From NCBI GenBank assembly GCA_036971615.1, contig JAYKKR010000011.1, positions 558,001-622,000 on the forward strand: DNA of 64,000 nucleotides, given 5' to 3'. Under the pieces are notes generated by a model. The model worked only from the letters and a program-made list of their open reading frames with translations. It was not told where the DNA came from and ran no database searches. Origin of the DNA: Amyloporia xantha. Taxonomy: Eukaryota; Basidiomycota; Agaricomycetes; Polyporales; Adustoporiaceae. This document shows, one piece after another, positions 1 to 64,000 of the stretch (positions within the stretch are counted from its first letter, which is position 1; the number at the start of each line of letters is the position of its first letter). A program made the position numbers and the translations under genes.

Positions 1-670
1 TTTTCTACCTCTTATCGCAGCCATTGTTGACAATGTGCGATTTCTTCACACACATACATGGCCCTTCCTGAGTGAATTGTCAAACTAGTCCAACTTCCTG
101 ATATGTGGTCCCTATCTCTGAAGGAATCGTGGTGTCGGATGTTGTTTCCGTACTACCGTAGGTTTGGCCAACTTGGGAGAAGTCTTTCGTCATAGATACG
201 CCACAGGAGAAATGCATCCTGCCAACAACAAATCACTCACGGGATATCAGTGTTACTGCGAGGTAAGGCAGGGGTGCCTCAACTCGAAGGCGTCGATTGG
301 CTGCCTGGAACAACCTCAAGGCTCATCGAGGCAGCCTTGACCGCGAGCGTTACACTCATAAATTCAGGACGGCCCTTTCTGTAGCTTTCCCTTACCTCAT
401 CTGCTTCGCCGGTCCCTCGTTCTTATCGTCGAGCACAGGTATCCTCATACCCATTTCTAGCGCTCTGAGTGTAAAGGAAGATATAAATCTGAGTCAAGTT
501 TGACACATTGATAGGGTACCTCATGTGGTAGGTATATTTGACCAGATATAAATCATGTCATCGAAGGTGCACGTTTGCTGATATAAAGCCTGCACATCCA
601 GTTCTCCTCATTCCATCGTGTGCCCTCCCACATAATTCTCCGGTTCCTGCTGCAAATCTAATCAGGATCC
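1..670. other. Intergenic sequence, no gene seen
   Basis: Only short, poorly coding open frames occur here. None has recognisable splice structure or a known domain. The last ~150 bases are presumably the promoter of the terpene synthase pseudogene that starts at 671. Confidence 0.5.
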
Positions 671-1971
671 ATGTGTTCGATAATACCGATGATTCATCTT
701 CCTGAAACCATGGCCACGTGGCCGTGGCCTAGGACGATCAATCCACACTATGAACAAGTGAAAGCTCAATCGGATGCTTGCTTCAAAAGCTTCCAAGCTT
801 TTACCCCTGAGTCGCAGCGTGCTTTTGATAAATGTGATTTTGGTACGCGATTCCTACACCATTGACTGTATATTTGCTATTCTGACTGCCTCCTCCCCTG
901 ACAGGCCGCCTCGCAGCTCTGGCATATCCATGGGCCCGCAGAGGTATGCGACAATTACTACTTGATGTGCAGCTCTCTCAATATGAAGTATCATGTGTGC
1001 ACAGAGCACTTGCGTACAGGATGTGATTTGATGAACGTGTTTCTTTGTCATCGACGAATACACGGATGTCGAAGACGCGACTGTATGTCGCGAGATGGTC
1101 GACGTTGTTGTCGATGCATTAAACAATCCTCATAAACCCCGTCCACAAGGAGAGGTTATTCTGGGAGAGATTGCACGTCAGTGAGGTTCACAATGATCAG
1201 CTCATACTAGGTGGACTTCAGTGCATATCTTGATACGCTACTCGATGGCAGGTTCTGGGCCTTGGCAATGAAGACCGCCAGCCGAAACGCCCAGCGCCAC
1301 TTCCTCCATGCTTTCACCTTGTACCTTGAGTCCGTCGTGTGCCAGGCCGCTGATCGCGATAGCGACACTATCCGTACTATCGAGAGCTACCTGACCAACC
1401 GCCGTCAGAATATCGGTGTATATCCGTCGTACGTTCCCATGGAGCTCGGCATGAATCTACCGGATGAGGTGTTGCAACACCCTGTCCTTGTCGAGCTCTC
1501 CGCATGCATTGCGGATATCATCATCATCGACAACGTGAGTGTTCCCTTCGCTGTCTCCGTTCAGGGGCTGCGGCAGCAATGATGCAAGCCCATAAATGCT
1601 AATGCTGATGCCTGCAGGACTTGGCCTCATACAACAAGGAGCAGGCCACCGGAAGCGAGCGTCACAACCTCCTCACGGTCACGATGCATCAGTTCGATTG
1701 CGGCATCGACCATGCCATTCAGTGTGCCGCGGATCAGCACCGTGAGGCACAGAAGAGGTTCCTACGTGTTCTGAGCGACGTGCCATCGTGGGGGCCTAAG
1801 CTCGATGGGCAGGTCAGCGAATATGTTTTGGGGCTCGCCAACTGGGCGCGAGCGAGTGATTTCTGGAACTTTGAGGGTGGAATATACTTCGGTGACAAAG
1901 GCCTCGAGATTCAGAACACCCGCTGTGTGCCCCTGTTACCCAAGAGCGTGCCCGAAAAGGTTTTACATTGA
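671..1971 (+). pseudogene. Sesquiterpene synthase (terpene cyclase), frameshifted
   Basis: Class I sesquiterpene cyclase of the basidiomycete type, which ionises farnesyl diphosphate and cyclises it in the cytosol. I read five exons: 671-842, 905-943, 1005-1180, 1252-1534 and 1618-1971, about 340 residues, normal for the family. The peptide HLRTGCDLMN leads into the aspartate-rich motif DEYTD (codons 1053-1067). The NSE/DTE triad reads N-D-LAS-YNKE and is split by intron 4. Between them, at 1040-1043, there is one base too many (GTG TTT C, then TTT GTC ATC), so the DEYTD frame is +1 to the upstream exons and no GT-AG pair repairs it. The C-terminal site where this family usually has R-Y before FG reads GIYFG, so the conserved Arg is also missing. 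The synthase is probably dead, unless the extra T is a sequencing error. Confidence 0.85.
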
Positions 1972-2646
1972 CAAGACGTGATCGTACCTCTTCCGGTTCT
2001 TGTCTTAGATATGCCCTTTCTTTGTATGGGATCATGGCGTAGAGGACGAGACAGGCTCCAGGCCTTTGCCAGTGTTCAGCTTTGATTGCCTTCCCTGTGT
2101 ATCCACGTACTCAATTAACAGAATATATAGGATTCAGCAATTTCATCGACGTTGCGCACGCAGAAACATTGTCGGAAACTTGAATGCGCTACTAGAATGC
2201 ACTTCAGCGGTGCCCTGTCGGCGAGAATTCGGCAGGGAGAACAACCAGTGCCGTGGAAACCCGAATATGTTCAGGCAGGCCAAACTCACGGACCATTTTT
2301 CTCATTCAGTCGTTTTACTCGCCGTGATGTCGCTTGCTGCTGCTTGGATATATGTCCACCGGCACAAACATACCTTCATGCTAATATCGTATCTAGTTGC
2401 GGAATGCCCAATAGAGTTACTACTACCTCAGTAAATCGCTTATCTGAGTTACTCTTCATACCGCCGTGAGACACTTGTGGTACGCCAAATTAGGGCTCAC
2501 AACTTCCACCTCAGGCTGCATGCCTCCATCGCATGCGAAAACTCAGCGGCGAGCGATGTCTTACTATGAACCCGTAAAGCGAATAAGTACGTGCTACACA
2601 CCGTGACCGTTTGGAAGCGTACATCAAGGCTATTCTACTAATTCTT
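1972..2646. other. Intergenic sequence, no supported gene
   Basis: Overlapping open frames at 2066-2469 encode peptides without splice structure, repeats or family resemblance. This is probably the 3' region of the terpene synthase and the tail of the opposing HET gene. Confidence 0.4.
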
Positions 2647-4287
2647 CTACGTGCTTACTCTCCGAGTCTGTCTAGGTCCACCGATGCGAAACGAATGCAC
2701 CGGCCAATCATCCTGAATCCAATTTAGAAAAATGTCTCCCAGCCAACACCATGCCATGATCTGGTAACAATCTGTCTCCTGCTCTTCCACCACCACGGCT
2801 CTGATGGTACAATCCCCAGCCCAATCAGCGTCATTCCACGGATACTGTCTCCCAATGAAAATTATGAAGGCGCCTTTACGCTCGGTCGTCACTGGAAGCG
2901 TTTTTGGGAGAGCCCACACGGTACCATCGGTTGCTACGACATGGACATCGTCTGTCTCAGAAGTGCCATCTATCAGGTCGTCGATGTGCATGTTGTCGAA
3001 TCCTGGAATAAAATCCCGCCCGGAAGTCACGTATTCAACCGGCGCTGCACGACTCGAAAAGCTAAGATATCCCATGTCATCCATAGTCGCTGGACAAGGG
3101 ACGTCGGTCAGCCACCATTTGGCATCCGAGAACCGATTCATCAACGTCGCTACGTCCCTCCAAGTGTTGTCGGGTAGTGTGTACCCTATGCGCACGATTC
3201 CGTCTATCAACGACGTCTCCGGCTCTTCCGGGAAGGTAGAGAGCTGCCTGCTTGGGGGAAGAAAAAATGATGTCGCTAGCCAGTTGGCGGGGCGCCCGGT
3301 TCGCAAGGTCGCTTGTGCGAGTGCTTTGGATGCGAGAAGACGGTCCCCCACTCCATAACCGTGCGTGTCAAGCGTGACACCGAACAGGCCCATGATACTA
3401 AATATCATGTCTACAGGACGTGAGGATGTACGCATGAGCGCGCTCCGCCAGATCGCTTGCTCCTTGGCAGCCCCCTTCAGTTTCATGGCACCCCAGAGTG
3501 CGATCATTTGAACACGCGCACTCTCCGAACTCTCTATATCTCCTCGGGCGTCGCGAATGATAGCGGGACGATCGCCCGTACCTTCTACAAGCGGTATGGC
3601 GTTGGCGAGGATGTCGGCGAGCGGTGCCATAGCGCATACCCCGCCTATGACCTCCTCCACATTGAGGTGTGACCAAACACGGTGTTTGAATCTCCAGTCG
3701 AAGCTGTCGAAAAGTACATATACGTGCTCCGGCGCGACAGCTTCCTGGAGCGTCCACGCCCGGGTTATCCATCCTGTCTCTTCTTGTAGCGGCACCAACC
3801 GCTGTATCCCTCCGGGCAGGACGAAGCACATGCTACATTCCCTGTAGACTGAAAACATGTTTTTGATTTGGACGGCTTTATCGTTCCGATCATTCTGGAT
3901 GATGCAAAGTCTGTCTAACCAGAGATACTTATACCCCAAGTTTGCAGCAGCCTCGCAGATGTATACTATGATGGAGATGCCGATGGGGTCCGAGTCCTCT
4001 GCGGCACCCTTTACATTGAACCGACCCCAAGCTGCTTGGGAATATTTGGGAACAGGGTTCCCAAGCCAAACATATGAGAGGGCTACATACGATATAGCTG
4101 CCTCGGGTGGAAATGCGGAGAATTCATCGACACATAGCTTCCTCTGTCACAGGGGAGGTTTGCTGAATCTTTCGCAATCAACGAGGCGAAATCGTCCCAC
4201 AGTGGCCTTGCCCGATTGAGTGATGTCGATGGTTTTATCTCGCAATTGCAGGAGTGGTATCTCGAAGACGGTAGTAACAGTGGCCAT
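2647..4287 (-). pseudogene. HET-domain (heterokaryon incompatibility) protein with in-frame stop
   Basis: A single-exon frame of 547 codons runs from ATG 4287 to 2647. It shows the hallmarks of the HET domain (PF06985) in order: RFRLVDCERF leader, YVALSYVWLG, YLWLDRLCIIQND, and GWITRAWTLQEAV. HET proteins trigger cell death after fusion of incompatible hyphae and are abundant in agaricomycetes. Codon 47 is TGA (4149-4147) and lies inside the otherwise conserved leader. The frame is continuous on both sides and no intron of normal size can remove it without deleting conserved residues. The next in-frame ATG lies well inside the HET core, so downstream initiation would lose half the domain. A single C-to-T change of CGA would create this stop. 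I call it a recent pseudogene; stop-codon readthrough or a base error are the alternatives. Confidence 0.8.
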
Positions 4288-4422
4288 CTACACGAGACTC
4301 GGAGCGTCGCTGCAGTGGCCGCGGAGCTGATTTCCAAAGGCGCCGGAGATTAAAATCGAAGGTTACAAGCTACTTATACCGACAGAACAGCTGGATACAT
4401 AACTGTTTTTATTTAGCGCCAA

Positions 4423-4527
4423 GCACTAATGGGGTAGTGGTAACCTGGGTCGTTGCCATAGCGTGGTGTTCGTTACGACGACTCATGTCAAGTCGACCCG
4501 CCGCGAGTTCAATTCTCGCTTAGTGCA
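4423..4527 (+). tRNA. tRNA-Gly(GCC) with a 34-nt intron
   Basis: The acceptor stem GCACTAA (4423-4429) pairs with TTAGTGC (4520-4526), followed by discriminator A. The D arm is 4432-4446. The anticodon stem GGTCG/CGACC is 4448-4452 with 4494-4498. The loop TT-GCC-A puts anticodon GCC at 4455-4457. The T arm GCGAG-TTCAATT-CTCGC is 4503-4519. The extra bases 4459-4492 sit directly 3' of position 37, the canonical place for a nuclear tRNA intron. CCA is not encoded, as expected for a eukaryote. An alternative register giving anticodon TGC leaves a pyrimidine at position 37 and is less likely. Confidence 0.88.
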
Positions 4528-5560
4528 TTGCTTTTTGTTCTTGTAATGATGCATGCACAAGTCCGACCGACAGGTCGAGGGTTTTTGGGCCGCCTGTACT
4601 GAGCCTCCCAGCGTATGCAGGTTGATCGAAGGTATGTCGGTGCATTTTCTGCTTTACTCGAGAAACTCCACCAGGTAGCAATGCATAGTATCATCTAGTG
4701 CATCGTTCCCCTCAATTGAAGAATCTAGTCTATCTCAGACTCTTTCCTTTTTAATTCTTCGAGTCTATCTCAGACTCGCCACTGCGGCCTACGTGAAGAT
4801 CCCCTCGTTTCATGCAACAGTCATCTCTCAAAATGGTGTGACTTGCAGTATCTCCGCAAATCGTTCAGATGGAATGTTTGGAACATCTCATGAAGCCCGG
4901 GCCATGTGTGTACATCACTCCTATATAAAAATGGGATACTGATATACTCTTTGGAAGTACGGACGCTGAACACCAGGAAGCCGCCAATCACGAGACGTTG
5001 CCAATGTCGCTCGTCGAGTGCTTCAAAAATAGCTGGCCTCGTTGGTTGAGCGTGCGGATGGCAGACGCCGCCATTTCATCTCTGAGTCTTAAAGTGGGCA
5101 ACCTCGAGGTATTCGACGTCAGTTGACTGCACTCAAATGGCCCTGGATGAGAACGAAGGGTGTTATGTGCGCGGTGCTCTCGAATCTATTTCAGCCTTCT
5201 CAGCCTTCTTGATGCTGTAACGCATCGCCGACCAGCCCTCGGGTATGTACTGCTGACCGGACTGGGGTGGACTTGAGGCATCCGCATGCTCAGCGAACTA
5301 TTAGCAGTCGCTCGACGCTGTCTTTTGCAGCATGCTTTCAGACCTACATGGGCGCTGGGTGTACAGAGCGCGCGGCGACATGGAGTTCTAGCACCCCACA
5401 TTGTCATTTCCTTTATGGCTGTTGTGCCTAAGATAGACTGGGTCCTTCCGCGGTAGTATAAGAAGCAAACATGCGGACGATAGGCTCACATCTTCACTTG
5501 CACCATCACCATTAGTTCAACGTTTGAGCTACTAGGCAGTTCTCTACGCATCCCGTCGAA
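4528..5560. other. Intergenic sequence with a short direct repeat
   Basis: No coding potential stands out. At about 4728-4780 the phrase GTCTATCTCAGACTC occurs twice, separated by a T-rich spacer. The end of this stretch is the promoter region of the membrane protein gene at 5561. Confidence 0.45.
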
Positions 5561-6290
5561 ATGCCGCTCGGAATCGGTGCCATCAATGCTGTCCGTGTGT
5601 GCTTCTATGTCATCTTGGTCAGTGACGATGCGAACGCTTTGCACTGAATCTGAAACTAACGCTTCCGTCAACAGTTCATGTTTTCCGCAGTCATGATTGG
5701 CTTGACGGCGGCTCGTTTGGAGTACACCACTCACCTCCCGCCATGGGACCCGCTCAATCATGGCCGCCCGTTCTACAACCCCATCGTTGCTGAGCTTCTC
5801 GCGTCGTCCTGCCTTTCTTTGCTATGGTCTTTGTTCGCGTGCGTACACCCACAAATATTTCTTCAAGACCAGTCCATTCATATGTCTTGATCACAGACTG
5901 CATATTCTCTTCCCTGGATGGACGTTCGAATACGGCATCTTCTCCAGTTTCGCAGGCGAGATGATCGGTCTCTTCTGTCTCTTCGTCCTTTGGCTTGTCG
6001 GAGCTGCCATCTCCTCCGTGAGTTCTTTTTGTGCTTCAGATCTCGTGTTCTCACAGGTTACGTATTGTCCCGTTTAGACAATGTGGGCAGACCTTGGATG
6101 GTGCCATGAGTATGAGGCGTGCCGTCTGCTCACCGCGCTCGTCGCATTCGCGTGGCTGGGTTGGGCCATGCTTCTCTTCCTTCTTTTCATCACAATTCTG
6201 TTTGCTGTCGTCAATCGTGCGCTGTTCTGGCAGATGCACGGACGGTATGATCCGCGCACGAGTGGATTCGGCAGGACCGTGAGGGCGTGA
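5561..6290 (+). CDS. Four-transmembrane (MARVEL-like) membrane protein
   Basis: Four exons (5561-5617, 5675-5838, 5897-6017, 6078-6290) join in frame to 184 residues. The start MPLGIGAINAVR leads straight into the first hydrophobic helix. Further helices lie around residues 20-30, 52-72, 92-115 and 134-160, with short loops. The order of helices, the small size and the short polar C-terminal tail resemble fungal MARVEL-domain plasma-membrane proteins. The reading frame is intact, unlike its two neighbours, and all introns are 57-60 nt with standard splice sites. No enzymatic motif is visible and its role cannot be told from sequence. Confidence 0.75.
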
Positions 6291-6997
6291 GGGAGTAGCG
6301 AGTAATGGTGATGTCCACGATACTCCTGACATTAGTGACCTCATGTCTCCTTGTTCGTGACATGTGGTGGAGAGGACTTCTGTTCATGACCGTGAATGAT
6401 TTCTTTGCATCATATTTAATCTGGCACTCAAGACGAAGGGAAATATTTCAGTCGAGACAAAATTTGACATAGAAAAGAGGAATCAAAGGAGTAGCTGTTC
6501 TGTGTATCGCGTTTTGTTTGAATATACGATGGCTTCCGTCAAAGCTAGAAATGGTCCGATGTACTGTGGGCTTTCATCTCCGCGTCACATAACTAATATT
6601 TACAATGGGACCATCGTGGGGAAGTGGACCTCACGACACACCATGCATATTTCGTGAGCTCTAGAATGCAGCCGGCGTTTATTCTTGCGCCTTTGCCTCG
6701 TCCCTATCCCTGGTAGTATGGGTCAAAGCCCATACCACAACCATAGGCTATCAGGTGTATCCCAAATATTTCGATTCTCGAGGGAAAGTGCTTGACGTCT
6801 AGAACTGACTTTGTCGCGTCCTTGCGGATTTATACGTGCAAAAGGCGATTCGCGTGCTTCTGAGACGTCATAATACAAAAGACATCAACGATAGTCAACG
6901 GTAATGAGACTGAGGACGTATGGCTTCAGTTAGCTTACACACCCCGGCAGTCTTTTGTATCAATACGAACGTAACTAGCCTTCGCATAGTACAACGA
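6291..6997. other. Intergenic region between convergent genes
   Basis: 3' flanks of the membrane protein (+) and of the 2OG oxygenase pseudogene (-). I see no open frame with splice structure. Confidence 0.45.
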
Positions 6998-8579
6998 TCA
7001 ATTGTAGTGTTTCACCACAATGCCGTCGACCACTTCTTCCTCCACGCCGCTCTCATTCTTCTCCAATTTTGTCTGCCCGTGTGCACTTGTTCTGCTCTTG
7101 CGCCACTGCTCCATGGTGGGAGCATCTGCATCATCGAAGCGTCGCTTCACGCCGTGTTTCTGAAGCACGACTCTCGAGGAATGGTGTCAGCTTGACGTCA
7201 TCGTCTGGCATTGCGAAGTAGAAGACGCCAACTCGTGGGCAGCCACGTTGGTCTTCGGGGGGCTGCACGACACGGTGGATGGTCACTTTGTAAAATCCAC
7301 CTGAGAGGAAATCCATGGTGTCGCCCGCATTGATCACCTGTGATTAGATCGACATCAGTACAATATTCAGAGTCAATTGTGGTCGCCCGGGGCTGCGTAC
7401 AAGAGCGTTGTCAACGTGCCTAATCCAGTGTCACTTGCCATCGGGAGACAGAATCTGCAGTGCAGCAACGGGCTGACTCCAAAGGATGGAGATGCTGCCG
7501 AAGTCTGCACAGTGTTAGAGATCCAATCCATGCAGTGAGACGAATTCCCTACCAGTATGGCCCTTCAGCCAGACATTCTTGGTTTTAGTCTCTTCCTCTT
7601 CTGAACGGGGATAACTATATTACCAAACCACGTTAAAAGAGTCGCCCTACATTGTTGATGCATTGACTCACTATTTCATCATTCGAACTACATGCATGTC
7701 ATGTCAATTATCAGTCATAGTGCTGAGTATAATGCAATGCCTACGCCAGGTCTCGCCCTTCGCGGCGTAGCCGTGTATATTGACAAAGGTGTCCTCCGGA
7801 AGGTCCATCCCGAGGGCAAGTAGCCTAGTTAAACATAAGACGGATGAGATATAAGTTCAGGCACAGTTTGAAAAGCACGTACCGAAGGATGGGATGAAGG
7901 ACATTGAAGTGGTTGAACTTGGCAAACACATCAACTTCGGGAAGAAGTGGCCGAAGTGCCTTTGGATGCTGCTTCATCGTGACATCCCTGTTGACTAGAG
8001 ACGATGTGTCATTTCACAGCTGCTAATGGGCGCGGAATGTTTAAAATGCACCGTTGTAATGCTCGATTTGGTCATGTACACCTGCGTCGATATGCTGCGC
8101 TTTGACGATTAGATGGCACCAGTCAGCATCATTAAATGGCCACGCACCCAGTACTGGCGTAATTTGTATCCTTGGTACGATCCTGTCTGCTTGATGTTAG
8201 CAGTATAGGCTCGTTTCTCATCATCAGAAACCAGGGAGAAGGGCACGTCCGCAATATCGAAGATACGATCATTCTACCACACAATGAGATCCGGGAGCTA
8301 GTGCGTGAGCGCTGTAGCACACCTGTGGCTGAGCATATCCATGGTTAATCACATAGAAGAACCCTTGTACGCTCAAAGCATCGCGCGCTTGCACAGCGAG
8401 TTCCGCGCGACCTTCGGGGCTGTTTGCCTTGGAAAGATCAATTACTGCAAGGTCTGCATACTCCACTAAAGGCGATCTCGTAAGCACGGTTACATCGATA
8501 GAGATATTCGCTCACAAGGTTCTTTGGTTGGGGCGGCGGGTTGATATCGAGGGATGACCGGAAAGGTAGCAGCAGGCAT
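6998..8579 (-). pseudogene. 2-oxoglutarate/Fe(II) oxygenase (isopenicillin-N-synthase-like), disrupted
   Basis: Ten or more small exons read 8579-8516, 8465-8323, 8273-8148, 8094-8052, 7994-7883, 7824-7745, 7687-7672 (a 16-nt microexon), 7614-7553, 7504-7401 and 7337 downward. They give an N-terminal DIOX_N domain, the iron ligand motif H-T-D (split by an intron near 7553/7504) and the C-terminal core with VTIHRVVQPP (third ligand His). There are two independent lesions. A TGA at 7433-7431 stands where relatives have Trp in GK-W-HWIRH. Near 7165-7175 the frame shifts between LTPFLES and VLQKHGVKRRFDD, after which the conserved tail continues to the stop at 7000-6998 (ending KHYN). The enzyme would hydroxylate or desaturate a small molecule, probably in the same lost pathway as the terpene synthase. 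Two lesions make a sequencing error unlikely. Confidence 0.85.
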
Positions 8580-10910
8580 CGTCAAGAAATAGACAGTATC
8601 TGTAGAGCTGTGAGCTTCAGATTGCAGTCTCCCTTGCTCTGAGCTCGATAATTACACGAGGAGAATCCTAAGGAGCATATAAAGTTCAGCAGATAAGGCG
8701 AAGTTCGAACCCTGGAGCAGAAGGCCTACCCCACCAGTACATTGCTACGATAACGGACAGATTCTCAATTGCCTCAGGCCCACCTGTCAGCTGAGGTGAG
8801 AAAGGAGCATCGAATTGCAACCCGTGGTCAGACATATACCTAATAAAATCTGGGTGCTGTGAAGACTCCACCAGCGCAGCGGAAAAAATGCGACTGCTGC
8901 AATGGTGTTGAGCTGTAAATAGATGAACGGAGTTAATCTGTGGCAGAAAGAAATAGGTCGTACATGCGTAATCTGTTCAGCTTGGCCTGCTCTTAGAATG
9001 ATTAGCATTGCCGATACGACAGAGGTAAGTTTTTGAGAAATCCGCGGTGGGAATGGGACCGGTGAGTCGGAAACTTGAATGGAGAGAACGGCGAACTGTG
9101 TACTATCCACGTTATTTACGAATAATCTGACACGTGAAGACGGATTCCAAGAGCCGAAAAGTGTATGCGACACCCTTCTAAACTGCGCGTTGCACGACCC
9201 CCAATTGTAACTTCGATATCATGATTACAGCTGGGTGTGGTACAATGTGAAATGAGCTCTCCATACTGAGGTCGTCGGCCACAAAGCTCCTCGCCTACAC
9301 GGAAATCAAGATAAATGGATGGGGTGGTGAAGCTGTAAAAATTGAACTCGCGATTAAATGAGCCTGCGATAGGACGATGACCTGTCTGTCGTGGGAGTCA
9401 AAAAAGATACATTGGATTAGAGCGGAATGAGTCTGCCGTGAGACCATAGATACCAAGAAATGTACATCTAGCCCATAGTGTGCCTCGGAAAATGGCAGCC
9501 CGTCGACGACGTTGGAAGTAGATGATAGAAGACAGGGAAGCCAAGAAGTATCAACAAGAATACAGATATGGGAGCACTGCATAAATATTCGGGGTATCCA
9601 CTGCATCGAACCTATATGCAAAGAATCAAGGGTCAGAGGCTCAGTTGCAGAAGCGGATTGGATGCTGACAATAATACACCGTTGTACGGGTCTATCTCTT
9701 GAATAAGAGCGCCCAGGCCCCACTGCTCATCAAGCTCGTCCAATAACAAACTTAGAGCTTAACAGAAAACAATGACAGATGGATCGATATCCGACTTACA
9801 AGGTCTTCACGGCCTCCCGAGTTCAGTCATAGCATGCAACACGGTCTAGATTGAAACGACTTCCATTACGGCTGGCAACAGGATCGGCTCCCCGGTCTTA
9901 AAATTTAGCTGCCACTACGCAGAATCCCATTCTGCTTGAGTAAGGTTCAACCTGTAGGTACAGAGGCAGCAGAACGTCAGGGCTACTGGAGACTATTGGA
10001 CGTCTAGAGTGCGACTGCGACGGCTGGCAGACACCGCGAGTGGCTGGACCTGGCAATGTTGCCTGAGAACAGCAGGAAAATGTGGCCATGAAGTCGGCTA
10101 TGAACAAGAGGGCAGTAACAATAGTCTTAGACTTACTTTCAGAGACAAAGATCACGGTACATGGTGCAGTCGGGCGATATCATCGTAGGCTCAGCTGAAT
10201 TGAGTACTTGAGTCGCGCCAACCATGTTTAAGCGCCCATATGAGACGCAACTTTGGGCGTTAAATCCTGCCGTCATGTCGCCGCTTGCAGGTCGCAGCAG
10301 CGGCGTGCTCTACACCTCACATCTTACTGCGATACAACTTGCCGTTGTCATTCTACGCGAATACACAGTCGCTGTCCCGCGACAGCTCAACAATCGAGGT
10401 CGAACGTACTTTTCGAAACACCGGTGTCTAACTGGAACAGGGTGAGAAGCGCTATTCCGTCTAGATTGTGCGGATCAAGTCCCATGTATGGGCGTAGTCT
10501 CCCGTAGGCAGACCATAAATAGTGACCTTTGAGGGGGGGGAGGACGGTCACTCTATAGGTATGGGCGTTGCGATGAGTAGCAGATGTGAGTGAAATCGTG
10601 ACGAAGGAGATGTGCTTCTGGACCACATATTAGTTGATGCATACTCCTTGTGTAGCCAACAATAAGGCTAGGACGAGGGTATGCCAATTTCTATTCTTCG
10701 ATGTTGCACAACTCCATGCATCAGGCCCAGTTGTCGTGCCATAGAAAATTTGTACCCCATGCCTTATCCTTAATATCGATAATACCTCAGAATAGCACGG
10801 CTAATTCTTCAACGATTGGCTATTTAGGACAATTTTCTCCACCATAAAGGTTCGACGCTGGCGCCGTACCGGGATTGAAGTTGCTGGCCTCCTATCTCTG
10901 GAGGATCGAT
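8580..10910 (-). other. Degraded coding remnants, no intact gene
   Basis: Coding-like pieces occur on the minus strand but do not join into a gene. An exon-like frame at about 9173-8964 splices well (intron 8963-8913) to a second at 8912-8690, but the frame slips at the A-run 8884-8889. Another exon-like piece lies at about 9750-9676 (ending ALIQEIDPYN), followed by a hydrophobic stretch interrupted by stops at 9620-9450. I recognise no family. A pseudogene of one or two membrane proteins is possible. The stretch from 9900 to 10910 shows nothing convincing except the promoter side of the next gene. Confidence 0.35.
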
Positions 10911-12758
10911 ATGTCTCCGCCTTTATCAAGCCCTCTCATTCCCCTTCCGCAGGAAGATGCAAGCCCCATTCATGATGACAAGAACGACCTTTTCGCTACC
11001 CTATTCTTACCCCCCACACCTAAGGCATCTCCGACATCTACTTCTGTCGATACCAAGTATGTGCGCGAAGCACTTGCGAAGCATCATTCCAGGACAGAAT
11101 CCACGGACACAGAGTTTGGATCCTTTGTGTCCGTACAGTCCACTGAAGATCCACTTAATGCATCAGGATATGCTTCTGGATCGTCGGCGCTCTCTCCAAT
11201 GGAGAACATCCAGTTTTTTGATAGATTCACGGAGGATGCCAGGGCCGCAACCGGGGTGGGCAAGCACGACTTATTGGACGAACTGCTTAGGAACCAGAAT
11301 GATCCACTGTATTTTCTGCGTTCCTCACCGAATGTAGATGCATCTCGGACAACGACGCCGACTCCATCATCTCCACATCCAACTCAGTCAGTGACTGAGG
11401 TCAGAGAGTCTCTGCAGGAGCAGCCTTTGCTCGATTTCGGTACGGAGGTTATCAGGGAAGAAGTGCGGGATCCGCGACGTCTGACGCGGCAGCAGAGCAG
11501 GTCTGAATTTGGCGGCACGCGGTCGAGGTCTCCACCTCTGCGTTCCCCATCGCTACCGCCTTCGTCGCCGCCTCGGATTTCTGATCCAGAAGTGCAGCGC
11601 GCACAATCGTCCTTCTTCACGCCTGCGTCGTTGCCGTCGCGCTGGGTTTCGTCTTTACTGTCAAATACTGTCAGGCAGCCTCCATCTCGTACTAGAGCGT
11701 CAACGGAGGAGTTAAGGGATAGCGAGCACAGGTCTCATGTTACTCTTCATGAGCATTCAACTTCGGCTACATTACCATCTCATTTACTGGACTCATTCAG
11801 CAACCTGACTCGACCGTCTGTCGTATCGACGGGCCCGGCGGCTTCGAGCACCAGCACGGTACCGATTGATGCAGCAATTACTCACGGGTCGCCTTTTGCT
11901 TCACATGCGTTTGTTCCCGCGAGTGGCGCACCGGGCTTTGCAGGAGATCGACAATGGGACAAAGGTTTTGACTTTGACAAATCCCATGCGGAGAGGAAGA
12001 GCGTGCGGCTCGTTGGGCGGAGGGAGGTCACAACGCCATTACTGACCGTTGAATTGGCAGATATGGTGATTTTTTTATCTCCAAAGCTATCGTGAACTTT
12101 CGCTCAATGAATGTTCGTTTGGTCTTGCAGCTTCGTCCGCATTTCCCCGCGCTAGCTCGTCTTCCTCGCACGTGGTCTCTATTGTATAGCCTCGACCAGC
12201 ACGGCATCTCGCTCAACACGCTCTACAATCGGTGTCAGAACCACACAGGGGCGGCACTCGTAATCATGCGCGACTCCGGTGATGCGATCTTTGGCGCGTG
12301 GATGGGCGAGGGCATTCATCAATCGAAGGGAGCGTACTACGGTAGTGGCGAGTCGTGAGCACGTTCAAAATGACCATACAAGAAGCGAGCTGATCACCTC
12401 ACTGTTTTGCAACACCTCCATTGCCAGATTCCTGTGGAGACTCGCAGTGGACAAACAGCTACGAGTTTACAAGTGGACTGGGAAAAATGACTATGTCGCG
12501 CTCTGCGAGCCGGAATATCTGTCGTTTGGAGGCGGGTGCGTTAACTACCTACCTCTTTGGCATATGTGTCCCTCACTGATCTGCCCAACCTTGCATAGAG
12601 ATGGCCATTACGGTCTGTACCTCGACAATTCACTCATTGATGGTAGTTCCGCTTGGTGTCCGACATTCAACAATGAGCCACTATGTTCGGCCGGCCCGCG
12701 GCAGGGTGAGAATATCAGGTTCGAATGTGTCGGTCTGGAAGTATGGGGTGTGGGCTGA
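10911..12758 (+). CDS. TLDc-domain protein (OXR1-like oxidation resistance protein)
   Basis: Four exons (10911-12065, 12131-12354, 12428-12535, 12599-12758) give 548 residues. The first ~370 are low-complexity, rich in Ser, Pro and Thr. The C-terminal ~165 form a TLDc domain: LADMLRPHFPALARLPRTW, then WSLLYSLDQHGISLNTLY, GDAIFGAWMGEGI, FLWRLAVDKQL, YLSFGGGDGHYGLYLD and the closing ECVGLEVWGVG. TLDc proteins of the OXR1 family protect against oxidative damage, and some bind the V-ATPase. The conserved GGGxGHYGL and FECxxxEVWGV motifs are complete. Introns fall at conserved in-frame positions and the gene looks functional. It is a normal chromosomal gene to the left of the giant element. Confidence 0.93.
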
Positions 12759-14430
12759 GATGAATCATGACACGTCTGTATAGCGACGTGAGTACATATC
12801 CACTCTCGGACATAGCGTACAGACGTACATATGGGCAGATCACAGTCATCACTGGGTGGTTTGATCTCGTATCGTCGTTGTAAGTATGTAACATACATTT
12901 TACGGATTTTACGGACCTTCAAAATCCTCTTCCATTCTTCTGCCCGCTGCACTGGTAGTAAGGAAAGGTGCCTTGCTTCTCTCTGAGTGCGGATAGACAT
13001 AATTCTCCACAATGCGGTGTCGAACCCGAGCGGGTCAAGAAAGCCTGGACAATTATGGAAGCCACGATGAAGTTGAAATTCCGCTCTCAGCGCCAGCCAA
13101 TGACAGAAATGCCGCAATCATCCGCAAAAATAGCTCATGATGCAGTCGCCTCTTGGTCGTCGACTCGTCTCAGACCTTGTCCTCAAACCCTGCTGGGAAC
13201 CTCCTCCTCTTCAAATGTCTCGTCCTCAGCGTTCTCTTCGTCATGTACGAAAGCTTATTCAGTGGTGTTCTAGGGATGGCTACTCTGATTGCTTATCGGC
13301 TTATCGCTTCCTCTGTGCTGCCTTCTGGACCGCGTACGCTTTACGGACGCTTTGCGAAGCAGACATTGCCTCATTGGCGAAACAGTACTGTACAACATAC
13401 TAGGCAACTATCACCGCGACTGGCAGGAGAAACTTGCAGATCATTAAATGTCTACAACGCTTGCGGATTTTGCAGCTCTTGACGCTCTTAGACCGTGCTT
13501 AATGTCGAGTGGGAGGACGCCCTCACGAAGCTCGATATTTCGCCACGACGTCTACTTGTGCCAATTCCTACTTGCGCTTGCTCTATCCCTGCCGAAATTT
13601 TTGAGCTGCATAGAGTTAGACTTTCCACCATGTTCTACTCGCATTCAGACGCCGACTCGGGTCCTCAGGTGAGGATTGACCCGCGGAGGCTTATCCTCTA
13701 CAAGGCCTTTCAGGGCATATCACTAGTGAGGGGGTATGATGGTCATGCTGATAGCTTGGTCATTTAAACTTAATACGTTCTCGGTGAGTCCGCAGTCATA
13801 AAGGGCGCGTCGGCGCCAGCCTTATCCTGACAATTCATCACCAGCATGCGTCACGTTATACTTTTCACGGTCCGAGAGTATCAACTGCCTCCAAGGAAAT
13901 TGCACTACTGTATTCAATACAGTATACCCAATTGGTCTCTGCTGTAGGCTTCTGGGCTTGTGAGCTAACCTACGGCTTCTGTCCGACACGCCGTGTGACA
14001 GTGTGGGGACCATCCCACCGCACGTTTCAGACGGCCACCATCACTTGCTCGGAGAAACAGTGCACCCCTGACTCGGGAACTGTCGGTAGCGTTTTGAGCT
14101 TCTGGATCTCCCCTTTCACCGTCGTGTGTATACGGTTTGGTCCGCACTCTGCTAACAGCCAACTTGGGGAGGTAAGTGACTTGTTGGGCAAGGTTGGTGG
14201 ATATCCTTCACTCCGGTTCCACTCTGTGTGAGTATCCACTGGGGGCACTGCGCGTCATTTGATCATACCATTAGCACGATTACGTCTGGAGACATGACCA
14301 CAACTCGCAACAAGTCGTTCCAGTGGCGGGGACACCGTTGTTTATTCATGTTGCCACCCGATTACGTAAGCACAGACCAGAGCCTTTAGCTTGGCATTCT
14401 CGCAAGCAATCCTGCAACACATCCCCGCAC
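12759..14430. other. Unassigned stretch with coding-like fragments
   Basis: Plus-strand frames at 13137-13403, 13153-13482 and 13495-13767 overlap in different frames. They include a hydrophobic segment (around 13210-13310) and a peptide VEWEDALTKLDISPRR, but I cannot splice them into one protein or match a family. They may be a decayed gene. The last part is the promoter of the copper transporter. Confidence 0.35.
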
Positions 14431-15176
14431 ATGCAAGCACCGACCGCCATGTATCTCCTTGCAGCTCTGGGTGCTGCCGCTCTCCCGTTCGTTACTGCGG
14501 CAAGCAATGGAATGGATATGTCTATGGATGATGCTATGTCGCTCGCTCAGGGCGAGATGTTGACGTATCTGCATTTCACTCCCGGCGATACGCTCTGGTT
14601 TCTCGGATGGGTGCCAGCAAGTACGGGTGCGATGGTGGGGGCATGTATAGGGTTATTTCTACTGGCCTTGGTGGAGAGGTGGATCGCTGCTGGTCGGGCA
14701 GTAGTAGAGGTGCATTGGAGCAGGAGGTGAGTTACCCGCCGTTCACGTCGAACGTGGGCTGTAGCAGCATTCGTTTTTATTTCTAACGACTTGCGCTCTA
14801 GTGCACAGGCCATCGTTCGCAGTAGACAGACCCAGTATGGGCCTCTAGATCCGCCTGGTGACTCAAAAACACACCCAGCGACAGCCCACTCATCTCTCCC
14901 CTGTCGAAGCATCATCCGCTCTTTCCCGCCGTTCATCTTTGCCCACGATGTACCTCGCGGAATACTCTTCGTCGCCCAGTCAGTGCTGAACTTCGCATTC
15001 ATGTTGGCTGTTATGTGCGTGCGCTTCTCACGCTGTACATTCTTCTGCTGATCGTCTATCACTGCCCCTTCAGGACATTTCAATTGGGCTTCATCATCGC
15101 GCTTATCGTAGGGCTTGGCGTCGGAGAAGCGCTGTTTGGGCGGTACGCTAGTCACTCTACAGCGCATTTAGCCTAA
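14431..15176 (+). CDS. Ctr-type copper transporter
   Basis: Three exons (14431-14726, 14802-15014, 15074-15176) encode 203 residues. A signal-peptide-like N-terminus (MQAPTAMYLLAALGAAALP) is followed by a Met-rich stretch, MDMSMDDAM, typical of extracellular Cu(I)-binding segments. Three transmembrane helices follow. The second ends MLAVMTFQ, giving the M-x3-M copper-selectivity motif, and the third contains GLGVGEALFG, the G-x3-G helix-packing motif. These proteins form trimers that import Cu(I) across the plasma or vacuolar membrane after a metalloreductase reduces Cu(II). The gene is intact. The next ancestral gene on the same strand is a ferric reductase at 51887, now 36 kb away because of the element at 15706-51819. 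Confidence 0.92.
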
Positions 15177-15702
15177 GGAAGGTCGGGTGGATGTGGCCGG
15201 TTATCGTACTCGTTCTAATGTGGATTCTGTACTATATGTATGCTTACGGACTGAAATTACACTGCTGGACCGGAGTTGCTTTGTGTAGATACTCTGAGCA
15301 CCACTCTGTTGCATCCGTGGATCATCCCACTGTCATTCCCCTCGAGCTCCAGAGGGGCTCAGCGAGGTGAAATTCGCCTTCTTGGCAGTGTCAAACGTGG
15401 AAATGGGGGAGTTTGACACCGTGAACTCGACTCGTCCCTTATGCTTCTGACAGATGCATGAGTAACCTTTGAGCTCCGGGCAGTCGATGGTTGCTCCTAT
15501 GGGCAGTAGCAAGTCCAAACGGGTTGTCGAAAAAATAGGTCTGAGTCGGCACAGTCGCGGGGTTCCCAAATGCGGCAAGTGAGATAATCTCTAGGAGCGT
15601 GAGATAAGATAGATCTGATGGTGAAAAAGTTCTTTCACGACAGTTTGGCAAGAACAAACACAACTAGCCGCATTACTTCAGTTGTCATAGGACGAAACTC
15701 CT
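15177..15702. other. Former spacer between copper transporter and ferric reductase
   Basis: Non-coding by appearance. Its right edge is the left insertion site of the giant element, with the 3-bp target repeat at 15703-15705. Confidence 0.5.
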
Positions 15703-15705
15703 CCC
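15703..15705. repeat. Target site duplication, left (CCC)
   Basis: The three bases before the CACTC terminus are CCC, matching the three bases after the right terminus (51820-51822). Three-base duplications are typical of CACTA-type transposition. The flank is C-rich, so chance agreement is not excluded. Confidence 0.6.
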
Positions 15706-16592
15706 CACTCCGTGCATGGCAGAATTTTTCCGGTGGAAAAATGGTGGAAAAATGGATGGAAAAATATAAGCTATTTCCAGTGGAAAAATGGTGGAAATAT
15801 TGCTGGAAATATGTAAATTTTTTCCAGCATTTTTCCAAGGGAAAAATGGTGGTTGGAAAAAGTAAACATATTTCCACTGGAAAAATGCAATATATTTCCA
15901 AGGATTTTTCCGCTGGAAAAATGATGGAAATATTTAAAATTTTTCCAGCACATTTCCAGTGGAAAAATGCTTGGAAAAAGTTTAACATTTTTCCACCTGA
16001 GTGACTCGATTTAAATATAGCATGTGACACTAGGACAAAAAAACCTACACGCTGTGACTAGTCACATATACTGTAGTCAAGTCAGGTCAAGTCAAGTCAG
16101 ATATTGCTGACATTAGCACAGTATCAAGTCAAGTCAATGCGAGTCAAGTCAAGTCAATGTCAGTCAAGTCGTGTCGTGTCGAGTCGGGTCAAGTCAATGC
16201 AAGTCGGGTCAAGTCGGGTCAAGTCAATTTCAGTCAAGTCAAGTCAATTCAAGTCAGGTCATGTCAAGTCAAGTCAATTTCAGTCAGGTCATGTCAAGTC
16301 AACGTGAGTCAAGTCAAGTCGAGTTGAGTCGTGTCAAGTCAACGTGAGTCAAGTCAAGTCGAGTTGAGTCGTGTCAAGTCAACGTCAGTCAAGTCAAGTC
16401 GAGTTGAGTCGTGTCAAGTCAATTTCAGTCAAGTCAAGTCAATTCAAGTCAGGTCATGTCAAGTCAAGTCAATTTCAGTCAGGTCATGTCAAGTCACGTC
16501 AGGTCATGTCAAGTCAAGTCAATTTCAGTCAGGTCATGTCAAGTCACGTCAAGTCAAGTTCGGTCAATGGATTTTCTAGTACAGACATACAC
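15706..16592 (+). repeat. Left terminal inverted repeat of the giant element
   Basis: It has three zones. Outer border 15706-15730 (CACTC...). A TTTCC/GGAAAAATGG-rich segment follows to about 16005. After a unique ~70 bp containing GTGACTAGTCAC comes an array of AAGTC units from about 16078 to 16565. The inner edge (TCAATGGATTTTCTAGTA) resembles the inner edge of the right repeat. The open frames seen through it are by-products of the repeats. Confidence 0.88.
16078..16565 (+). repeat. Subterminal AAGTC array (left)
   Basis: Dozens of 5-base units, GTCAA/AAGTC with variants GAGTC, TCGTG and GGTCA, are arranged in higher-order blocks of about 40 bp, such as GTCAACGTGAGTCAAGTC repeated at 16301, 16339 and 16379. 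In CACTA elements, subterminal repeats are binding sites for element-encoded proteins; that function is inferred here. Confidence 0.85.
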
Positions 16593-16740
16593 TCCGTTAT
16601 CACGTCCCACTAGCCCCACTAGTCCATAGTAGGTACATATACAAAGCAATTACTGTAATCTGCATCAATTTCACCAGAGTTACAGTGATTAGGCTTGCTC
16701 CAAGTCACTGGAACCATCCCGCCAACAGTTAGCATGAGCA

Positions 16741-19700
16741 CTACTCATACCTGATGTTCCAGGTGTCAAGTGAATGACTCACCCGATCCAAAGGGAGCGC
16801 ATGCATGCATTTTGAAGTGACTGAGGTTAATTGGAGTGGAGTTAGAGCAAAATGACAGAGAATAGTTGTTGATGATGTCAATGAGAGTAACACAGTGTCC
16901 TGTTCAAACTGGTCATAATAGACCCGGCCTCCAGCATAGGGGAATGAGTGGTAGTGATCATGCATTATATCAGCTGCACTCAGCTGTTTAAATTTCTGAA
17001 CCACAAAGAATGTGTTGGTAGTCACAGAAGCATTGGTTGCATCAAGTGTATGTGTGATTATTGCTCGAATGACCCCAGCTCTCCAATCTCTGGGGATATG
17101 GGTGCCAATTATAACATAACTGTCACGAGGAGATGAGTCAAAAGTAGTGAATTTGACTCCTTTGAGAGGGTATGCCTTGCGAAGAATACCATATGGCCTT
17201 ATAGATGGGGCCACAAGATCTCCATGTGAACTGTAGTGATTTTGCAGCAACCTGAGTGTCTGTGAATCAATTCTCTCGAGCTTCTCTTGCTGTGTGGGAG
17301 AGTCCAGTGAGTCTGTTGACTCCTCGGGTTCATCTCTATCACTTCCCACTGACTCAAACATGAGGATATCATTGAGCAAGGTACCACGAGTTCCCAGCCC
17401 AAATTTATCCTTGAATGCAGCGACGAGTTTATGCAAGGATTTGGGGAGAGCATATTCTTGTATAATGCTTCGCAACCGCTGAGCCATACAGAACCGCTCG
17501 TACATTGTTTTTTCCATTTGTCCTAGACAATCACCTTAATCAGTACTACATTTGGCATCCAATGAATAGAAACTGACATTACCTGATCTGTCATTGGTGC
17601 TAATTTGTTGAAGCATGTAGTTTGTGCGTTCAAAGACAAAGCTCCACACGGAGTGAGCAGGACCATACGAGCGCAGTTGATCCACAAGATGAGCAGATAG
17701 ATGCTGCGTTTGTCGAAGTGAGATGCCGGGAAACAGCACAAGAAGCTGATTGAGATATTGCATATAGTGCCGCTCGAATTGATGGATCCGCTCAGAAGAG
17801 ACATAACGCGATGAAGCAAGTTTCGTAGCAGTAACGAGGTCCATGAAGTTGAGCAACATCTCGTGAAATCGGCTACTTTTGTCGAGCGGGCCCCACAGAC
17901 GAACAAGACTTATAACGAGATGGACAGTGCAGAATGTGCGCCATTGATCTGCATATATCTTCCCGTGCCGTCCGTCACCAATGTGATAAGGTGCAGGCGC
18001 TATCCAGCTCGGAAGAACGGTGACCGCCATATCTTCCCAGATTGCATGGAGTCGTTCTTTGCCAAGAACTCGGGACTTTTTCACCTTTCCCCGAGCACGT
18101 CTTGCCGCTGCGAGACGTTGCGGGTTCTGAACGGTGAGTGCACCTGAGGGATCTGTGAGACCTATCTGCAATCTCTGAAGATTACAAATGAGGTCAATAT
18201 TCGCGGAAGATGGTTAAACACGATCACTCACCCACGTAGCAAGATGTTCGGCCAGTTGTTTCTTGTTGTTTCTCTCTAGACTTTCCTTCCGGTCCTCAGG
18301 AAATTTCGCCAGACACAGTGCCACGAGAAGGGGTTTGGATAGCTCTAGAAGTGTCTGTGTTGTAGGGGCACTTTCTAAAAAGTCAGTAGCGACGCGCAGC
18401 TGATCATCGGTTGGTTGATGGATCGGCACTGGGGACACTATGGGCAACTCTCCAGGTTCGGCTCTTTGCACAAGTTTCCCTTGAACGTCGAACCAACCTT
18501 TATCAATGCGCTAATGTGAATTGTCAGCCTAGTAACAAAAATTGAGGGAACGGACAACGTACATATTGCCGAAGACGCGCCAGAATCTGCTTCTTCTTGC
18601 CTGAATACCTAAGGGTTCCCCTATCCCTGGCCAGCATTCTTAGGACCGGAGCCGAGAATTTGCTCAAGGCAGTCATGCTGCCCTCCCTGAATGCAACCAT
18701 CGCGCGCTTCATCTCTTCGTCCGCTACAGGCGATTCCCCCTGTCTGATCGGGATCTCCAATTCTGAACCATCCCCATCTTCGAATTTGACATCCATACCC
18801 CAGATGGCACGACAATGGCGCTTCAGATTACCGAGAAAGATGGCGTGCATCGTGTCGAGGATAGTAAATGAAATAGGGTCCCAGTATGGTAAACGAAGTA
18901 GTTCCGACCAGCGCACGCCGTTTCTTTCGAATAAATCGTCGCGCTCATCTTCAGTTCTTGCATCGCGCCATTCTTTCGCAAATCTAAGGTGTTCCACAGA
19001 GTCACGTCTTCCCCAGGTACTGCGGTCCAAATTATCAATGTCATGCAGATGAAGGCGACAAAATGAACAGAAGAATTTGGCTGACGAAAACGACGCAAAC
19101 CCTGCCATTTGTCGAGCAGCAGGCAGATCACAGACAAGAGGAACGACGGCACAGCGGACCCGACGGCCAATGGGATGATCAGGGGTCTGGGAATACCAGA
19201 CACCAGGTTCCCAGAAATCGAGGAGATCATCAATCAGTGGTGTGAGGAGATGATTGATCTCGTTTAGAGAGGGCTCAGTTGGGCCTGGTATTATACCAAC
19301 GAGAAACATGTTCTCCACACGATATCTGTATTCGGGTGGCAAATTCAAGCAGACCATATAGATACCGGAGGTCGAAACTTGCTTTCCTGCAGCCTTTGAG
19401 CGACGGGGATTGAAGCCATCCATGGCGAGACTGAAGACATAACGACCTTCGGAGCCGCCGTTAGAGACAAATGCCCTGCCGTCCGCGCCTTTGAATGTGC
19501 GCAAAACACGGGCGTCCCAAACGTCATACATGTCGCCGTCATCTCCGCCGGGTTTGGTGAGGACGTCGCGATCAAGCAGTTTCTCCATTCCTTGCCGACA
19601 CATCATCTCGCCCATCCATTGCTTCATATCATGGTAATGATAACTGCGCGTCGGGAACGTGAATATCTTCCCTTTGATGGTTTGCTTCTTCCTCAACGCG

Positions 19701-21079
19701 CCGTCGCAGACTGAACTTCCAGGGGTCTCGCGATGCGTACAAAGCTCAGGGTACGAGGCGATCGAATATAATGAGAAGCAACGAGGACAGCAAACAAACG
19801 ATTTGGTTGACGGATGAAGGTCCAAAGTGTCGACGACATGGCGGACGTCCTTCGGTATCGTTTTCAGAATGTGATGTGCTGCTGGGGTCAAACCCCCAGA
19901 GAAGGAGAGTGATAAGTCGACTATGACCTGAAGGCTAGCCAAGGCGAAGGCGCAGTCGTTCATGGATAGATGACAAATGAGGAACAAGACCGCGATCAAG
20001 ACGTAACACGCTACACAAATTGCATCGAGATTACGCAAAGGGAGGCGCATGTACGGTTCTGCGATATGGCTATAAGACACTGTTGTATTAAGGAGGCATG
20101 TGGGCTTACCTGTATTGATTGAGTTACGATCTGGTTGCACCTCCGCTCGCGCTGATGAAGTGTCATCAGCAGAGTCGCGACAGACTTCCCATGCATGTCT
20201 TTTCAGTCCTTGTACGCGTTCCCACTCTCTCCCTATCTCGTCGACCAAGGACTGTTTCATCACAGACAGCACGTCGAGATCGAAAGTCGTGATGCGACCA
20301 GCCCGCGACGCGAAGTTGAGCAGTGTCCTTTCATATTCTAGAACTACCATATTCGTCGCAATGCCATGTCGCAATGCAAAAGGACCCGTGTTAATTTCTG
20401 CGGGCCCTGCTTCAGATGTACCTTCGCCTAATAGAGGAGGTGTAGGGGTTCCTGGATCAGGGGGAGCTACAAAGACGAGGTTATGTACGGGCAAGTTCAG
20501 CTGCCTCTGCTGATAAAAGACAGTTCGTATACGCTCCAGTTTGTCCGAGGTCTTGATCACCCTCGAAGCAGTCTTCTTCGGTCCAATTGAATTGGGTGTA
20601 GATGAGCTCAGCTGACTCTGGCCCTCTGCACCCGCGTCCGATGGAGGAGACGACTCTTTTGAAAAGGATAAGACGGAGGGCGAGATGCCATCTTCTCCGT
20701 TCCTTACACCGGAACCTTGCGAAGACGTCTCCGACGGTGAGATGCGATTAGCCTCAGATGTTGGGGAGCAATTAGAAGCGTCCCGCTCGCTGGCGGCAGC
20801 GATCTCGTGCGAAGATGCACTCAAATGTGCAGGCGGCCTTGTCGAGGGTGTCGGAGAAGAGTGGGACGCAGCCGATGGGACGCCCAAGTGCATAGCCCTC
20901 AGATCCTGCTTGCGGTGATCATGGTATTCCGTGGAAGACAAGTATCTGCCAGAGCATGAGCGGCCGGTTTGAGGATTAGTAGACTGATGTTGTCCGCATC
21001 CGTTTGAGACGCATCTACAAAGGTGTCCCGAGCTGCCGGTTGCCCTTCGGGGCGACCGTTCTTGAGCAGCCCCGCGCAT
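16741..21079 (-). CDS. Tnp2-type (CACTA-like, Plavaka-like) transposase
   Basis: Four exons (21079-18563, 18510-18232, 18174-17583, 17522-16741) join without a break to 1389 residues. The N-terminus has a Cys/His cluster (C-R-C, then C-G-x-H and later Cys/His), followed by a Ser/Pro-rich linker. The catalytic region shows family hallmarks: FSLAMDGFNP at about residue 550 (first catalytic Asp), LNLPPEYRYR, IIPGPTEPSLNEINHLL, a Cys-rich GFASFSSAKFFCSFCRLH, and FTILDTMHAIFLGNLKRHC near 735, which carries a further conserved Asp. The C-terminal part matches the tail of fungal Tnp2 proteins (GPAHSVWSFVFERTNYML, then YERFCMAQRL). The enzyme should cut at the terminal repeats and move the element. 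It reads toward the left terminal repeat, with its stop ~150 bp inside it. No lesion is visible, so the element may be autonomous. Confidence 0.92.
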
Positions 21080-21517
21080 CTACAAAGCGCATCAGTCAAT
21101 ATTTAGGATTGGATAAGTGTAGTACAAGCCTGCGGGTGTCTGTTCGCGCAAGTCCTTGCAATGAATCACAGAGACTTTGTTCGGGAGATCTGGAGAGCTA
21201 CAAGGACTACGAGTGGCACTTGCACGTGCACGTGCGACAGGCCTCCATGGCTGTCTCATGCATAGAGCGATAGCAATTCAGCAAACAGACAGGATTCACA
21301 GGAAACATATCAATTATAGGACCATGCCGACAAAACAGCGATAGAGTACATCGAGGAGACAGGCATAAGGACAGGAAGGGGGCATAACTACTGAACTACG
21401 ACGATACTATTCCACCTGACTAGTCTGTACGTGCATAGCTGCAGAAGTCATGAGCAACAGTGAGTAAAATGAGTTGTTCTTCATGCAGGGAATGGGTGTT
21501 ACATTACCTTCTTACAA

Positions 21518-22651
21518 TCAGATATCAGGACTGCCCGTAGCCTTTGAGCGGCCCACCTTCAGTCGCTGAGTCCCGATGTCGATAATCTCTAAGACTGTTT
21601 CGAAAGAGATATCGTCTGAAAGCAGTGCACCAGAAGCAATGCGACGAGTCTCCTCCGCGCCGCTCTGCATCCCTTCGAGCGTGTGGAGAACCATCTCGAC
21701 GTAGGCGAGAGACGCCTTGCGATACTGGTCCACACAACGTAAGACTTTGAGATCATTGTTGAAATTCGAGAGCTTGGACTGGTTTCCACCCAGATAAGTC
21801 CACAAGTGACCAAGGACTTCCTCCTTTGCCTGGCTGACTGCAAGACCTTCTGCAAGCGCAACATCGGCGATAGCGAGGAGACGGGCGTCGAGAGACTCGA
21901 GTTTGAAGAGAACCACCTGAGCGGACTGGATGAGGTTTCGAAGCACCGTCTCCACCGTCTCAAGTGTGTATTCATAAGCACGAGTGACATCCGCGGAATC
22001 TGGACCATGGGGAGTGCAGACATCTCCGGCTGATGGAAGAATGGTAGTGATGACATCGCAGAATGGGGAGGCTGACAAAGTGGTTGCCTGAGGAAACAGG
22101 ATGCGCGACATGAAACCGTGTGCAGCAATTATTCTGTATGGGACTGATGTTAATACGAGATAAGTAATTCGATATTTCGGTACGTACCTGTCACTACCGC
22201 TAGTAATCCTAGCGGTCATCTGTTGAAGATAGCGACTAGTGTCTTTCGCATCATCGGCGAAATCGACAATGAGGTCGTGCAACTCCTCCCGACGTTCGAG
22301 ACCACTTGACTTGACGAGGGGGAGAAGATCGCCCGCTGCAACCCGAGCATCCGTGAGATCGAGGGCCAAGCTATACGTTGTCGTCGACTGATCGAGGAGG
22401 CGTCCAAATCCCGAAGCTTCAGTACGTAGAAGAAAGGCCAGCGCTGCCCACGTCGCAGAATTGTCGGATTGGCAGAAGCCAACACTCGAGGTGAATGGCA
22501 GAAAACAGAATGCCGTGGTAGAAGCGTCTAAGACGTAGTCACCTATCTGCGCGATAGAAACGGGAATGATAAGGCCGATGATGACAACCAGGATGGGCAT
22601 TAGATCAATCAAGTTCTCCAGAAAGAAGTTAACGATGGGTAAGAAACGCAT
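21518..22651 (-). CDS. Helical membrane protein A, unknown function (paralogue of B)
   Basis: Two exons (22651-22188, 22133-21518) give 359 residues. I start at ATG 22651, where MRFLPIVNFFLENLIDLMPI enters a long N-terminal hydrophobic helix (about residues 15-40). The rest is predicted almost entirely helical with heptad-like spacing, for example DDAKDTSRYLQQMTARI and WTYLGGNQSKLSNFNNDLKV. The same order (one membrane anchor, LQ-x-x-ARL helix, WWTYLG/WTYLGG, YRKAxLAYVE, a terminal coiled coil) occurs in the protein at 47799-49149, so the element carries two diverged copies near opposite ends. The 54-nt intron is a multiple of three, so its retention would also keep the frame. I recognise no named family. 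The shape suggests a membrane-tethered coiled-coil structural protein. Confidence 0.72.
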   Translation of the reverse strand: MRFLPIVNFFLENLIDLMPILVVIIGLIIPVSIAQIGDYVLDASTTAFCFLPFTSSVGFCQSDNSATWAALAFLLRTEASGFGRLLDQSTTTYSLALDLTDARVAAGDLLPLVKSSGLERREELHDLIVDFADDAKDTSRYLQQMTARITSGSDRYVPKYRITYLVLTSVPYRIIAAHGFMSRILFPQATTLSASPFCDVITTILPSAGDVCTPHGPDSADVTRAYEYTLETVETVLRNLIQSAQVVLFKLESLDARLLAIADVALAEGLAVSQAKEEVLGHLWTYLGGNQSKLSNFNNDLKVLRCVDQYRKASLAYVEMVLHTLEGMQSGAEETRRIASGALLSDDISFETVLEIIDIGTQRLKVGRSKATGSPDI

Positions 22652-24166
22652 GTTGAGCAGTCGAAAGGGGTGAAGGTTATGCAAGTGACGATATGTGAGT
22701 GATTAGAGGCTAGTTTCGACGGGTACTGGGGTTTCGCTCTGCCCGAGCTCGTCTCCTCTTATATGATAGCAGGAGTGGCGACGAACAAAGGAGTGGAGCG
22801 TACAATGCAAACAGAGATCGCAAAGGCGATACACCTCATACCACGCGAGGCCGCGTGGACGGCACACAATGCCATCCGCTGTGTCCATCTCGCACTTGGA
22901 CGAGACATCACTTAGCCAGACTGGGGATCTGGAACGGGATTACCGTCAATAAATAAGAAATGCGCGCGAAGGGTGAGACACTGTGCGACACTGTACCCTA
23001 GAGAGCGATACGTATCCTCCAGATATGCCCGCGTCAAGTATTTCCATCGAGCCTAACCGAGATCCGAGAGGATCGGGTTTGAAAGCGCCGGTATTAACGG
23101 ACGACGGGGAATGAACATCTAGGACTAGTGTCGAGCAATACGAGTAGAGAAGGACGATATGATTGGCACCACGAGTAATGAAGGCGCGATATGTGCAGAC
23201 CAAGCGGAGGAAGCAAACATGACCCTCCAGGTCGCAGCACGAACGGAGTAAAGAAAACTTTTCGGACATACCTCATATACAAAGAACGAACGTTCGGCTC
23301 TCGGACGAATGGCGAATTAAGACTTAGAGTACTAGTCTTTCTCTACGCGCATCGACCCCTCGTCACCTTGATCCGGCTGTGTTTGGCCATTCAGATCGAA
23401 GTCAATTCAATCTACACGCAGCGGATGCAACTCACCTGTTGTAGGAAGCCCTCGTCACTGCTGGGATGCCAGTCGTTGCAGATGCCACTGAAGCATTCGG
23501 CTCAAACAGCGAATTTACGTTGGTGCTGTGTAGTCCGAGCGCGGGGAGACTTAGCTCTGCCTAGATCATGTCGCGGTACTTGTGGGACCTTTCTTTTCGA
23601 ATCCTATACACACAACCTTCGGAAACGCTTCACCTGGTAATAAGAATGAGTACGTCCCTTCAGGAATGGACGACTAGGAAAGTCGTAGCTTCTCCTCCGT
23701 GGCTTCTCCAGATTCTGTTTCTTCATGACGCACCTTGATCCTGTACATGGGATTGTAAGAAGTGCAGAATTGGGCTTACATGGATAAATCGAACAACGTG
23801 TTTCGTGACCACGGCACACCTTGGTCCTGGCGGTACCATGACAGAAGAATAATTGTGATGTAAATTGGACATTCCGAGTCCTGACAGGCAGTCCGTTGTC
23901 AGGAGAGCCGTGCAAACCTTGAAGCTTGAAGCTTGAGGTACAAATAAACACGTACCAGGCAGTACGTTCACCACCCTTTACAAGGTAACAAATGATTTTT
24001 TCTGGCATCTGTTTTCGGTCTATACATTCAATTTGTTACAGAATACATACCAGAGAACAGTGTATAATCTATTTCACAGCAAAACAAAAGCAAGATCGAC
24101 AGCAAGGTGAAAACAATACTAAAACCATGTAGTCACTACGAAATCCAGTACTATGTAGATGATGCA
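22652..24166. other. Cargo-region spacer, no supported gene
   Basis: Several frames of 60-150 codons exist on both strands (for example 22946-23269, 23191-23640, 23604-24008). None splices into a longer product or shows motifs. Part must be the promoter of the protein A gene. Confidence 0.4.
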
Positions 24167-24652
24167 TCAATGAGAAGAGTCCGGTGGAAAGCTAGGTAAT
24201 GAATACATGGCCCGTGCACTACAGCGAGCCAGTCTTGCACGGATACGCTCCTCTATAGCTCTCTCGGAAGCCCAGGTGGCTATCCATAGACCACGATATT
24301 CCCCATACAGGACCTCTGATGTTGATAATGCATCGCTCATACGTGATAGTCTTTCATCACGTAGTTGCACCTGGCGGACTAGATCAATCACAATTCGGCG
24401 AAGCTCTTGATCTGAGAGTGCTTCAGATTATGTGGTTGGCTACTGCTTATGTCGGCAAGGACATTTATGCTCACCTGCGAGATTGGGCTCAGAACCCAAG
24501 GAGTAGAGGCCCTTAGCCTTAGTCTCCTCGTAATCTCGAGATATCTCCTTGACTTCAGCATGCCAGGCCTTGCGCACTTGGGCTAATCGGTCAAAGGCCT
24601 CAATCTCGTAACGATACCTAAAGCCGATATCAGTCAACGGTAGCTGCGCCAT
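24167..24652 (-). CDS. Small coiled-coil protein, unknown
   Basis: Two exons (24652-24475, 24420-24167) with a clean 54-nt intron give 143 residues, starting MAQLPLTDIGFRYRYEIEAF. The protein is highly charged and helical, with AFDRLAQVRKAWHAEVKEI and LRRIVIDLVRQVQLRDERL as likely coiled-coil segments and a second helix rich in Glu and Arg. There is no membrane segment or catalytic motif. It lies between other minus-strand cargo genes of the giant element. The frame stays open and the phases match across the intron, which is my main evidence that it is a gene. Confidence 0.6.
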
Positions 24653-25093
24653 CGATTGCTAATCCTCACAATAACGGAGGGAGCGCATCGGGGCTATCCT
24701 GAGCGATGCTTTGCGTAGGCGAGTTGTCTTTCGAGAGCATGAAATATGGTGCGGATACTACGTGAAGTGGTGGTCAACCGACGCGACCATGAGGTATGGG
24801 GCCTGCTGTTAATTCAGCGGAGTCGGAGGTCTCCGTTTGATCTCAGCATGTCTCGTGGCCAGTGCAAGGCGATCGAAGATACATGGTGTGACAAGAGGAT
24901 AAGATATCTCGACAAAACTCTGCTACGAACAAGATGGGTACAGTACTTGGTGACGAAACACTCCCCGTAGTCTATATACTGCAGGAGTAGCATAAGCTAA
25001 TGATAAAGATGATGTCCAGTCCAGCCCATGTTCAGCTGGAGCAAATCGATTACTGCAGGATACCCGTACATACAAACAAAACTCCAGGGATAA
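24653..25093. other. Spacer between cargo genes
   Basis: No coding signal beyond a short plus-strand frame at 24746-24970 without features. It holds the promoter of the small coiled-coil gene. Confidence 0.4.
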
Positions 25094-26028
25094 TTACAAG
25101 ATCTCACGACCAGCAAGCTTAAGAGTCAGAAGGTATTCACACCGCTGAATAAACATGTTATTCCACGAAGCCAATCTGGACCGAAACGGAGATTGCACCT
25201 CACCATTCGCAACCGTCGTGGTCGTAGTTGTCGTGGTTGTCGTGGTCGTGGTTGTGGCCGTCCTTGTGATATTTCGCGCCGTGTGCTTCGTGGTCGAAGC
25301 ATTCTCCATCCCTGCAGACTCCAGCGGGATTTGCTCCCACGGCTTGGTAGAGAGCAGGTTCGACAGCTGAGTAATTTTCTCCCCAATGACAGCAAGGTCA
25401 GCCTTTATACTTCCTACGTCCTGATGGCACCAGAGGATGTCCACATAATGAGTGAAAAGTATTCAAAATGTATCATGTCAACAGACCTGTCCATCCTGCT
25501 TGCGGCTGTGAATATCACTGGTCGAGGCGTCGCAATGACCCGCACGCTGCGGCTCCTGCCTTGGAGATACAAGAGGTTCACGGACATCGGCCATACCTTG
25601 GTCGGACATACCCTCACTAGAGAACTCGAACTCTGTAGTCGGTGCATCCGCCGCTGATTTATTGTCGACTTCAACGAAAGATGACGCATTCCGGTTGATG
25701 TCGGGGGACGGCGGCGTGTTGAACAAAGGAGACCAAGGCGACGCAATGGTTATCGCAGCAGGAACACTCATTCCAGCAGAGTTCGCAGCGTTCCCTGCGC
25801 CAACGACCGGATTTGGAGGAATTGAATCGCTGCCGGCGACTGTGGTGTGTTTGTCCGGAGAGATCACTCGAAGAGATCCGGATGTGCTTTCAGGTAGTCA
25901 TGATCAGACGAGTGGATCACGAAGAAACATCAAGCGACGCACCGTTCCGTGTATCGCCCGCCACGAGCATTGCTCACAATGTCGCTCCAATCGAACCTAG
26001 ATCCCATAGCCTGAGTGTTATTCGACAT
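25094..26028 (-). CDS. Low-complexity cargo protein with Thr tract, unknown
   Basis: Three exons (26028-25943, 25886-25487, 25420-25094) give 270 residues from MSNNTQAMGSRFDWSDIVSN. The middle is disordered, rich in Ser, Pro, Asp and Ala. A short helical segment follows (DVGSIKADLAVIGEKITQL), then a run of about 14 threonines encoded by ACN codons at about 25209-25262, then a basic-hydrophobic end, IQRCEYLLTLKLAGREIL. The exon phases fit exactly. No domain is recognised. The Thr tract is encoded by a short-unit repeat and is likely to vary in length between strains. Confidence 0.6.
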
Positions 26029-26955
26029 TGCTCGCCGGCGCGATGGAGAGTCCCTAGCGCAAACCTCGGACATCAGTCATCTACACGTCTGCAGCATAGC
26101 CCAAGGCCATCAGGACTCACCTTGATCCGCGGCGCCTGGAGTCCCCAGACTCACCGATGTCGGGAGTACCGTCTTCAGTGTATGCTCGAAAGCGTTTTAA
26201 CTCACTAATGCCGCTGAAAGAGGGATTGCCGTCCTGAGAACGCGAACGCTTGCCCAAGCCTGGGGTTTGAGGCCGTCTCAAGTACATGCTGCGAGCTTCG
26301 AACTGAGGTGAAATTTTGTTTGCGACTCACTCACCCGAGAGCCAGCTACTGTCTTATAACATCGTGAGGAACAATGCACTATGGCCGACAGCCACTCTAC
26401 ATATGCATCGTGTTGGCCTCGCCCAGGGACCGGCAAGGTAAAGGAAGCTGAAATGAAAGTACTGCGAGCACTCACCAAGTAAGAGGACAATGAGCACATG
26501 TCAGAGACGAACACGAGATCAATGATTTTGGAACAAGCCCATCCCTCCTCTGCAGGAGTGCCGATGGAGCATAGAATAATGCAGTGGACGGTTAACTGCA
26601 AAGTCATTCATGCGTTCCAGCATCGAGGGCCCAGGGCGGGCGATACAATGTCGGCATTGCTGAGGCACAATAGCATCGTGGTGGCTCATTGTCGCATTTG
26701 ATGACATAGGCCATGGGCGGTGGTCGACGTCATATTGGGCACAGCAAAGGTGCGAGCGCATGCATGTAACTAGTAGCTGTAGGCTTTGGCGGCGGGCGCT
26801 CTAAGGAGCGCCGAATGCTTGTCGGGGTTACTTTATGCGTCGGACATGCTGATAAATATAGCTGGGGCGCGTTACAGATAAGAATCAACATTCATTCCGT
26901 GCAGTCCTCCATATTTAATACATATTGTTCGGGGACTCGAAAGCATTTCTACAAT
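26029..26955. other. Spacer between cargo genes
   Basis: Short frames only (26278-26607, 26519-26761). I found no splice-consistent gene. It should hold the promoter of the 25094-26028 gene. Confidence 0.4.
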
Positions 26956-28033
26956 CTAGGATAGACTAGACGCAGCCATAGATGAATACCGTTGGAGATG
27001 ACGGATTTCCTCGCTTCTATCCTGAATGATAGACGTCAAATGGGTGATCTGAAAGCGCGTTGTTGGCAGTAATACTGTATCGGAATCAGGCAACGAACCT
27101 GCTGCGAACATCGGATGTGATCATTCATTATGGTAAGAATCTGACACAATAATTAGGAAGGTCATCAAGGGAATGAAATTAAGCTTAGCCACCTTTGAAG
27201 GAACAGCGTTCAATTCGTCGATGGAGACCGCATCGTTGCATTCGGTGTCTTCAGCGATCAGACTTTCGCCTCTGGAGTCTTCATGAAAAGTTATATATGC
27301 ATGGATTCTGACCAAGACGTCGAGAATCTTGCGGCGCTCCTCGAGAGCCTGTCGGTCTTTAGCATGACATTGAACGGCGAAGGACAACGAAAGCGAACCT
27401 TTTCTTTGGTGATATTTGGAGCCTTCGCTGACCCTACAGCACTCCCGAGCTGATTGTACCTGCAGACAAGTAAGATGCAATCGGCACCAGAAGGTACAGA
27501 GGAGCGTACTTTGCAATGCCTGTTGTTGTGATACATATCTCCTGTGTATTATCATCGTAAGTAATTCTGCGACATCTTGCCTACACGACAGTCAGCACGA
27601 CAGCCGGCAATAATAACTTATGCAAGGGTACCTCCTTGTTGAGTGCCTTCTTGACGAACTCGATATGACGACTGCCGAGGTCACTGCCTTCCAATTGACA
27701 TAGCTGACGAGCTAGGAACAGATATGCGCGATCAGAACATGTGTCATGGATTCTGTCAGTACCGGTCCTGACCTTTCGCACAAAGAGTTGACAAAGAAAA
27801 GCGGGTATTTTTTTCCTTGACCAGGCTTATAAGAGCTTGTTGAACACCTGAGAAGCGGTCAGTACAGCATAGACTACTCTCCGCAAAGACAACGCACGCT
27901 TGGAGTACGTAGTCCGAGAAGCTACCATCTCGACGATGAGAACTTCAATCAACAAGTCGAAGACGAGACGGTAAGTGGCTCCGACGGTGGGACGCTGAGC
28001 TTGAGAAAGTAATATACTTGAATAGGATTGCAT
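26956..28033 (-). CDS. Helical cargo protein, unknown, six exons
   Basis: Exons 28033-27848, 27772-27632, 27580-27460, 27398-27193, 27140-27099 and 27048-26956 join in phase to 262 residues, starting MQSYSSILLSQAQRPTVG. The sequence is mainly helical with a moderately hydrophobic centre (TTGIAKYAPLYLLVPIASYL), a basic helix with KDRQALEERRKILDVLVRI, an acidic loop, and a terminal coiled-coil-like exon (ITHLTSIIQDRSEEIRHLQR). If the last intron is not removed, the protein ends earlier with a hydrophobic tail (a stop at 27121 in the retained intron), so alternative C-termini are possible. I do not recognise the family. It is the last of the block of minus-strand cargo genes. Confidence 0.6.
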
Positions 28034-29696
28034 TGTGCCTCTCTTATTGGTACATTGTTCCTGACGTCAGCACCATCGCTTCTGCTTCGGCTCATATACA
28101 TCGGGCCTCCGCCAATATCACTCTTCAGAGGGCTGGAGTCGATGGTGTGCGTAGACAAAACCCTAGAGGGCAGGTCAGTGTAACGGTTCGATCGGCCGCG
28201 GAACCTCCAGCCACTCCCGCGCGACCGTCTCCACGCTCACGATCCGATCACACACGCCCGCCCACTCTGGCGGCATGCTCCTGTAGTCCATCAGGTGCAC
28301 CCGGATCCAAAGCTCTATGCACGCACACGTCCGGGGCGGCACTGCCCTCGTACCGCCCTCGCAGGCGCTCCGCGCTTCTCCCTCCTCCTCGCAGCACCCA
28401 CCGCTACACCTCCGCGGCCCCAGCCTTTGCACACAGCCCCGAACCCCGGCGCGAGCCCCTGCCCCACCCCCATCTGCTCATACGACGACGTGAACGTGTT
28501 CACCGTCGTCTCTGACACGCTCCGCGCGATCAGTAATGCCAGACTGTCTCCTGATCTCCAGCAACTGCAGATCCGCGTCGCGTCACGACGCAGTCAGCAT
28601 GGCATGGGACAGGCACTGGTGCTCACCCTGTGTGCCGGCCTGATCTGCACATCGTATGACGGGCGGTCCTCCTGGTCCTCCAGCACCTGCGGTGGGAGCG
28701 GCTTCGCCGATCGCGCCGCCTCTGCCTGTGCCTCCTCCCCGAGGGTGTGGGACGGCGCTGCAGATGTCAATGACTCCGTATCGGTGTACGAGGGCTGGGA
28801 CTGGTGTTACGGAGGCTGCAGGCTCCTGGTGTAGTTGGACAATCTATAAAATATAGGTCAATCATGGCTGTTAAAGTTGGAGGGACGAATACGGACGTTA
28901 CCAACCCCCAAATGATAAGGCATTGAGCGATATGTTGTGCTTACGTTGGTGCTCAGCGTGTGCAAAGCGGGCGGGATCGCTGAGCTACGGGAGATCCAGA
29001 GTGTCGAAGATGTGTTCTGCCATCCTATAGCTAGGGAGTCAAGAGACGTAGCCGTTCGAACGCGCGAGTCCTGACGGGGCGAGCAATTCACGTGCCTTCG
29101 GCCGCTTCCGCTCGTCATGTGACATAACACCCGCGAGATTTTGACAAGTCCAAAATGGCCTCCTAGGGAGAAAGCAATATAACAGTTTGAACTGTTGGCT
29201 TTCTCAGTTGAAGTTGTTTCTGGTACTCTTGAGTGGTTCACTTATCAGGTCTCTCTCTAAACCTTTTAACGAGTCGTCCATCCCGCTAATGAAATCGCAG
29301 AGATCCCGGATCGTGCAATCTTATTACCACTAAACTCGTAGCCTGTCGCACTTCAATCCGCAACATTCTCGGTTGTATAGGGACAGGAATGCAGTTCACT
29401 CGCTTCGGTCGACCAACATCCCTCGCCTGCTTCATCCCTCTGGAAGGTAGTCAGACATACCAGAATAAGTGCGGTATGTACAAGGGAATACGCGAATGTT
29501 TGCCACTGACTAGTTATCATCTAGGAGATCGGACCGGGCGCGTGGATCGAGGACTGCATGCAGGCAGTGACAATCCGCCACTCGGTGTTTGAGGAGTAGA
29601 GGTACAAAGGATCGGGGTGGCGGGATTCGCTTAAGTCAGTCCTTTTAAGAACTGCCCCTTCTCCGCGAGAGGCAGAATCACCCTCTTGATTTCGCC
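28034..29696. other. Spacer with a GC-rich island
   Basis: From about 28190 to 28830 the sequence is distinctly richer in G and C than the rest of the element. It holds long open frames on both strands (for example 28175-28432 minus, 28018-28515 plus). The minus frame ends DRIVSVETVAREWLEVPRPI, which looks protein-like but has no intact start or domain. It may be a captured gene fragment. The remainder (28860-29696) shows no gene. Confidence 0.4.
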
Positions 29697-31219
29697 ATGA
29701 CTTATTGGACTTTGACAGCACCGCGCCCTCGACTACCTCGCAAATTTATCATTCAACTGCCTACTTTATACCCCGGTGGACGTCACCAGGAATTCAAGCA
29801 CACACAGCGAATCAAACTCAAGCGACGTGAACGACTTCTTTCCGTTATACATGATAAAGAAGGCCCATCTCATGCCAACGTCCGGAATTCGGATACAGCT
29901 GGCCCTAGTCATCTGGTTAGTCCTCTGAGTCCTTCGTTCCAGGGCGCACCCTCATGTGATTGTACTTCTCTGGCAGAGTTTGGACGAAACTGGACATATT
30001 CAGGGGAGTGGCATCGATGCCCTGCCTCGGGGGGGATCTGTAGAGAGAGGGAGTTTTGAACCGAAAGCCCCGCCGCAGCAGGCCGACATTAACATCGGCG
30101 AGATATTGTCTTCGCGAGGAACGTCTTTTTCGACTATTCGAAGCTCCCAACGGTCACCTGCTGCGGGTGAAGGGCGCCGTGAAGTTGGTGAGTTATGTTC
30201 TACCAATAACTGCGGGTCTCAATTTGATCTACAAGGCTTAACTATCCAGAAGCGGAGGAGCTCACTAAGTCTGCGCCAGCAGATAAGCATCAAGGCCATT
30301 CGGACGCTCGCGACCCAACTAAACACCTTTTGAGGGGCAGATCGAGGGGCATCCGGCAGGTTAGCTCTTTGCCTATCACAGCTCTGCGACATATCTCATA
30401 CGCAGAAACAGGTGGGAATCCATTTCGCCGACGGACATGAGCCCGCTCTGTCCATGGCGACGACATCGGCGATGAACCTACTTCCTAGCGTTGGAGCTAG
30501 GGAGCGAAGTTTGAAGATTTCCGCCGGTGACGAGGAAGGCGATCACGGAGCAAGTCCTGCTCCATACATTGACAAAGGGGTATGTCGTTCGTTGATGTAC
30601 TCTCCCCTCTACATGGTACTACCTGCTGAGCGGCTTTGATGTACAGAAAAGCGTGCAACGCCAAAAACCTAAGGCAGTCGGTCGCTCAGCTTCAGTCGAA
30701 AGCAGCTCACAGAGCTCTCTATCTCCTGCCCCTTCGGATACAACATCCGATGGCATCGACGATGCCAGGGCTCTCATAACAGATCCACAGGTATATTTAC
30801 GTTATTTTGTGTGCTGAATCCAAGTGACTAATCAACTCACTGTCCAGGGCCAAAGTATGACTCGCCAATCTCATAAGATCAACAAGACTCGGCACTATAC
30901 GTCGTGGTTCTCATCGTCAAGCGGTGCACCGATGGCCAATCCTCCTCTTCTGCACACCTCCACGGACCTCGCTATTGGTGACCTCTACATCCATTCTCTG
31001 GTCTTTCGAGGCAAGGACATGTTGCAAGTATGGATTCTGCTCAAGGATACGGCTTCGGGTAGGTTGAACTGGACTCCGGTTCCATCTATCAGAGATTTGC
31101 GTCACCCGCTTCTGAAAGCTAGAGCCTTGGCTTTCAAGGAGAGCACCAAGGTGCCTTCATGGGTCACGCTGAATACCAAACGCCGGAAGATGTGGTCTCC
31201 AGAGCTCCTTACACTGTAG
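29697..31219 (+). CDS. Cargo protein of unknown function, six exons
   Basis: Exons 29697-29915, 29977-30187, 30250-30359, 30412-30579, 30647-30790 and 30848-31219 join in phase to 407 residues. The N-terminal two-thirds are polar and disordered (Ser, Arg, Gly, Glu rich). The last exon encodes a folded-looking domain of about 110 residues: FSSSSGAPMANPPLLHTST, then DLYIHSLVFRGKDMLQVWIL and LNWTPVPSIRDLRHPLLKAR, ending KRRKMWSPELLTL. The basic segments could contact nucleic acid, but that is conjecture. The precise phase match over five introns makes the gene model reliable even though the function is unknown. It starts the plus-strand half of the cargo. Confidence 0.65.
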
Positions 31220-32185
31220 CATATTTTCTTCTGTATGTGAAATTTCCTGGCACCAATTGCAATTATTCTATTCTGTACATGTTCGACCTGAACGTCCTGT
31301 TCACGGAAGCATTCATTCACGGAAGGTCGTGGAAGTCGTAGCGACGCATTATATTTCATGCTCACCGTGAACATCTAGCAGTATGAGACTGTCGGGAGCG
31401 TACTAGACTACCACGTCGTGGATAAATCTGTGTACCAGAGTCGGATCAGCCTTAGACAGACCTTCCAGCACGATTCGCAATTGCAAGCGTCTCTAGCTGG
31501 TTGATCGGCGGTGTCTCAGCGCCCAGGTTATGTAAGCAAACCCGGGGCGCCAAGCCGATCCAGGATCTACGAAGCTTTTCCTTGGGCTCAACGCATTCTA
31601 GATCTGTATTCCAACTTCAACGCGCTGTTTTTAAATGTGTCTTCGACAACTTGCACCGCTACCTGATTAGCTACGTAAGTCATATGAAATGTGCTGCCGA
31701 GGGTAAAGATGCACTCCGTATCTTGCAATCACCAGTTAGCAAGGAAGCGTCAGGCCGGCGGCTGGAGAAAATGAGGCAAGGAGACCTCGATAAACACAGG
31801 AGCAAAATGTATGTTTACACTGCCCGGAAAGAATAACACTGATGTACGCTGCTGAATTGGATAGACCAACTTTGAGGGAGAGGAAGTGCTCCAAGGCCTG
31901 CGCGAGTGTATCGTGCCGAAACACCGCGACGACGACATCGAGGATGGCCGCAAGCACTTCACCGAGACGAAGGCATCTATGCTAGGCTGCTTGCGTCACG
32001 TACACGTGTAGACGTCCTTACATTGTGTTGGTGACCTCGATTATATTGAGCTTACCATTGTCTGCGCGCCTGAGCCACCTGGGTGGCGATGACTTTGTGG
32101 TACTGTCGCCTTAAATTCGCGAGGTGAAGTGATCGCCAGCTATATCCTGCGTTCATCGTCATTGCCACAGCATACCTTCCGCACC
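31220..32185 (+). other. Probable gene fragment, unresolved
   Basis: Coding-like pieces on the plus strand occur at about 31520-31680 (YEAFPWAQRILDLYSNFNAL), 31708-31806 (DALRILQSPVSKEASGRRLE) and 31868-31985 (GEEVLQGLRECIVPKHRDDD). The obvious splice sites do not keep them in one frame. It could be a broken cargo gene or one whose introns I misread. Confidence 0.35.
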
Positions 32186-34581
32186 ATGCCGCGTCGGACT
32201 GCGGCCGAAGTTATTGCACTGGGGGAATATCTCGAGCCCGACTTTAATCCGTATACTTTGACTTCTGCTCAGCTGCTAAGCATCTTCATCTGCCATGATA
32301 TCAAGTATCCGACAAAATACACGAAGCCCCAGCTTGTCCAGCTTTTCGATGCGGAAATTAAGCCTAGGGCAGATCAACTAAAGAAGGCAAGGTCGAAGAA
32401 GGAGAAAGGTGGGACTGGTGGTAGCGGAAACAAGGGAAATACCACTGTAAACTTGATAGACGAAGGCGGAAAGGTATGCATACCAATCTCATTGCTATGG
32501 CATCTGCTTAATCCTGCGGACAGTCTGACCGAGGATCATCTGCTCCCCTCTCTCGAACTCCCCCTCAAGAATTTCGGATTCTTTCTGAGGATTCTGGGTG
32601 GGAAACTAACAACGTCTTTCAATCCGGTGCTGCGTTGTATACTGCCCGGCCATCCTCCGACCGCGTCCGCACCAGCGTCGCTCCCCAGCCATCCCCCGAC
32701 CGCGTCCGCACCAGCGTCGCTCCCCAGCCATCCCCCGACCGCGTCCGCACCAGCGCCACTCCTCCAACCTCTTTGTTGTCGAGTAGGTCGACGACATCCG
32801 ACGCAATATCTTCATCTCCCGCCCGGCCATCTCATGTCCTTTCTCACAACATCACCGCTCCTTGGTCTTCGAGAAAGTCACGCAGGATTATGTCTACATC
32901 CCCTCATCGTACCACTAAGGCAGGCACCGAAGGAGAGACTCATGAAGACGGACCAGCAGATGCAGAACCGGAATCTCCAAGGGTTGATGAGCGAGCCGCC
33001 TCCCTGTCCGAACACCTTTCGGAAGGTAGGCGAGTCGCGCGGCCTGGCCGCTCATCTTCATTTATCCGTTTCCTTCTTGTGCTGCTTGCTCTAGTGCTTG
33101 CTCTAGTTGCATGGAGTGTCTTGTACCAGTACAAGCATGAATCCGCACAGATCGGGTTCTGTGATACTGATAAGACAACGAACGCGATCCTCGATGGTTA
33201 CAGGACTCGGCTTGCGGCGATCGACAGTTGTAACAGAGAGAACAGGACGACCCTATACTCAACCACTTCCGCAGCATCGGTACCCACTTCAGTGCATCCG
33301 CCTTCTTGGATGGCTTCAGAAGGATCGCAGGGCGATGCCGCATTTGATCTAGGTGTGGAAGCATGCCCACCGCTTCCTCTTGTCGCGCTGCCGCACCCAG
33401 AAGCCTGCACACCGTGTCCACGTCACGCAGCCTGTACACCCTCGACAATAACCTGTGACAATGGCTATGTCGTCTATCCACATCCCTTCTTCTACTTTGT
33501 TCCTGGCACTCTGTCTCTATCGCCTTCGTTCTCGAAGACATCCACAACCTTCACACGTCCTAGAAGCTTGTCGACGCTCGGTGCAGATACTCCAGACTTG
33601 ATCTATTTTGCGATTGCGCTTGTACTAGACGGCATGCCCGGAGTAGGTCCTGTCGCGCTCCCGCCTCGGTGCATGGAGGACCCACGTCGTAGCCTCCGCA
33701 TCAGCGCCCTATGCGAGGCTGTAAAGACCATGCTCGCTGCAGAACGTGGGAGGCGTATATGTGAAGGTGTACATGTAGGAGAACTGGAGGGTGATGAGGC
33801 GAAAGTGTGGGGGATTGAGCTGGAGCAGCTCAAGGGAGAGCTCAAGGATGATGTGAGTCATGAGGTAAGCATGCCGAAGTTAGCCACCTCGTTTTCTCTT
33901 GCTAATGACGGATGTGTCTGTATTCAGCCGGAGTTACTGGACACGTTACACGATACATTCGACGAAGTCCTCCAGCAACTAGTACAATCGCGCAGTGTTC
34001 TAATAAGCGAGGACACGGCGTAAGTACCCTTACCACAACGCTTCTATATTTTACTGAATCCCAACATTACAGAGGTAAACAATACCTTGCACATCGGACA
34101 CCGTCCATGAGCTGGTACTGTGTCGCCAAAGTCAGTACATGGTATGTCTGGATCAAATGGCAGAAGTCCATCACAAGTATGTGCATTATTGTATGATTTC
34201 TTCGTCCGTCACATCTAATCGTATCCAGGCAGCATACTTGTCATTTTGAGTGTCTTGATAATTAGAAGCCGACGGGCCAAGAATAGGGCTGAGAGCGAGC
34301 GTGTTGCCGCTCTCATTCAAGTTGCACTTAATCTCCTCCGGAGTCAGGAATTAGCGCACCGCGCGGAGCCGTTGACTGCGCCACAGCCTTACTTGTCTTC
34401 GTTCCAGCTCCGCGACCTGGTTTTGCAGGATGAGCATTCCATAAGGGTCCGCCGGCGGTTGTGGGAGCGTGTGGAATACGTCGTGGAAGGGAATGCAAAT
34501 GTCCGGACAAGTCTCGAGGAAGTCGAACATGGCGAAGAGTTGAAAGTATGGCGCTGGGTGGGCAGCGTGGGCATGAATTGA
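32186..34581 (+). CDS. HEH/LEM-like and MAN1-Src1 C-terminal inner nuclear membrane protein
   Basis: Five exons (32186-32473, 32524-33864, 33928-34019, 34073-34176, 34229-34581) give 725 residues. Residues ~15-70 form a helix-extension-helix fold (YTLTSAQLLSIFICHDIKYP, TKPQLVQLFDAEIKP) as in yeast Src1/Heh1 and LEM proteins. A basic, Ser-rich stretch follows, containing three 39-bp repeats (PSPDRVRTSVAPQ units, 32645-32760). Transmembrane helix 1 is at ~275-298 (FIRFLLVLLALVLALVAWSV) and a second at ~609-622 (SILVILSVLII). The last ~100 residues form the MSC domain: FQLRDLVLQDEH, RRRLWERVEYVVEGNANVRT, ELKVWRWVG. Family members sit in the inner nuclear membrane, facing chromatin at both ends, and help nuclear-pore assembly, rDNA anchoring and membrane repair. 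Having it inside a transposon is highly unusual. Confidence 0.9.
32645..32760 (+). repeat. 39-bp minisatellite, three units
   Basis: Three near-identical 39-bp copies lie in frame inside the HEH/MSC gene (units begin CCATCC...GACCGCGTCCGCACC). They add 13-residue blocks to the linker and are likely to vary in copy number. Confidence 0.85.
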
Positions 34582-34964
34582 TTTTAAATGACAGGTGTGA
34601 CTCTAGCCAGGCTACCAGTGATATAGTGTCGTTAAGGAATGGAATGTTACATTATTTAATCGTGCTGCAGCCCCTTGTAGTGCGAATATTTAAAAACAAC
34701 CGTCTCACAAAAAACCGAGAGATATCTATAGTATAGCACCGAGAGATATCTATAGTATAGCTTCATTCTAAGACTCTGGGCTTTCGGAGTGATCCGCATG
34801 CGTCGCGACACCCAAGACAGTCAGTCATCGAGTGGCTTTGATATCACTTTGTGCTCACGCATTGCGTTCTTCGTCGAAAGAGTTGTATTTCTCTCGGTCG
34901 TATCTTCTGCAGCTCCACACGCCGGAAAGTCTGCAGCTGGCCGTCTACGCTGCCCATTATCATA

Positions 34965-36079
34965 ATGGATTCACGCCGAAATCGCATCTTTGGCCCTCAG
35001 CGATTTGTGAGAGATGATTTATCGCGCGAGCACCCTGCTGTCAAGGTATGTTTTGCATGATTCTCGTGGCTCTAGTCAGACGAATCCATCCATAGATTGA
35101 ACAGGAAGTCGCAGACTCTGCCACTCGGCCACAGGAAACGACAGGGAAAGTGTGGGCTTCGCTACTTCTTTCATACGCCATTTTACGCGCCATGATTACA
35201 AGGCCATTCGGGCTCCTTTTGCTTGTCATCAAGCATGCTGTATCCATTGTGGGGAGCTGTGGGATGATTTTATTTTGTGCTGGCTTCCTGTTGGGAAGTC
35301 TTCTCCATTTCAGTGCCGAGGTACATTTTCATGTGGAAAGAGAACCTCCACCTCCGCCTGTTATACCATCCTGGACGGTCGGAACGATCAATCACCTTGT
35401 CTCCCAACTCGTCTCCGAACAGATCGAAGCATCCCTTTTGCGTGCATCGCTGGACCACCTGGGCTATCGAGATTTCGCATCCGTCGCTGCTGGCGCACGA
35501 CCTATTCCTTCTTTGACATCTTCGACTTATTCAGAACATAGCACTAGGCCATACGTTCAGTGGTGGAAGAAGTTCTTTGGACGCCCGTACTCTATTCCGC
35601 GTCCTCCGTCCACGGCATTAAATCCCGACCTAACACCAGGAAACTGTTGGCCATTCGAAGGCAATAATGGATATCTTGGAATACAGCTGGCGACCAATGT
35701 TGTGATTTCGAACGTTACCATCGACCACGTCTCTCGTCACCTGGTTGGTGACGTGCGTAGCGCTCCTCGCTCCGTTATTCTATGGGGGATTGGTAATCAC
35801 AGCACTGCTGCTAGTTTCCCTGCAGGGCTGCTGGGATCATATGTTTTGCCATTTGCAGTGCAACGTACATTGACACAGCATGAAACCTTTCTCCCTCTGG
35901 CCTATTTCCAGTACAACGCGTTCTCCGAGAAGCACATACAAACCTTCGCTTTGCACGAGGAGTTGCGGCAACAAGGATTGGAATTCAAGGTGCTCCTATT
36001 CCAATTCATCGATAACTGGGGGTCCGACGAGTACACATGCGTATACAGAGTCCGGGTTCATGGAGAAGTAGCCATGTAA
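34965..36079 (+). CDS. SUN-domain (Sad1/UNC-84) nuclear envelope protein
   Basis: Two exons (34965-35045, 35096-36079) give 354 residues. The short basic N-terminus (MDSRRNRIFGPQRFVRDDL) would face the nucleoplasm. Hydrophobic segments at about 45-95 cross the inner nuclear membrane. A Pro-rich linker (EREPPPPPVIPSW) and a short helix precede the SUN domain at about 200-350, recognisable by ALNPDLTPGNCWPFEG, LGIQLATNVVISNVTIDHVS, SAPRSVILWG and the ending FKVLLFQFIDNWGSDEYTCV YRVRVHG. SUN proteins bind KASH peptides in the perinuclear space and couple nuclei, centrosomes or spindle poles and telomeres to the cytoskeleton. The protein lacks the long lumenal coiled coil of many SUN proteins. 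It lies 383 bp after the HEH/MSC gene on the same strand. I am sure of the domain; its in-element role is unknown. Confidence 0.93.
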
Positions 36080-36145
36080 GGTTTGTACCGATAGGTAACG
36101 AGGAGCAAGTATATCATCTACAGATACGAAGCTGTGCAATGTACA

Positions 36146-37042
36146 TTATTCCTGGACGCGTTTAGAAGTATTGTAAAATCGGTGTAGGATAACATGATAA
36201 ATGAAGACCAAGAGTACCATACTCGAACTTATGACTACCATCTTGTAGTAGATTCTATGCACTTCCAATTCCTCATTGAAATGGATGTCGTCTACTGGTG
36301 GAGAGTATGCCGGCGGCCAGTGAGCAGCTGCATCGGAGACATCTTCGTCAGCAGGCGAACTTATCAAGCGCTTGAGCATCTCATTCAAAGCGCAAACTTC
36401 ATCTGCAAGATTGGTGTCTCGATGCTCCGCCTCCAAAACGCCACTCGAGAAGTACTTGAGAAACGAAAATAGGGATCTGGAATCGGCGAAGCGAGCTTGA
36501 TGTTGCTGCCTTTGCATGGTCCACTGTATTACAAGAGAGTCCTTCATCCAAGCCGAATCAGAACTTTGACCATACGATGAACCGAAGAAAGAATATTACC
36601 TGCGATACTGCGATCTGAATGTCTCCTGTCAGCACGGTGGTTCGGAAGATGGTGTCCGGATCGCTAGCGCAATGTGTCACAATCGCATCTAGCGAGAGTG
36701 TGAAGGGACATCCTGCTGCGTATGTTATGATCACCTACAGTTTCCTGACGGCAATTGTGTGACTACAATCTCAGCCGGGTTCAGAGCAGTATTTTCAGTG
36801 CGAGAGGTTGTATCCGCCTGACACGCGGTCTTTAAATCTTGAGCATCAACGAGAAGGAGTATACGGAAGCACCTGTGTAGTAGTCATGTCGTCAGCAATA
36901 GTATCGCTGCATTTTATGCAGAGAGTTCATATGTAAATCAAACTAACATGGGAGGTGTCCGTCTGAAACCAGCGTCGAGCACGGCCTCTAATCCCTGGGG
37001 TGAAGCTTGAATAACCGCTACGGAGTCCCTAAAAGAAGGCAT
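36146..37042 (-). CDS. Tail-anchored cargo protein, unknown
   Basis: Exons 37042-36948, 36872-36739, 36715-36600 and 36541-36146 give 246 residues from MPSFRDSVAVIQASPQGLEA. The middle is helical (RSLFSFLKYFSSGVLEAE, ADEVCALNEMLKRLIS). A single transmembrane helix near the C-terminus (KMVVISSSMVLLVFIYHVIL) leaves about 13 residues after it, typical of a tail-anchored protein. Keeping the frame needs a 23-nt intron at 36716-36738 with GT...AG ends, far below the usual fungal size; an indel error or a longer alternative intron removing exon 2 sequence would also fit. The gene converges with the SUN gene, 66 bp from its stop. It has no recognised domain. Confidence 0.58.
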
Positions 37043-37486
37043 AATACACGAGAGCTCTAGAGGACGTGATGGGTCAAGGTAAGGCGGGGCCACTTGTCCG
37101 AGATACCTTTGTCCTCTGCGATCGCTGCAAACGTTGCCACTGGACCTATGATCATGAGCTAAAAGTACATTCTTTGGCTAACCAGGCCTCACGAGTTATA
37201 ACAAAAGGTCGTACAAACGTACCAATGCCCGCCGTCAGCATACGTGAAGAAAACTAACTCTCGAAATACAAAAGCGCATGTAAGTACTTATGAGCAAGAG
37301 CTGCAGCGCCGTCCTGACGCGGCCACGTGCACTAATATGGATCGCTGTACGACGCGCGCGGCGATGTTCCTTTGTTCTTCCCGATGTCGGGTCGGCCAGG
37401 CCTGGGGAGCCACCCACTCCACCTCTCATCTCGTACGCAAAACCATCCCTATAGAGATATTTCTGCTCCATTTCGTCGTCTATATA

Positions 37487-39683
37487 ATGTCCCAACGTCG
37501 TAACGAGGCACTACTGGCGGCGATAGAAGATGTCTTTCGCGAACATCTTCAGGCACAGGGCTCGGAGTCTGGAACGTCTGGACTCTCTGGTCAACAAGTG
37601 ATGTTTGCCCTCGGAAATGCTTGGGGCCATCATGATGGTGCTGTCGATATTTTGCGAGCTCTGTTTCCCGAAGACCAGCTTCATCAGACGTACACACCTC
37701 AAAAGGTGCTGGCAGCGTTCGAGAGGCTGGAGTCGGTTACTACATCTACGCCTAGACAAGGTGAGTATAGAGGGTCCATGTTCCCTTACAAATTTTATAA
37801 GAAATATCACTCCAGAAATCGACACATCACACTCTCAGATATCGGACATGCTGGAGAATAATGGCGACAGAGTGGAGATCGAAGATAGAGGGCAATCAGA
37901 TGTGGTTGGGCTGTTCCATCGTTTTACCATCAGTGAGTTTTTAAACCGCTAGATCATATTTAGCTATGAAATTAACGCCATTGGCCCGTGCAGATCCAAA
38001 ACGGGCGGCAGATCGTGTGGAGAAAGCCATACTCGGTCTAGAGATCAGGATCGAAAATGAGTTGAATGTAATTCATGAGAGGATAGCGCAGCTAGAGAAG
38101 GCTCGCTCTCGAATCGATCGAAAACTGGTGAGTCGACTTCTTCGACGCGATAACGCCGCTGAAATATTGTCTTCAGAATAACATATGTGATGATTTCATT
38201 AAACTGTCCGACCAGTATTCAGTACGCGAAGCGTATTACGAGAAAAACGAAGATCTACAACCCGCAATAATTTTGCGACTAGGTTTGTTACTTTGTAGAT
38301 GGTCGTTGAGGTCTCTAACCTGCACACAGAACGGATACAGACCATCTTGAATAATATCAAATTCGAGCTTGGTATACAGGAGTCATCATGGCCGGGTGGA
38401 TCCGTGTCAAGCACACAAGGGGTATCTGGATCAATTCAAGATAGAGTCCATCGGCTTGTACATGTGGTGGACATTGCGTTTTCGCGATCCGCCCGACTCC
38501 TTCATTCCGGCACCCCAGAGCAGTCTTCTTTCTCAGACACGTGGACTCCTTCCTTGTCTGCAGTCAGACCTGCTGGGAGGTCTACGCAGGACCGTAATGC
38601 CATCTCGATGTCTAGACATTCGCGCGGTCTCCCTGATAGAGAAACAGATCAGGATAATATCGCTCTCCCAGAACGGCAGCACATTTTAGCCCGTTCTTGC
38701 CCTTCTACATCCGCCAGCGTATCGACAATGACCAGCCAGGAATATGCTGAAGTCCCACAGTCTGGGCTTGAGACATCAAGCGACGAATCAGACATCAAGT
38801 CAGCCTCTGTGCCGTCCGATCACGTTCGCGACTCTTTCTCTATGACGCCTAGATTCTTCACAATGGACACGTCTCGATATTCGGACCTGTCTCGGATTCC
38901 CTTGATTGTCGATCCGGTACTCGGGCCTATTGTCGAATTCGCCACATCAGAGGATGGCCGCGACTCTGCCCTGGAAGTTGTTATAGATTACGATCGGTGT
39001 CGTAGCGCCGAGGGTCGTCACGGTCACGACACAGATATCTTGGATGACGACCTGAAGGATATACTGGGATGGGCCCTCACTGGTATTTTTGGGTTGAAGG
39101 ATAGCATCCAGCGCATGTGTGCAGCGGCTAATGCTATGTGGACATGGCCGCCCGGGTTAGGTATCAATTCCGATATCATACCAGGCCTCATTGTCCACAT
39201 ACATGTGCAGGTAGTTCGTTTGAAGACGGCCGTCAATTCATGGGATTTTAAAAGCACAAAGCGTACTTTGCGTGAGCTGTCACGTCTACTGTTTTCAAAT
39301 ATTGACTCAGACTGGTATTAAATTTGCCTTAGTTAGTTATCGCCTAGCGCTTGGGAAATGGTCTCGTGTCTCATGGTCTGCGGTGACGGTAAGTGTTGCT
39401 TGTCTAATATAATGAACGCACTTCGACGAGCCTTCCTCACTTGATCACACAGCCAAGCACACCCACCCGTCGTACTGAAGATGCGAGTAAATGGACGGTC
39501 ATCGCTGCATTGGCAGGCTATCGGGTGTCAATCAGTCGCTTCTTTTGGACGATCGCAACTCCTAGCATGGCGGCGACTGTCATAGTAATCATCGTCATAC
39601 TCAGCTTCCATTACCTGATGGTACGCGACGATATTAATGAAGCTGCGCTTCATGAAGGTTTTCAGGCGATTAGAGTACTGTAG
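37487..39683 (+). CDS. Coiled-coil protein with C-terminal membrane anchor (KASH-like layout)
   Basis: Exons 37487-37760, 37816-37932, 37994-38127, 38177-38221, 38299 to about 39314, 39337-39388 and 39453-39683 give about 620 residues. The N-terminus (MSQRRNEALLAAIEDVFREH) is helical. KRAADRVEKAILGLEIRIEN plus INERIAQLEKARSRIDRKL-like sequence is a likely coiled coil, as is VSNLHTERIQTILNNIKFEL. A Ser-rich disordered middle precedes a helical domain (DDDLKDILGWALTGIFGLKD). The last exon has one transmembrane helix (MAATVIVIIVILSFHYLM) and a 23-residue polar tail. Junction 5/6 is uncertain: a 22-nt intron (39315-39336) or a 46-nt intron from 39291 both keep frame, and without splicing the protein stops at 39321. 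The layout resembles outer-nuclear-membrane KASH proteins, but the tail does not end in the usual Pro-rich motif. Confidence 0.6.
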
Positions 39684-39953
39684 ATCAAGGTTTCGAACAT
39701 CGCGTGGCACGGTAGCTATACGAGTGGAGGGCACACATGTAGCCTACAATGAGCTGTCGTATTTTCAACTATATCGAAATTCATGGAGACAACGCAGAGA
39801 TCTGATCACAACATCAAATAGCGTGTATTGCATAGAATGTAATCGGAACTTTGCCGAAGTATGTAGTACACAAGATCAGTTAGAAATATTTTGAAACGCG
39901 GAGACCTGATTATGGCGTGACTGCAAGCATGAAGACAGTGGCTTCGAAAAATC

Positions 39954-40648
39954 TCAAGCATCATCTGTGACTGCGATGTATTGCCACTCCCACGATCCAT
40001 CTGTCTGCCAAAATCATCACAAAATTGAAGAGCACGTCAATCGTTGATCACTCACGTTTGTCTGCCGGACCAGCATGACTACTGCGGAATCGTGCAGCTC
40101 AGCCGCATGCCCTGTGAGGAAATCTAAAGAAGAGGGTGAGAACACCACATAAAGTAGCCTGGAGAGCTCAGACAAACCGGACACCATCCTGCGCAACTCA
40201 GCATGGGCACACTTAGACCACTCTTCTTCGTCCTCAATGAGGGAAGGGTCTACAACGTCGCTCTAATGGTGAAAGGCTTAACTTAATGTTTGCCAGAGCA
40301 CAGATAACAGACATACCGTGGCGTCATGGACGTACGCATCCCAGAATTGAGGGAACTCCTCACGGTCAAATTGTCTCAGATAAACCTGCCAGCCCATTGG
40401 GTTTGAAACCGAGTTGGTCGCAGAGAGATCGGTTGGTTCCGGGATCGGAGCATCTTCAGGTGCGGATTCACCAGATGCTGGCTGAGTGTCGACTTCAGAA
40501 ACAAAGACCCGATTCTAAAATCATGGGTCAGAAAAGACATAGACTACGAAGCAAGTGTATTAGGACAAGTCACTCTTACCATGATTGCGAAAGCATCCTG
40601 CGGTCCCGCACCGGCAGCTTCCAGGGCGTTCAAAGAGCTCGAATTCAT
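39954..40648 (-). CDS. Small acidic cargo protein, unknown
   Basis: Exons 40648-40580, 40514-40317, 40262-40056 and 40004-39954 join in phase to 174 residues from MNSSSLNALEAAGAGPQDAF. A Pro/Glu-rich segment (ASGESAPEDAPIPEPTD) is followed by GWQVYLRQFDREEFPQFWDA and a helical region (CAHAELRRMVSGLSELSRLL). The end is WEWQYIAVTDDA. There is no membrane segment and no recognised domain. All introns are 53-65 nt with good borders. It diverges from the promoter of the giant plus-strand gene, 500 bp away. Confidence 0.58.
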
Positions 40649-41153
40649 GACTAGATAAGAGAGGGCGGTACGTGTGGGCGTAGACTCTGGCCGATGTCAG
40701 GTCCTTTTAAGTACCCTCATTGCATTGTCTCTGCCGAGAGCGATTCGCCGTGGGCACGGGGCTGGGTACCGTTCATGGAAAGTTCTCGCTCACCTCCGTA
40801 TACCTCTACATAGCTGTCCGGTATTGTGACATCAACTTTGGGGCGACATGGCCATGCAAATGCGAAACTCATGAGGTCTACGTCGCGCGTACTGCGATTC
40901 CAGCGCTCGTCGTCTGCACTATATTATATTCACGTGATTGGGTCGACGCGTCTGTGGCGTGCTTGCCACTGATCTCCATCCCACTACATAGTCTCTAGAA
41001 ACGGTTGCATTGTCACACCCCGCCTCTTGTCATGCAGGACAAAAAGACTTCCATTGTTCAACTTGGTGGGATGGTAGAGGGCACGCCACCGGCACGCGGG
41101 TCTGCAGGACTCTTTCCCTACCGGCTGCACCATCGACCCCTTAGAGGTCTGGG
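40649..41153. other. Divergent promoter region
   Basis: Spacer between the small acidic protein (-) and the 1946-aa protein (+). I see no further gene. Both promoters should be here. Confidence 0.5.
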
Positions 41154-44100
41154 ATGAAGCGGAATCCCTCAGACACTGGCGAGGGGGCGCAAGACATTCA
41201 AAAGGGATCTCAACATGCTGCTCTCACGAAGTCGCAGTCCACGGAAGATGTCGCAGTCGATGTCACACAGAAGGACACTCTAGTCAAGTTAGTATGAGCC
41301 AGTAAGCTGAGGAGAACGGATACTAACTTGCTTGTAAATGGACACAGCGTTCGACATGGCGACCAAGAAGATAGCTCGGGGTCAGAGACGCCTTTAGCAT
41401 CTTCGTCCCGAAAGCGGAATCAGACCCCGGTCGCAAACAGGCGAGAAAGAACAGCGCCTTCGCTGGCTGACGGTGGGTCAACGTTTCTGAGCGACGGTCG
41501 TAGGCGCTCCATGAGGCATCTTCCCCGGGATTATGTTGAAGACTCTGAGAAGTATAAGCGCACATCCAATGGCAACAAGATCGCCAAAATGGGCCAGGCT
41601 TCTCTTACCACATCTCTTGCAGGCGCAAAACGTTTACACTCTCCTGAGCGATCGACTTCAGAAAAGCATATCCGTACTTCAAGAATTTCTCTTAAATCGT
41701 ATGCGACTCACATATTTCAACATTTCTGCATGACTGAAGTCTATGGTTACACAGTATCTCACGTCCGCTGGGTTCGCCTCCTGCGCCCTTTGCAGGCGCA
41801 AAACGTTCACACTCTCCTGAGCAATCGACTTCAGAAAAGCGTATCCGTACTTCAAGAATTTCTCTTAAACCGTATGCGACTCCCATATTTCAACATTTCT
41901 TCATGACTGAAGTTTATGGTTATACAGTATCTCACGTCCGCTGGGTTCGCCTTCTGCTCCCACATCAATTTCGAACGCTGTTGGCGCTACGGATAAAGCG
42001 ACATCCCCCAAGTCTCCACAGCCGTCCTCTGAAGCATCGACACCGCGGATGGAACTCTTCTATGACAGGGAAACAAGCTCGCAGTCGATGTCGGAGCGAA
42101 TGTTTCCCAGTGCAGAGCCTGCCGAAGACGTCGCGCTCACTGTCGGAGCCACTGATGAAACAATATCTTCCAAGTCTATACAGCCGCCCAGTGAAGCATC
42201 GACGTCGCGGACAGAACTCTTCGATGACAGGGAAACAAGCTCGCAGTCGATGTCGGAGCGAATGCTTCCCAGTGCAGAGCCTGCCGAAGACGTCGCGCTC
42301 ACTGTCGGAGCCACTGATGAAACAATATCTTCCAAGTCTATACAGCCGCCCAGTGAAGCATCGACGTCGCGGACAGAACTCTTCGATGACAGGGAAACAA
42401 GCTCGCAGTCGATGTCGGAGCGAATGCTTCCCAGTGCAGAGCCTGCCGAAGACGTCGCGCTCACTGTCGGAGCCACTGATGAAACGATATCTCCCAAGTC
42501 TATACAGCCGCCCAGTGAAGCATCAACGTCGCGGACAGAACTCTTCGATGACAGGGAAACAAGCTCGCAGTCGACGTCGGAGCGAACACCTGCGTGTGCA
42601 AAGACGGCCGATTGTTCGTTTCGTCGCTCCTCTGAGCAAGACATGGAGCTCGAAGACTTCACGCGCATTGTCGGAGCGACGGATGAAGCGACATCTTCCA
42701 AATCTATACAGTCGTCCTCTCAAGCACCGACGTCGCGGACGGAACTCATCGACGACAGAGAAACCAGCTTGCAGTCGATGTCGGAGAGGATACCTACGTT
42801 TACGGAGCCGGCCGATCATCGCCCCTCTGAGCCTGTTGTGAATACGGACGCTACGCTCAATACATCGTCGTATCCGAAGTCGAATCCTCCTTCTGGATCC
42901 AGTAGAGTGACACAGTCAGACGTTGTGCCGGAACCTGCACAATCACAACCCGCCCAGGGCCCGTCCGATACTGTGGACTCCACTTTCTCCGATCGTTCTT
43001 CTCCTGCACCATCGCCCCAGGAAGCACACCAAGACATTACCTCACCCTTGTCTTCATCACTCGCACCACTCTTACTAGCTCACCATGCCGGTGATCAAGA
43101 AGGCTCTCTAATTTCAAGAGCTCGACCAGCGTATACCGCTTCAAACGTCGAAAGCCCCCAGGAGTCTCCAAATTCGTTCGAACCACCGTCGCTATCGGCG
43201 GAAGTCAATACGCAAGGGTACTCTTCAACTCCCCCCGTTTTCCCTTCACGGCAAGTTTCTGATCACATCGCCGAACTGTTAACACCGCAAGTAGCTTCTG
43301 CAGAGGCTGTACATCCCTCTCTTCCACGGGACGAGCATGACAAGGAATGTCCAACTGACAGAAAGTCTGAAGGACTGCCGAGGTTTGTGTCCATCCAGTC
43401 ATCGTATGTACGATCATTTACACGTGTATCTGCACAGCCTAGGTGGTCATTCTCGCGTAGCTGTCCCCTCTAGTACCTCTTATTACCCGGTTGCTGAACC
43501 TAGCAGCGGGCCAATGATGGGACGTCTTCGCAGTACGCCTGTCGTTGGTCATAGGTCATCATCGTTTCGGGGATTCAAATTCCACTCGTTCGACGAAAAC
43601 GGCGCTGCTCTCAAAGTCTCAGATGTTCTGCGAGGCAGGTCTGAATTAGACGGCACACCTCAAGCTGTCCAGTCAGACATTCCCATGGACCAGGCGCGGC
43701 TGAATGCGGAGCAGATTCATTCTCCTGACAGAATACAGACACCAAGTCGGCGAGAATCATTTCAAAGTCAACAGCAAAGTTCGACTACAGTACTTCAAAT
43801 CGCGTCTCATGGGGGCGAGTTACAATATTTGCCCTTCAACAACAGTACTCTCGCGTCTCAACTACCCCTGCCTCATGCATACATTGGTGCGGACAAAATG
43901 GTCGAAGCAGGTCGAAGCCGAATAGCCTCAGACATTGAAGCTAGGCAGGGTCCGTTCCAGAGTATGCCGGCGCAAACCCAGAACATGCAGGGCTCGTCTG
44001 AGACCGAGGAACGAGCCTATCATGATGATGCTTTTAATGCAGACACTTTCTCGTATAATACCGAGCACCACGATAGCCTTAACTTTGCACCGATCAGGGC

Positions 44101-47100
44101 AGACAGTCCTCATAATCATCCACCTCCGCTTCGCCACATCATCCGTAATATCGGGCCCAATCACGTAGCAACCCTAGATGATTATCAAAGCGATGATTTG
44201 TCTCCGCGCCTGCTTCGACATGTTGACGACATAGGATTTAGGCAACCCGTCCTTGAGAGTGATGGAGAAATCATGTCCCAAGACGAAGATCGCATGTCCC
44301 GAGACGAAGATCGCATGTCCCACGACGAAGTTAACAGTGACTTGGGCAATGGCAATGGCAATCTACCTTTGGACGATCATGTCCAGTCAAATCACGAAGA
44401 TCAGTGTCAAACTTCGACGACGTTTGACGGGGACTCCTTGATCGATCATCAGAGTGATTCCATGTCGTATGACGGTAATCATTCCCCAATGCGCCAGCAA
44501 GTTGACGAAGAGATTTACTACCAGCGGGCTGACACAGGCACGGTCGTTCACCATGGCTACGCCGACTACTTCAAGGACTATGCCAGCGAGGAGGACCCTG
44601 CCAGCGAGGAGGACCCTGCCAGCGAGGAGGACCCTGCCAGCGAGGAGGACCCTGCCAGCGAGGAGGACCGTGCCAACGAGGAGGACCGTGCCAGCGAGGA
44701 GGACCGTGCCAACGAGGAGGACCGTGCCAGCGAGGAGGACCGTGCCAACGAGGAGGACCGTGCCAGCGAGGACGATTATGTTAACGAAGAGGATCTCGTA
44801 CGTGAGGATGACTATGCTAGCGAAAGCGACGATTTTCTCACGTATTACGAGGGCACGAGTCCATCATCCGAATCTGGTGAATTTGGTCGGGACCTATCGC
44901 AGGATGAGGGCCAGTCAGATTACATACAAGAAACTGATGGTAATCTCTTATATCATGAGGACAACGATCCGCCCTCGGAGGGTAATGAGACTGGCGAACT
45001 TCAGGCATGCAACAACTGGGGCGATCCTGATGCCTCTATTCCCAGAGATCAAGGCTACGACACCCAACCGTCCTATGGGTCTGTTCCCGATGAGGTGGAA
45101 GGGAATGATGCCTATCCAACAGCACCTCTACTGCCATATCTGGATCCTGATACTGCTTTCGACGTCGCTTATTCCGAGTTGTCGACACCCACGTTACAAA
45201 AGAATTTGCCATCTCACCCGAGGACCGCAGAAATCATGGGCTCACTTCACGCTTTCGGTCGTAGACCTGCAAACCCCTCTGGTATGCATTATAGCGATAC
45301 CGTAGTCCGCCATCAAGACGGTGTGGTTCGAAGCAACATTAGTCGACCTTCTCGCGGTGTTGATGGCATGACATTGACGTCAGCTTTGAGAACACCCGCA
45401 ACTGAGTGGTCCCAGATTTACGTAAAGAATGGTAGAATGAAAGCAGTCCCCTTAGCAGAAGAGGCGATGCCGCGAAACTGCTCCCCCAGAGTCGATAGGG
45501 TGCTGATACCTCCGTTGAGGGCAGTTCAGGCGCATGGACAGAGGCGGCGTATCGAACCAAGTGAACAAGGCCACATCCACAAAGGCAAGCACAGAATGGC
45601 CATAGATGATGATGAAGACGTCGAAATGCAGAGCGAGTCCGACACTCCATTGAAACGTCCACCCAAAAACACTTCGCAATCGCCTCTCCATGCCCAGGGC
45701 AACAGGTATGTTATCGTATCCATGTCGCGACGTATTATTGACTAAGTACTGCAACAGCCGCACGATTCAGTCCGATGGCAGCGATAGGTCTTCCAATGCC
45801 TTCGAGGATGCCGATTCGGACGGGGAAATGGACCAACTATCCGGTCAGCATGGTAGAGTCAGTCGGCTCCGCAGAATTCATTCGAAACGGACTAACATGT
45901 ATATACATATTTGTAGGATGTGACAGGGCCTCTACACGATAGTGCAAACCTAGGACAAGGTATGATCTCATTTGACCATCACCCGTTACCGTAAAGCTTT
46001 TGAGATGCTGAAGGTTACCGCGTCAAAGCAGGCTCCCCTTCAAATCACACTAGAATTCCATCTGTCCATAGCAGTGCTAGGAAGGACGCGAGGAAATCGA
46101 CCGGCGGTTTCAAACGTGCTGGACCGTCCATGCCTGCGAGTGACAATAGGGTCAGTCCAACGTTTCTCTCAACTCCACGGATGTTTATCAGGATTTACTT
46201 CCTAGAACGTGCCTGCCACAAAGGAAGACTTGTACACACTGCGGCACGATATGGCGCAGCTGCAAAATCGTGTCATGACCTCTCTAGAAGTACTCCTTGC
46301 TACACTTAATCAATCTCAGCCTCCTTCAAGAGGCTCGTCGCCAAGTACTGGAAGCGATGTCGCCGGGAGGGGCAGGTCTGATCCTTCCGAAAGTGCTGCG
46401 AAACTCGCTTCCCATAGTGCTGACGGTGGAAAACCACGCAAAACAATTCGAGGGCTTCGTTCTGGGTCACGGCACCCTACTCGTAAAACCCACGGCGAAA
46501 ATCTGTTACTGGTATGGGCTTGTCACAATATCACCGCATGCACGTCACTTATATATGCTCTGTCAGAGCAATGTGCGTGAACTTACGGCTGAGCTTTTGG
46601 GTCGGACGACGCGCCGTGCGCCATTTCCTGCACCTCCCAACGAACAGGAGTTAGCCGATTTCTCCGCCACCGGTCAAGGGGGCCCTACTATTGAAGATTT
46701 CCGTCTGGATTTTATTGGAAGTCGGCATTCGCGTTGGAATCGTCAAGCTGCACTGGTATTCGCCGAACGATTTCTAGAATCAAAATGGTATGAATGCCAG
46801 GAGGAAGACAAGATAGAGAATGCCTTCCTTAGTCATCTGAAGCAACTCAAGAATCAGTACCAGGAGCTGCAGCGAGTTGATGAACCTAATGAAGTCTCTG
46901 ATCCTAAAATGGAAAACCTGAGATATAATGCACGCCAGACACGACGGAAATCGGTACGTCAGTCTTCACGCACCTCTCATTCTGTGTGGGCTGATTTGTT
47001 TGTACCGTAGCTGTATGAACGTCGCCTCGATGCCTGTCATTTCCACGGCGAACTTCACCGCTTTATCCAGATCGTGGATCAGATGGGGCCGGATGGAATG

Positions 47101-47620
47101 AGCGGAGATGAGTCCGACCACGATGACGGACGGCGAGGAGGACAGCGGCAATACACCATCGTAGATGAAGAATGGAGAAACCCTGAGATGCGCCAATTCT
47201 TCCGAGTCATTGATCTACTGCATCTTGACACGAAGTTCAACGCCTTCGGGCGACCAGCGTCGGGCAATTGGCCTCGAGTTCGCTTACCCTCGTCGCGGCC
47301 TCCTATTCCCGGTACGCCGAGAAGTGGACTTCCAGAAAATTTCTACAACCCCGACTGGCTCGTGAAGCTCAACCGTAAGCAGCGGCAACAATTGAACGTC
47401 CAGCCGCCGCTTGCACTTTCGCATACCGAGTCCTCTTTACGGTGAGCTAATCGAATTTTGTCCGTCATTATCTCTGATCCACAATCACTCTAGACTGGCA
47501 GCGCGCTATGTTTATGTGACTGGAGCTGGGCCTGGTGGGCAAGCAACCCGGAATCAGGTCATCGACGCAAACGATCCACGAATCGAGCATATCATCGCTG
47601 GGTTGTCTACCACCCTTTAG
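41154..47620 (+). CDS. 1946-aa repeat-rich protein with conserved C-terminal domain
   Basis: Twelve exons join in phase: 41154-41287, 41348-41698, 41755-41871, 41928-43382, 43438-45705, 45758-45857, 45917-45959, 46029-46150, 46206-46511, 46567-46953, 47011-47441 and 47494-47620. The first ~1600 residues are disordered and include a duplicated exon, 54-residue repeats (about 242-470) and an acidic (ASEED[PR]) hexamer run (about 1067-1130). The C-terminal ~310 residues are folded: TLRHDMAQLQNRVMTSLEVL, SNVRELTAELLGR, FRLDFIGSRHSRWNRQAALV, a helical segment, YERRLDACHF and a Gly-rich end. This C-terminal arrangement (WN-x-x-A, then W-Y-E-C, then R-R-x-x-YERR) resembles a large family of uncharacterised agaricomycete proteins, as I remember it. 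Function is unknown; a DNA-binding or element-regulating role is a guess. Confidence 0.75.
41620..41965 (+). repeat. Tandem duplication of an exon-intron unit (173 bp x 2)
   Basis: The block from AGGCGCAAAACGTTTACACT (41621) through the exon end, the whole intron and the start of the next exon is repeated 173 bp downstream (41794). It includes the donor GTATGCGACTC and the acceptor TTACACAG or TATACAG. The duplication creates exon 3 of the 1946-aa gene as a copy of the end of exon 2. Confidence 0.85.
42052..42790 (+). repeat. 162-bp in-frame tandem repeat, four copies plus a degenerate one
   Basis: Copies start at about 42052, 42214, 42376 and 42538, each with GAACTCTTC[G/T]ATGACAGGG and ending in the GAAGCATCGACGTCGCGGA class of sequence. 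A more diverged copy starts near 42742. The repeats encode 54 residues each of the 1946-aa protein (RTELFDDRETSSQSMSER...). Near-identity of copies 2 and 3 implies recent expansion. Confidence 0.9.
44581..44772 (+). repeat. 18-bp tandem repeat encoding acidic hexapeptides
   Basis: About eleven copies of GCCAGCGAGGAGGACCCT and variants encode ASEEDP, then alternate ANEEDR and ASEEDR. They add a dense acidic block to the 1946-aa protein. Confidence 0.9.
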
Positions 47621-47798
47621 TCTGTCGTCTACCGTTTGAAACGTGCAATGGATCGGACGGCGCCTCGACTGATGGTTTCTAACGGTTGTATCTTGTAATA
47701 TCTCTACTGCATATCGTACCTTATGTATTCTTCATGCTGCATTTGAAACAAGTTCGTATTGATAAGCAACAGAGCTGCGTGTCATAAGAAAGCGTATA

Positions 47799-49149
47799 TT
47801 ACTGCCTGTCCTCCATCAAACGGACCGACGTTGGCCCGCTACCACTCTCTTTGGTTTCCATAGTTGTCAATCTCTCCTCAAGCCTCTCCACTCCTCTTCG
47901 GATGCTCTTCAATCGAACCTCGAGAGGTATGCGATGACCACCAATTTCCGGAATTAGGCCCTTCCGCTCTAACTCTTCCACCATATCGGTCATCTGGCGC
48001 ATCGTCTCCAGTGCGCCAACAACATGCGAGAGGGCTTGCTTCCGGTAAGTAGCTACGGTCTGTAGCAGAGCTTGATTGGCACGAAGTCGGTGCAAGATGT
48101 CTCGATTCCAGCCTAAGTAAGTCCACCAGTCATCGACCACCTCTAGCTGTTGACGAAAGATGTTAGCGTCTTCCAATACGACAAATTCATGTATTGTCAG
48201 GAGAAAGTCTTCCAGCCGTGCAAGTTTGCTTTCATGATTCTCAGCGTCGGTCACCAACGGAGTCATAGATGCGCGGATCAGCTCCAACATCCCAGACAGA
48301 GGGTCGCCTGAAACCTGTGCCACTGAACAATCAGATCCGTCCATTTGCAAAGGTGGTATTGGAGCGACGTCGGTAAAACCAGTATGCAGGGCGCAGTCGC
48401 TCATCACTAGGATGCTGATGAGTTGAGACGTCAATTGCATCCCACCGTGGCTAGAATGGAGGAGCTCACTTGTCAAACGTACTGCGAAGCCTCGCATTAA
48501 ACTTCTGCAACCCTCTTGCAGTATCACTCGCTTCCGTAGCCAATTTACGCAGTAATCTCTCCAGTATTTCTGCATGGGCCAGACTACTGACTCGCACTAA
48601 TGCGGCAATATCCCGGGACGCAATCTCTGCCTTCCTAATCTTCAAACTCGGTTCGGCACTGCCGAAAGCATCTCCGAGAAACTGATCGAATGAAGCAGAC
48701 CCTCGGTCCGTTTGAAAAGAGGCGGCACTAGGCCACATGGGTAGCGAGGTGCTGTGTACCTGGACCCCGTTCGCAAAGGTGTCGCCAGTACTGAGAATAG
48801 GACAAGATAGAAGCGATCCGACGAAGGGTAGAGAGCATATAGCTGCATGGGTAGGTTGAAGTAGAAGGGAAATTGACTGCGAAAGCATCCAGATCACCAC
48901 ACACACGGCGATTGGCGACTTCGCCCAGTGCAATGCCATCGCAACGACCTCATGGATGTAGACGATCAGAGACCACATGTAGGCTATAGCCCATTTGCGC
49001 CATTGGCTAGTCATAGGCAGGCCTGTAGACTCGCCCGATGGTATAGATGGTCCGTCCTGCGTAACTGTCGGTTGTATCACGCTGCAAGTGGTACATCTAT
49101 GAAATGAGCTCACCAAGGTCGACCTCACTGATGGGCTAGCGGTAGACAT
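47799..49149 (-). CDS. Helical membrane protein B, unknown (paralogue of A)
   Basis: Three exons (49149-49114, 49056-48470, 48399-47799) give 407 residues from MSTASPSVRSTL. Hydrophobic helices lie at about residues 35-75 (WAIAYMWSLIVYIHEVVAMA, SPIAVCVVIWMLSQSISLLL). A helical region follows with LATEASDTARGLQKFNARLR. Exon 3 has a joined helical part with VVDDWWTYLGWNRDILHRLR, TYRKQALSHVVGALETMRQM and a terminal coiled coil (LEVRLKSIRRGVERLEERL). The same layout and several matching segments occur in protein A (21518-22651), so they are diverged paralogues inside one element. No catalytic residues or named domain are seen. It diverges from the WD40 gene, 202 bp apart, so the two may share a control region. 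Confidence 0.7.
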
Positions 49150-49350
49150 CCAATGCCCCGGACGGTGAACAAATGTTGCTAGAGGTACGATTGAGGTAAT
49201 TAATGGCTGGAGGGTGGGTATGAAGAGCTGGAACGATGGTGTCTCAGCCACAATCGCAACGCGTTCCGCGACATGGTCAGGTGATGACCTCACTCGAATC
49301 GCCACTGTAGTGTCTTTCAAGTTGCTACATACGCCTAAACTCACGCTGCG

Positions 49351-50942
49351 ATGTCTTTGCGCTATCAGCGGAAGGAAACTTTGGGCTCTCAACATCTAGG
49401 ACCTGTGAATGCCGTTGCGTTCAGCCCTGATGGAATGCACCTCGCTAGCGCAGGTGAAGACGGGAGAGTCGTGATATGGTCCGTTCAGAGCAGACAGCCT
49501 TTGTCCGAGGCAGTCGCCGCGTCTCCCGTACTCTCGCTCGCTTGGCTCCAATCTTCCCAACGACTTCTATGTGGCTGTCACGATGGAACCTTCATCTCTA
49601 TTTTTCTGGAAGATGTACGTGTAACAGATTTGAGCATTAAAGTGATATTCACGTCGAACCACTGGCAGGACAAGATATCGTTCACCGGATTTTCCGCGCA
49701 CGGGAAACCAGTAGAGTGCTTATCGTTCTGCGAATCAATGGGTGTTCTTGCCTCTGGTGCTCATGATGAGTGCAAGCTCTGGGTCGCCCAATCGAAACGT
49801 AAGTCGACAGTTACTAGTCGGATCTATGGTACTTAACAAGCGTGCCCACTAGAACCTGTTCCTGGTCTGTGGGATGTTAGGCGAACTCTCCCTGACCCAC
49901 CACCTACAGCTTCCAGTGATCAGAAGTTGGTTGTGGTCACATCTATACAATTGTTCATGCACGGTAAAAGTCCAAGGCTTCTCGTCTCATACATGCATCA
50001 TGGTATAACGTGTGTTTGTCTGAATTGAGACACTATTACTATGGCTGATTTATTTGTATTAGATGTTGGGATTTGGATGGTGATTCACCTTTATGGGGTA
50101 TCGCACTTCCTCGTTGGTAAGATTAATAGGTCATCTCTGAGTACTTGGAGAGGGTTTGATTCACTTCATTGCAGTGGTGCAGCCTTTATCTCACCTGACC
50201 AATCCCGAGTTGTTGCATCAAACCTTTCTGATGAGTTCCTCATTTATGAGGTTGTTTCTGGAACCTGTATCCACAAGCTTCAGATCCTGGACAACGGATG
50301 GAGATCTGTCTTGCCTGTCCAGTTCATTCATGATGGTCTTGGTCTCCTCACAGGGAGTTCAGTTGGCCAGGTGCAGATCTGGGACCTAGTACATTATGAA
50401 AAGTTGCAGACTTTGTTGCATAATGGTATGTATAGTCAACTGGATGAATGGATGGCAGTAAACTCAATTTTATGTTGAAGATGAACCTGTCCAAGCAATT
50501 TCAGTGAGTGGCTCCCCTAACTTTCAACAAACTGAGCAGGGAATTTTGACCAATTCAGGCTTATTATGATGGGTCTCATGATATATTTCTAATTGCAACT
50601 GCAACTAGTAATGAAGGTCACTCGGATGTATACATGTGGCAGACAGAAGCAGGTATGAGGCTGAATTGTGTCTCATAATTGTGATTACAATGACCAATAC
50701 CAACAACTTATGATTTATCACAGTGGCCAAGCTAGAAAATCTTTGTGAGTTTGGGGTATCTTTATGCTGTAGTATACACCTAACATCATATTTCTTCATA
50801 CCCAGCTTCAAGTGATGGAAAGCCTGAAGGCCAAGTTGACCAGCTGCTTGTGGTTCCTGCCAAGAGAAACTGGAGGCAAAAACTTGTGTATTCTGGCATT
50901 GCAGTTCTCATTGGATATATGTTACATCATTTCAACGCATAG
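49351..50942 (+). CDS. WD40-repeat protein with C-terminal membrane anchor
   Basis: Eight exons (49351-49798, 49853-50009, 50063-50116, 50175-50425, 50481-50503, 50559-50652, 50724-50744, 50806-50942) give 394 residues. It begins with WD40 repeats: [69 protein letters not shown] and [10 protein letters not shown]. Later blades read [20 protein letters not shown] and [19 protein letters not shown]. The last exon ends in a single hydrophobic helix ([19 protein letters not shown]), so the propeller would be tail-anchored, facing the cytoplasm or nucleoplasm. It is the rightmost cargo gene and ends ~43 bp before the right terminal repeat. Codon use and T-rich introns differ somewhat from neighbouring cargo, suggesting a separate origin. 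Confidence 0.78.
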
Positions 50943-50984
50943 GGAATGTGTTTTTGTATTCTAGTCATTGAAGTTAGAATGACA

Positions 50985-51819
50985 TGTATGTTCATACTAG
51001 AATTCTATTGACTGAACTTGACTTGACTGAAATTGACTTTATTTGACTCAATCTGACTTGACTTGACATGACCTGACTGAACTTGACTTGACGTGACTTG
51101 ACATGACCTGACTGAACTTGACTTGACGTGACTTGACATGACCTGACTGAACTTGACTTGACGTGACTTGACTTGACTTGAATTGACTTGAATTGACTGA
51201 AATTGACTTGACTTGACTTGACCTGACTTGAATTGACTTGACTTGACTGAAATTGACTTGACTCGACTCGACCCAACTCACATTGACTTGACACGACTCG
51301 ACCTGACTTGCATTGACTTGACCCGACTTGACCCGACTTGCATTGACTTGACCCGACTCGACACGACACGACTTGACTGACATTGACTTGACTTGACTCG
51401 CATTGACTTGACTTGATACTGTGCTAATGTCAGCAATATCTGACTTGACTACAGTATATGTGACTAGTCACAGCGTGTAGGTTTTTTTGTCCTAGTGTCA
51501 CATGCTATATTTAAATCGAGTCACTCAGGTGGAAAAATGTTAAACTTTTTCCAAGCATTTTTCCACTGGAAATGTGCTGGAAAAATTTTAAATATTTCCA
51601 TCATTTTTCCAGCGGAAAAATCCTTGGAAATATATTGCATTTTTCCAGTGGAAATATGTTTACTTTTTCCAACCACCATTTTTCCCTTGGAAAAATGCTG
51701 GAAAAAATTTACATATTTCCAGCAATATTTCCACCATTTTTCCACTGGAAATAGCTTATATTTTTCCATCCATTTTTCCACCATTTTTCCACCGGAAAAA
51801 TTCTGCCATGCACGGAGTG
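50985..51819 (-). repeat. Right terminal inverted repeat of the giant element
   Basis: Inverted counterpart of 15706-16592: AAGTC-type array (about 51005-51420, read as TTGAC on this strand), the ~70-bp unique piece with GTGACTAGTCAC, the TTTCC-rich segment (51525-51800) and the border ending GGAGTG at 51819. A 108-codon frame through the outer part is identical in both copies, so about 325 bp show no difference. Confidence 0.88.
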
Positions 51820-51822
51820 CCC
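51820..51822. repeat. Target site duplication, right (CCC)
   Basis: Matches 15703-15705 on the other side of the element. Confidence 0.6.
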
Positions 51823-51886
51823 CGCACTCCCCCGCCCCTTGTAAACGTCGGGTCGTTGAGGCAGGAAGGACAACATCAAGAGAGCA

Positions 51887-54005
51887 ATGTCGAATTTCGG
51901 GACACCTCCAGCCTTGCCTACAGCAGCTCAACCGTACAAGTAAGTACTCTACGGTCTGCTCGTTCTAATGCCCACGCCAAGATCTCTTCACTGACTCCGG
52001 AAATAGCTCATATGTCGAGGATCCGAAATGGCAACGCAAATTTTCCATCGTATGGGCTACTGCTGTTGGGATTGCAGTTTTGGCCTCCGTACCATCCTTG
52101 ATCTGGGCCTTCAAGAATAGGAGACTCTGGCGCGGATTCTTCGGCGTTTCCGAGAATACGGGTGGAATACGCTACAAACCTATAGGCTCGACAGAGCAGA
52201 AAGCAAGCAATCATAGACGCAGACTGGCTGACATCATAGATGTCTTCTCATCTGTGTTTTGGTGGAGTCTGCCCGCTATTGAGCTGAGTTTGGGACAGTG
52301 TTCGTCCATGCATGATCGTCACATTACCCCAGCCGACGGACTTACCGTTCGTTCTAGTATTGATCCTTGCCGGATACTTTGTCTTATTGGTACTGTGCAT
52401 AACTATGGACTCACAACTCGTCACAAATCCCAACCGTGCCGGTGAGTATTTTGACAGCGCATCTGCGAGATTTCTGTAGTCTGATCTCTAACCATACATG
52501 ACAGGGTTCATGGCGCTCGCTCAATTCCCCGTCGTCTTTCTCTTTGCGACGAAGAATTCAATTGTCTCTCTGCTACTGGGTCCAGGCAATGGTTATGAGA
52601 GACTCAATTATGTCCACCGGTGGGCTGGCCGCGGCATGCTTCTCGGAGCAGTGATCCACGGCTCCCTTTGGATACGCAATCACCTACAGTACAATATTGC
52701 GATAATCGGGCAGCAAAAAGAGACATCCGGCGTAGCTGCCCTTGGAGTCCTTTGCGGCCTGACTCTAGCCTCCTTGAGGCCCGTAAGACGCTACTTCTAT
52801 CAAGTGTTTTTCATATCTCAGTAAGCATTGAATGATTTCCCGTTGTGGCGACATTCGAAAACCGTCTTTTCTAGCGTCCTTGGATACGTTGCTTTTTTCA
52901 TCACTGTTTGCTACCACACCGAGTTCGCCCCGCCTTGGATCTTCCCGCCGCTGGCATTCTATGGCATGGATATGCTGCTGAGGATGTTCCGTTATCGGAT
53001 CAAGGACGCCACGCTGGTGCCCGTCGACAGCGATATGACACTGGTTTGTTTGATTTACTTTCGATAAAGAGGGAGATGTCTCATGTGCTTTCATTAGATT
53101 CACGTCCACGATTGCCATGAAGGGTGGCAGCCAGGACAGCATGTCCGTCTCCGAGTGTTCTTTTCCGGCAGAGTCTTCGAGTCCCATCCGCTTACCATCT
53201 TGAATGCTCCTTCGTCGACGTCGTGCATCTCTACCCAGTCGCTCACGCTCGCTGCACGAGTAAAGGGTGACTGGACTCGAGCTTTGAATGTGTACGCTCT
53301 CAAAGAGCAGAGTCGTCTACGAGGCGGAGAGAAGGGCGCGCATGACGGCGCACCAGTACAGGTCATGCTTGATGGTCCGTACGGAGGGTGCAGCGTTGAT
53401 ATTGGGAGGTACGAGAGTGCGCTGTTGATAGCAGGAGGATCTGGAGCCACGTTCACACTGAGTCTACTCGATGATATCGTGGCGAGATGTGTGAAGCTAG
53501 ATCGGCAAGATCGTGAAAGGACAAAGCGGATCGAGTTTGTGTGGTGTGTTCGGTCATATGGTACGTAAATCACAGCGTCGTCTCGAGTGTTTTGACTCAT
53601 TCACTGTTAGCTTGCATCGCGTGGTTCGCACCGATGCTCACGGACCTCGCGCACATGGTTGCGGGGACGTCCCTTGACCTCCATATCTCCATCTTCATCA
53701 CCTGCCCTTGCAGCCCTGAAGACATCCCATCTATTCCCAACGCAGACGTCAGTATCTTGCGTCCGTCCGTCAGCGCTCTGCTGCAAGAATTGGTGGCACC
53801 TCAGTCCGACTTTGACGAAGATGACGGGAAGTCGTCATTGGATTCGAAGCTCAAATGGGGCGACTTGAACGGTGGTTTGGCTATCTGCGCTGCAGGTCCG
53901 GAGTCTCTGACAACGGAGACTCGCAATGCTGCTGCGAAGCTCGGGTTGACTAAGGGGTTAGCGTTGGGTGGTATTGCTTTACACACGGAACTCTTTGCTA
54001 TATGA
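51887..54005 (+). CDS. Ferric reductase (FRE family), possibly frame-disrupted
   Basis: The start MSNFGTPPALPTAAQPYNSY is split by the first intron (51940-52006). Then come the ferric-reductase transmembrane domain with heme-binding His (YVHRWAGRGMLLGAVIHGSLW, VCYHTEF), the FAD-binding loop with HPLTIL (53190s), the NADPH-binding LLIAGGSGATFTLSLLDD, and the C-terminus CAAGPESL through LHTELFAI. The enzyme reduces Fe(III) or Cu(II) at the plasma membrane using NADPH, FAD and heme. Exon ends were checked at 52442, 52504, 52822, 53043, 53098, 53561 and 53612. Between LPAIELSLGQ (ending 52297) and TDLPFVLVLILAGY (from 52336) the frame changes by one. The only local GT-AG pair (35 nt) does not restore it. 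A 79-nt intron from 52254 would, but removes conserved residues. The gene may therefore carry a recent indel. Its start is 67 bp from the giant element. Confidence 0.85.
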
Positions 54006-54349
54006 ACCTGTATCTGTATTGGAACATAATGTAAGATCGAAAGATGACCTCTCGTACATGGGGCGGGAATTGCTAGCCTCATTGGAATCTGATGAGAGTG
54101 TCCTTTTCGGAGAACAGGGCTGAGTTCTTGCATAATCTTCATGCGCTCTCATCGCATGCCATTTCTTCTCTCTCCTCTTCCATTATTACCTCACCGCTCC
54201 CTTCGCCTAAAAGTTTTATGTCGGTCAAGTATTGTGTTTGGCGCCCAATCTAATCTTATCTGACCACAATGGCAGGATACCTTTTACGTCAGTCTTCCAC
54301 GCCGTGAACGACGAACGTTGACTGTGCATTATGCTGTTCATCGTCCTCC
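54006..54349. other. Spacer and promoter of the next gene
   Basis: Contains the 3' flank of the ferric reductase and the 5' flank of the large hydrolase gene. No other feature is seen. Confidence 0.5.
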
Positions 54350-57300
54350 ATGTCCGCTCACGCCAGTCCTAGTCGTCGTTCTTCCCAATCCTCAGCACCC
54401 AAGTGGCGTAGGACACTCTCGAATGCCAAGAGCCAACACCCAGCTAGTATTTCTCTTGTTTTCGCGCAACCGGAACAAGGATCCAAGCTTCGTTCGGCAG
54501 TAGACCAGTTGCCAGTATTGGGGATCGACGATACTTCGAGCGGATCGAGCATAATGTCCAAGAAGCGAGAGAGGTTTCAGTCAATGTCAACAGTTACAAG
54601 AGACAGCGAAGACGACACAGACAGGAAACGGACGAGATCAGATTCTGCCGTATCTCATGATGAGGTCACAGTGAGTTCACCAAATGAAATTCCCGACAGT
54701 GAAGAGAATAGCAGTCGAGCAGGTAAGATCTATGGCTACATTTAGCGGGGAATTCATTGAGACGAGAATAGACCCACTCTCCCCAGTGCTGTCTGAATCA
54801 CCGAAGTCGTCCCCGAATTTACTACATCCTCCGGAAATAGCGCCTGCACAGAGCATACCCTTCCCGACCACAGAGTCACAACCGCAGGGAGCGTCAGTGC
54901 CTCACAAGTCGTCGCGCTCTTCGTGGTTTAGCTCATTGTCACGAGCACGAGGAAGGGAACAGAGTCTCAAAGCAGAAGATTCAGCTCAGCCCAAGCCAGT
55001 GCAGGAGGTATTCCCTGCGCCAACATCAACCACACCTGCCGACTCAGACTCGAATGCGTCTACGTCGCAATCAGTGCCTTTCCCTCCTAAGCCGAGCAAT
55101 TCGCCCTCCACATCCTTGCCACGCGAAGCTATCTCCGCAGCACCCGTCATCGACTCGCCGTCTATCTCGTCCATCGACGAAGAGGTTCCTGGTCCGCGGC
55201 TCGCCATACCTCCTACCGGAAACAGCCCGCCCGCGGGGCCGGTGCTGCAAAGTCAGAGCGACGAGGCTGTGGCTATGGGTCGGAAGCCCTCGATCACATC
55301 GTTGAACCCATCTACTAGCCGCTTTACCTTGCGCATGCCGCTGTTAGGCCGGCCTAAGGTCCCTCTGCAGCAGGCGGTGGCGAGTGCCGAGGAGGTAACT
55401 GCGAAGGAGGGTGGAGGGGCGAAAGATGGGAGTGCAGGACAGACTGCTGGTGAGTGTCGTGGGCATCTAAGTTTGGTATGGACCTGCTTGAGCTCACTCG
55501 GACCAGCCATATCTCAGCCTTCTCCAAACAACGCAAAGTCCCCCGAGGAACAAGATCGGAACTCTCCTGTGGTGGATTCATCTGAGCCTACTGTCGATCC
55601 CGATCCCTCTGCGGTGATGCAGCCATCTGAGGATGACAAGACGCCAAAGGCAAGTGGACATGCCCCTGCAGGATCCTCATGGTGGGATTATGTCGGCTGG
55701 GGAGGCGGCCCGCGTAGTATTCAAGATAACCAAGAACCTGAGACGCCAAAGACCGAGACGCTACGAGTCGAAGTTGCGAGTGACCCAGAGCCCAAGTCGG
55801 AAGAACAGGCCGCTTCAGTTCCTCAGAATGCTGCAGCCTTGAACTACCCTCCTTCGCCTCCAGTGGCTGGGGAGACCGCTGCCACTGCTGTAATAGAGGA
55901 GCCGCAAGACCACCCTGGCGAGACAGACAGAGTACAGGCAAGCACGTCAGGGGAAGAACGCAAGCCACCGTCTGTCTTTTCTGCCGAGACGGCCAAGAGC
56001 CAGGGATCAGCCTGGTATTCGCCTTGGGCATGGTACCCGATGTCGTCGAACCCGTCAACAGAAGGTGCGGGCACTAATCTATCGAGTCCACAAGCAACTG
56101 GGACAGACAAGGATTCTACCTCCGGTGAGCCGGCAAAGACAGACGCTGAAATAATCAAAGAGCGGGCGTTGGCCCGGGAGGAGACTACTCCGGAGGCAGC
56201 GCCCATTGTAACAGTGACATCTGAATCGGACCCGGTACTGCAGAAGGTCGCCTCGCCGGCGGAAGAGTCGAAAAACCCGATTGAGTCGTCTATTACCGCG
56301 AGTCGCTCCGGCTGGGTGAATTTCTTCATGTCGCGGGCGCTACTCACCAAGTCCATTACGGACGATGGAAAAGAGAAGGACGAGAATGGCATGGAGGTGA
56401 TGAATATTGACGATGAGGAGGAGAGGCATGAAGGTTCCTCTACTCCCATCGCTATGTCTAAAGGCACTCCGGCTGACCAACATCCTCAAGCTTCTTCGTC
56501 GTATCAGGCTCCTCTACCATCCACTAAGCGGGAACATAAGAAGTCTACTGGAGCACTTTCTCTACCTAGTACGGTAACAGATACTAAGAAAAGTGAGGGT
56601 CTCAAACGCACAAACGCTCGTTCGCCTTCACCTTCGCCCTCGAGTGCGTCGGGTGTTTCTTCTGGTGCTTCTCCGCGTCCTCCGCCGCCGCGCAACCTTG
56701 TTCTACCTACATGGGAAGACGTATTCCTGTCACCCCCGCGGTCATATATACCTCCAAAGCCGAAGGGTGGCAAGTCCAAGCTTTCGAAGACAATTTCGCT
56801 GGTCAGCGGAGTGTTGTTCAATAAGGACGAACAGGAGGGGAAGGGGAAGGGGAAGGAGAGGGACATACCAGCCGAGATCGTCAACTTTGGAAAGGATCTC
56901 CCGAAGGCACTCAATGTTGTTGGAGAGCAGCTGAACCCATATTTGTTAAATGGTGGTTGCAGAGTGGTTGTCATTGGTGTAGCAGGCTGGTCACCAGGTA
57001 GGTTCCATCGTAGAACCAATTGCCTAGTCGCTAACTTCAGAGTTAGGCGCCGTCACCAGGACATTAGCTGGCGGGGTGAGTTCGTGATGACACGACTTGT
57101 TTGCTGTTTGCGAGAATAACGGGAATGATTTCCAGCTGCCTTCTTCCAGTACGAAATTCGTTGATATGACCTGTCAAGCATTAGAACAGTTTGAACAAGA
57201 GCATAGTTTCAAGTTCAAGAAGGTCACGAAGATTCCTCTCGAGGGTGACGGGACTATCGAGAGGAAGGTGTCCAAGTCAGTATCCAGAACTACTCTGTTG

Positions 57301-58669
57301 GTCCAGTGGCTAACACTTGGGATTGGTTTCAGAATTCATGACCATCTACTAGGAAACGAGGATTGGATGGAAGATCTGCACGCTGCTGACGTGATATTCG
57401 TTGCAAGCCATTCGCAAGGTTGCATCATTGCTACACATCTCTTAGATCGACTACTCCGGGATGGTCACATTCTCACTTCACGTAGTGTGGATGTACTCGC
57501 GCGGACTGCTGCAACGATCGCGCCTGGTAGCCCCTCTCTTTCGACAACCTCAGGCGCAGAGAATCTGCTTCTTAGCCCTATGCGGGATACATCTCGGGCC
57601 GCTTCGTTATTTAGGCACAAGCTCGTTGTTGCAGCCGTACATTCAGGTAAGCTATACTCTGCTTATAGTTTGATCTGTTTCCGACATCATGTCGACTCGC
57701 TAGTACTTTGAGAACGCTGCTGCGCGCGAATTATTCGAGTTTCAGGTATGTGTTTGGCCACTTTAGAGCTGACCCATGTTTCTGATACCGTGGTAGAATA
57801 CCGAATCACGACTCTCAAAGAACTACGTCAGGGCACTGAATAATGTTATGGATCATGGTGTAAATTTTCTGTGCCCATGCATACATGATTTCATGCTCAT
57901 ATTCTCGCAGACAAAAGCAGTCTATATTGCTTCACTCAACGATCAAGTTGTTCCGATTTATTCTGGTCTCTTCACTGCCGCTTCTCATCCCCGGATCCTA
58001 CGCGCTCTGTATATCGACGCTGATGCATACCAGTACGCCGCTCATTGATTACACCGGATATCAGACGCTCAACGAATCTGATCGGCCTTCTCTGTAGTTC
58101 ATCAGACTTTCTCTCTAATCTCCTCGTACTGCTACTTCGAGTTATGAACTCCGGACTTTCCGACGGAGGTTTACTGAACCATCTCTCGGAAGCTACAGCC
58201 GGAACGCTCAGCGGAGTGGGCCATTCAACCGTATATGAGGAGCCGGCAACTTTTTCGTGAGTCGAGACTCCTTTTGATGTCAAAATGACACAGCTCACAT
58301 GGCCGGATAAGTTTGGCGGTGAAGTATTTCTTCTTGACGACCGACGGCGAGAGCGAAGATGCCAGCCTCAGCGTGGGATCCTTCAATGCGGTGATTGAGC
58401 AAAATGACTACGAGGTGAGGCCGCTCCTCGAGATCGTATCGCAACTGGATAACTAATACCTTCATCACATCTTAAAACAGATCCCATGGGCCCTTCGTGA
58501 CATGATTGCAGATCAGAGGGTTGCACACTTCTTCGCGCGAGAGTTTGCACAGCTTCGAGATGCGTTCGATGACTGGCAGCCGAAGACTACAATTCTTCGA
58601 GACGTGAAAAAGAAACTGCAGCCGATACAACGCCTCACTTCTTTCACTCCTTCTGTCAGCAAACTCTGA
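54350..58669 (+). CDS. YML020W-type alpha/beta-hydrolase protein, large
   Basis: Thirteen exons (54350-54722, 54772-55449, 55507-56997, 57047-57075, 57115-57275, 57333-57492, 57554-57646, 57704-57745, 57797-57859, 57911-58032, 58098-58256, 58312-58414, 58481-58669) give about 1220 residues. The first ~800 are disordered, with short Trp motifs (SSWWDYVGWGG, SAWYSPWAWYP). The conserved part starts at NLVLPTWEDVFLSPP and GCRVVVIGVAGWSPG. It then has a lipase-like nucleophile elbow ASHSQG, then CFLALCGIHLGPLRYL, VYIASLNDQVVPIYSGLF (catalytic Asp region), and the tail SNLLVLLLRVMNSGLSDGGL to GHSTVYEE. This matches the fungal family of yeast YML020W, of unknown substrate. An apparent frame change near 57530 is resolved by an ordinary 61-nt intron (57493-57553). 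The exon 4/5 border could also be read with a 60-nt intron ending at 57135. The gene is intact and is a native neighbour. Confidence 0.88.
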
Positions 58670-58980
58670 GCATGTTCCTGCTTCAGCATTATCTTCCACT
58701 CTGCACACACGGACCCTCAGTTTCCACGCATACCGCAATTCCTCACACTCTCACAACTGTTGTACCAGTTAGATCACGCAATCTGATACTGATATATAAG
58801 CTCTACGCTACATCTGTTAATCGATACAAGCCAAATGGAAATTTCAGGACAGCTCGCGCGATGAGGGTGAGAAAGTGGATCCCTAGTCTCGTAACCAGAC
58901 GTTCTAGGAGGGATCGATCCTAAGAGGGAGGAGGAGGGGGGAGTGGGGGAGTTGCCACATAGCACGTGCAGTATTACCAT
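58670..58980. other. Spacer left of the small inverted-repeat element
   Basis: Contains a purine-rich run (58921-58950) and no gene. Confidence 0.5.
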
Positions 58981-58983
58981 AAT

Positions 58984-59592
58984 AGGTGTCGGAGAGCGAA
59001 AAAACCATACACCAAGTGTAGTGCTGCCGTGAGGTGAGGTACCTTGAGGCTCAAGGTGGCTTGAGGTGGTTCGGAATCTCGGCTTGCCACCTCAAGGTAC
59101 CTTGAGGTGGTTTTTCCTTGAGGTACCTCGAGGTAATTGATGGCCGAGCACCCAAGGTAAATGGTCACGTTATCTCATCGTCACGAGCGCGGCTACCGGT
59201 GACAACGCTCGTGAGCTCTGGCGAATTCAGTACCTCAAGTGAACAGTGGCATGTCCTATCCCTAAAATTTGTTTTTAAATGCATATTAAAGTTCAACTGT
59301 ATTTTGTATATGTTCTGAAGCAAATAATCCATGAATAAACTATCTACAGCCACTCTGAACAGTTTTCTATTACAGTTGGTCGCGCAGCCACCACATCCTG
59401 ATCAGGGGAGAGTGACTCTGGTCGGCTTTAGCCGGTCACCTCAAGGTACCTCAAGGTAAATTTCAGCCACCTCGAGGTAAATGAGGTGAACGTCGGAGTT
59501 ACCTCGAGGCGACCTTCACCTCACCTCACGGCAGCACTAACCAAGTGGGATCGGTCACCATCGGTGCAGGTGTTTTTCGCTCTCCGACACCT
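58984..59592. mobile_element. Non-autonomous inverted-repeat element (MITE), 609 bp
   Basis: Both ends start AGGTGTCGGAGAGCGAAAAA in inverted orientation (20/20). A second shared block (GTGCTGCCGTGAGGTGAGGT) lies about 35-60 bp further in. The interior carries many copies of the motif CTTGAGGTACC and its complement. The element is flanked by AAT at 58981-58983 and 59593-59595, a 3-bp target duplication. No coding capacity is present. Three-base duplications occur in CACTA and PIF/Harbinger families. The terminal AGGTG does not match CACTC, so it is not a derivative of the giant element. Confidence 0.8.
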
Positions 59593-59595
59593 AAT

Positions 59596-61118
59596 CCGGT
59601 ATCCCTGCACGTGATCCACCTAGAGGTATTATCAACTCCAAGTTCAATGGTGACGTGTTCAAGTCGGGATATGCAATTACAAAACGAAGACAGCTGTATG
59701 CCGTGGTTAACAAGGCAACCGACAGCAGGATATCTGAAGATATTCTCAAGGAGTAACAATCCCCGACAGTGACTACTATCCCGTAGTGGTGATTGAGATA
59801 GCAACGCAGTTGAAGACCGTTGAAATATCAAACTCGATCAAGCTGGTCAAGATATTCATCCTACGCGGCCTCTATCGTAACAGAGTACCGCCCCGTCAGC
59901 CGATCAATGACGAGAATAACTGACTTCTCTCAAGTCGCTGGATGTGAGCATTTTCGTGAACTGTAAGACGAGCGTGCTGCCAGCAACTGCTAGGAGTTTC
60001 AATCATGAATGAACGATGCAGTCGAATCTTCCGCGAGACTGCTCGTGTGCGGAAGTAGCGATCCATATGGGCGATGTCGTCATTAAATGAAGGATGTGCC
60101 TGTTCACCATCAGGGTTTGATCAGCCTAAGGCACAACGCACAGGTGACAGGACACGACCGAATTTTCGGCGTACAATCAAAAGAGCACAGCAACCTTAGG
60201 ACGCCGGGGATCGTGCATCCGTCGCATTGATTTGAGACATGGAGCATCATATTGCTCCAAGGCTGAACGACATACATGCTGGAAGGGTGAGACATGCCGT
60301 GTCACGAATGGAAAGCTGCTTCTGTACCGCATGAGAGAGACCAATTCCATCTGATAAAAACATCCTTCTTCCAATGCATCATCTGTCAACTTAGGCGTTT
60401 CTGCGGAGAGAAAACTGTCCTAGGAGAGAAGAGGAGCGACGAGTAGCTTCTTGCATTGGATAAAGAATTACGTCAAGCAATGATACCCACGGATCATGAT
60501 ATGCCCCCCACGGATCAATTTGAATAGACGTAGCAATGCCCTGTGTTTGGTTAGTCTCCTGCGCACTTGATGAGATACTCCCTGAAGACTTACCTTTTCC
60601 AAGACATTGCGATTCCTCCGCACTTTGATGGATTTCCACTCGCCCTTGACAAATGCCGTAAGCTGCTACATGATCAAAAGCGACCAGAGATGCCTGAACT
60701 TCGATCATGTTCTCGGCGCGGAGTGCCTTGGCAGCTGTTGAACTGGAAGATACCTACTAGGTATTTCCCACCGTGTACATGAACACCGGTTATTTATGGA
60801 GCGGGTCTCACGGACGGGACGCCCATGAAACAACGGCCACACAGTAATTCACCGGAACAGCTTAGCTTTAGGCTAGACACATTTGGAGGCGAATCTGATA
60901 TGGCTATCCGTGAACATGAGAACCGTCCGAGAAGAGCAGCTGATTATGGTCTCCAGGTACTTCGTACTGCAAACTCGCCACGTTGCGAAATAGAGCTAGT
61001 GATCAGTGAATATGGGCGGAGAACATATGAAGACAGTTAAATAGCTACGTCACTTGGCTTCATTGACGGGTTGTGGCCTTCAACCTGACGATAAGGAGAG
61101 TGTCCTGTAGACGCTGAG
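59596..61118. other. Unassigned stretch with weak coding signals
   Basis: A minus-strand frame at 60391-60708 starts MIEVQASLVAFDHVAAYG and is 105 codons without a match. Plus-strand frames at 60567-60782 and 60825-61040 also lack features. None could be spliced into a longer protein. One small hypothetical gene here is possible but not supported. Confidence 0.35.
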
Positions 61119-61865
61119 ATGCCTGCGCCGACACCTGCTTACTCAGGAATGACTTGTCCAGTCCTGGGACATGTGTGAGTATATCTGTTGACACCCCCAT
61201 TAACTCCGACGCGACTTCGAGCGCTGACCCTTGTCCAGTAATCTCATGGTGGATACCTTCATAGCGAATGCAAATGCAGAGGAGTGAGTCGGGGCCGTGA
61301 AACTTTGCGAGTGAACACTGACGAAAGTCTTGTTTCCTTCATTGTCAGCTTACGTGCAATTATCCGAGGCACGCTAGCAGCAAGTCCCCCCGCCGTGGCA
61401 GCATCACTGACAGCAACGGCAAGGCGAAGGCTACTGCAGACCAAGGCTACTGTGCCTCCATCACCCGATGAGCTGTTTGTAAAGGGAACTATTGATGGCG
61501 TGAGAGTCCCTACAGCTGGGCTGACGAAAATCTTGGCTCGAATACGTGCCCTATACGGTGCTGGGTTGGGATTCGCAAGTCTAAGAGTGCTAGCCGCAGT
61601 GGTGAGGGCCACATATGGAGCTCGTTGGGAGGAGGGAAGCGAGCTTGAAGGCATCCTCGCATCAATCGACGCAGATATCAGCCAAGCAATCCAAAGTTCG
61701 CGAGAAGAGCTGGATAGTGGTAGGGAAACGGACATGGAGGCCGCTCGGACGGCAGTTAACGAGCTGCGATCAGTAGTGAGGGAAAGTCGCCGACTCGTGG
61801 ACTGTGGCAGCGGAGGATATCCCTTCGAGCAAGGGGCGATTGCACTGGATTTCTGGAAATTTTAG
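61119..61865 (+). CDS. Conserved fungal protein of unknown function
   Basis: Three exons (61119-61174, 61239-61283, 61349-61865) give 205 residues. Features resembling a widely conserved fungal protein, as I remember it: DTFIANANAEDLRAIIRGTL near the N-terminus, LTATARRRLLQTKA, a Ser/Pro loop, ILARIRALYGAGLGFASL, then RVLAAVVRATYGARWEEGSE, IDADISQAIQSSREEL, and the closing YPFEQGAIALDFWKF. It is soluble, mostly helical, without transmembrane segments or catalytic motifs. Both introns have strong GT-AG borders and the phases fit. The gene appears intact. I know of no assigned function for this family. Confidence 0.75.
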
Positions 61866-64000
61866 TTACTTACGTGTGATATTTACGAATGTATACAGCT
61901 TTCTGGGCACACTCCGAGCACGCCTGATAGTCGTTACCATACCACTGAGGACTCAACTCCGAGTCCTCGTGGAGGTGAGCAGCTCCTAAGTCATTGCATA
62001 CCGCCCGGAGATTGATGAGTCGTAGGGAGATACTTACGGGATGAGACTGGGAGGACTTTGTCCATACATGAATATTCTTTCCCATTTGACGGATGGGATT
62101 TTTCATTACTGTCAGGACTTGTTCCGTGAGACGACTGTTAGGTACACTGTTGAATTTGGCCCATTTTCAATGCACGGCCAAGATTAAAAGGACCCGAGCC
62201 TTCCGCTGCCATGATGTCGTAGAGGTTGGTAGTACAAGGTGTGCGAGGCTGCGAGGTGCCCGTTCTTGAACAGTTACTTGTCACGTGCCACGGCGACTAT
62301 TCTCGATCTGTAGATCGAGCGGGAGCAGATTCAACTCAAGTTTGCTTCCGCCTCCTATGTTTTGCCTCGATTGCAACAGTCCGACTTGTTATGTTTCGTC
62401 TTTTGTCGACCGCACAACTCTATGCGCTGCGATATGACAGTGTTATCAGTGCTACACTGGACAGTAGTACGAAGAGACGCGCATACAGTTATGATACTGG
62501 AATGGCACTATGCTAATGTATCTTGTGCAGGCCTCCTGGATAAATTGTCTGATGGGCGTAGTAAGTGTAGTTTTCAGCACGTTCTGGGAGGGCCCACGCA
62601 TATCGGGCATAGGAGATGCAGGTGTCCTTGCGGCAGGATTAACTCAGCGGTCGTAACAAAATTTTCACGCTGAATCCAGACGCGCACGGGATCGTGGCTT
62701 CACAGCTATTCAGTCAATGGATCCGGAATGGATCCTATTTTTGAGGTGGAATAACTCGTTGAGGAGTCCGAGTATTTGTATCCACCCCAAGATGAGTATC
62801 AATCCAATTAGAAGTTGTCCAAGTGGTTGAGATATTTCACGTGAGTGTGACGTTCTGGAAATATCTCACATCACCGGCACCCGCAGATCTAGCTTTGACC
62901 TCATGGTGACATGATACTATTGTGGCTTTCTCGACGTCTTGACATTGAAACAGAGTATTCGTCTATCAGTGTCTCATTCTTCTGGGGGCGATTGTGAAGT
63001 CATACACGCGGGCAATAAGGTCGGAATGTATCGGGGCATGGTAGCAGGTCTTCAGTACGTCTACCCGTTAAAGTACATCATTGTGCGGGTGTTTCACGAC
63101 AAGTTATCTAGGTTTCTGATCTTTGCGGACCCCGTCAATATTAATGCAAATTGGCAGAGATGAAATATCTCAACGCTGCCATGTAAGTTGATCCGACAAT
63201 TCGGAGTCTTGATGCATATTGTAACAGAAACGAGGCGCTTCGCCTATATTCTTCCATTGAAGCTTCTCCATTGCATGCGCTTACTCTGGAGTCATACGGC
63301 CAACTCTAGAACCAACATTAAAATGTAAGGCTAATAGTCTATGTAGGAGCTACTGTCATCTTTCTGCCACACGTTCTGCAGCAGTGCTCAAGATATTTCT
63401 TCGCATCCAGAACGGGTTTGGCACGAGCGGTGGTTAGACTACAACCCGCTCATTTTCCCCGTTCAGAGTTTTTTCCTATTATCCGCTGGACAGACCGCTG
63501 GACAGACAAAATGCGTAGGAAAGCCGCTCACACCCACTCAGTCCAATGGCACTCGCATCCATTGTGCAGCGGTTTGACGTTTGCATCGTGGATGGATGTG
63601 GCAAGGGTATGTGGTTTCAGGAATCGCGAAACCATTTCACGTTCCAGAAAGACGCTCTTCCTGTTGTTTTGACACCACATCTATCCCCGTAGGAATATTT
63701 GTCGTATTTTCTTCTCTTGACGATGCATCAGTGGACTCAAGCCTCATATATTTGCCTTTTCTAGAGCACGACAAGGTATCACGCCATCATCATTAAATTC
63801 GAGTGGATGTGGACTATCCAGGTTATGTCGCGACTGTCCAGTTTCCATAAGCTTCCCCGAGCGTCTTGAAATTAAGTTAGCGCCATTCGTCGGTGCGGGA
63901 GTCATTCCGACGTCCTTGACTGAGATGGACGCAACGTTCCCACTTCCTGGTAGTTCCACCTGGGTGAGTGTCTGTGGACTCTGCTTCGAAATGGTAATCA
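61866..64000. other. Right end of the window, no supported gene
   Basis: Frames of 60-100 codons are scattered on both strands. A minus-strand frame at 63744-63959 (ELPGSGNVASISVKDVGMTP) could be the last exon of a gene entering from beyond the window, because a plausible acceptor (CACCCAG) precedes it. I cannot confirm this. Confidence 0.35.

Follow-up and report, generated by a model that had tools for sequence, protein, structure and literature searches.

A giant EnSpm/CACTA element of Amyloporia xantha and its recurring nuclear-envelope gene kit

Introduction

Can a cut-and-paste transposon of the EnSpm/CACTA superfamily carry a dozen genes and, if so, does its cargo represent accidental baggage or a set retained with the element? 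The question is raised by a 64,000-nucleotide stretch of the Amyloporia xantha genome (GenBank assembly GCA_036971615.1, contig JAYKKR010000011.1, positions 558,001–622,000 of the forward strand; hereafter the window), where an initial annotation proposed a giant transposon of CACTA-like type carrying structured cargo. Classic CACTA elements are a few kilobases long with one or two genes, have subterminal repeats and classically bear CACTA tips; Mavericks, by comparison, are very large DNA elements featuring many genes and virus-derived gene sets. The proposal is supported by the window sequence and by the rest of the genome: window 15706–51819 is a giant, young DNA transposon of the EnSpm/CACTA superfamily and, beyond what had been proposed, some of its cargo genes belong to a kit that recurs in the genome (LEM/MAN1, SUN, a TM family, a disordered protein and WD40).

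Element ends and short relatives

The element proper spans window 15706–51819 (36,114 bp), the interval originally assigned to it (15703–51822) including the target site duplication. Its borders are organised as follows:

15703–15705, no strand: left copy of the 3-bp target site duplication CCC, weak alone
15706–16085, + strand: left terminal inverted repeat, perfect part (380 nt, 100%)
16086–16576, + strand: left subterminal array of AGTCA-type 5/10-bp repeats
50992–51439, - strand: right subterminal TGACT array
51440–51819, - strand: right terminal inverted repeat, perfect part
51820–51822, no strand: right copy of the CCC duplication

Base-by-base comparison of the arms (15706–16085 and 51440–51819) found 380 bp of 100% complementarity, with the tip CACTCCGTGCATGG at either element end (CACTCC...GGAGTG), in agreement with the CACTC start first described, and with internal GGAAAAAT-type repeats within the left perfect repeat. 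Beyond the perfect part, the left arm has 15 additional bases, followed by 128 further bases matching on both sides (left to 16228, right from 51312); this extended match falls within the AGTCA/TGACT arrays (43 AGTCA in 16050–16600; 39 TGACT in 50950–51440), which diverge past the 128-base agreement. The inverted repeats of 0.84–0.89 kb initially reported therefore hold only with the arrays counted. The CCC noted at both borders is present, and is weak on its own because C-rich sequence lies on either side (CCTCCC and CCCCGC). The element combines CAC...GTG tips, matching 3-bp flanks and subterminal repeats, all EnSpm/CACTA features. A search of the assembly found the left flank once and no second close copy of the element, and scans with Rfam (gathering threshold) and for tRNAs gave no matches.

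Five short elements elsewhere in the genome bear related tips, with matching 3-bp target duplications in four, lending support to the CCC of the window element; AGTCA/TGACT repeats are also present in three of them. The existence of such copies lends some substance to the reading that an ordinary stretch of host DNA lies by chance between two short elements or paired inverted repeats, and the initial annotation had named single ends, occurring as independent short elements, as evidence against a giant transposon. Short elements do exist, but they have both ends and, in four of five cases, 3-bp duplications of their own, as would be expected of non-autonomous derivatives of an active family. 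They match the 36-kb arms over 108–143 bp at 76–89%, against identity over 380 bp between the arms themselves. With matching 3-bp flanks, a transposase adjoining one end and the entire arrangement seen again at a second locus (C12, below), a chance flanking of host sequence is very improbable.

The interval C10:656152–693177 (37,026 bp, CAA/CAA) was considered as a third cargo element and rejected, no kit-family search having matched there; sampled at its left end (1.7 kb) and middle (2 kb), it has a retroelement-like ORF in the middle, called from an RNase H motif read by eye, and is probably a short element enlarged by nested insertion.

Transposase

Adjacent to the left arm lies the gene expected to mobilise the element:

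16705–21092, - strand: Tnp2 (EnSpm/CACTA) transposase gene, rough model of ~1,300 aa in 8 exons, with doubtful intron placement

Within this transposase, first described as intact, the frame at 18524–21079 is uninterrupted across 850 aa, and its PF02992 match has an E-value of 4.4e-14 (52.6 bits, cut-off 28.6). For the D, D, CxxC and one H position of the EnSpm/CACTA catalytic pattern (D, D with CxxC and H(3–4)H ahead of the last E), conservation was assessed in an alignment of 13 loci reduced to 12 by setting aside the C3_521k row, whose frame misses the catalytic domain. D554, D651, C671 and C674 (residue numbers of frame 18524–21079) occur in 12/12 aligned loci, the cysteines forming the motif C671xxC674, and H745 in 11/11, plus one gap.

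Cargo genes

Rough, home-made gene models place about 12–13 genes inside the element, making the roughly 13 cargo genes of the initial annotation a fair count; the prediction fused P29, MAN1 and SUN into one model, which was split by eye.

21518–22651, - strand: TM-A, family unknown, 377 aa, N-terminal hydrophobic segment
23332–26607, - strand: weakly predicted multi-exon gene, no significant domain
27121–29125, - strand: weakly predicted multi-exon gene, no domain in a frame scan
29389–31900, + strand: P29, unknown protein, end approximate
32186–34640, + strand: LEM/MAN1-type inner nuclear membrane protein, end approximate
34965–36079, + strand: SUN-domain protein (Sad1_UNC), N-terminal hydrophobic region
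36146–37471, - strand: predicted protein, C-terminal hydrophobic segment (possible tail anchor)
37487–39683, + strand: predicted protein, hydrophobic segment close to the C-terminus
41154–47620, + strand: large protein rich in repeats and probably disordered (one or two genes)
47732–49395, - strand: TM-B, a TM-A paralogue (25% over 344 aa, E=3e-18)
49339–50942, + strand: WD40 protein with hydrophobic C-terminal end

The LEM/MAN1 protein features, in order, a HeH/LEM domain (PF12949, 1.6e-8), a TM segment (hydrophobic peak at 33.07 kb), an MSC domain (PF09402, 8e-66) and a C-terminal winged helix, with its C-terminus matching the MAN1 structure 2ch0 at 1.3e-4. The SUN protein (PF07738, 4.4e-28), with hydropathy peaks upstream of the SUN domain, matches human SUN1/SUN2 structures (human SUN2 chain, 1.7e-21). 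TM-A had no match among solved structures, and single- or two-sequence folds were uninformative (mean pLDDT 47 for SUN and 39 for TM-A). The conserved C-terminal part of the disordered protein (BigC) lies at ~46206–47441; the hydrophobic C-terminus of the WD40 protein was read by eye and is under the hydropathy-scan threshold. The cargo had been called host-like, which domain matches show for MAN1, SUN and WD40 only.

In its size, long TIRs and numerous unknown genes, the element resembles a large DNA virus that has integrated, or a Polinton/Maverick-like element. Six-frame Pfam scans of 22.7–51.0 kb, however, gave no match to any family of polymerases, capsid proteins, ATPases or integrases, and the element has 3-bp flanks and Tnp2 instead, rendering a viral or Polinton origin the least probable of the readings weighed here. 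The captain domain of Starships is named DUF3435; no Starship tyrosine-recombinase captain was found in six frames of 22.7–51.0 kb, or in the Tnp2 and TM-A frames at 15.7–22.7 kb.

A second bounded element and a shared kit

Both ends have been located for two cargo elements, that of the window and a distantly related element at C12:205485–287411 (81,927 bp, flanked CTG/CTG), within which the intervals 225–265 kb and 280–286.6 kb may hold nested insertions. The two C12 tips are identical to each other (CACTGG...CCAGTG) and differ from those of the window element (CACTCC); its TIR is ~0.8 kb or longer, with 2 substitutions plus indels across the aligned part, and paired tips of the C12 type have matching 3-bp flanks in 10/10 cases, about 8 of them independent.

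Seven gene families are common to both elements (Tnp2, TM, P29, MSC (LEM/MAN1), SUN, BigC and WD40), with the order SUN, disordered protein, WD40 toward the right tip the same in both. The kit proteins are far diverged between the two (~27–48% for most HSPs), and pN/pS for window versus C12 is 0.34 to 0.59 (five segments, four genes), a soft measure of constraint given synonymous saturation in three of these five segments. With the same core set in the 36-kb and 82-kb elements, this cargo resembles a conserved set more than genes picked up by accident.

The kit families also recur beside other Tnp2 loci. For TM, BigC, SUN and MSC, 26/33 other loci lie within 80 kb of one of 14 strong Tnp2 loci, versus ~4.8% expected; TM-A homologues do so at 5/6 loci outside the window, and MSC clusters moderately (3/7). 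The best seven WD40 matches outside the window all fall within the C12 element or ≤45 kb from a Tnp2, and the searched part of P29 has two further genome matches, one (C12:214.8k) within the 82-kb element and the other (C3:512.8k) 9 kb from a Tnp2. Some SUN loci may instead be host genes: C58:1807k, for which BLAST gave no similarity to the SUN protein of the window, is probably one, and C60:624k may be the host Sad1, though included in the 26/33. The C60, C23 and C13 Tnp2 loci share 99.4–99.95% identity across ~4.3 kb (C60 and C23 another 2.6 kb at 99.8%), and are not counted as bounded elements, their ends not having been reached.

These observations bear on passive capture, whereby a CACTA element took up adjacent host genes by chance and they play no role in it. 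MAN1, SUN and WD40 are families that fungi possess anyway; the window MAN1 is, over most of its length, closest (50–52%) to the copy at C12:2911k, without a nearby strong Tnp2; gene order varies at kit loci without located ends; and a joined-query search of the genome with the 37487–39683 protein found no match beyond the window. Against this stand the recurrence of seven families in both bounded elements, whose tips differ and whose proteins have diverged far, the presence of these families beside other Tnp2 loci and the conservation of reading frames between window and C12, leaving passive capture unlikely. The seven shared families and the clustering near Tnp2 thus suggest a lineage of giant elements that encode a DDE transposase and have a nuclear-envelope cargo kit conserved among them. 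The structural part of this explanation, a giant CACTA element and a shared kit, is close to certain; the full explanation, placing window 15706–51819 in a lineage with a conserved nuclear-envelope kit, is highly probable.

Proposed mechanism

We infer that the 36-kb element is mobile: Tnp2 would excise it at the CACT...AGTG tips and reinsert it, duplicating 3 bp of target sequence. The AGTCA array next to the tips is a probable binding platform, either for Tnp2 or for an accessory protein; the strongest candidate for the latter is the conserved disordered protein. The kit, comprising LEM/MAN1, SUN and further membrane proteins, might serve nuclear-envelope tethering or segregation, tying the element, excised or integrated, to the envelope, such that it might be kept, segregated or passed among the nuclei of a multinucleate mycelium. 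An envelope-tether function is put forward tentatively; the SUN and MAN1 proteins of the cargo might instead affect the host or have no effect at all. Equally speculative is the broader proposal of an undescribed class of giant DDE elements in fungi, defined by a co-evolving kit of SUN, LEM/MAN1 and tail-anchored partners, which would form a self-built inner-nuclear-membrane tether for persistence, biased segregation or passage between the nuclei of a heterokaryon. We know of no transposon that addresses the nuclear envelope with its own SUN and LEM proteins, and a literature search found no description of a giant CACTA lineage with a nuclear-envelope kit.

Comparison with known systems and implications

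Fungal EnSpm/CACTA elements feature Tnp2/Transposase_21, CAC...GTG termini, a 3-bp TSD, and CxxC and H motifs (Kojima 2025, PMC12730594; DeMarco 2006, PMC1636069). The window element shares Tnp2, the CAC...GTG ends, 3-bp TSD, CxxC and H, but differs in scale, with 36 and 82 kb reached here and around twelve genes in the copy from the window, and in carrying a nuclear-envelope kit in place of a TET/JBP gene. Enlarged En/Spm elements of Chondrus crispus (16–20 kb, 4–5 ORFs) are likewise oversized CACTA elements with additional ORFs, but belong to a red alga, are about half the size or less, and have no envelope genes named in the relevant part of the review (PMC6431247). Starships are giant fungal cargo elements (PMC12134995), eight of which are reported in Tremella (PMC13066641), with a tyrosine-recombinase captain, whereas the window element features a DDE-type Tnp2, long TIRs and a 3-bp TSD. 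Teratorn is a very large many-gene DNA element with a virus-derived gene set (PMC10175614). Both Teratorn and Mavericks are large with many genes, as is the window element, in which the scans of 22.7–51.0 kb found no virus-derived gene set.

The giant cargo elements so far known from fungi are chiefly Starships, which tyrosine recombinases mobilise; the present findings indicate that sizes of 36–82 kb are also within reach of a classical DDE lineage of the cut-and-paste type, retaining a gene kit through deep divergence. If true, possession of its own inner-nuclear-membrane tether would represent a strategy new to mobile elements, opening to test the survival of large excised DNA and the exploitation of nuclear architecture in multinucleate organisms.

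Element boundaries and mobile ends

The giant EnSpm/CACTA element spans 36,114 bp (window positions 15706 to 51819; unprefixed positions throughout are those of the window, G000:C3:558001-622000, in a genome assembly of 46.8 Mb and 60 contigs), with tips reading CACTCCGTGCATGG and CCC flanking each side. The two ends are identical over 380 bp, after which the left one alone has 15 extra bases; a further 128 bases then agree, and beyond these the AGTCA-type repeat arrays diverge. Identical terminal inverted repeats (TIRs) suggest a young insertion, although gene conversion could look alike; no empty allele was readable, because the left flank is present once in the assembly. The left-hand neighbours encode a TLDc protein and a Ctr copper transporter; a ferric reductase, the rough model of which begins ∼70 bp outside the element, lies to the right.

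A genome search using a 420-bp left-end query returned 14 matches. Four of these are the arms of the window element itself (two forward and two self-inverted), and the remaining ten make up five short relatives, each with both ends:

C58, 246 bp
C11, 246 bp
C27, 2,357 bp
C34, 1,917 bp
C1, 2,191 bp

Three-bp flanks match in four of the five (ACG, ATG, AGG, TAG; those of C1 do not), or in five of six with the window element counted in, and on this sequence evidence the element's ends are part of a mobile family.

Cargo genes

A small home-made predictor, with the window as its training sequence, supplied the gene models, which are approximate throughout. Six-frame Pfam scans of 22.7-51.0 kb identified HeH/LEM, MSC, Sad1_UNC and WD40-type families; retroelement and viral domains were absent, and the one further match (Dicty_REP, E 0.017) was weak and of low complexity.

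32186 to about 34640, LEM/MAN1 protein; complete domain order, C-terminus matching MAN1 structure 2ch0
34965-36079, SUN protein; matches human SUN1 and SUN2
41.2-47.6 kb, large disordered protein

The membrane proteins TM-A and TM-B are paralogous to each other. Hydropathy suggests a hydrophobic segment near the C-terminus of the proteins at 36.1-37.5 and 37.5-39.7 kb; a hydrophobic stretch read by eye at the WD40 protein C-terminus falls under the scan threshold. Within the large disordered protein, an 18-bp in-frame repeat array (44520-44860) encodes an acidic EEDPAS/EEDRAN stretch, and 162-bp repeats occupy 41.96-42.8 kb of the same region.

Transposase

The 850-aa Tnp2 frame matches PF02992 at 4.4e-14. 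It was aligned with frames taken at 12 further loci of the genome, one of which (C3_521k) misses the catalytic part and so is uninformative about these residues. Across the other 12 rows D554, D651, C671 and C674 are invariant; H745 occurs in 11 of them and is replaced by a gap in one. These rows include close copies (three from C60/C23/C13, two from C29/C7).

A second giant element with a common kit

Arrays and a CACTGG tip (C12:205485) lie ahead of the Tnp2 homologue at C12:211.6k. This tip type, used as a genome pattern query with up to three mismatches, gave 23 matches, comprising ten inverted pairs and three unpaired tips (C5, C29, C54). The tips at C12:205485 and C12:287411 pair to bound an 81,927-bp element with CTG flanking each side, the TIRs of which, alignable over ∼0.8 kb, differ by two substitutions, a 22-bp indel and a small further indel. 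Matching 3-bp flanks occur in all ten pairs, ∼8 of them independent since C22, C33 and C60b have common flanks and count as one event. Eight of the remaining nine pairs span 0.9-2.8 kb; the ninth (C10:656152-693177, 37 kb, CAA duplication) was dropped as a cargo element: the kit searches gave no match there, and of its sampled pieces the middle one contains a retroelement-like ORF.

Kit matches in the C12 element, from genome searches (disordered C-terminus via a joined query), with identity to the window
Tnp2, C12:211.6k, ∼41%
P29 (small protein), C12:214.8k, 39% over 59 residues
MSC, C12:221-222.4k, MSC domain 48%, MAN1 winged helix 71%
TM, C12:228-229k, 29-31%
SUN, C12:272k, 42%
Disordered protein C-terminus, C12:278.7-279.5k, 33%
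WD40, C12:282.9-284.0k, two pieces, 44% and 27%

Both elements have a minus-strand Tnp2 close to the left tip and, approaching the right tip, first SUN, then the disordered protein and lastly WD40, all on the plus strand. The order of TM and MSC is swapped between the two, and kit gene order differs at other loci, which are unbounded. The C12 element also holds an FKBP domain gene (C12:218-219.8k; N-terminus nucleoplasmin-like by eye) with a weak relative at C3:515.7k, within the C3:515-530k locus, and a weak, below-cut-off U3_assoc_6 (Utp6) match at C12:266.3k, possibly another nucleolar cargo gene.

Kit clustering across the genome

Matches were collapsed by hand into 33 loci outside the window (TM 6, disordered C-terminus 12, SUN 8, MSC 7) and compared with 14 strong Tnp2 loci, each of at least 175 bits. 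Within 80 kb of a strong Tnp2 lie 26 of the 33, against 4.8% expected (TM 5/6, disordered C-terminus 11/12, SUN 7/8, MSC only 3/7), and within 40 kb 19 of the 33, against 2.4%, these loci being partly non-independent in that C60, C23 and C13 are near-identical copies and the C12 loci one element; the SUN locus at C60:624k, counted here, may be the host Sad1. Of 51 WD40 matches, the seven highest-ranking ones outside the window, below which ordinary WD40 genes rank, fall in five places (C34, C12, C3, C59, C45), each within the C12 element or up to 45 kb from a strong Tnp2. For P29 the genome holds two further matches, one inside the C12 element and one 9 kb away from the C3:521.6k Tnp2. The 37.5-39.7-kb protein had no match elsewhere in the genome search, so the core accounts for only part of the cargo. 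Near C29 and C7, both among the 14 strong Tnp2 loci, the searches placed none of these kit families.

Three near-identical Tnp2 regions (99.4-99.95%) on separate contigs (C60:540.5k, C23:1595.6k, C13:437.6k), with TM and disordered-protein homologues at nearly equal distances on C60 and C23, probably represent a further giant element that was copied recently, judging from the sequence internal to their ends. Oppositely oriented Tnp2 loci with SUN loci nearby occur at C33:132-180k, in the inverted arrangement SUN, Tnp2, Tnp2, SUN, and at C21:30-64k.

Constraint and cargo history

Between the window and C12 elements, pN/pS ranges from 0.34 (winged helix) through 0.43 (MSC domain) and 0.48 (both SUN and Tnp2) to 0.59 (disordered C-terminus). 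Synonymous sites are saturated for SUN, Tnp2 and the disordered C-terminus; TM-A against TM-B gives 0.65. These ratios softly suggest constraint on the kit genes. Over most of its length the window MAN1 is 50-52% identical to a copy at C12:2911k, which has no strong Tnp2 nearby, versus 42% to the C12-element MAN1, itself closer to the C12:2911k copy than to the window protein; over the last 108 residues the relationship is reversed, window and C12 being closer to each other (67% versus 52%). This pattern fits descent of the MAN1 cargo from host MAN1, and its lower synonymous divergence (dS 0.8-1.3) would allow MAN1 to have been captured or exchanged more recently than the transposase.

Proposed mechanism

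From the anatomy of the element and knowledge of the EnSpm superfamily, Tnp2 would mobilise it by cut-and-paste with a 3-bp duplication, and the arrays are a putative binding platform for the transposase or an accessory protein, for the latter of which the disordered protein is the leading candidate. No paper was recognised as describing such an element, and none was found joining a SUN domain, a LEM domain and a fungal transposable element, in a search of open-licence literature only, where absence is weak evidence.

In yeasts and animals, SUN and LEM/MAN1 proteins tie chromatin to the inner nuclear membrane. By analogy, the favoured reading of the envelope kit is as a tether, whereby the element's own SUN and LEM/MAN1 proteins could keep its copies, whether excised or integrated, beside the envelope; such a tether could skew segregation of copies or aid their passage between nuclei.
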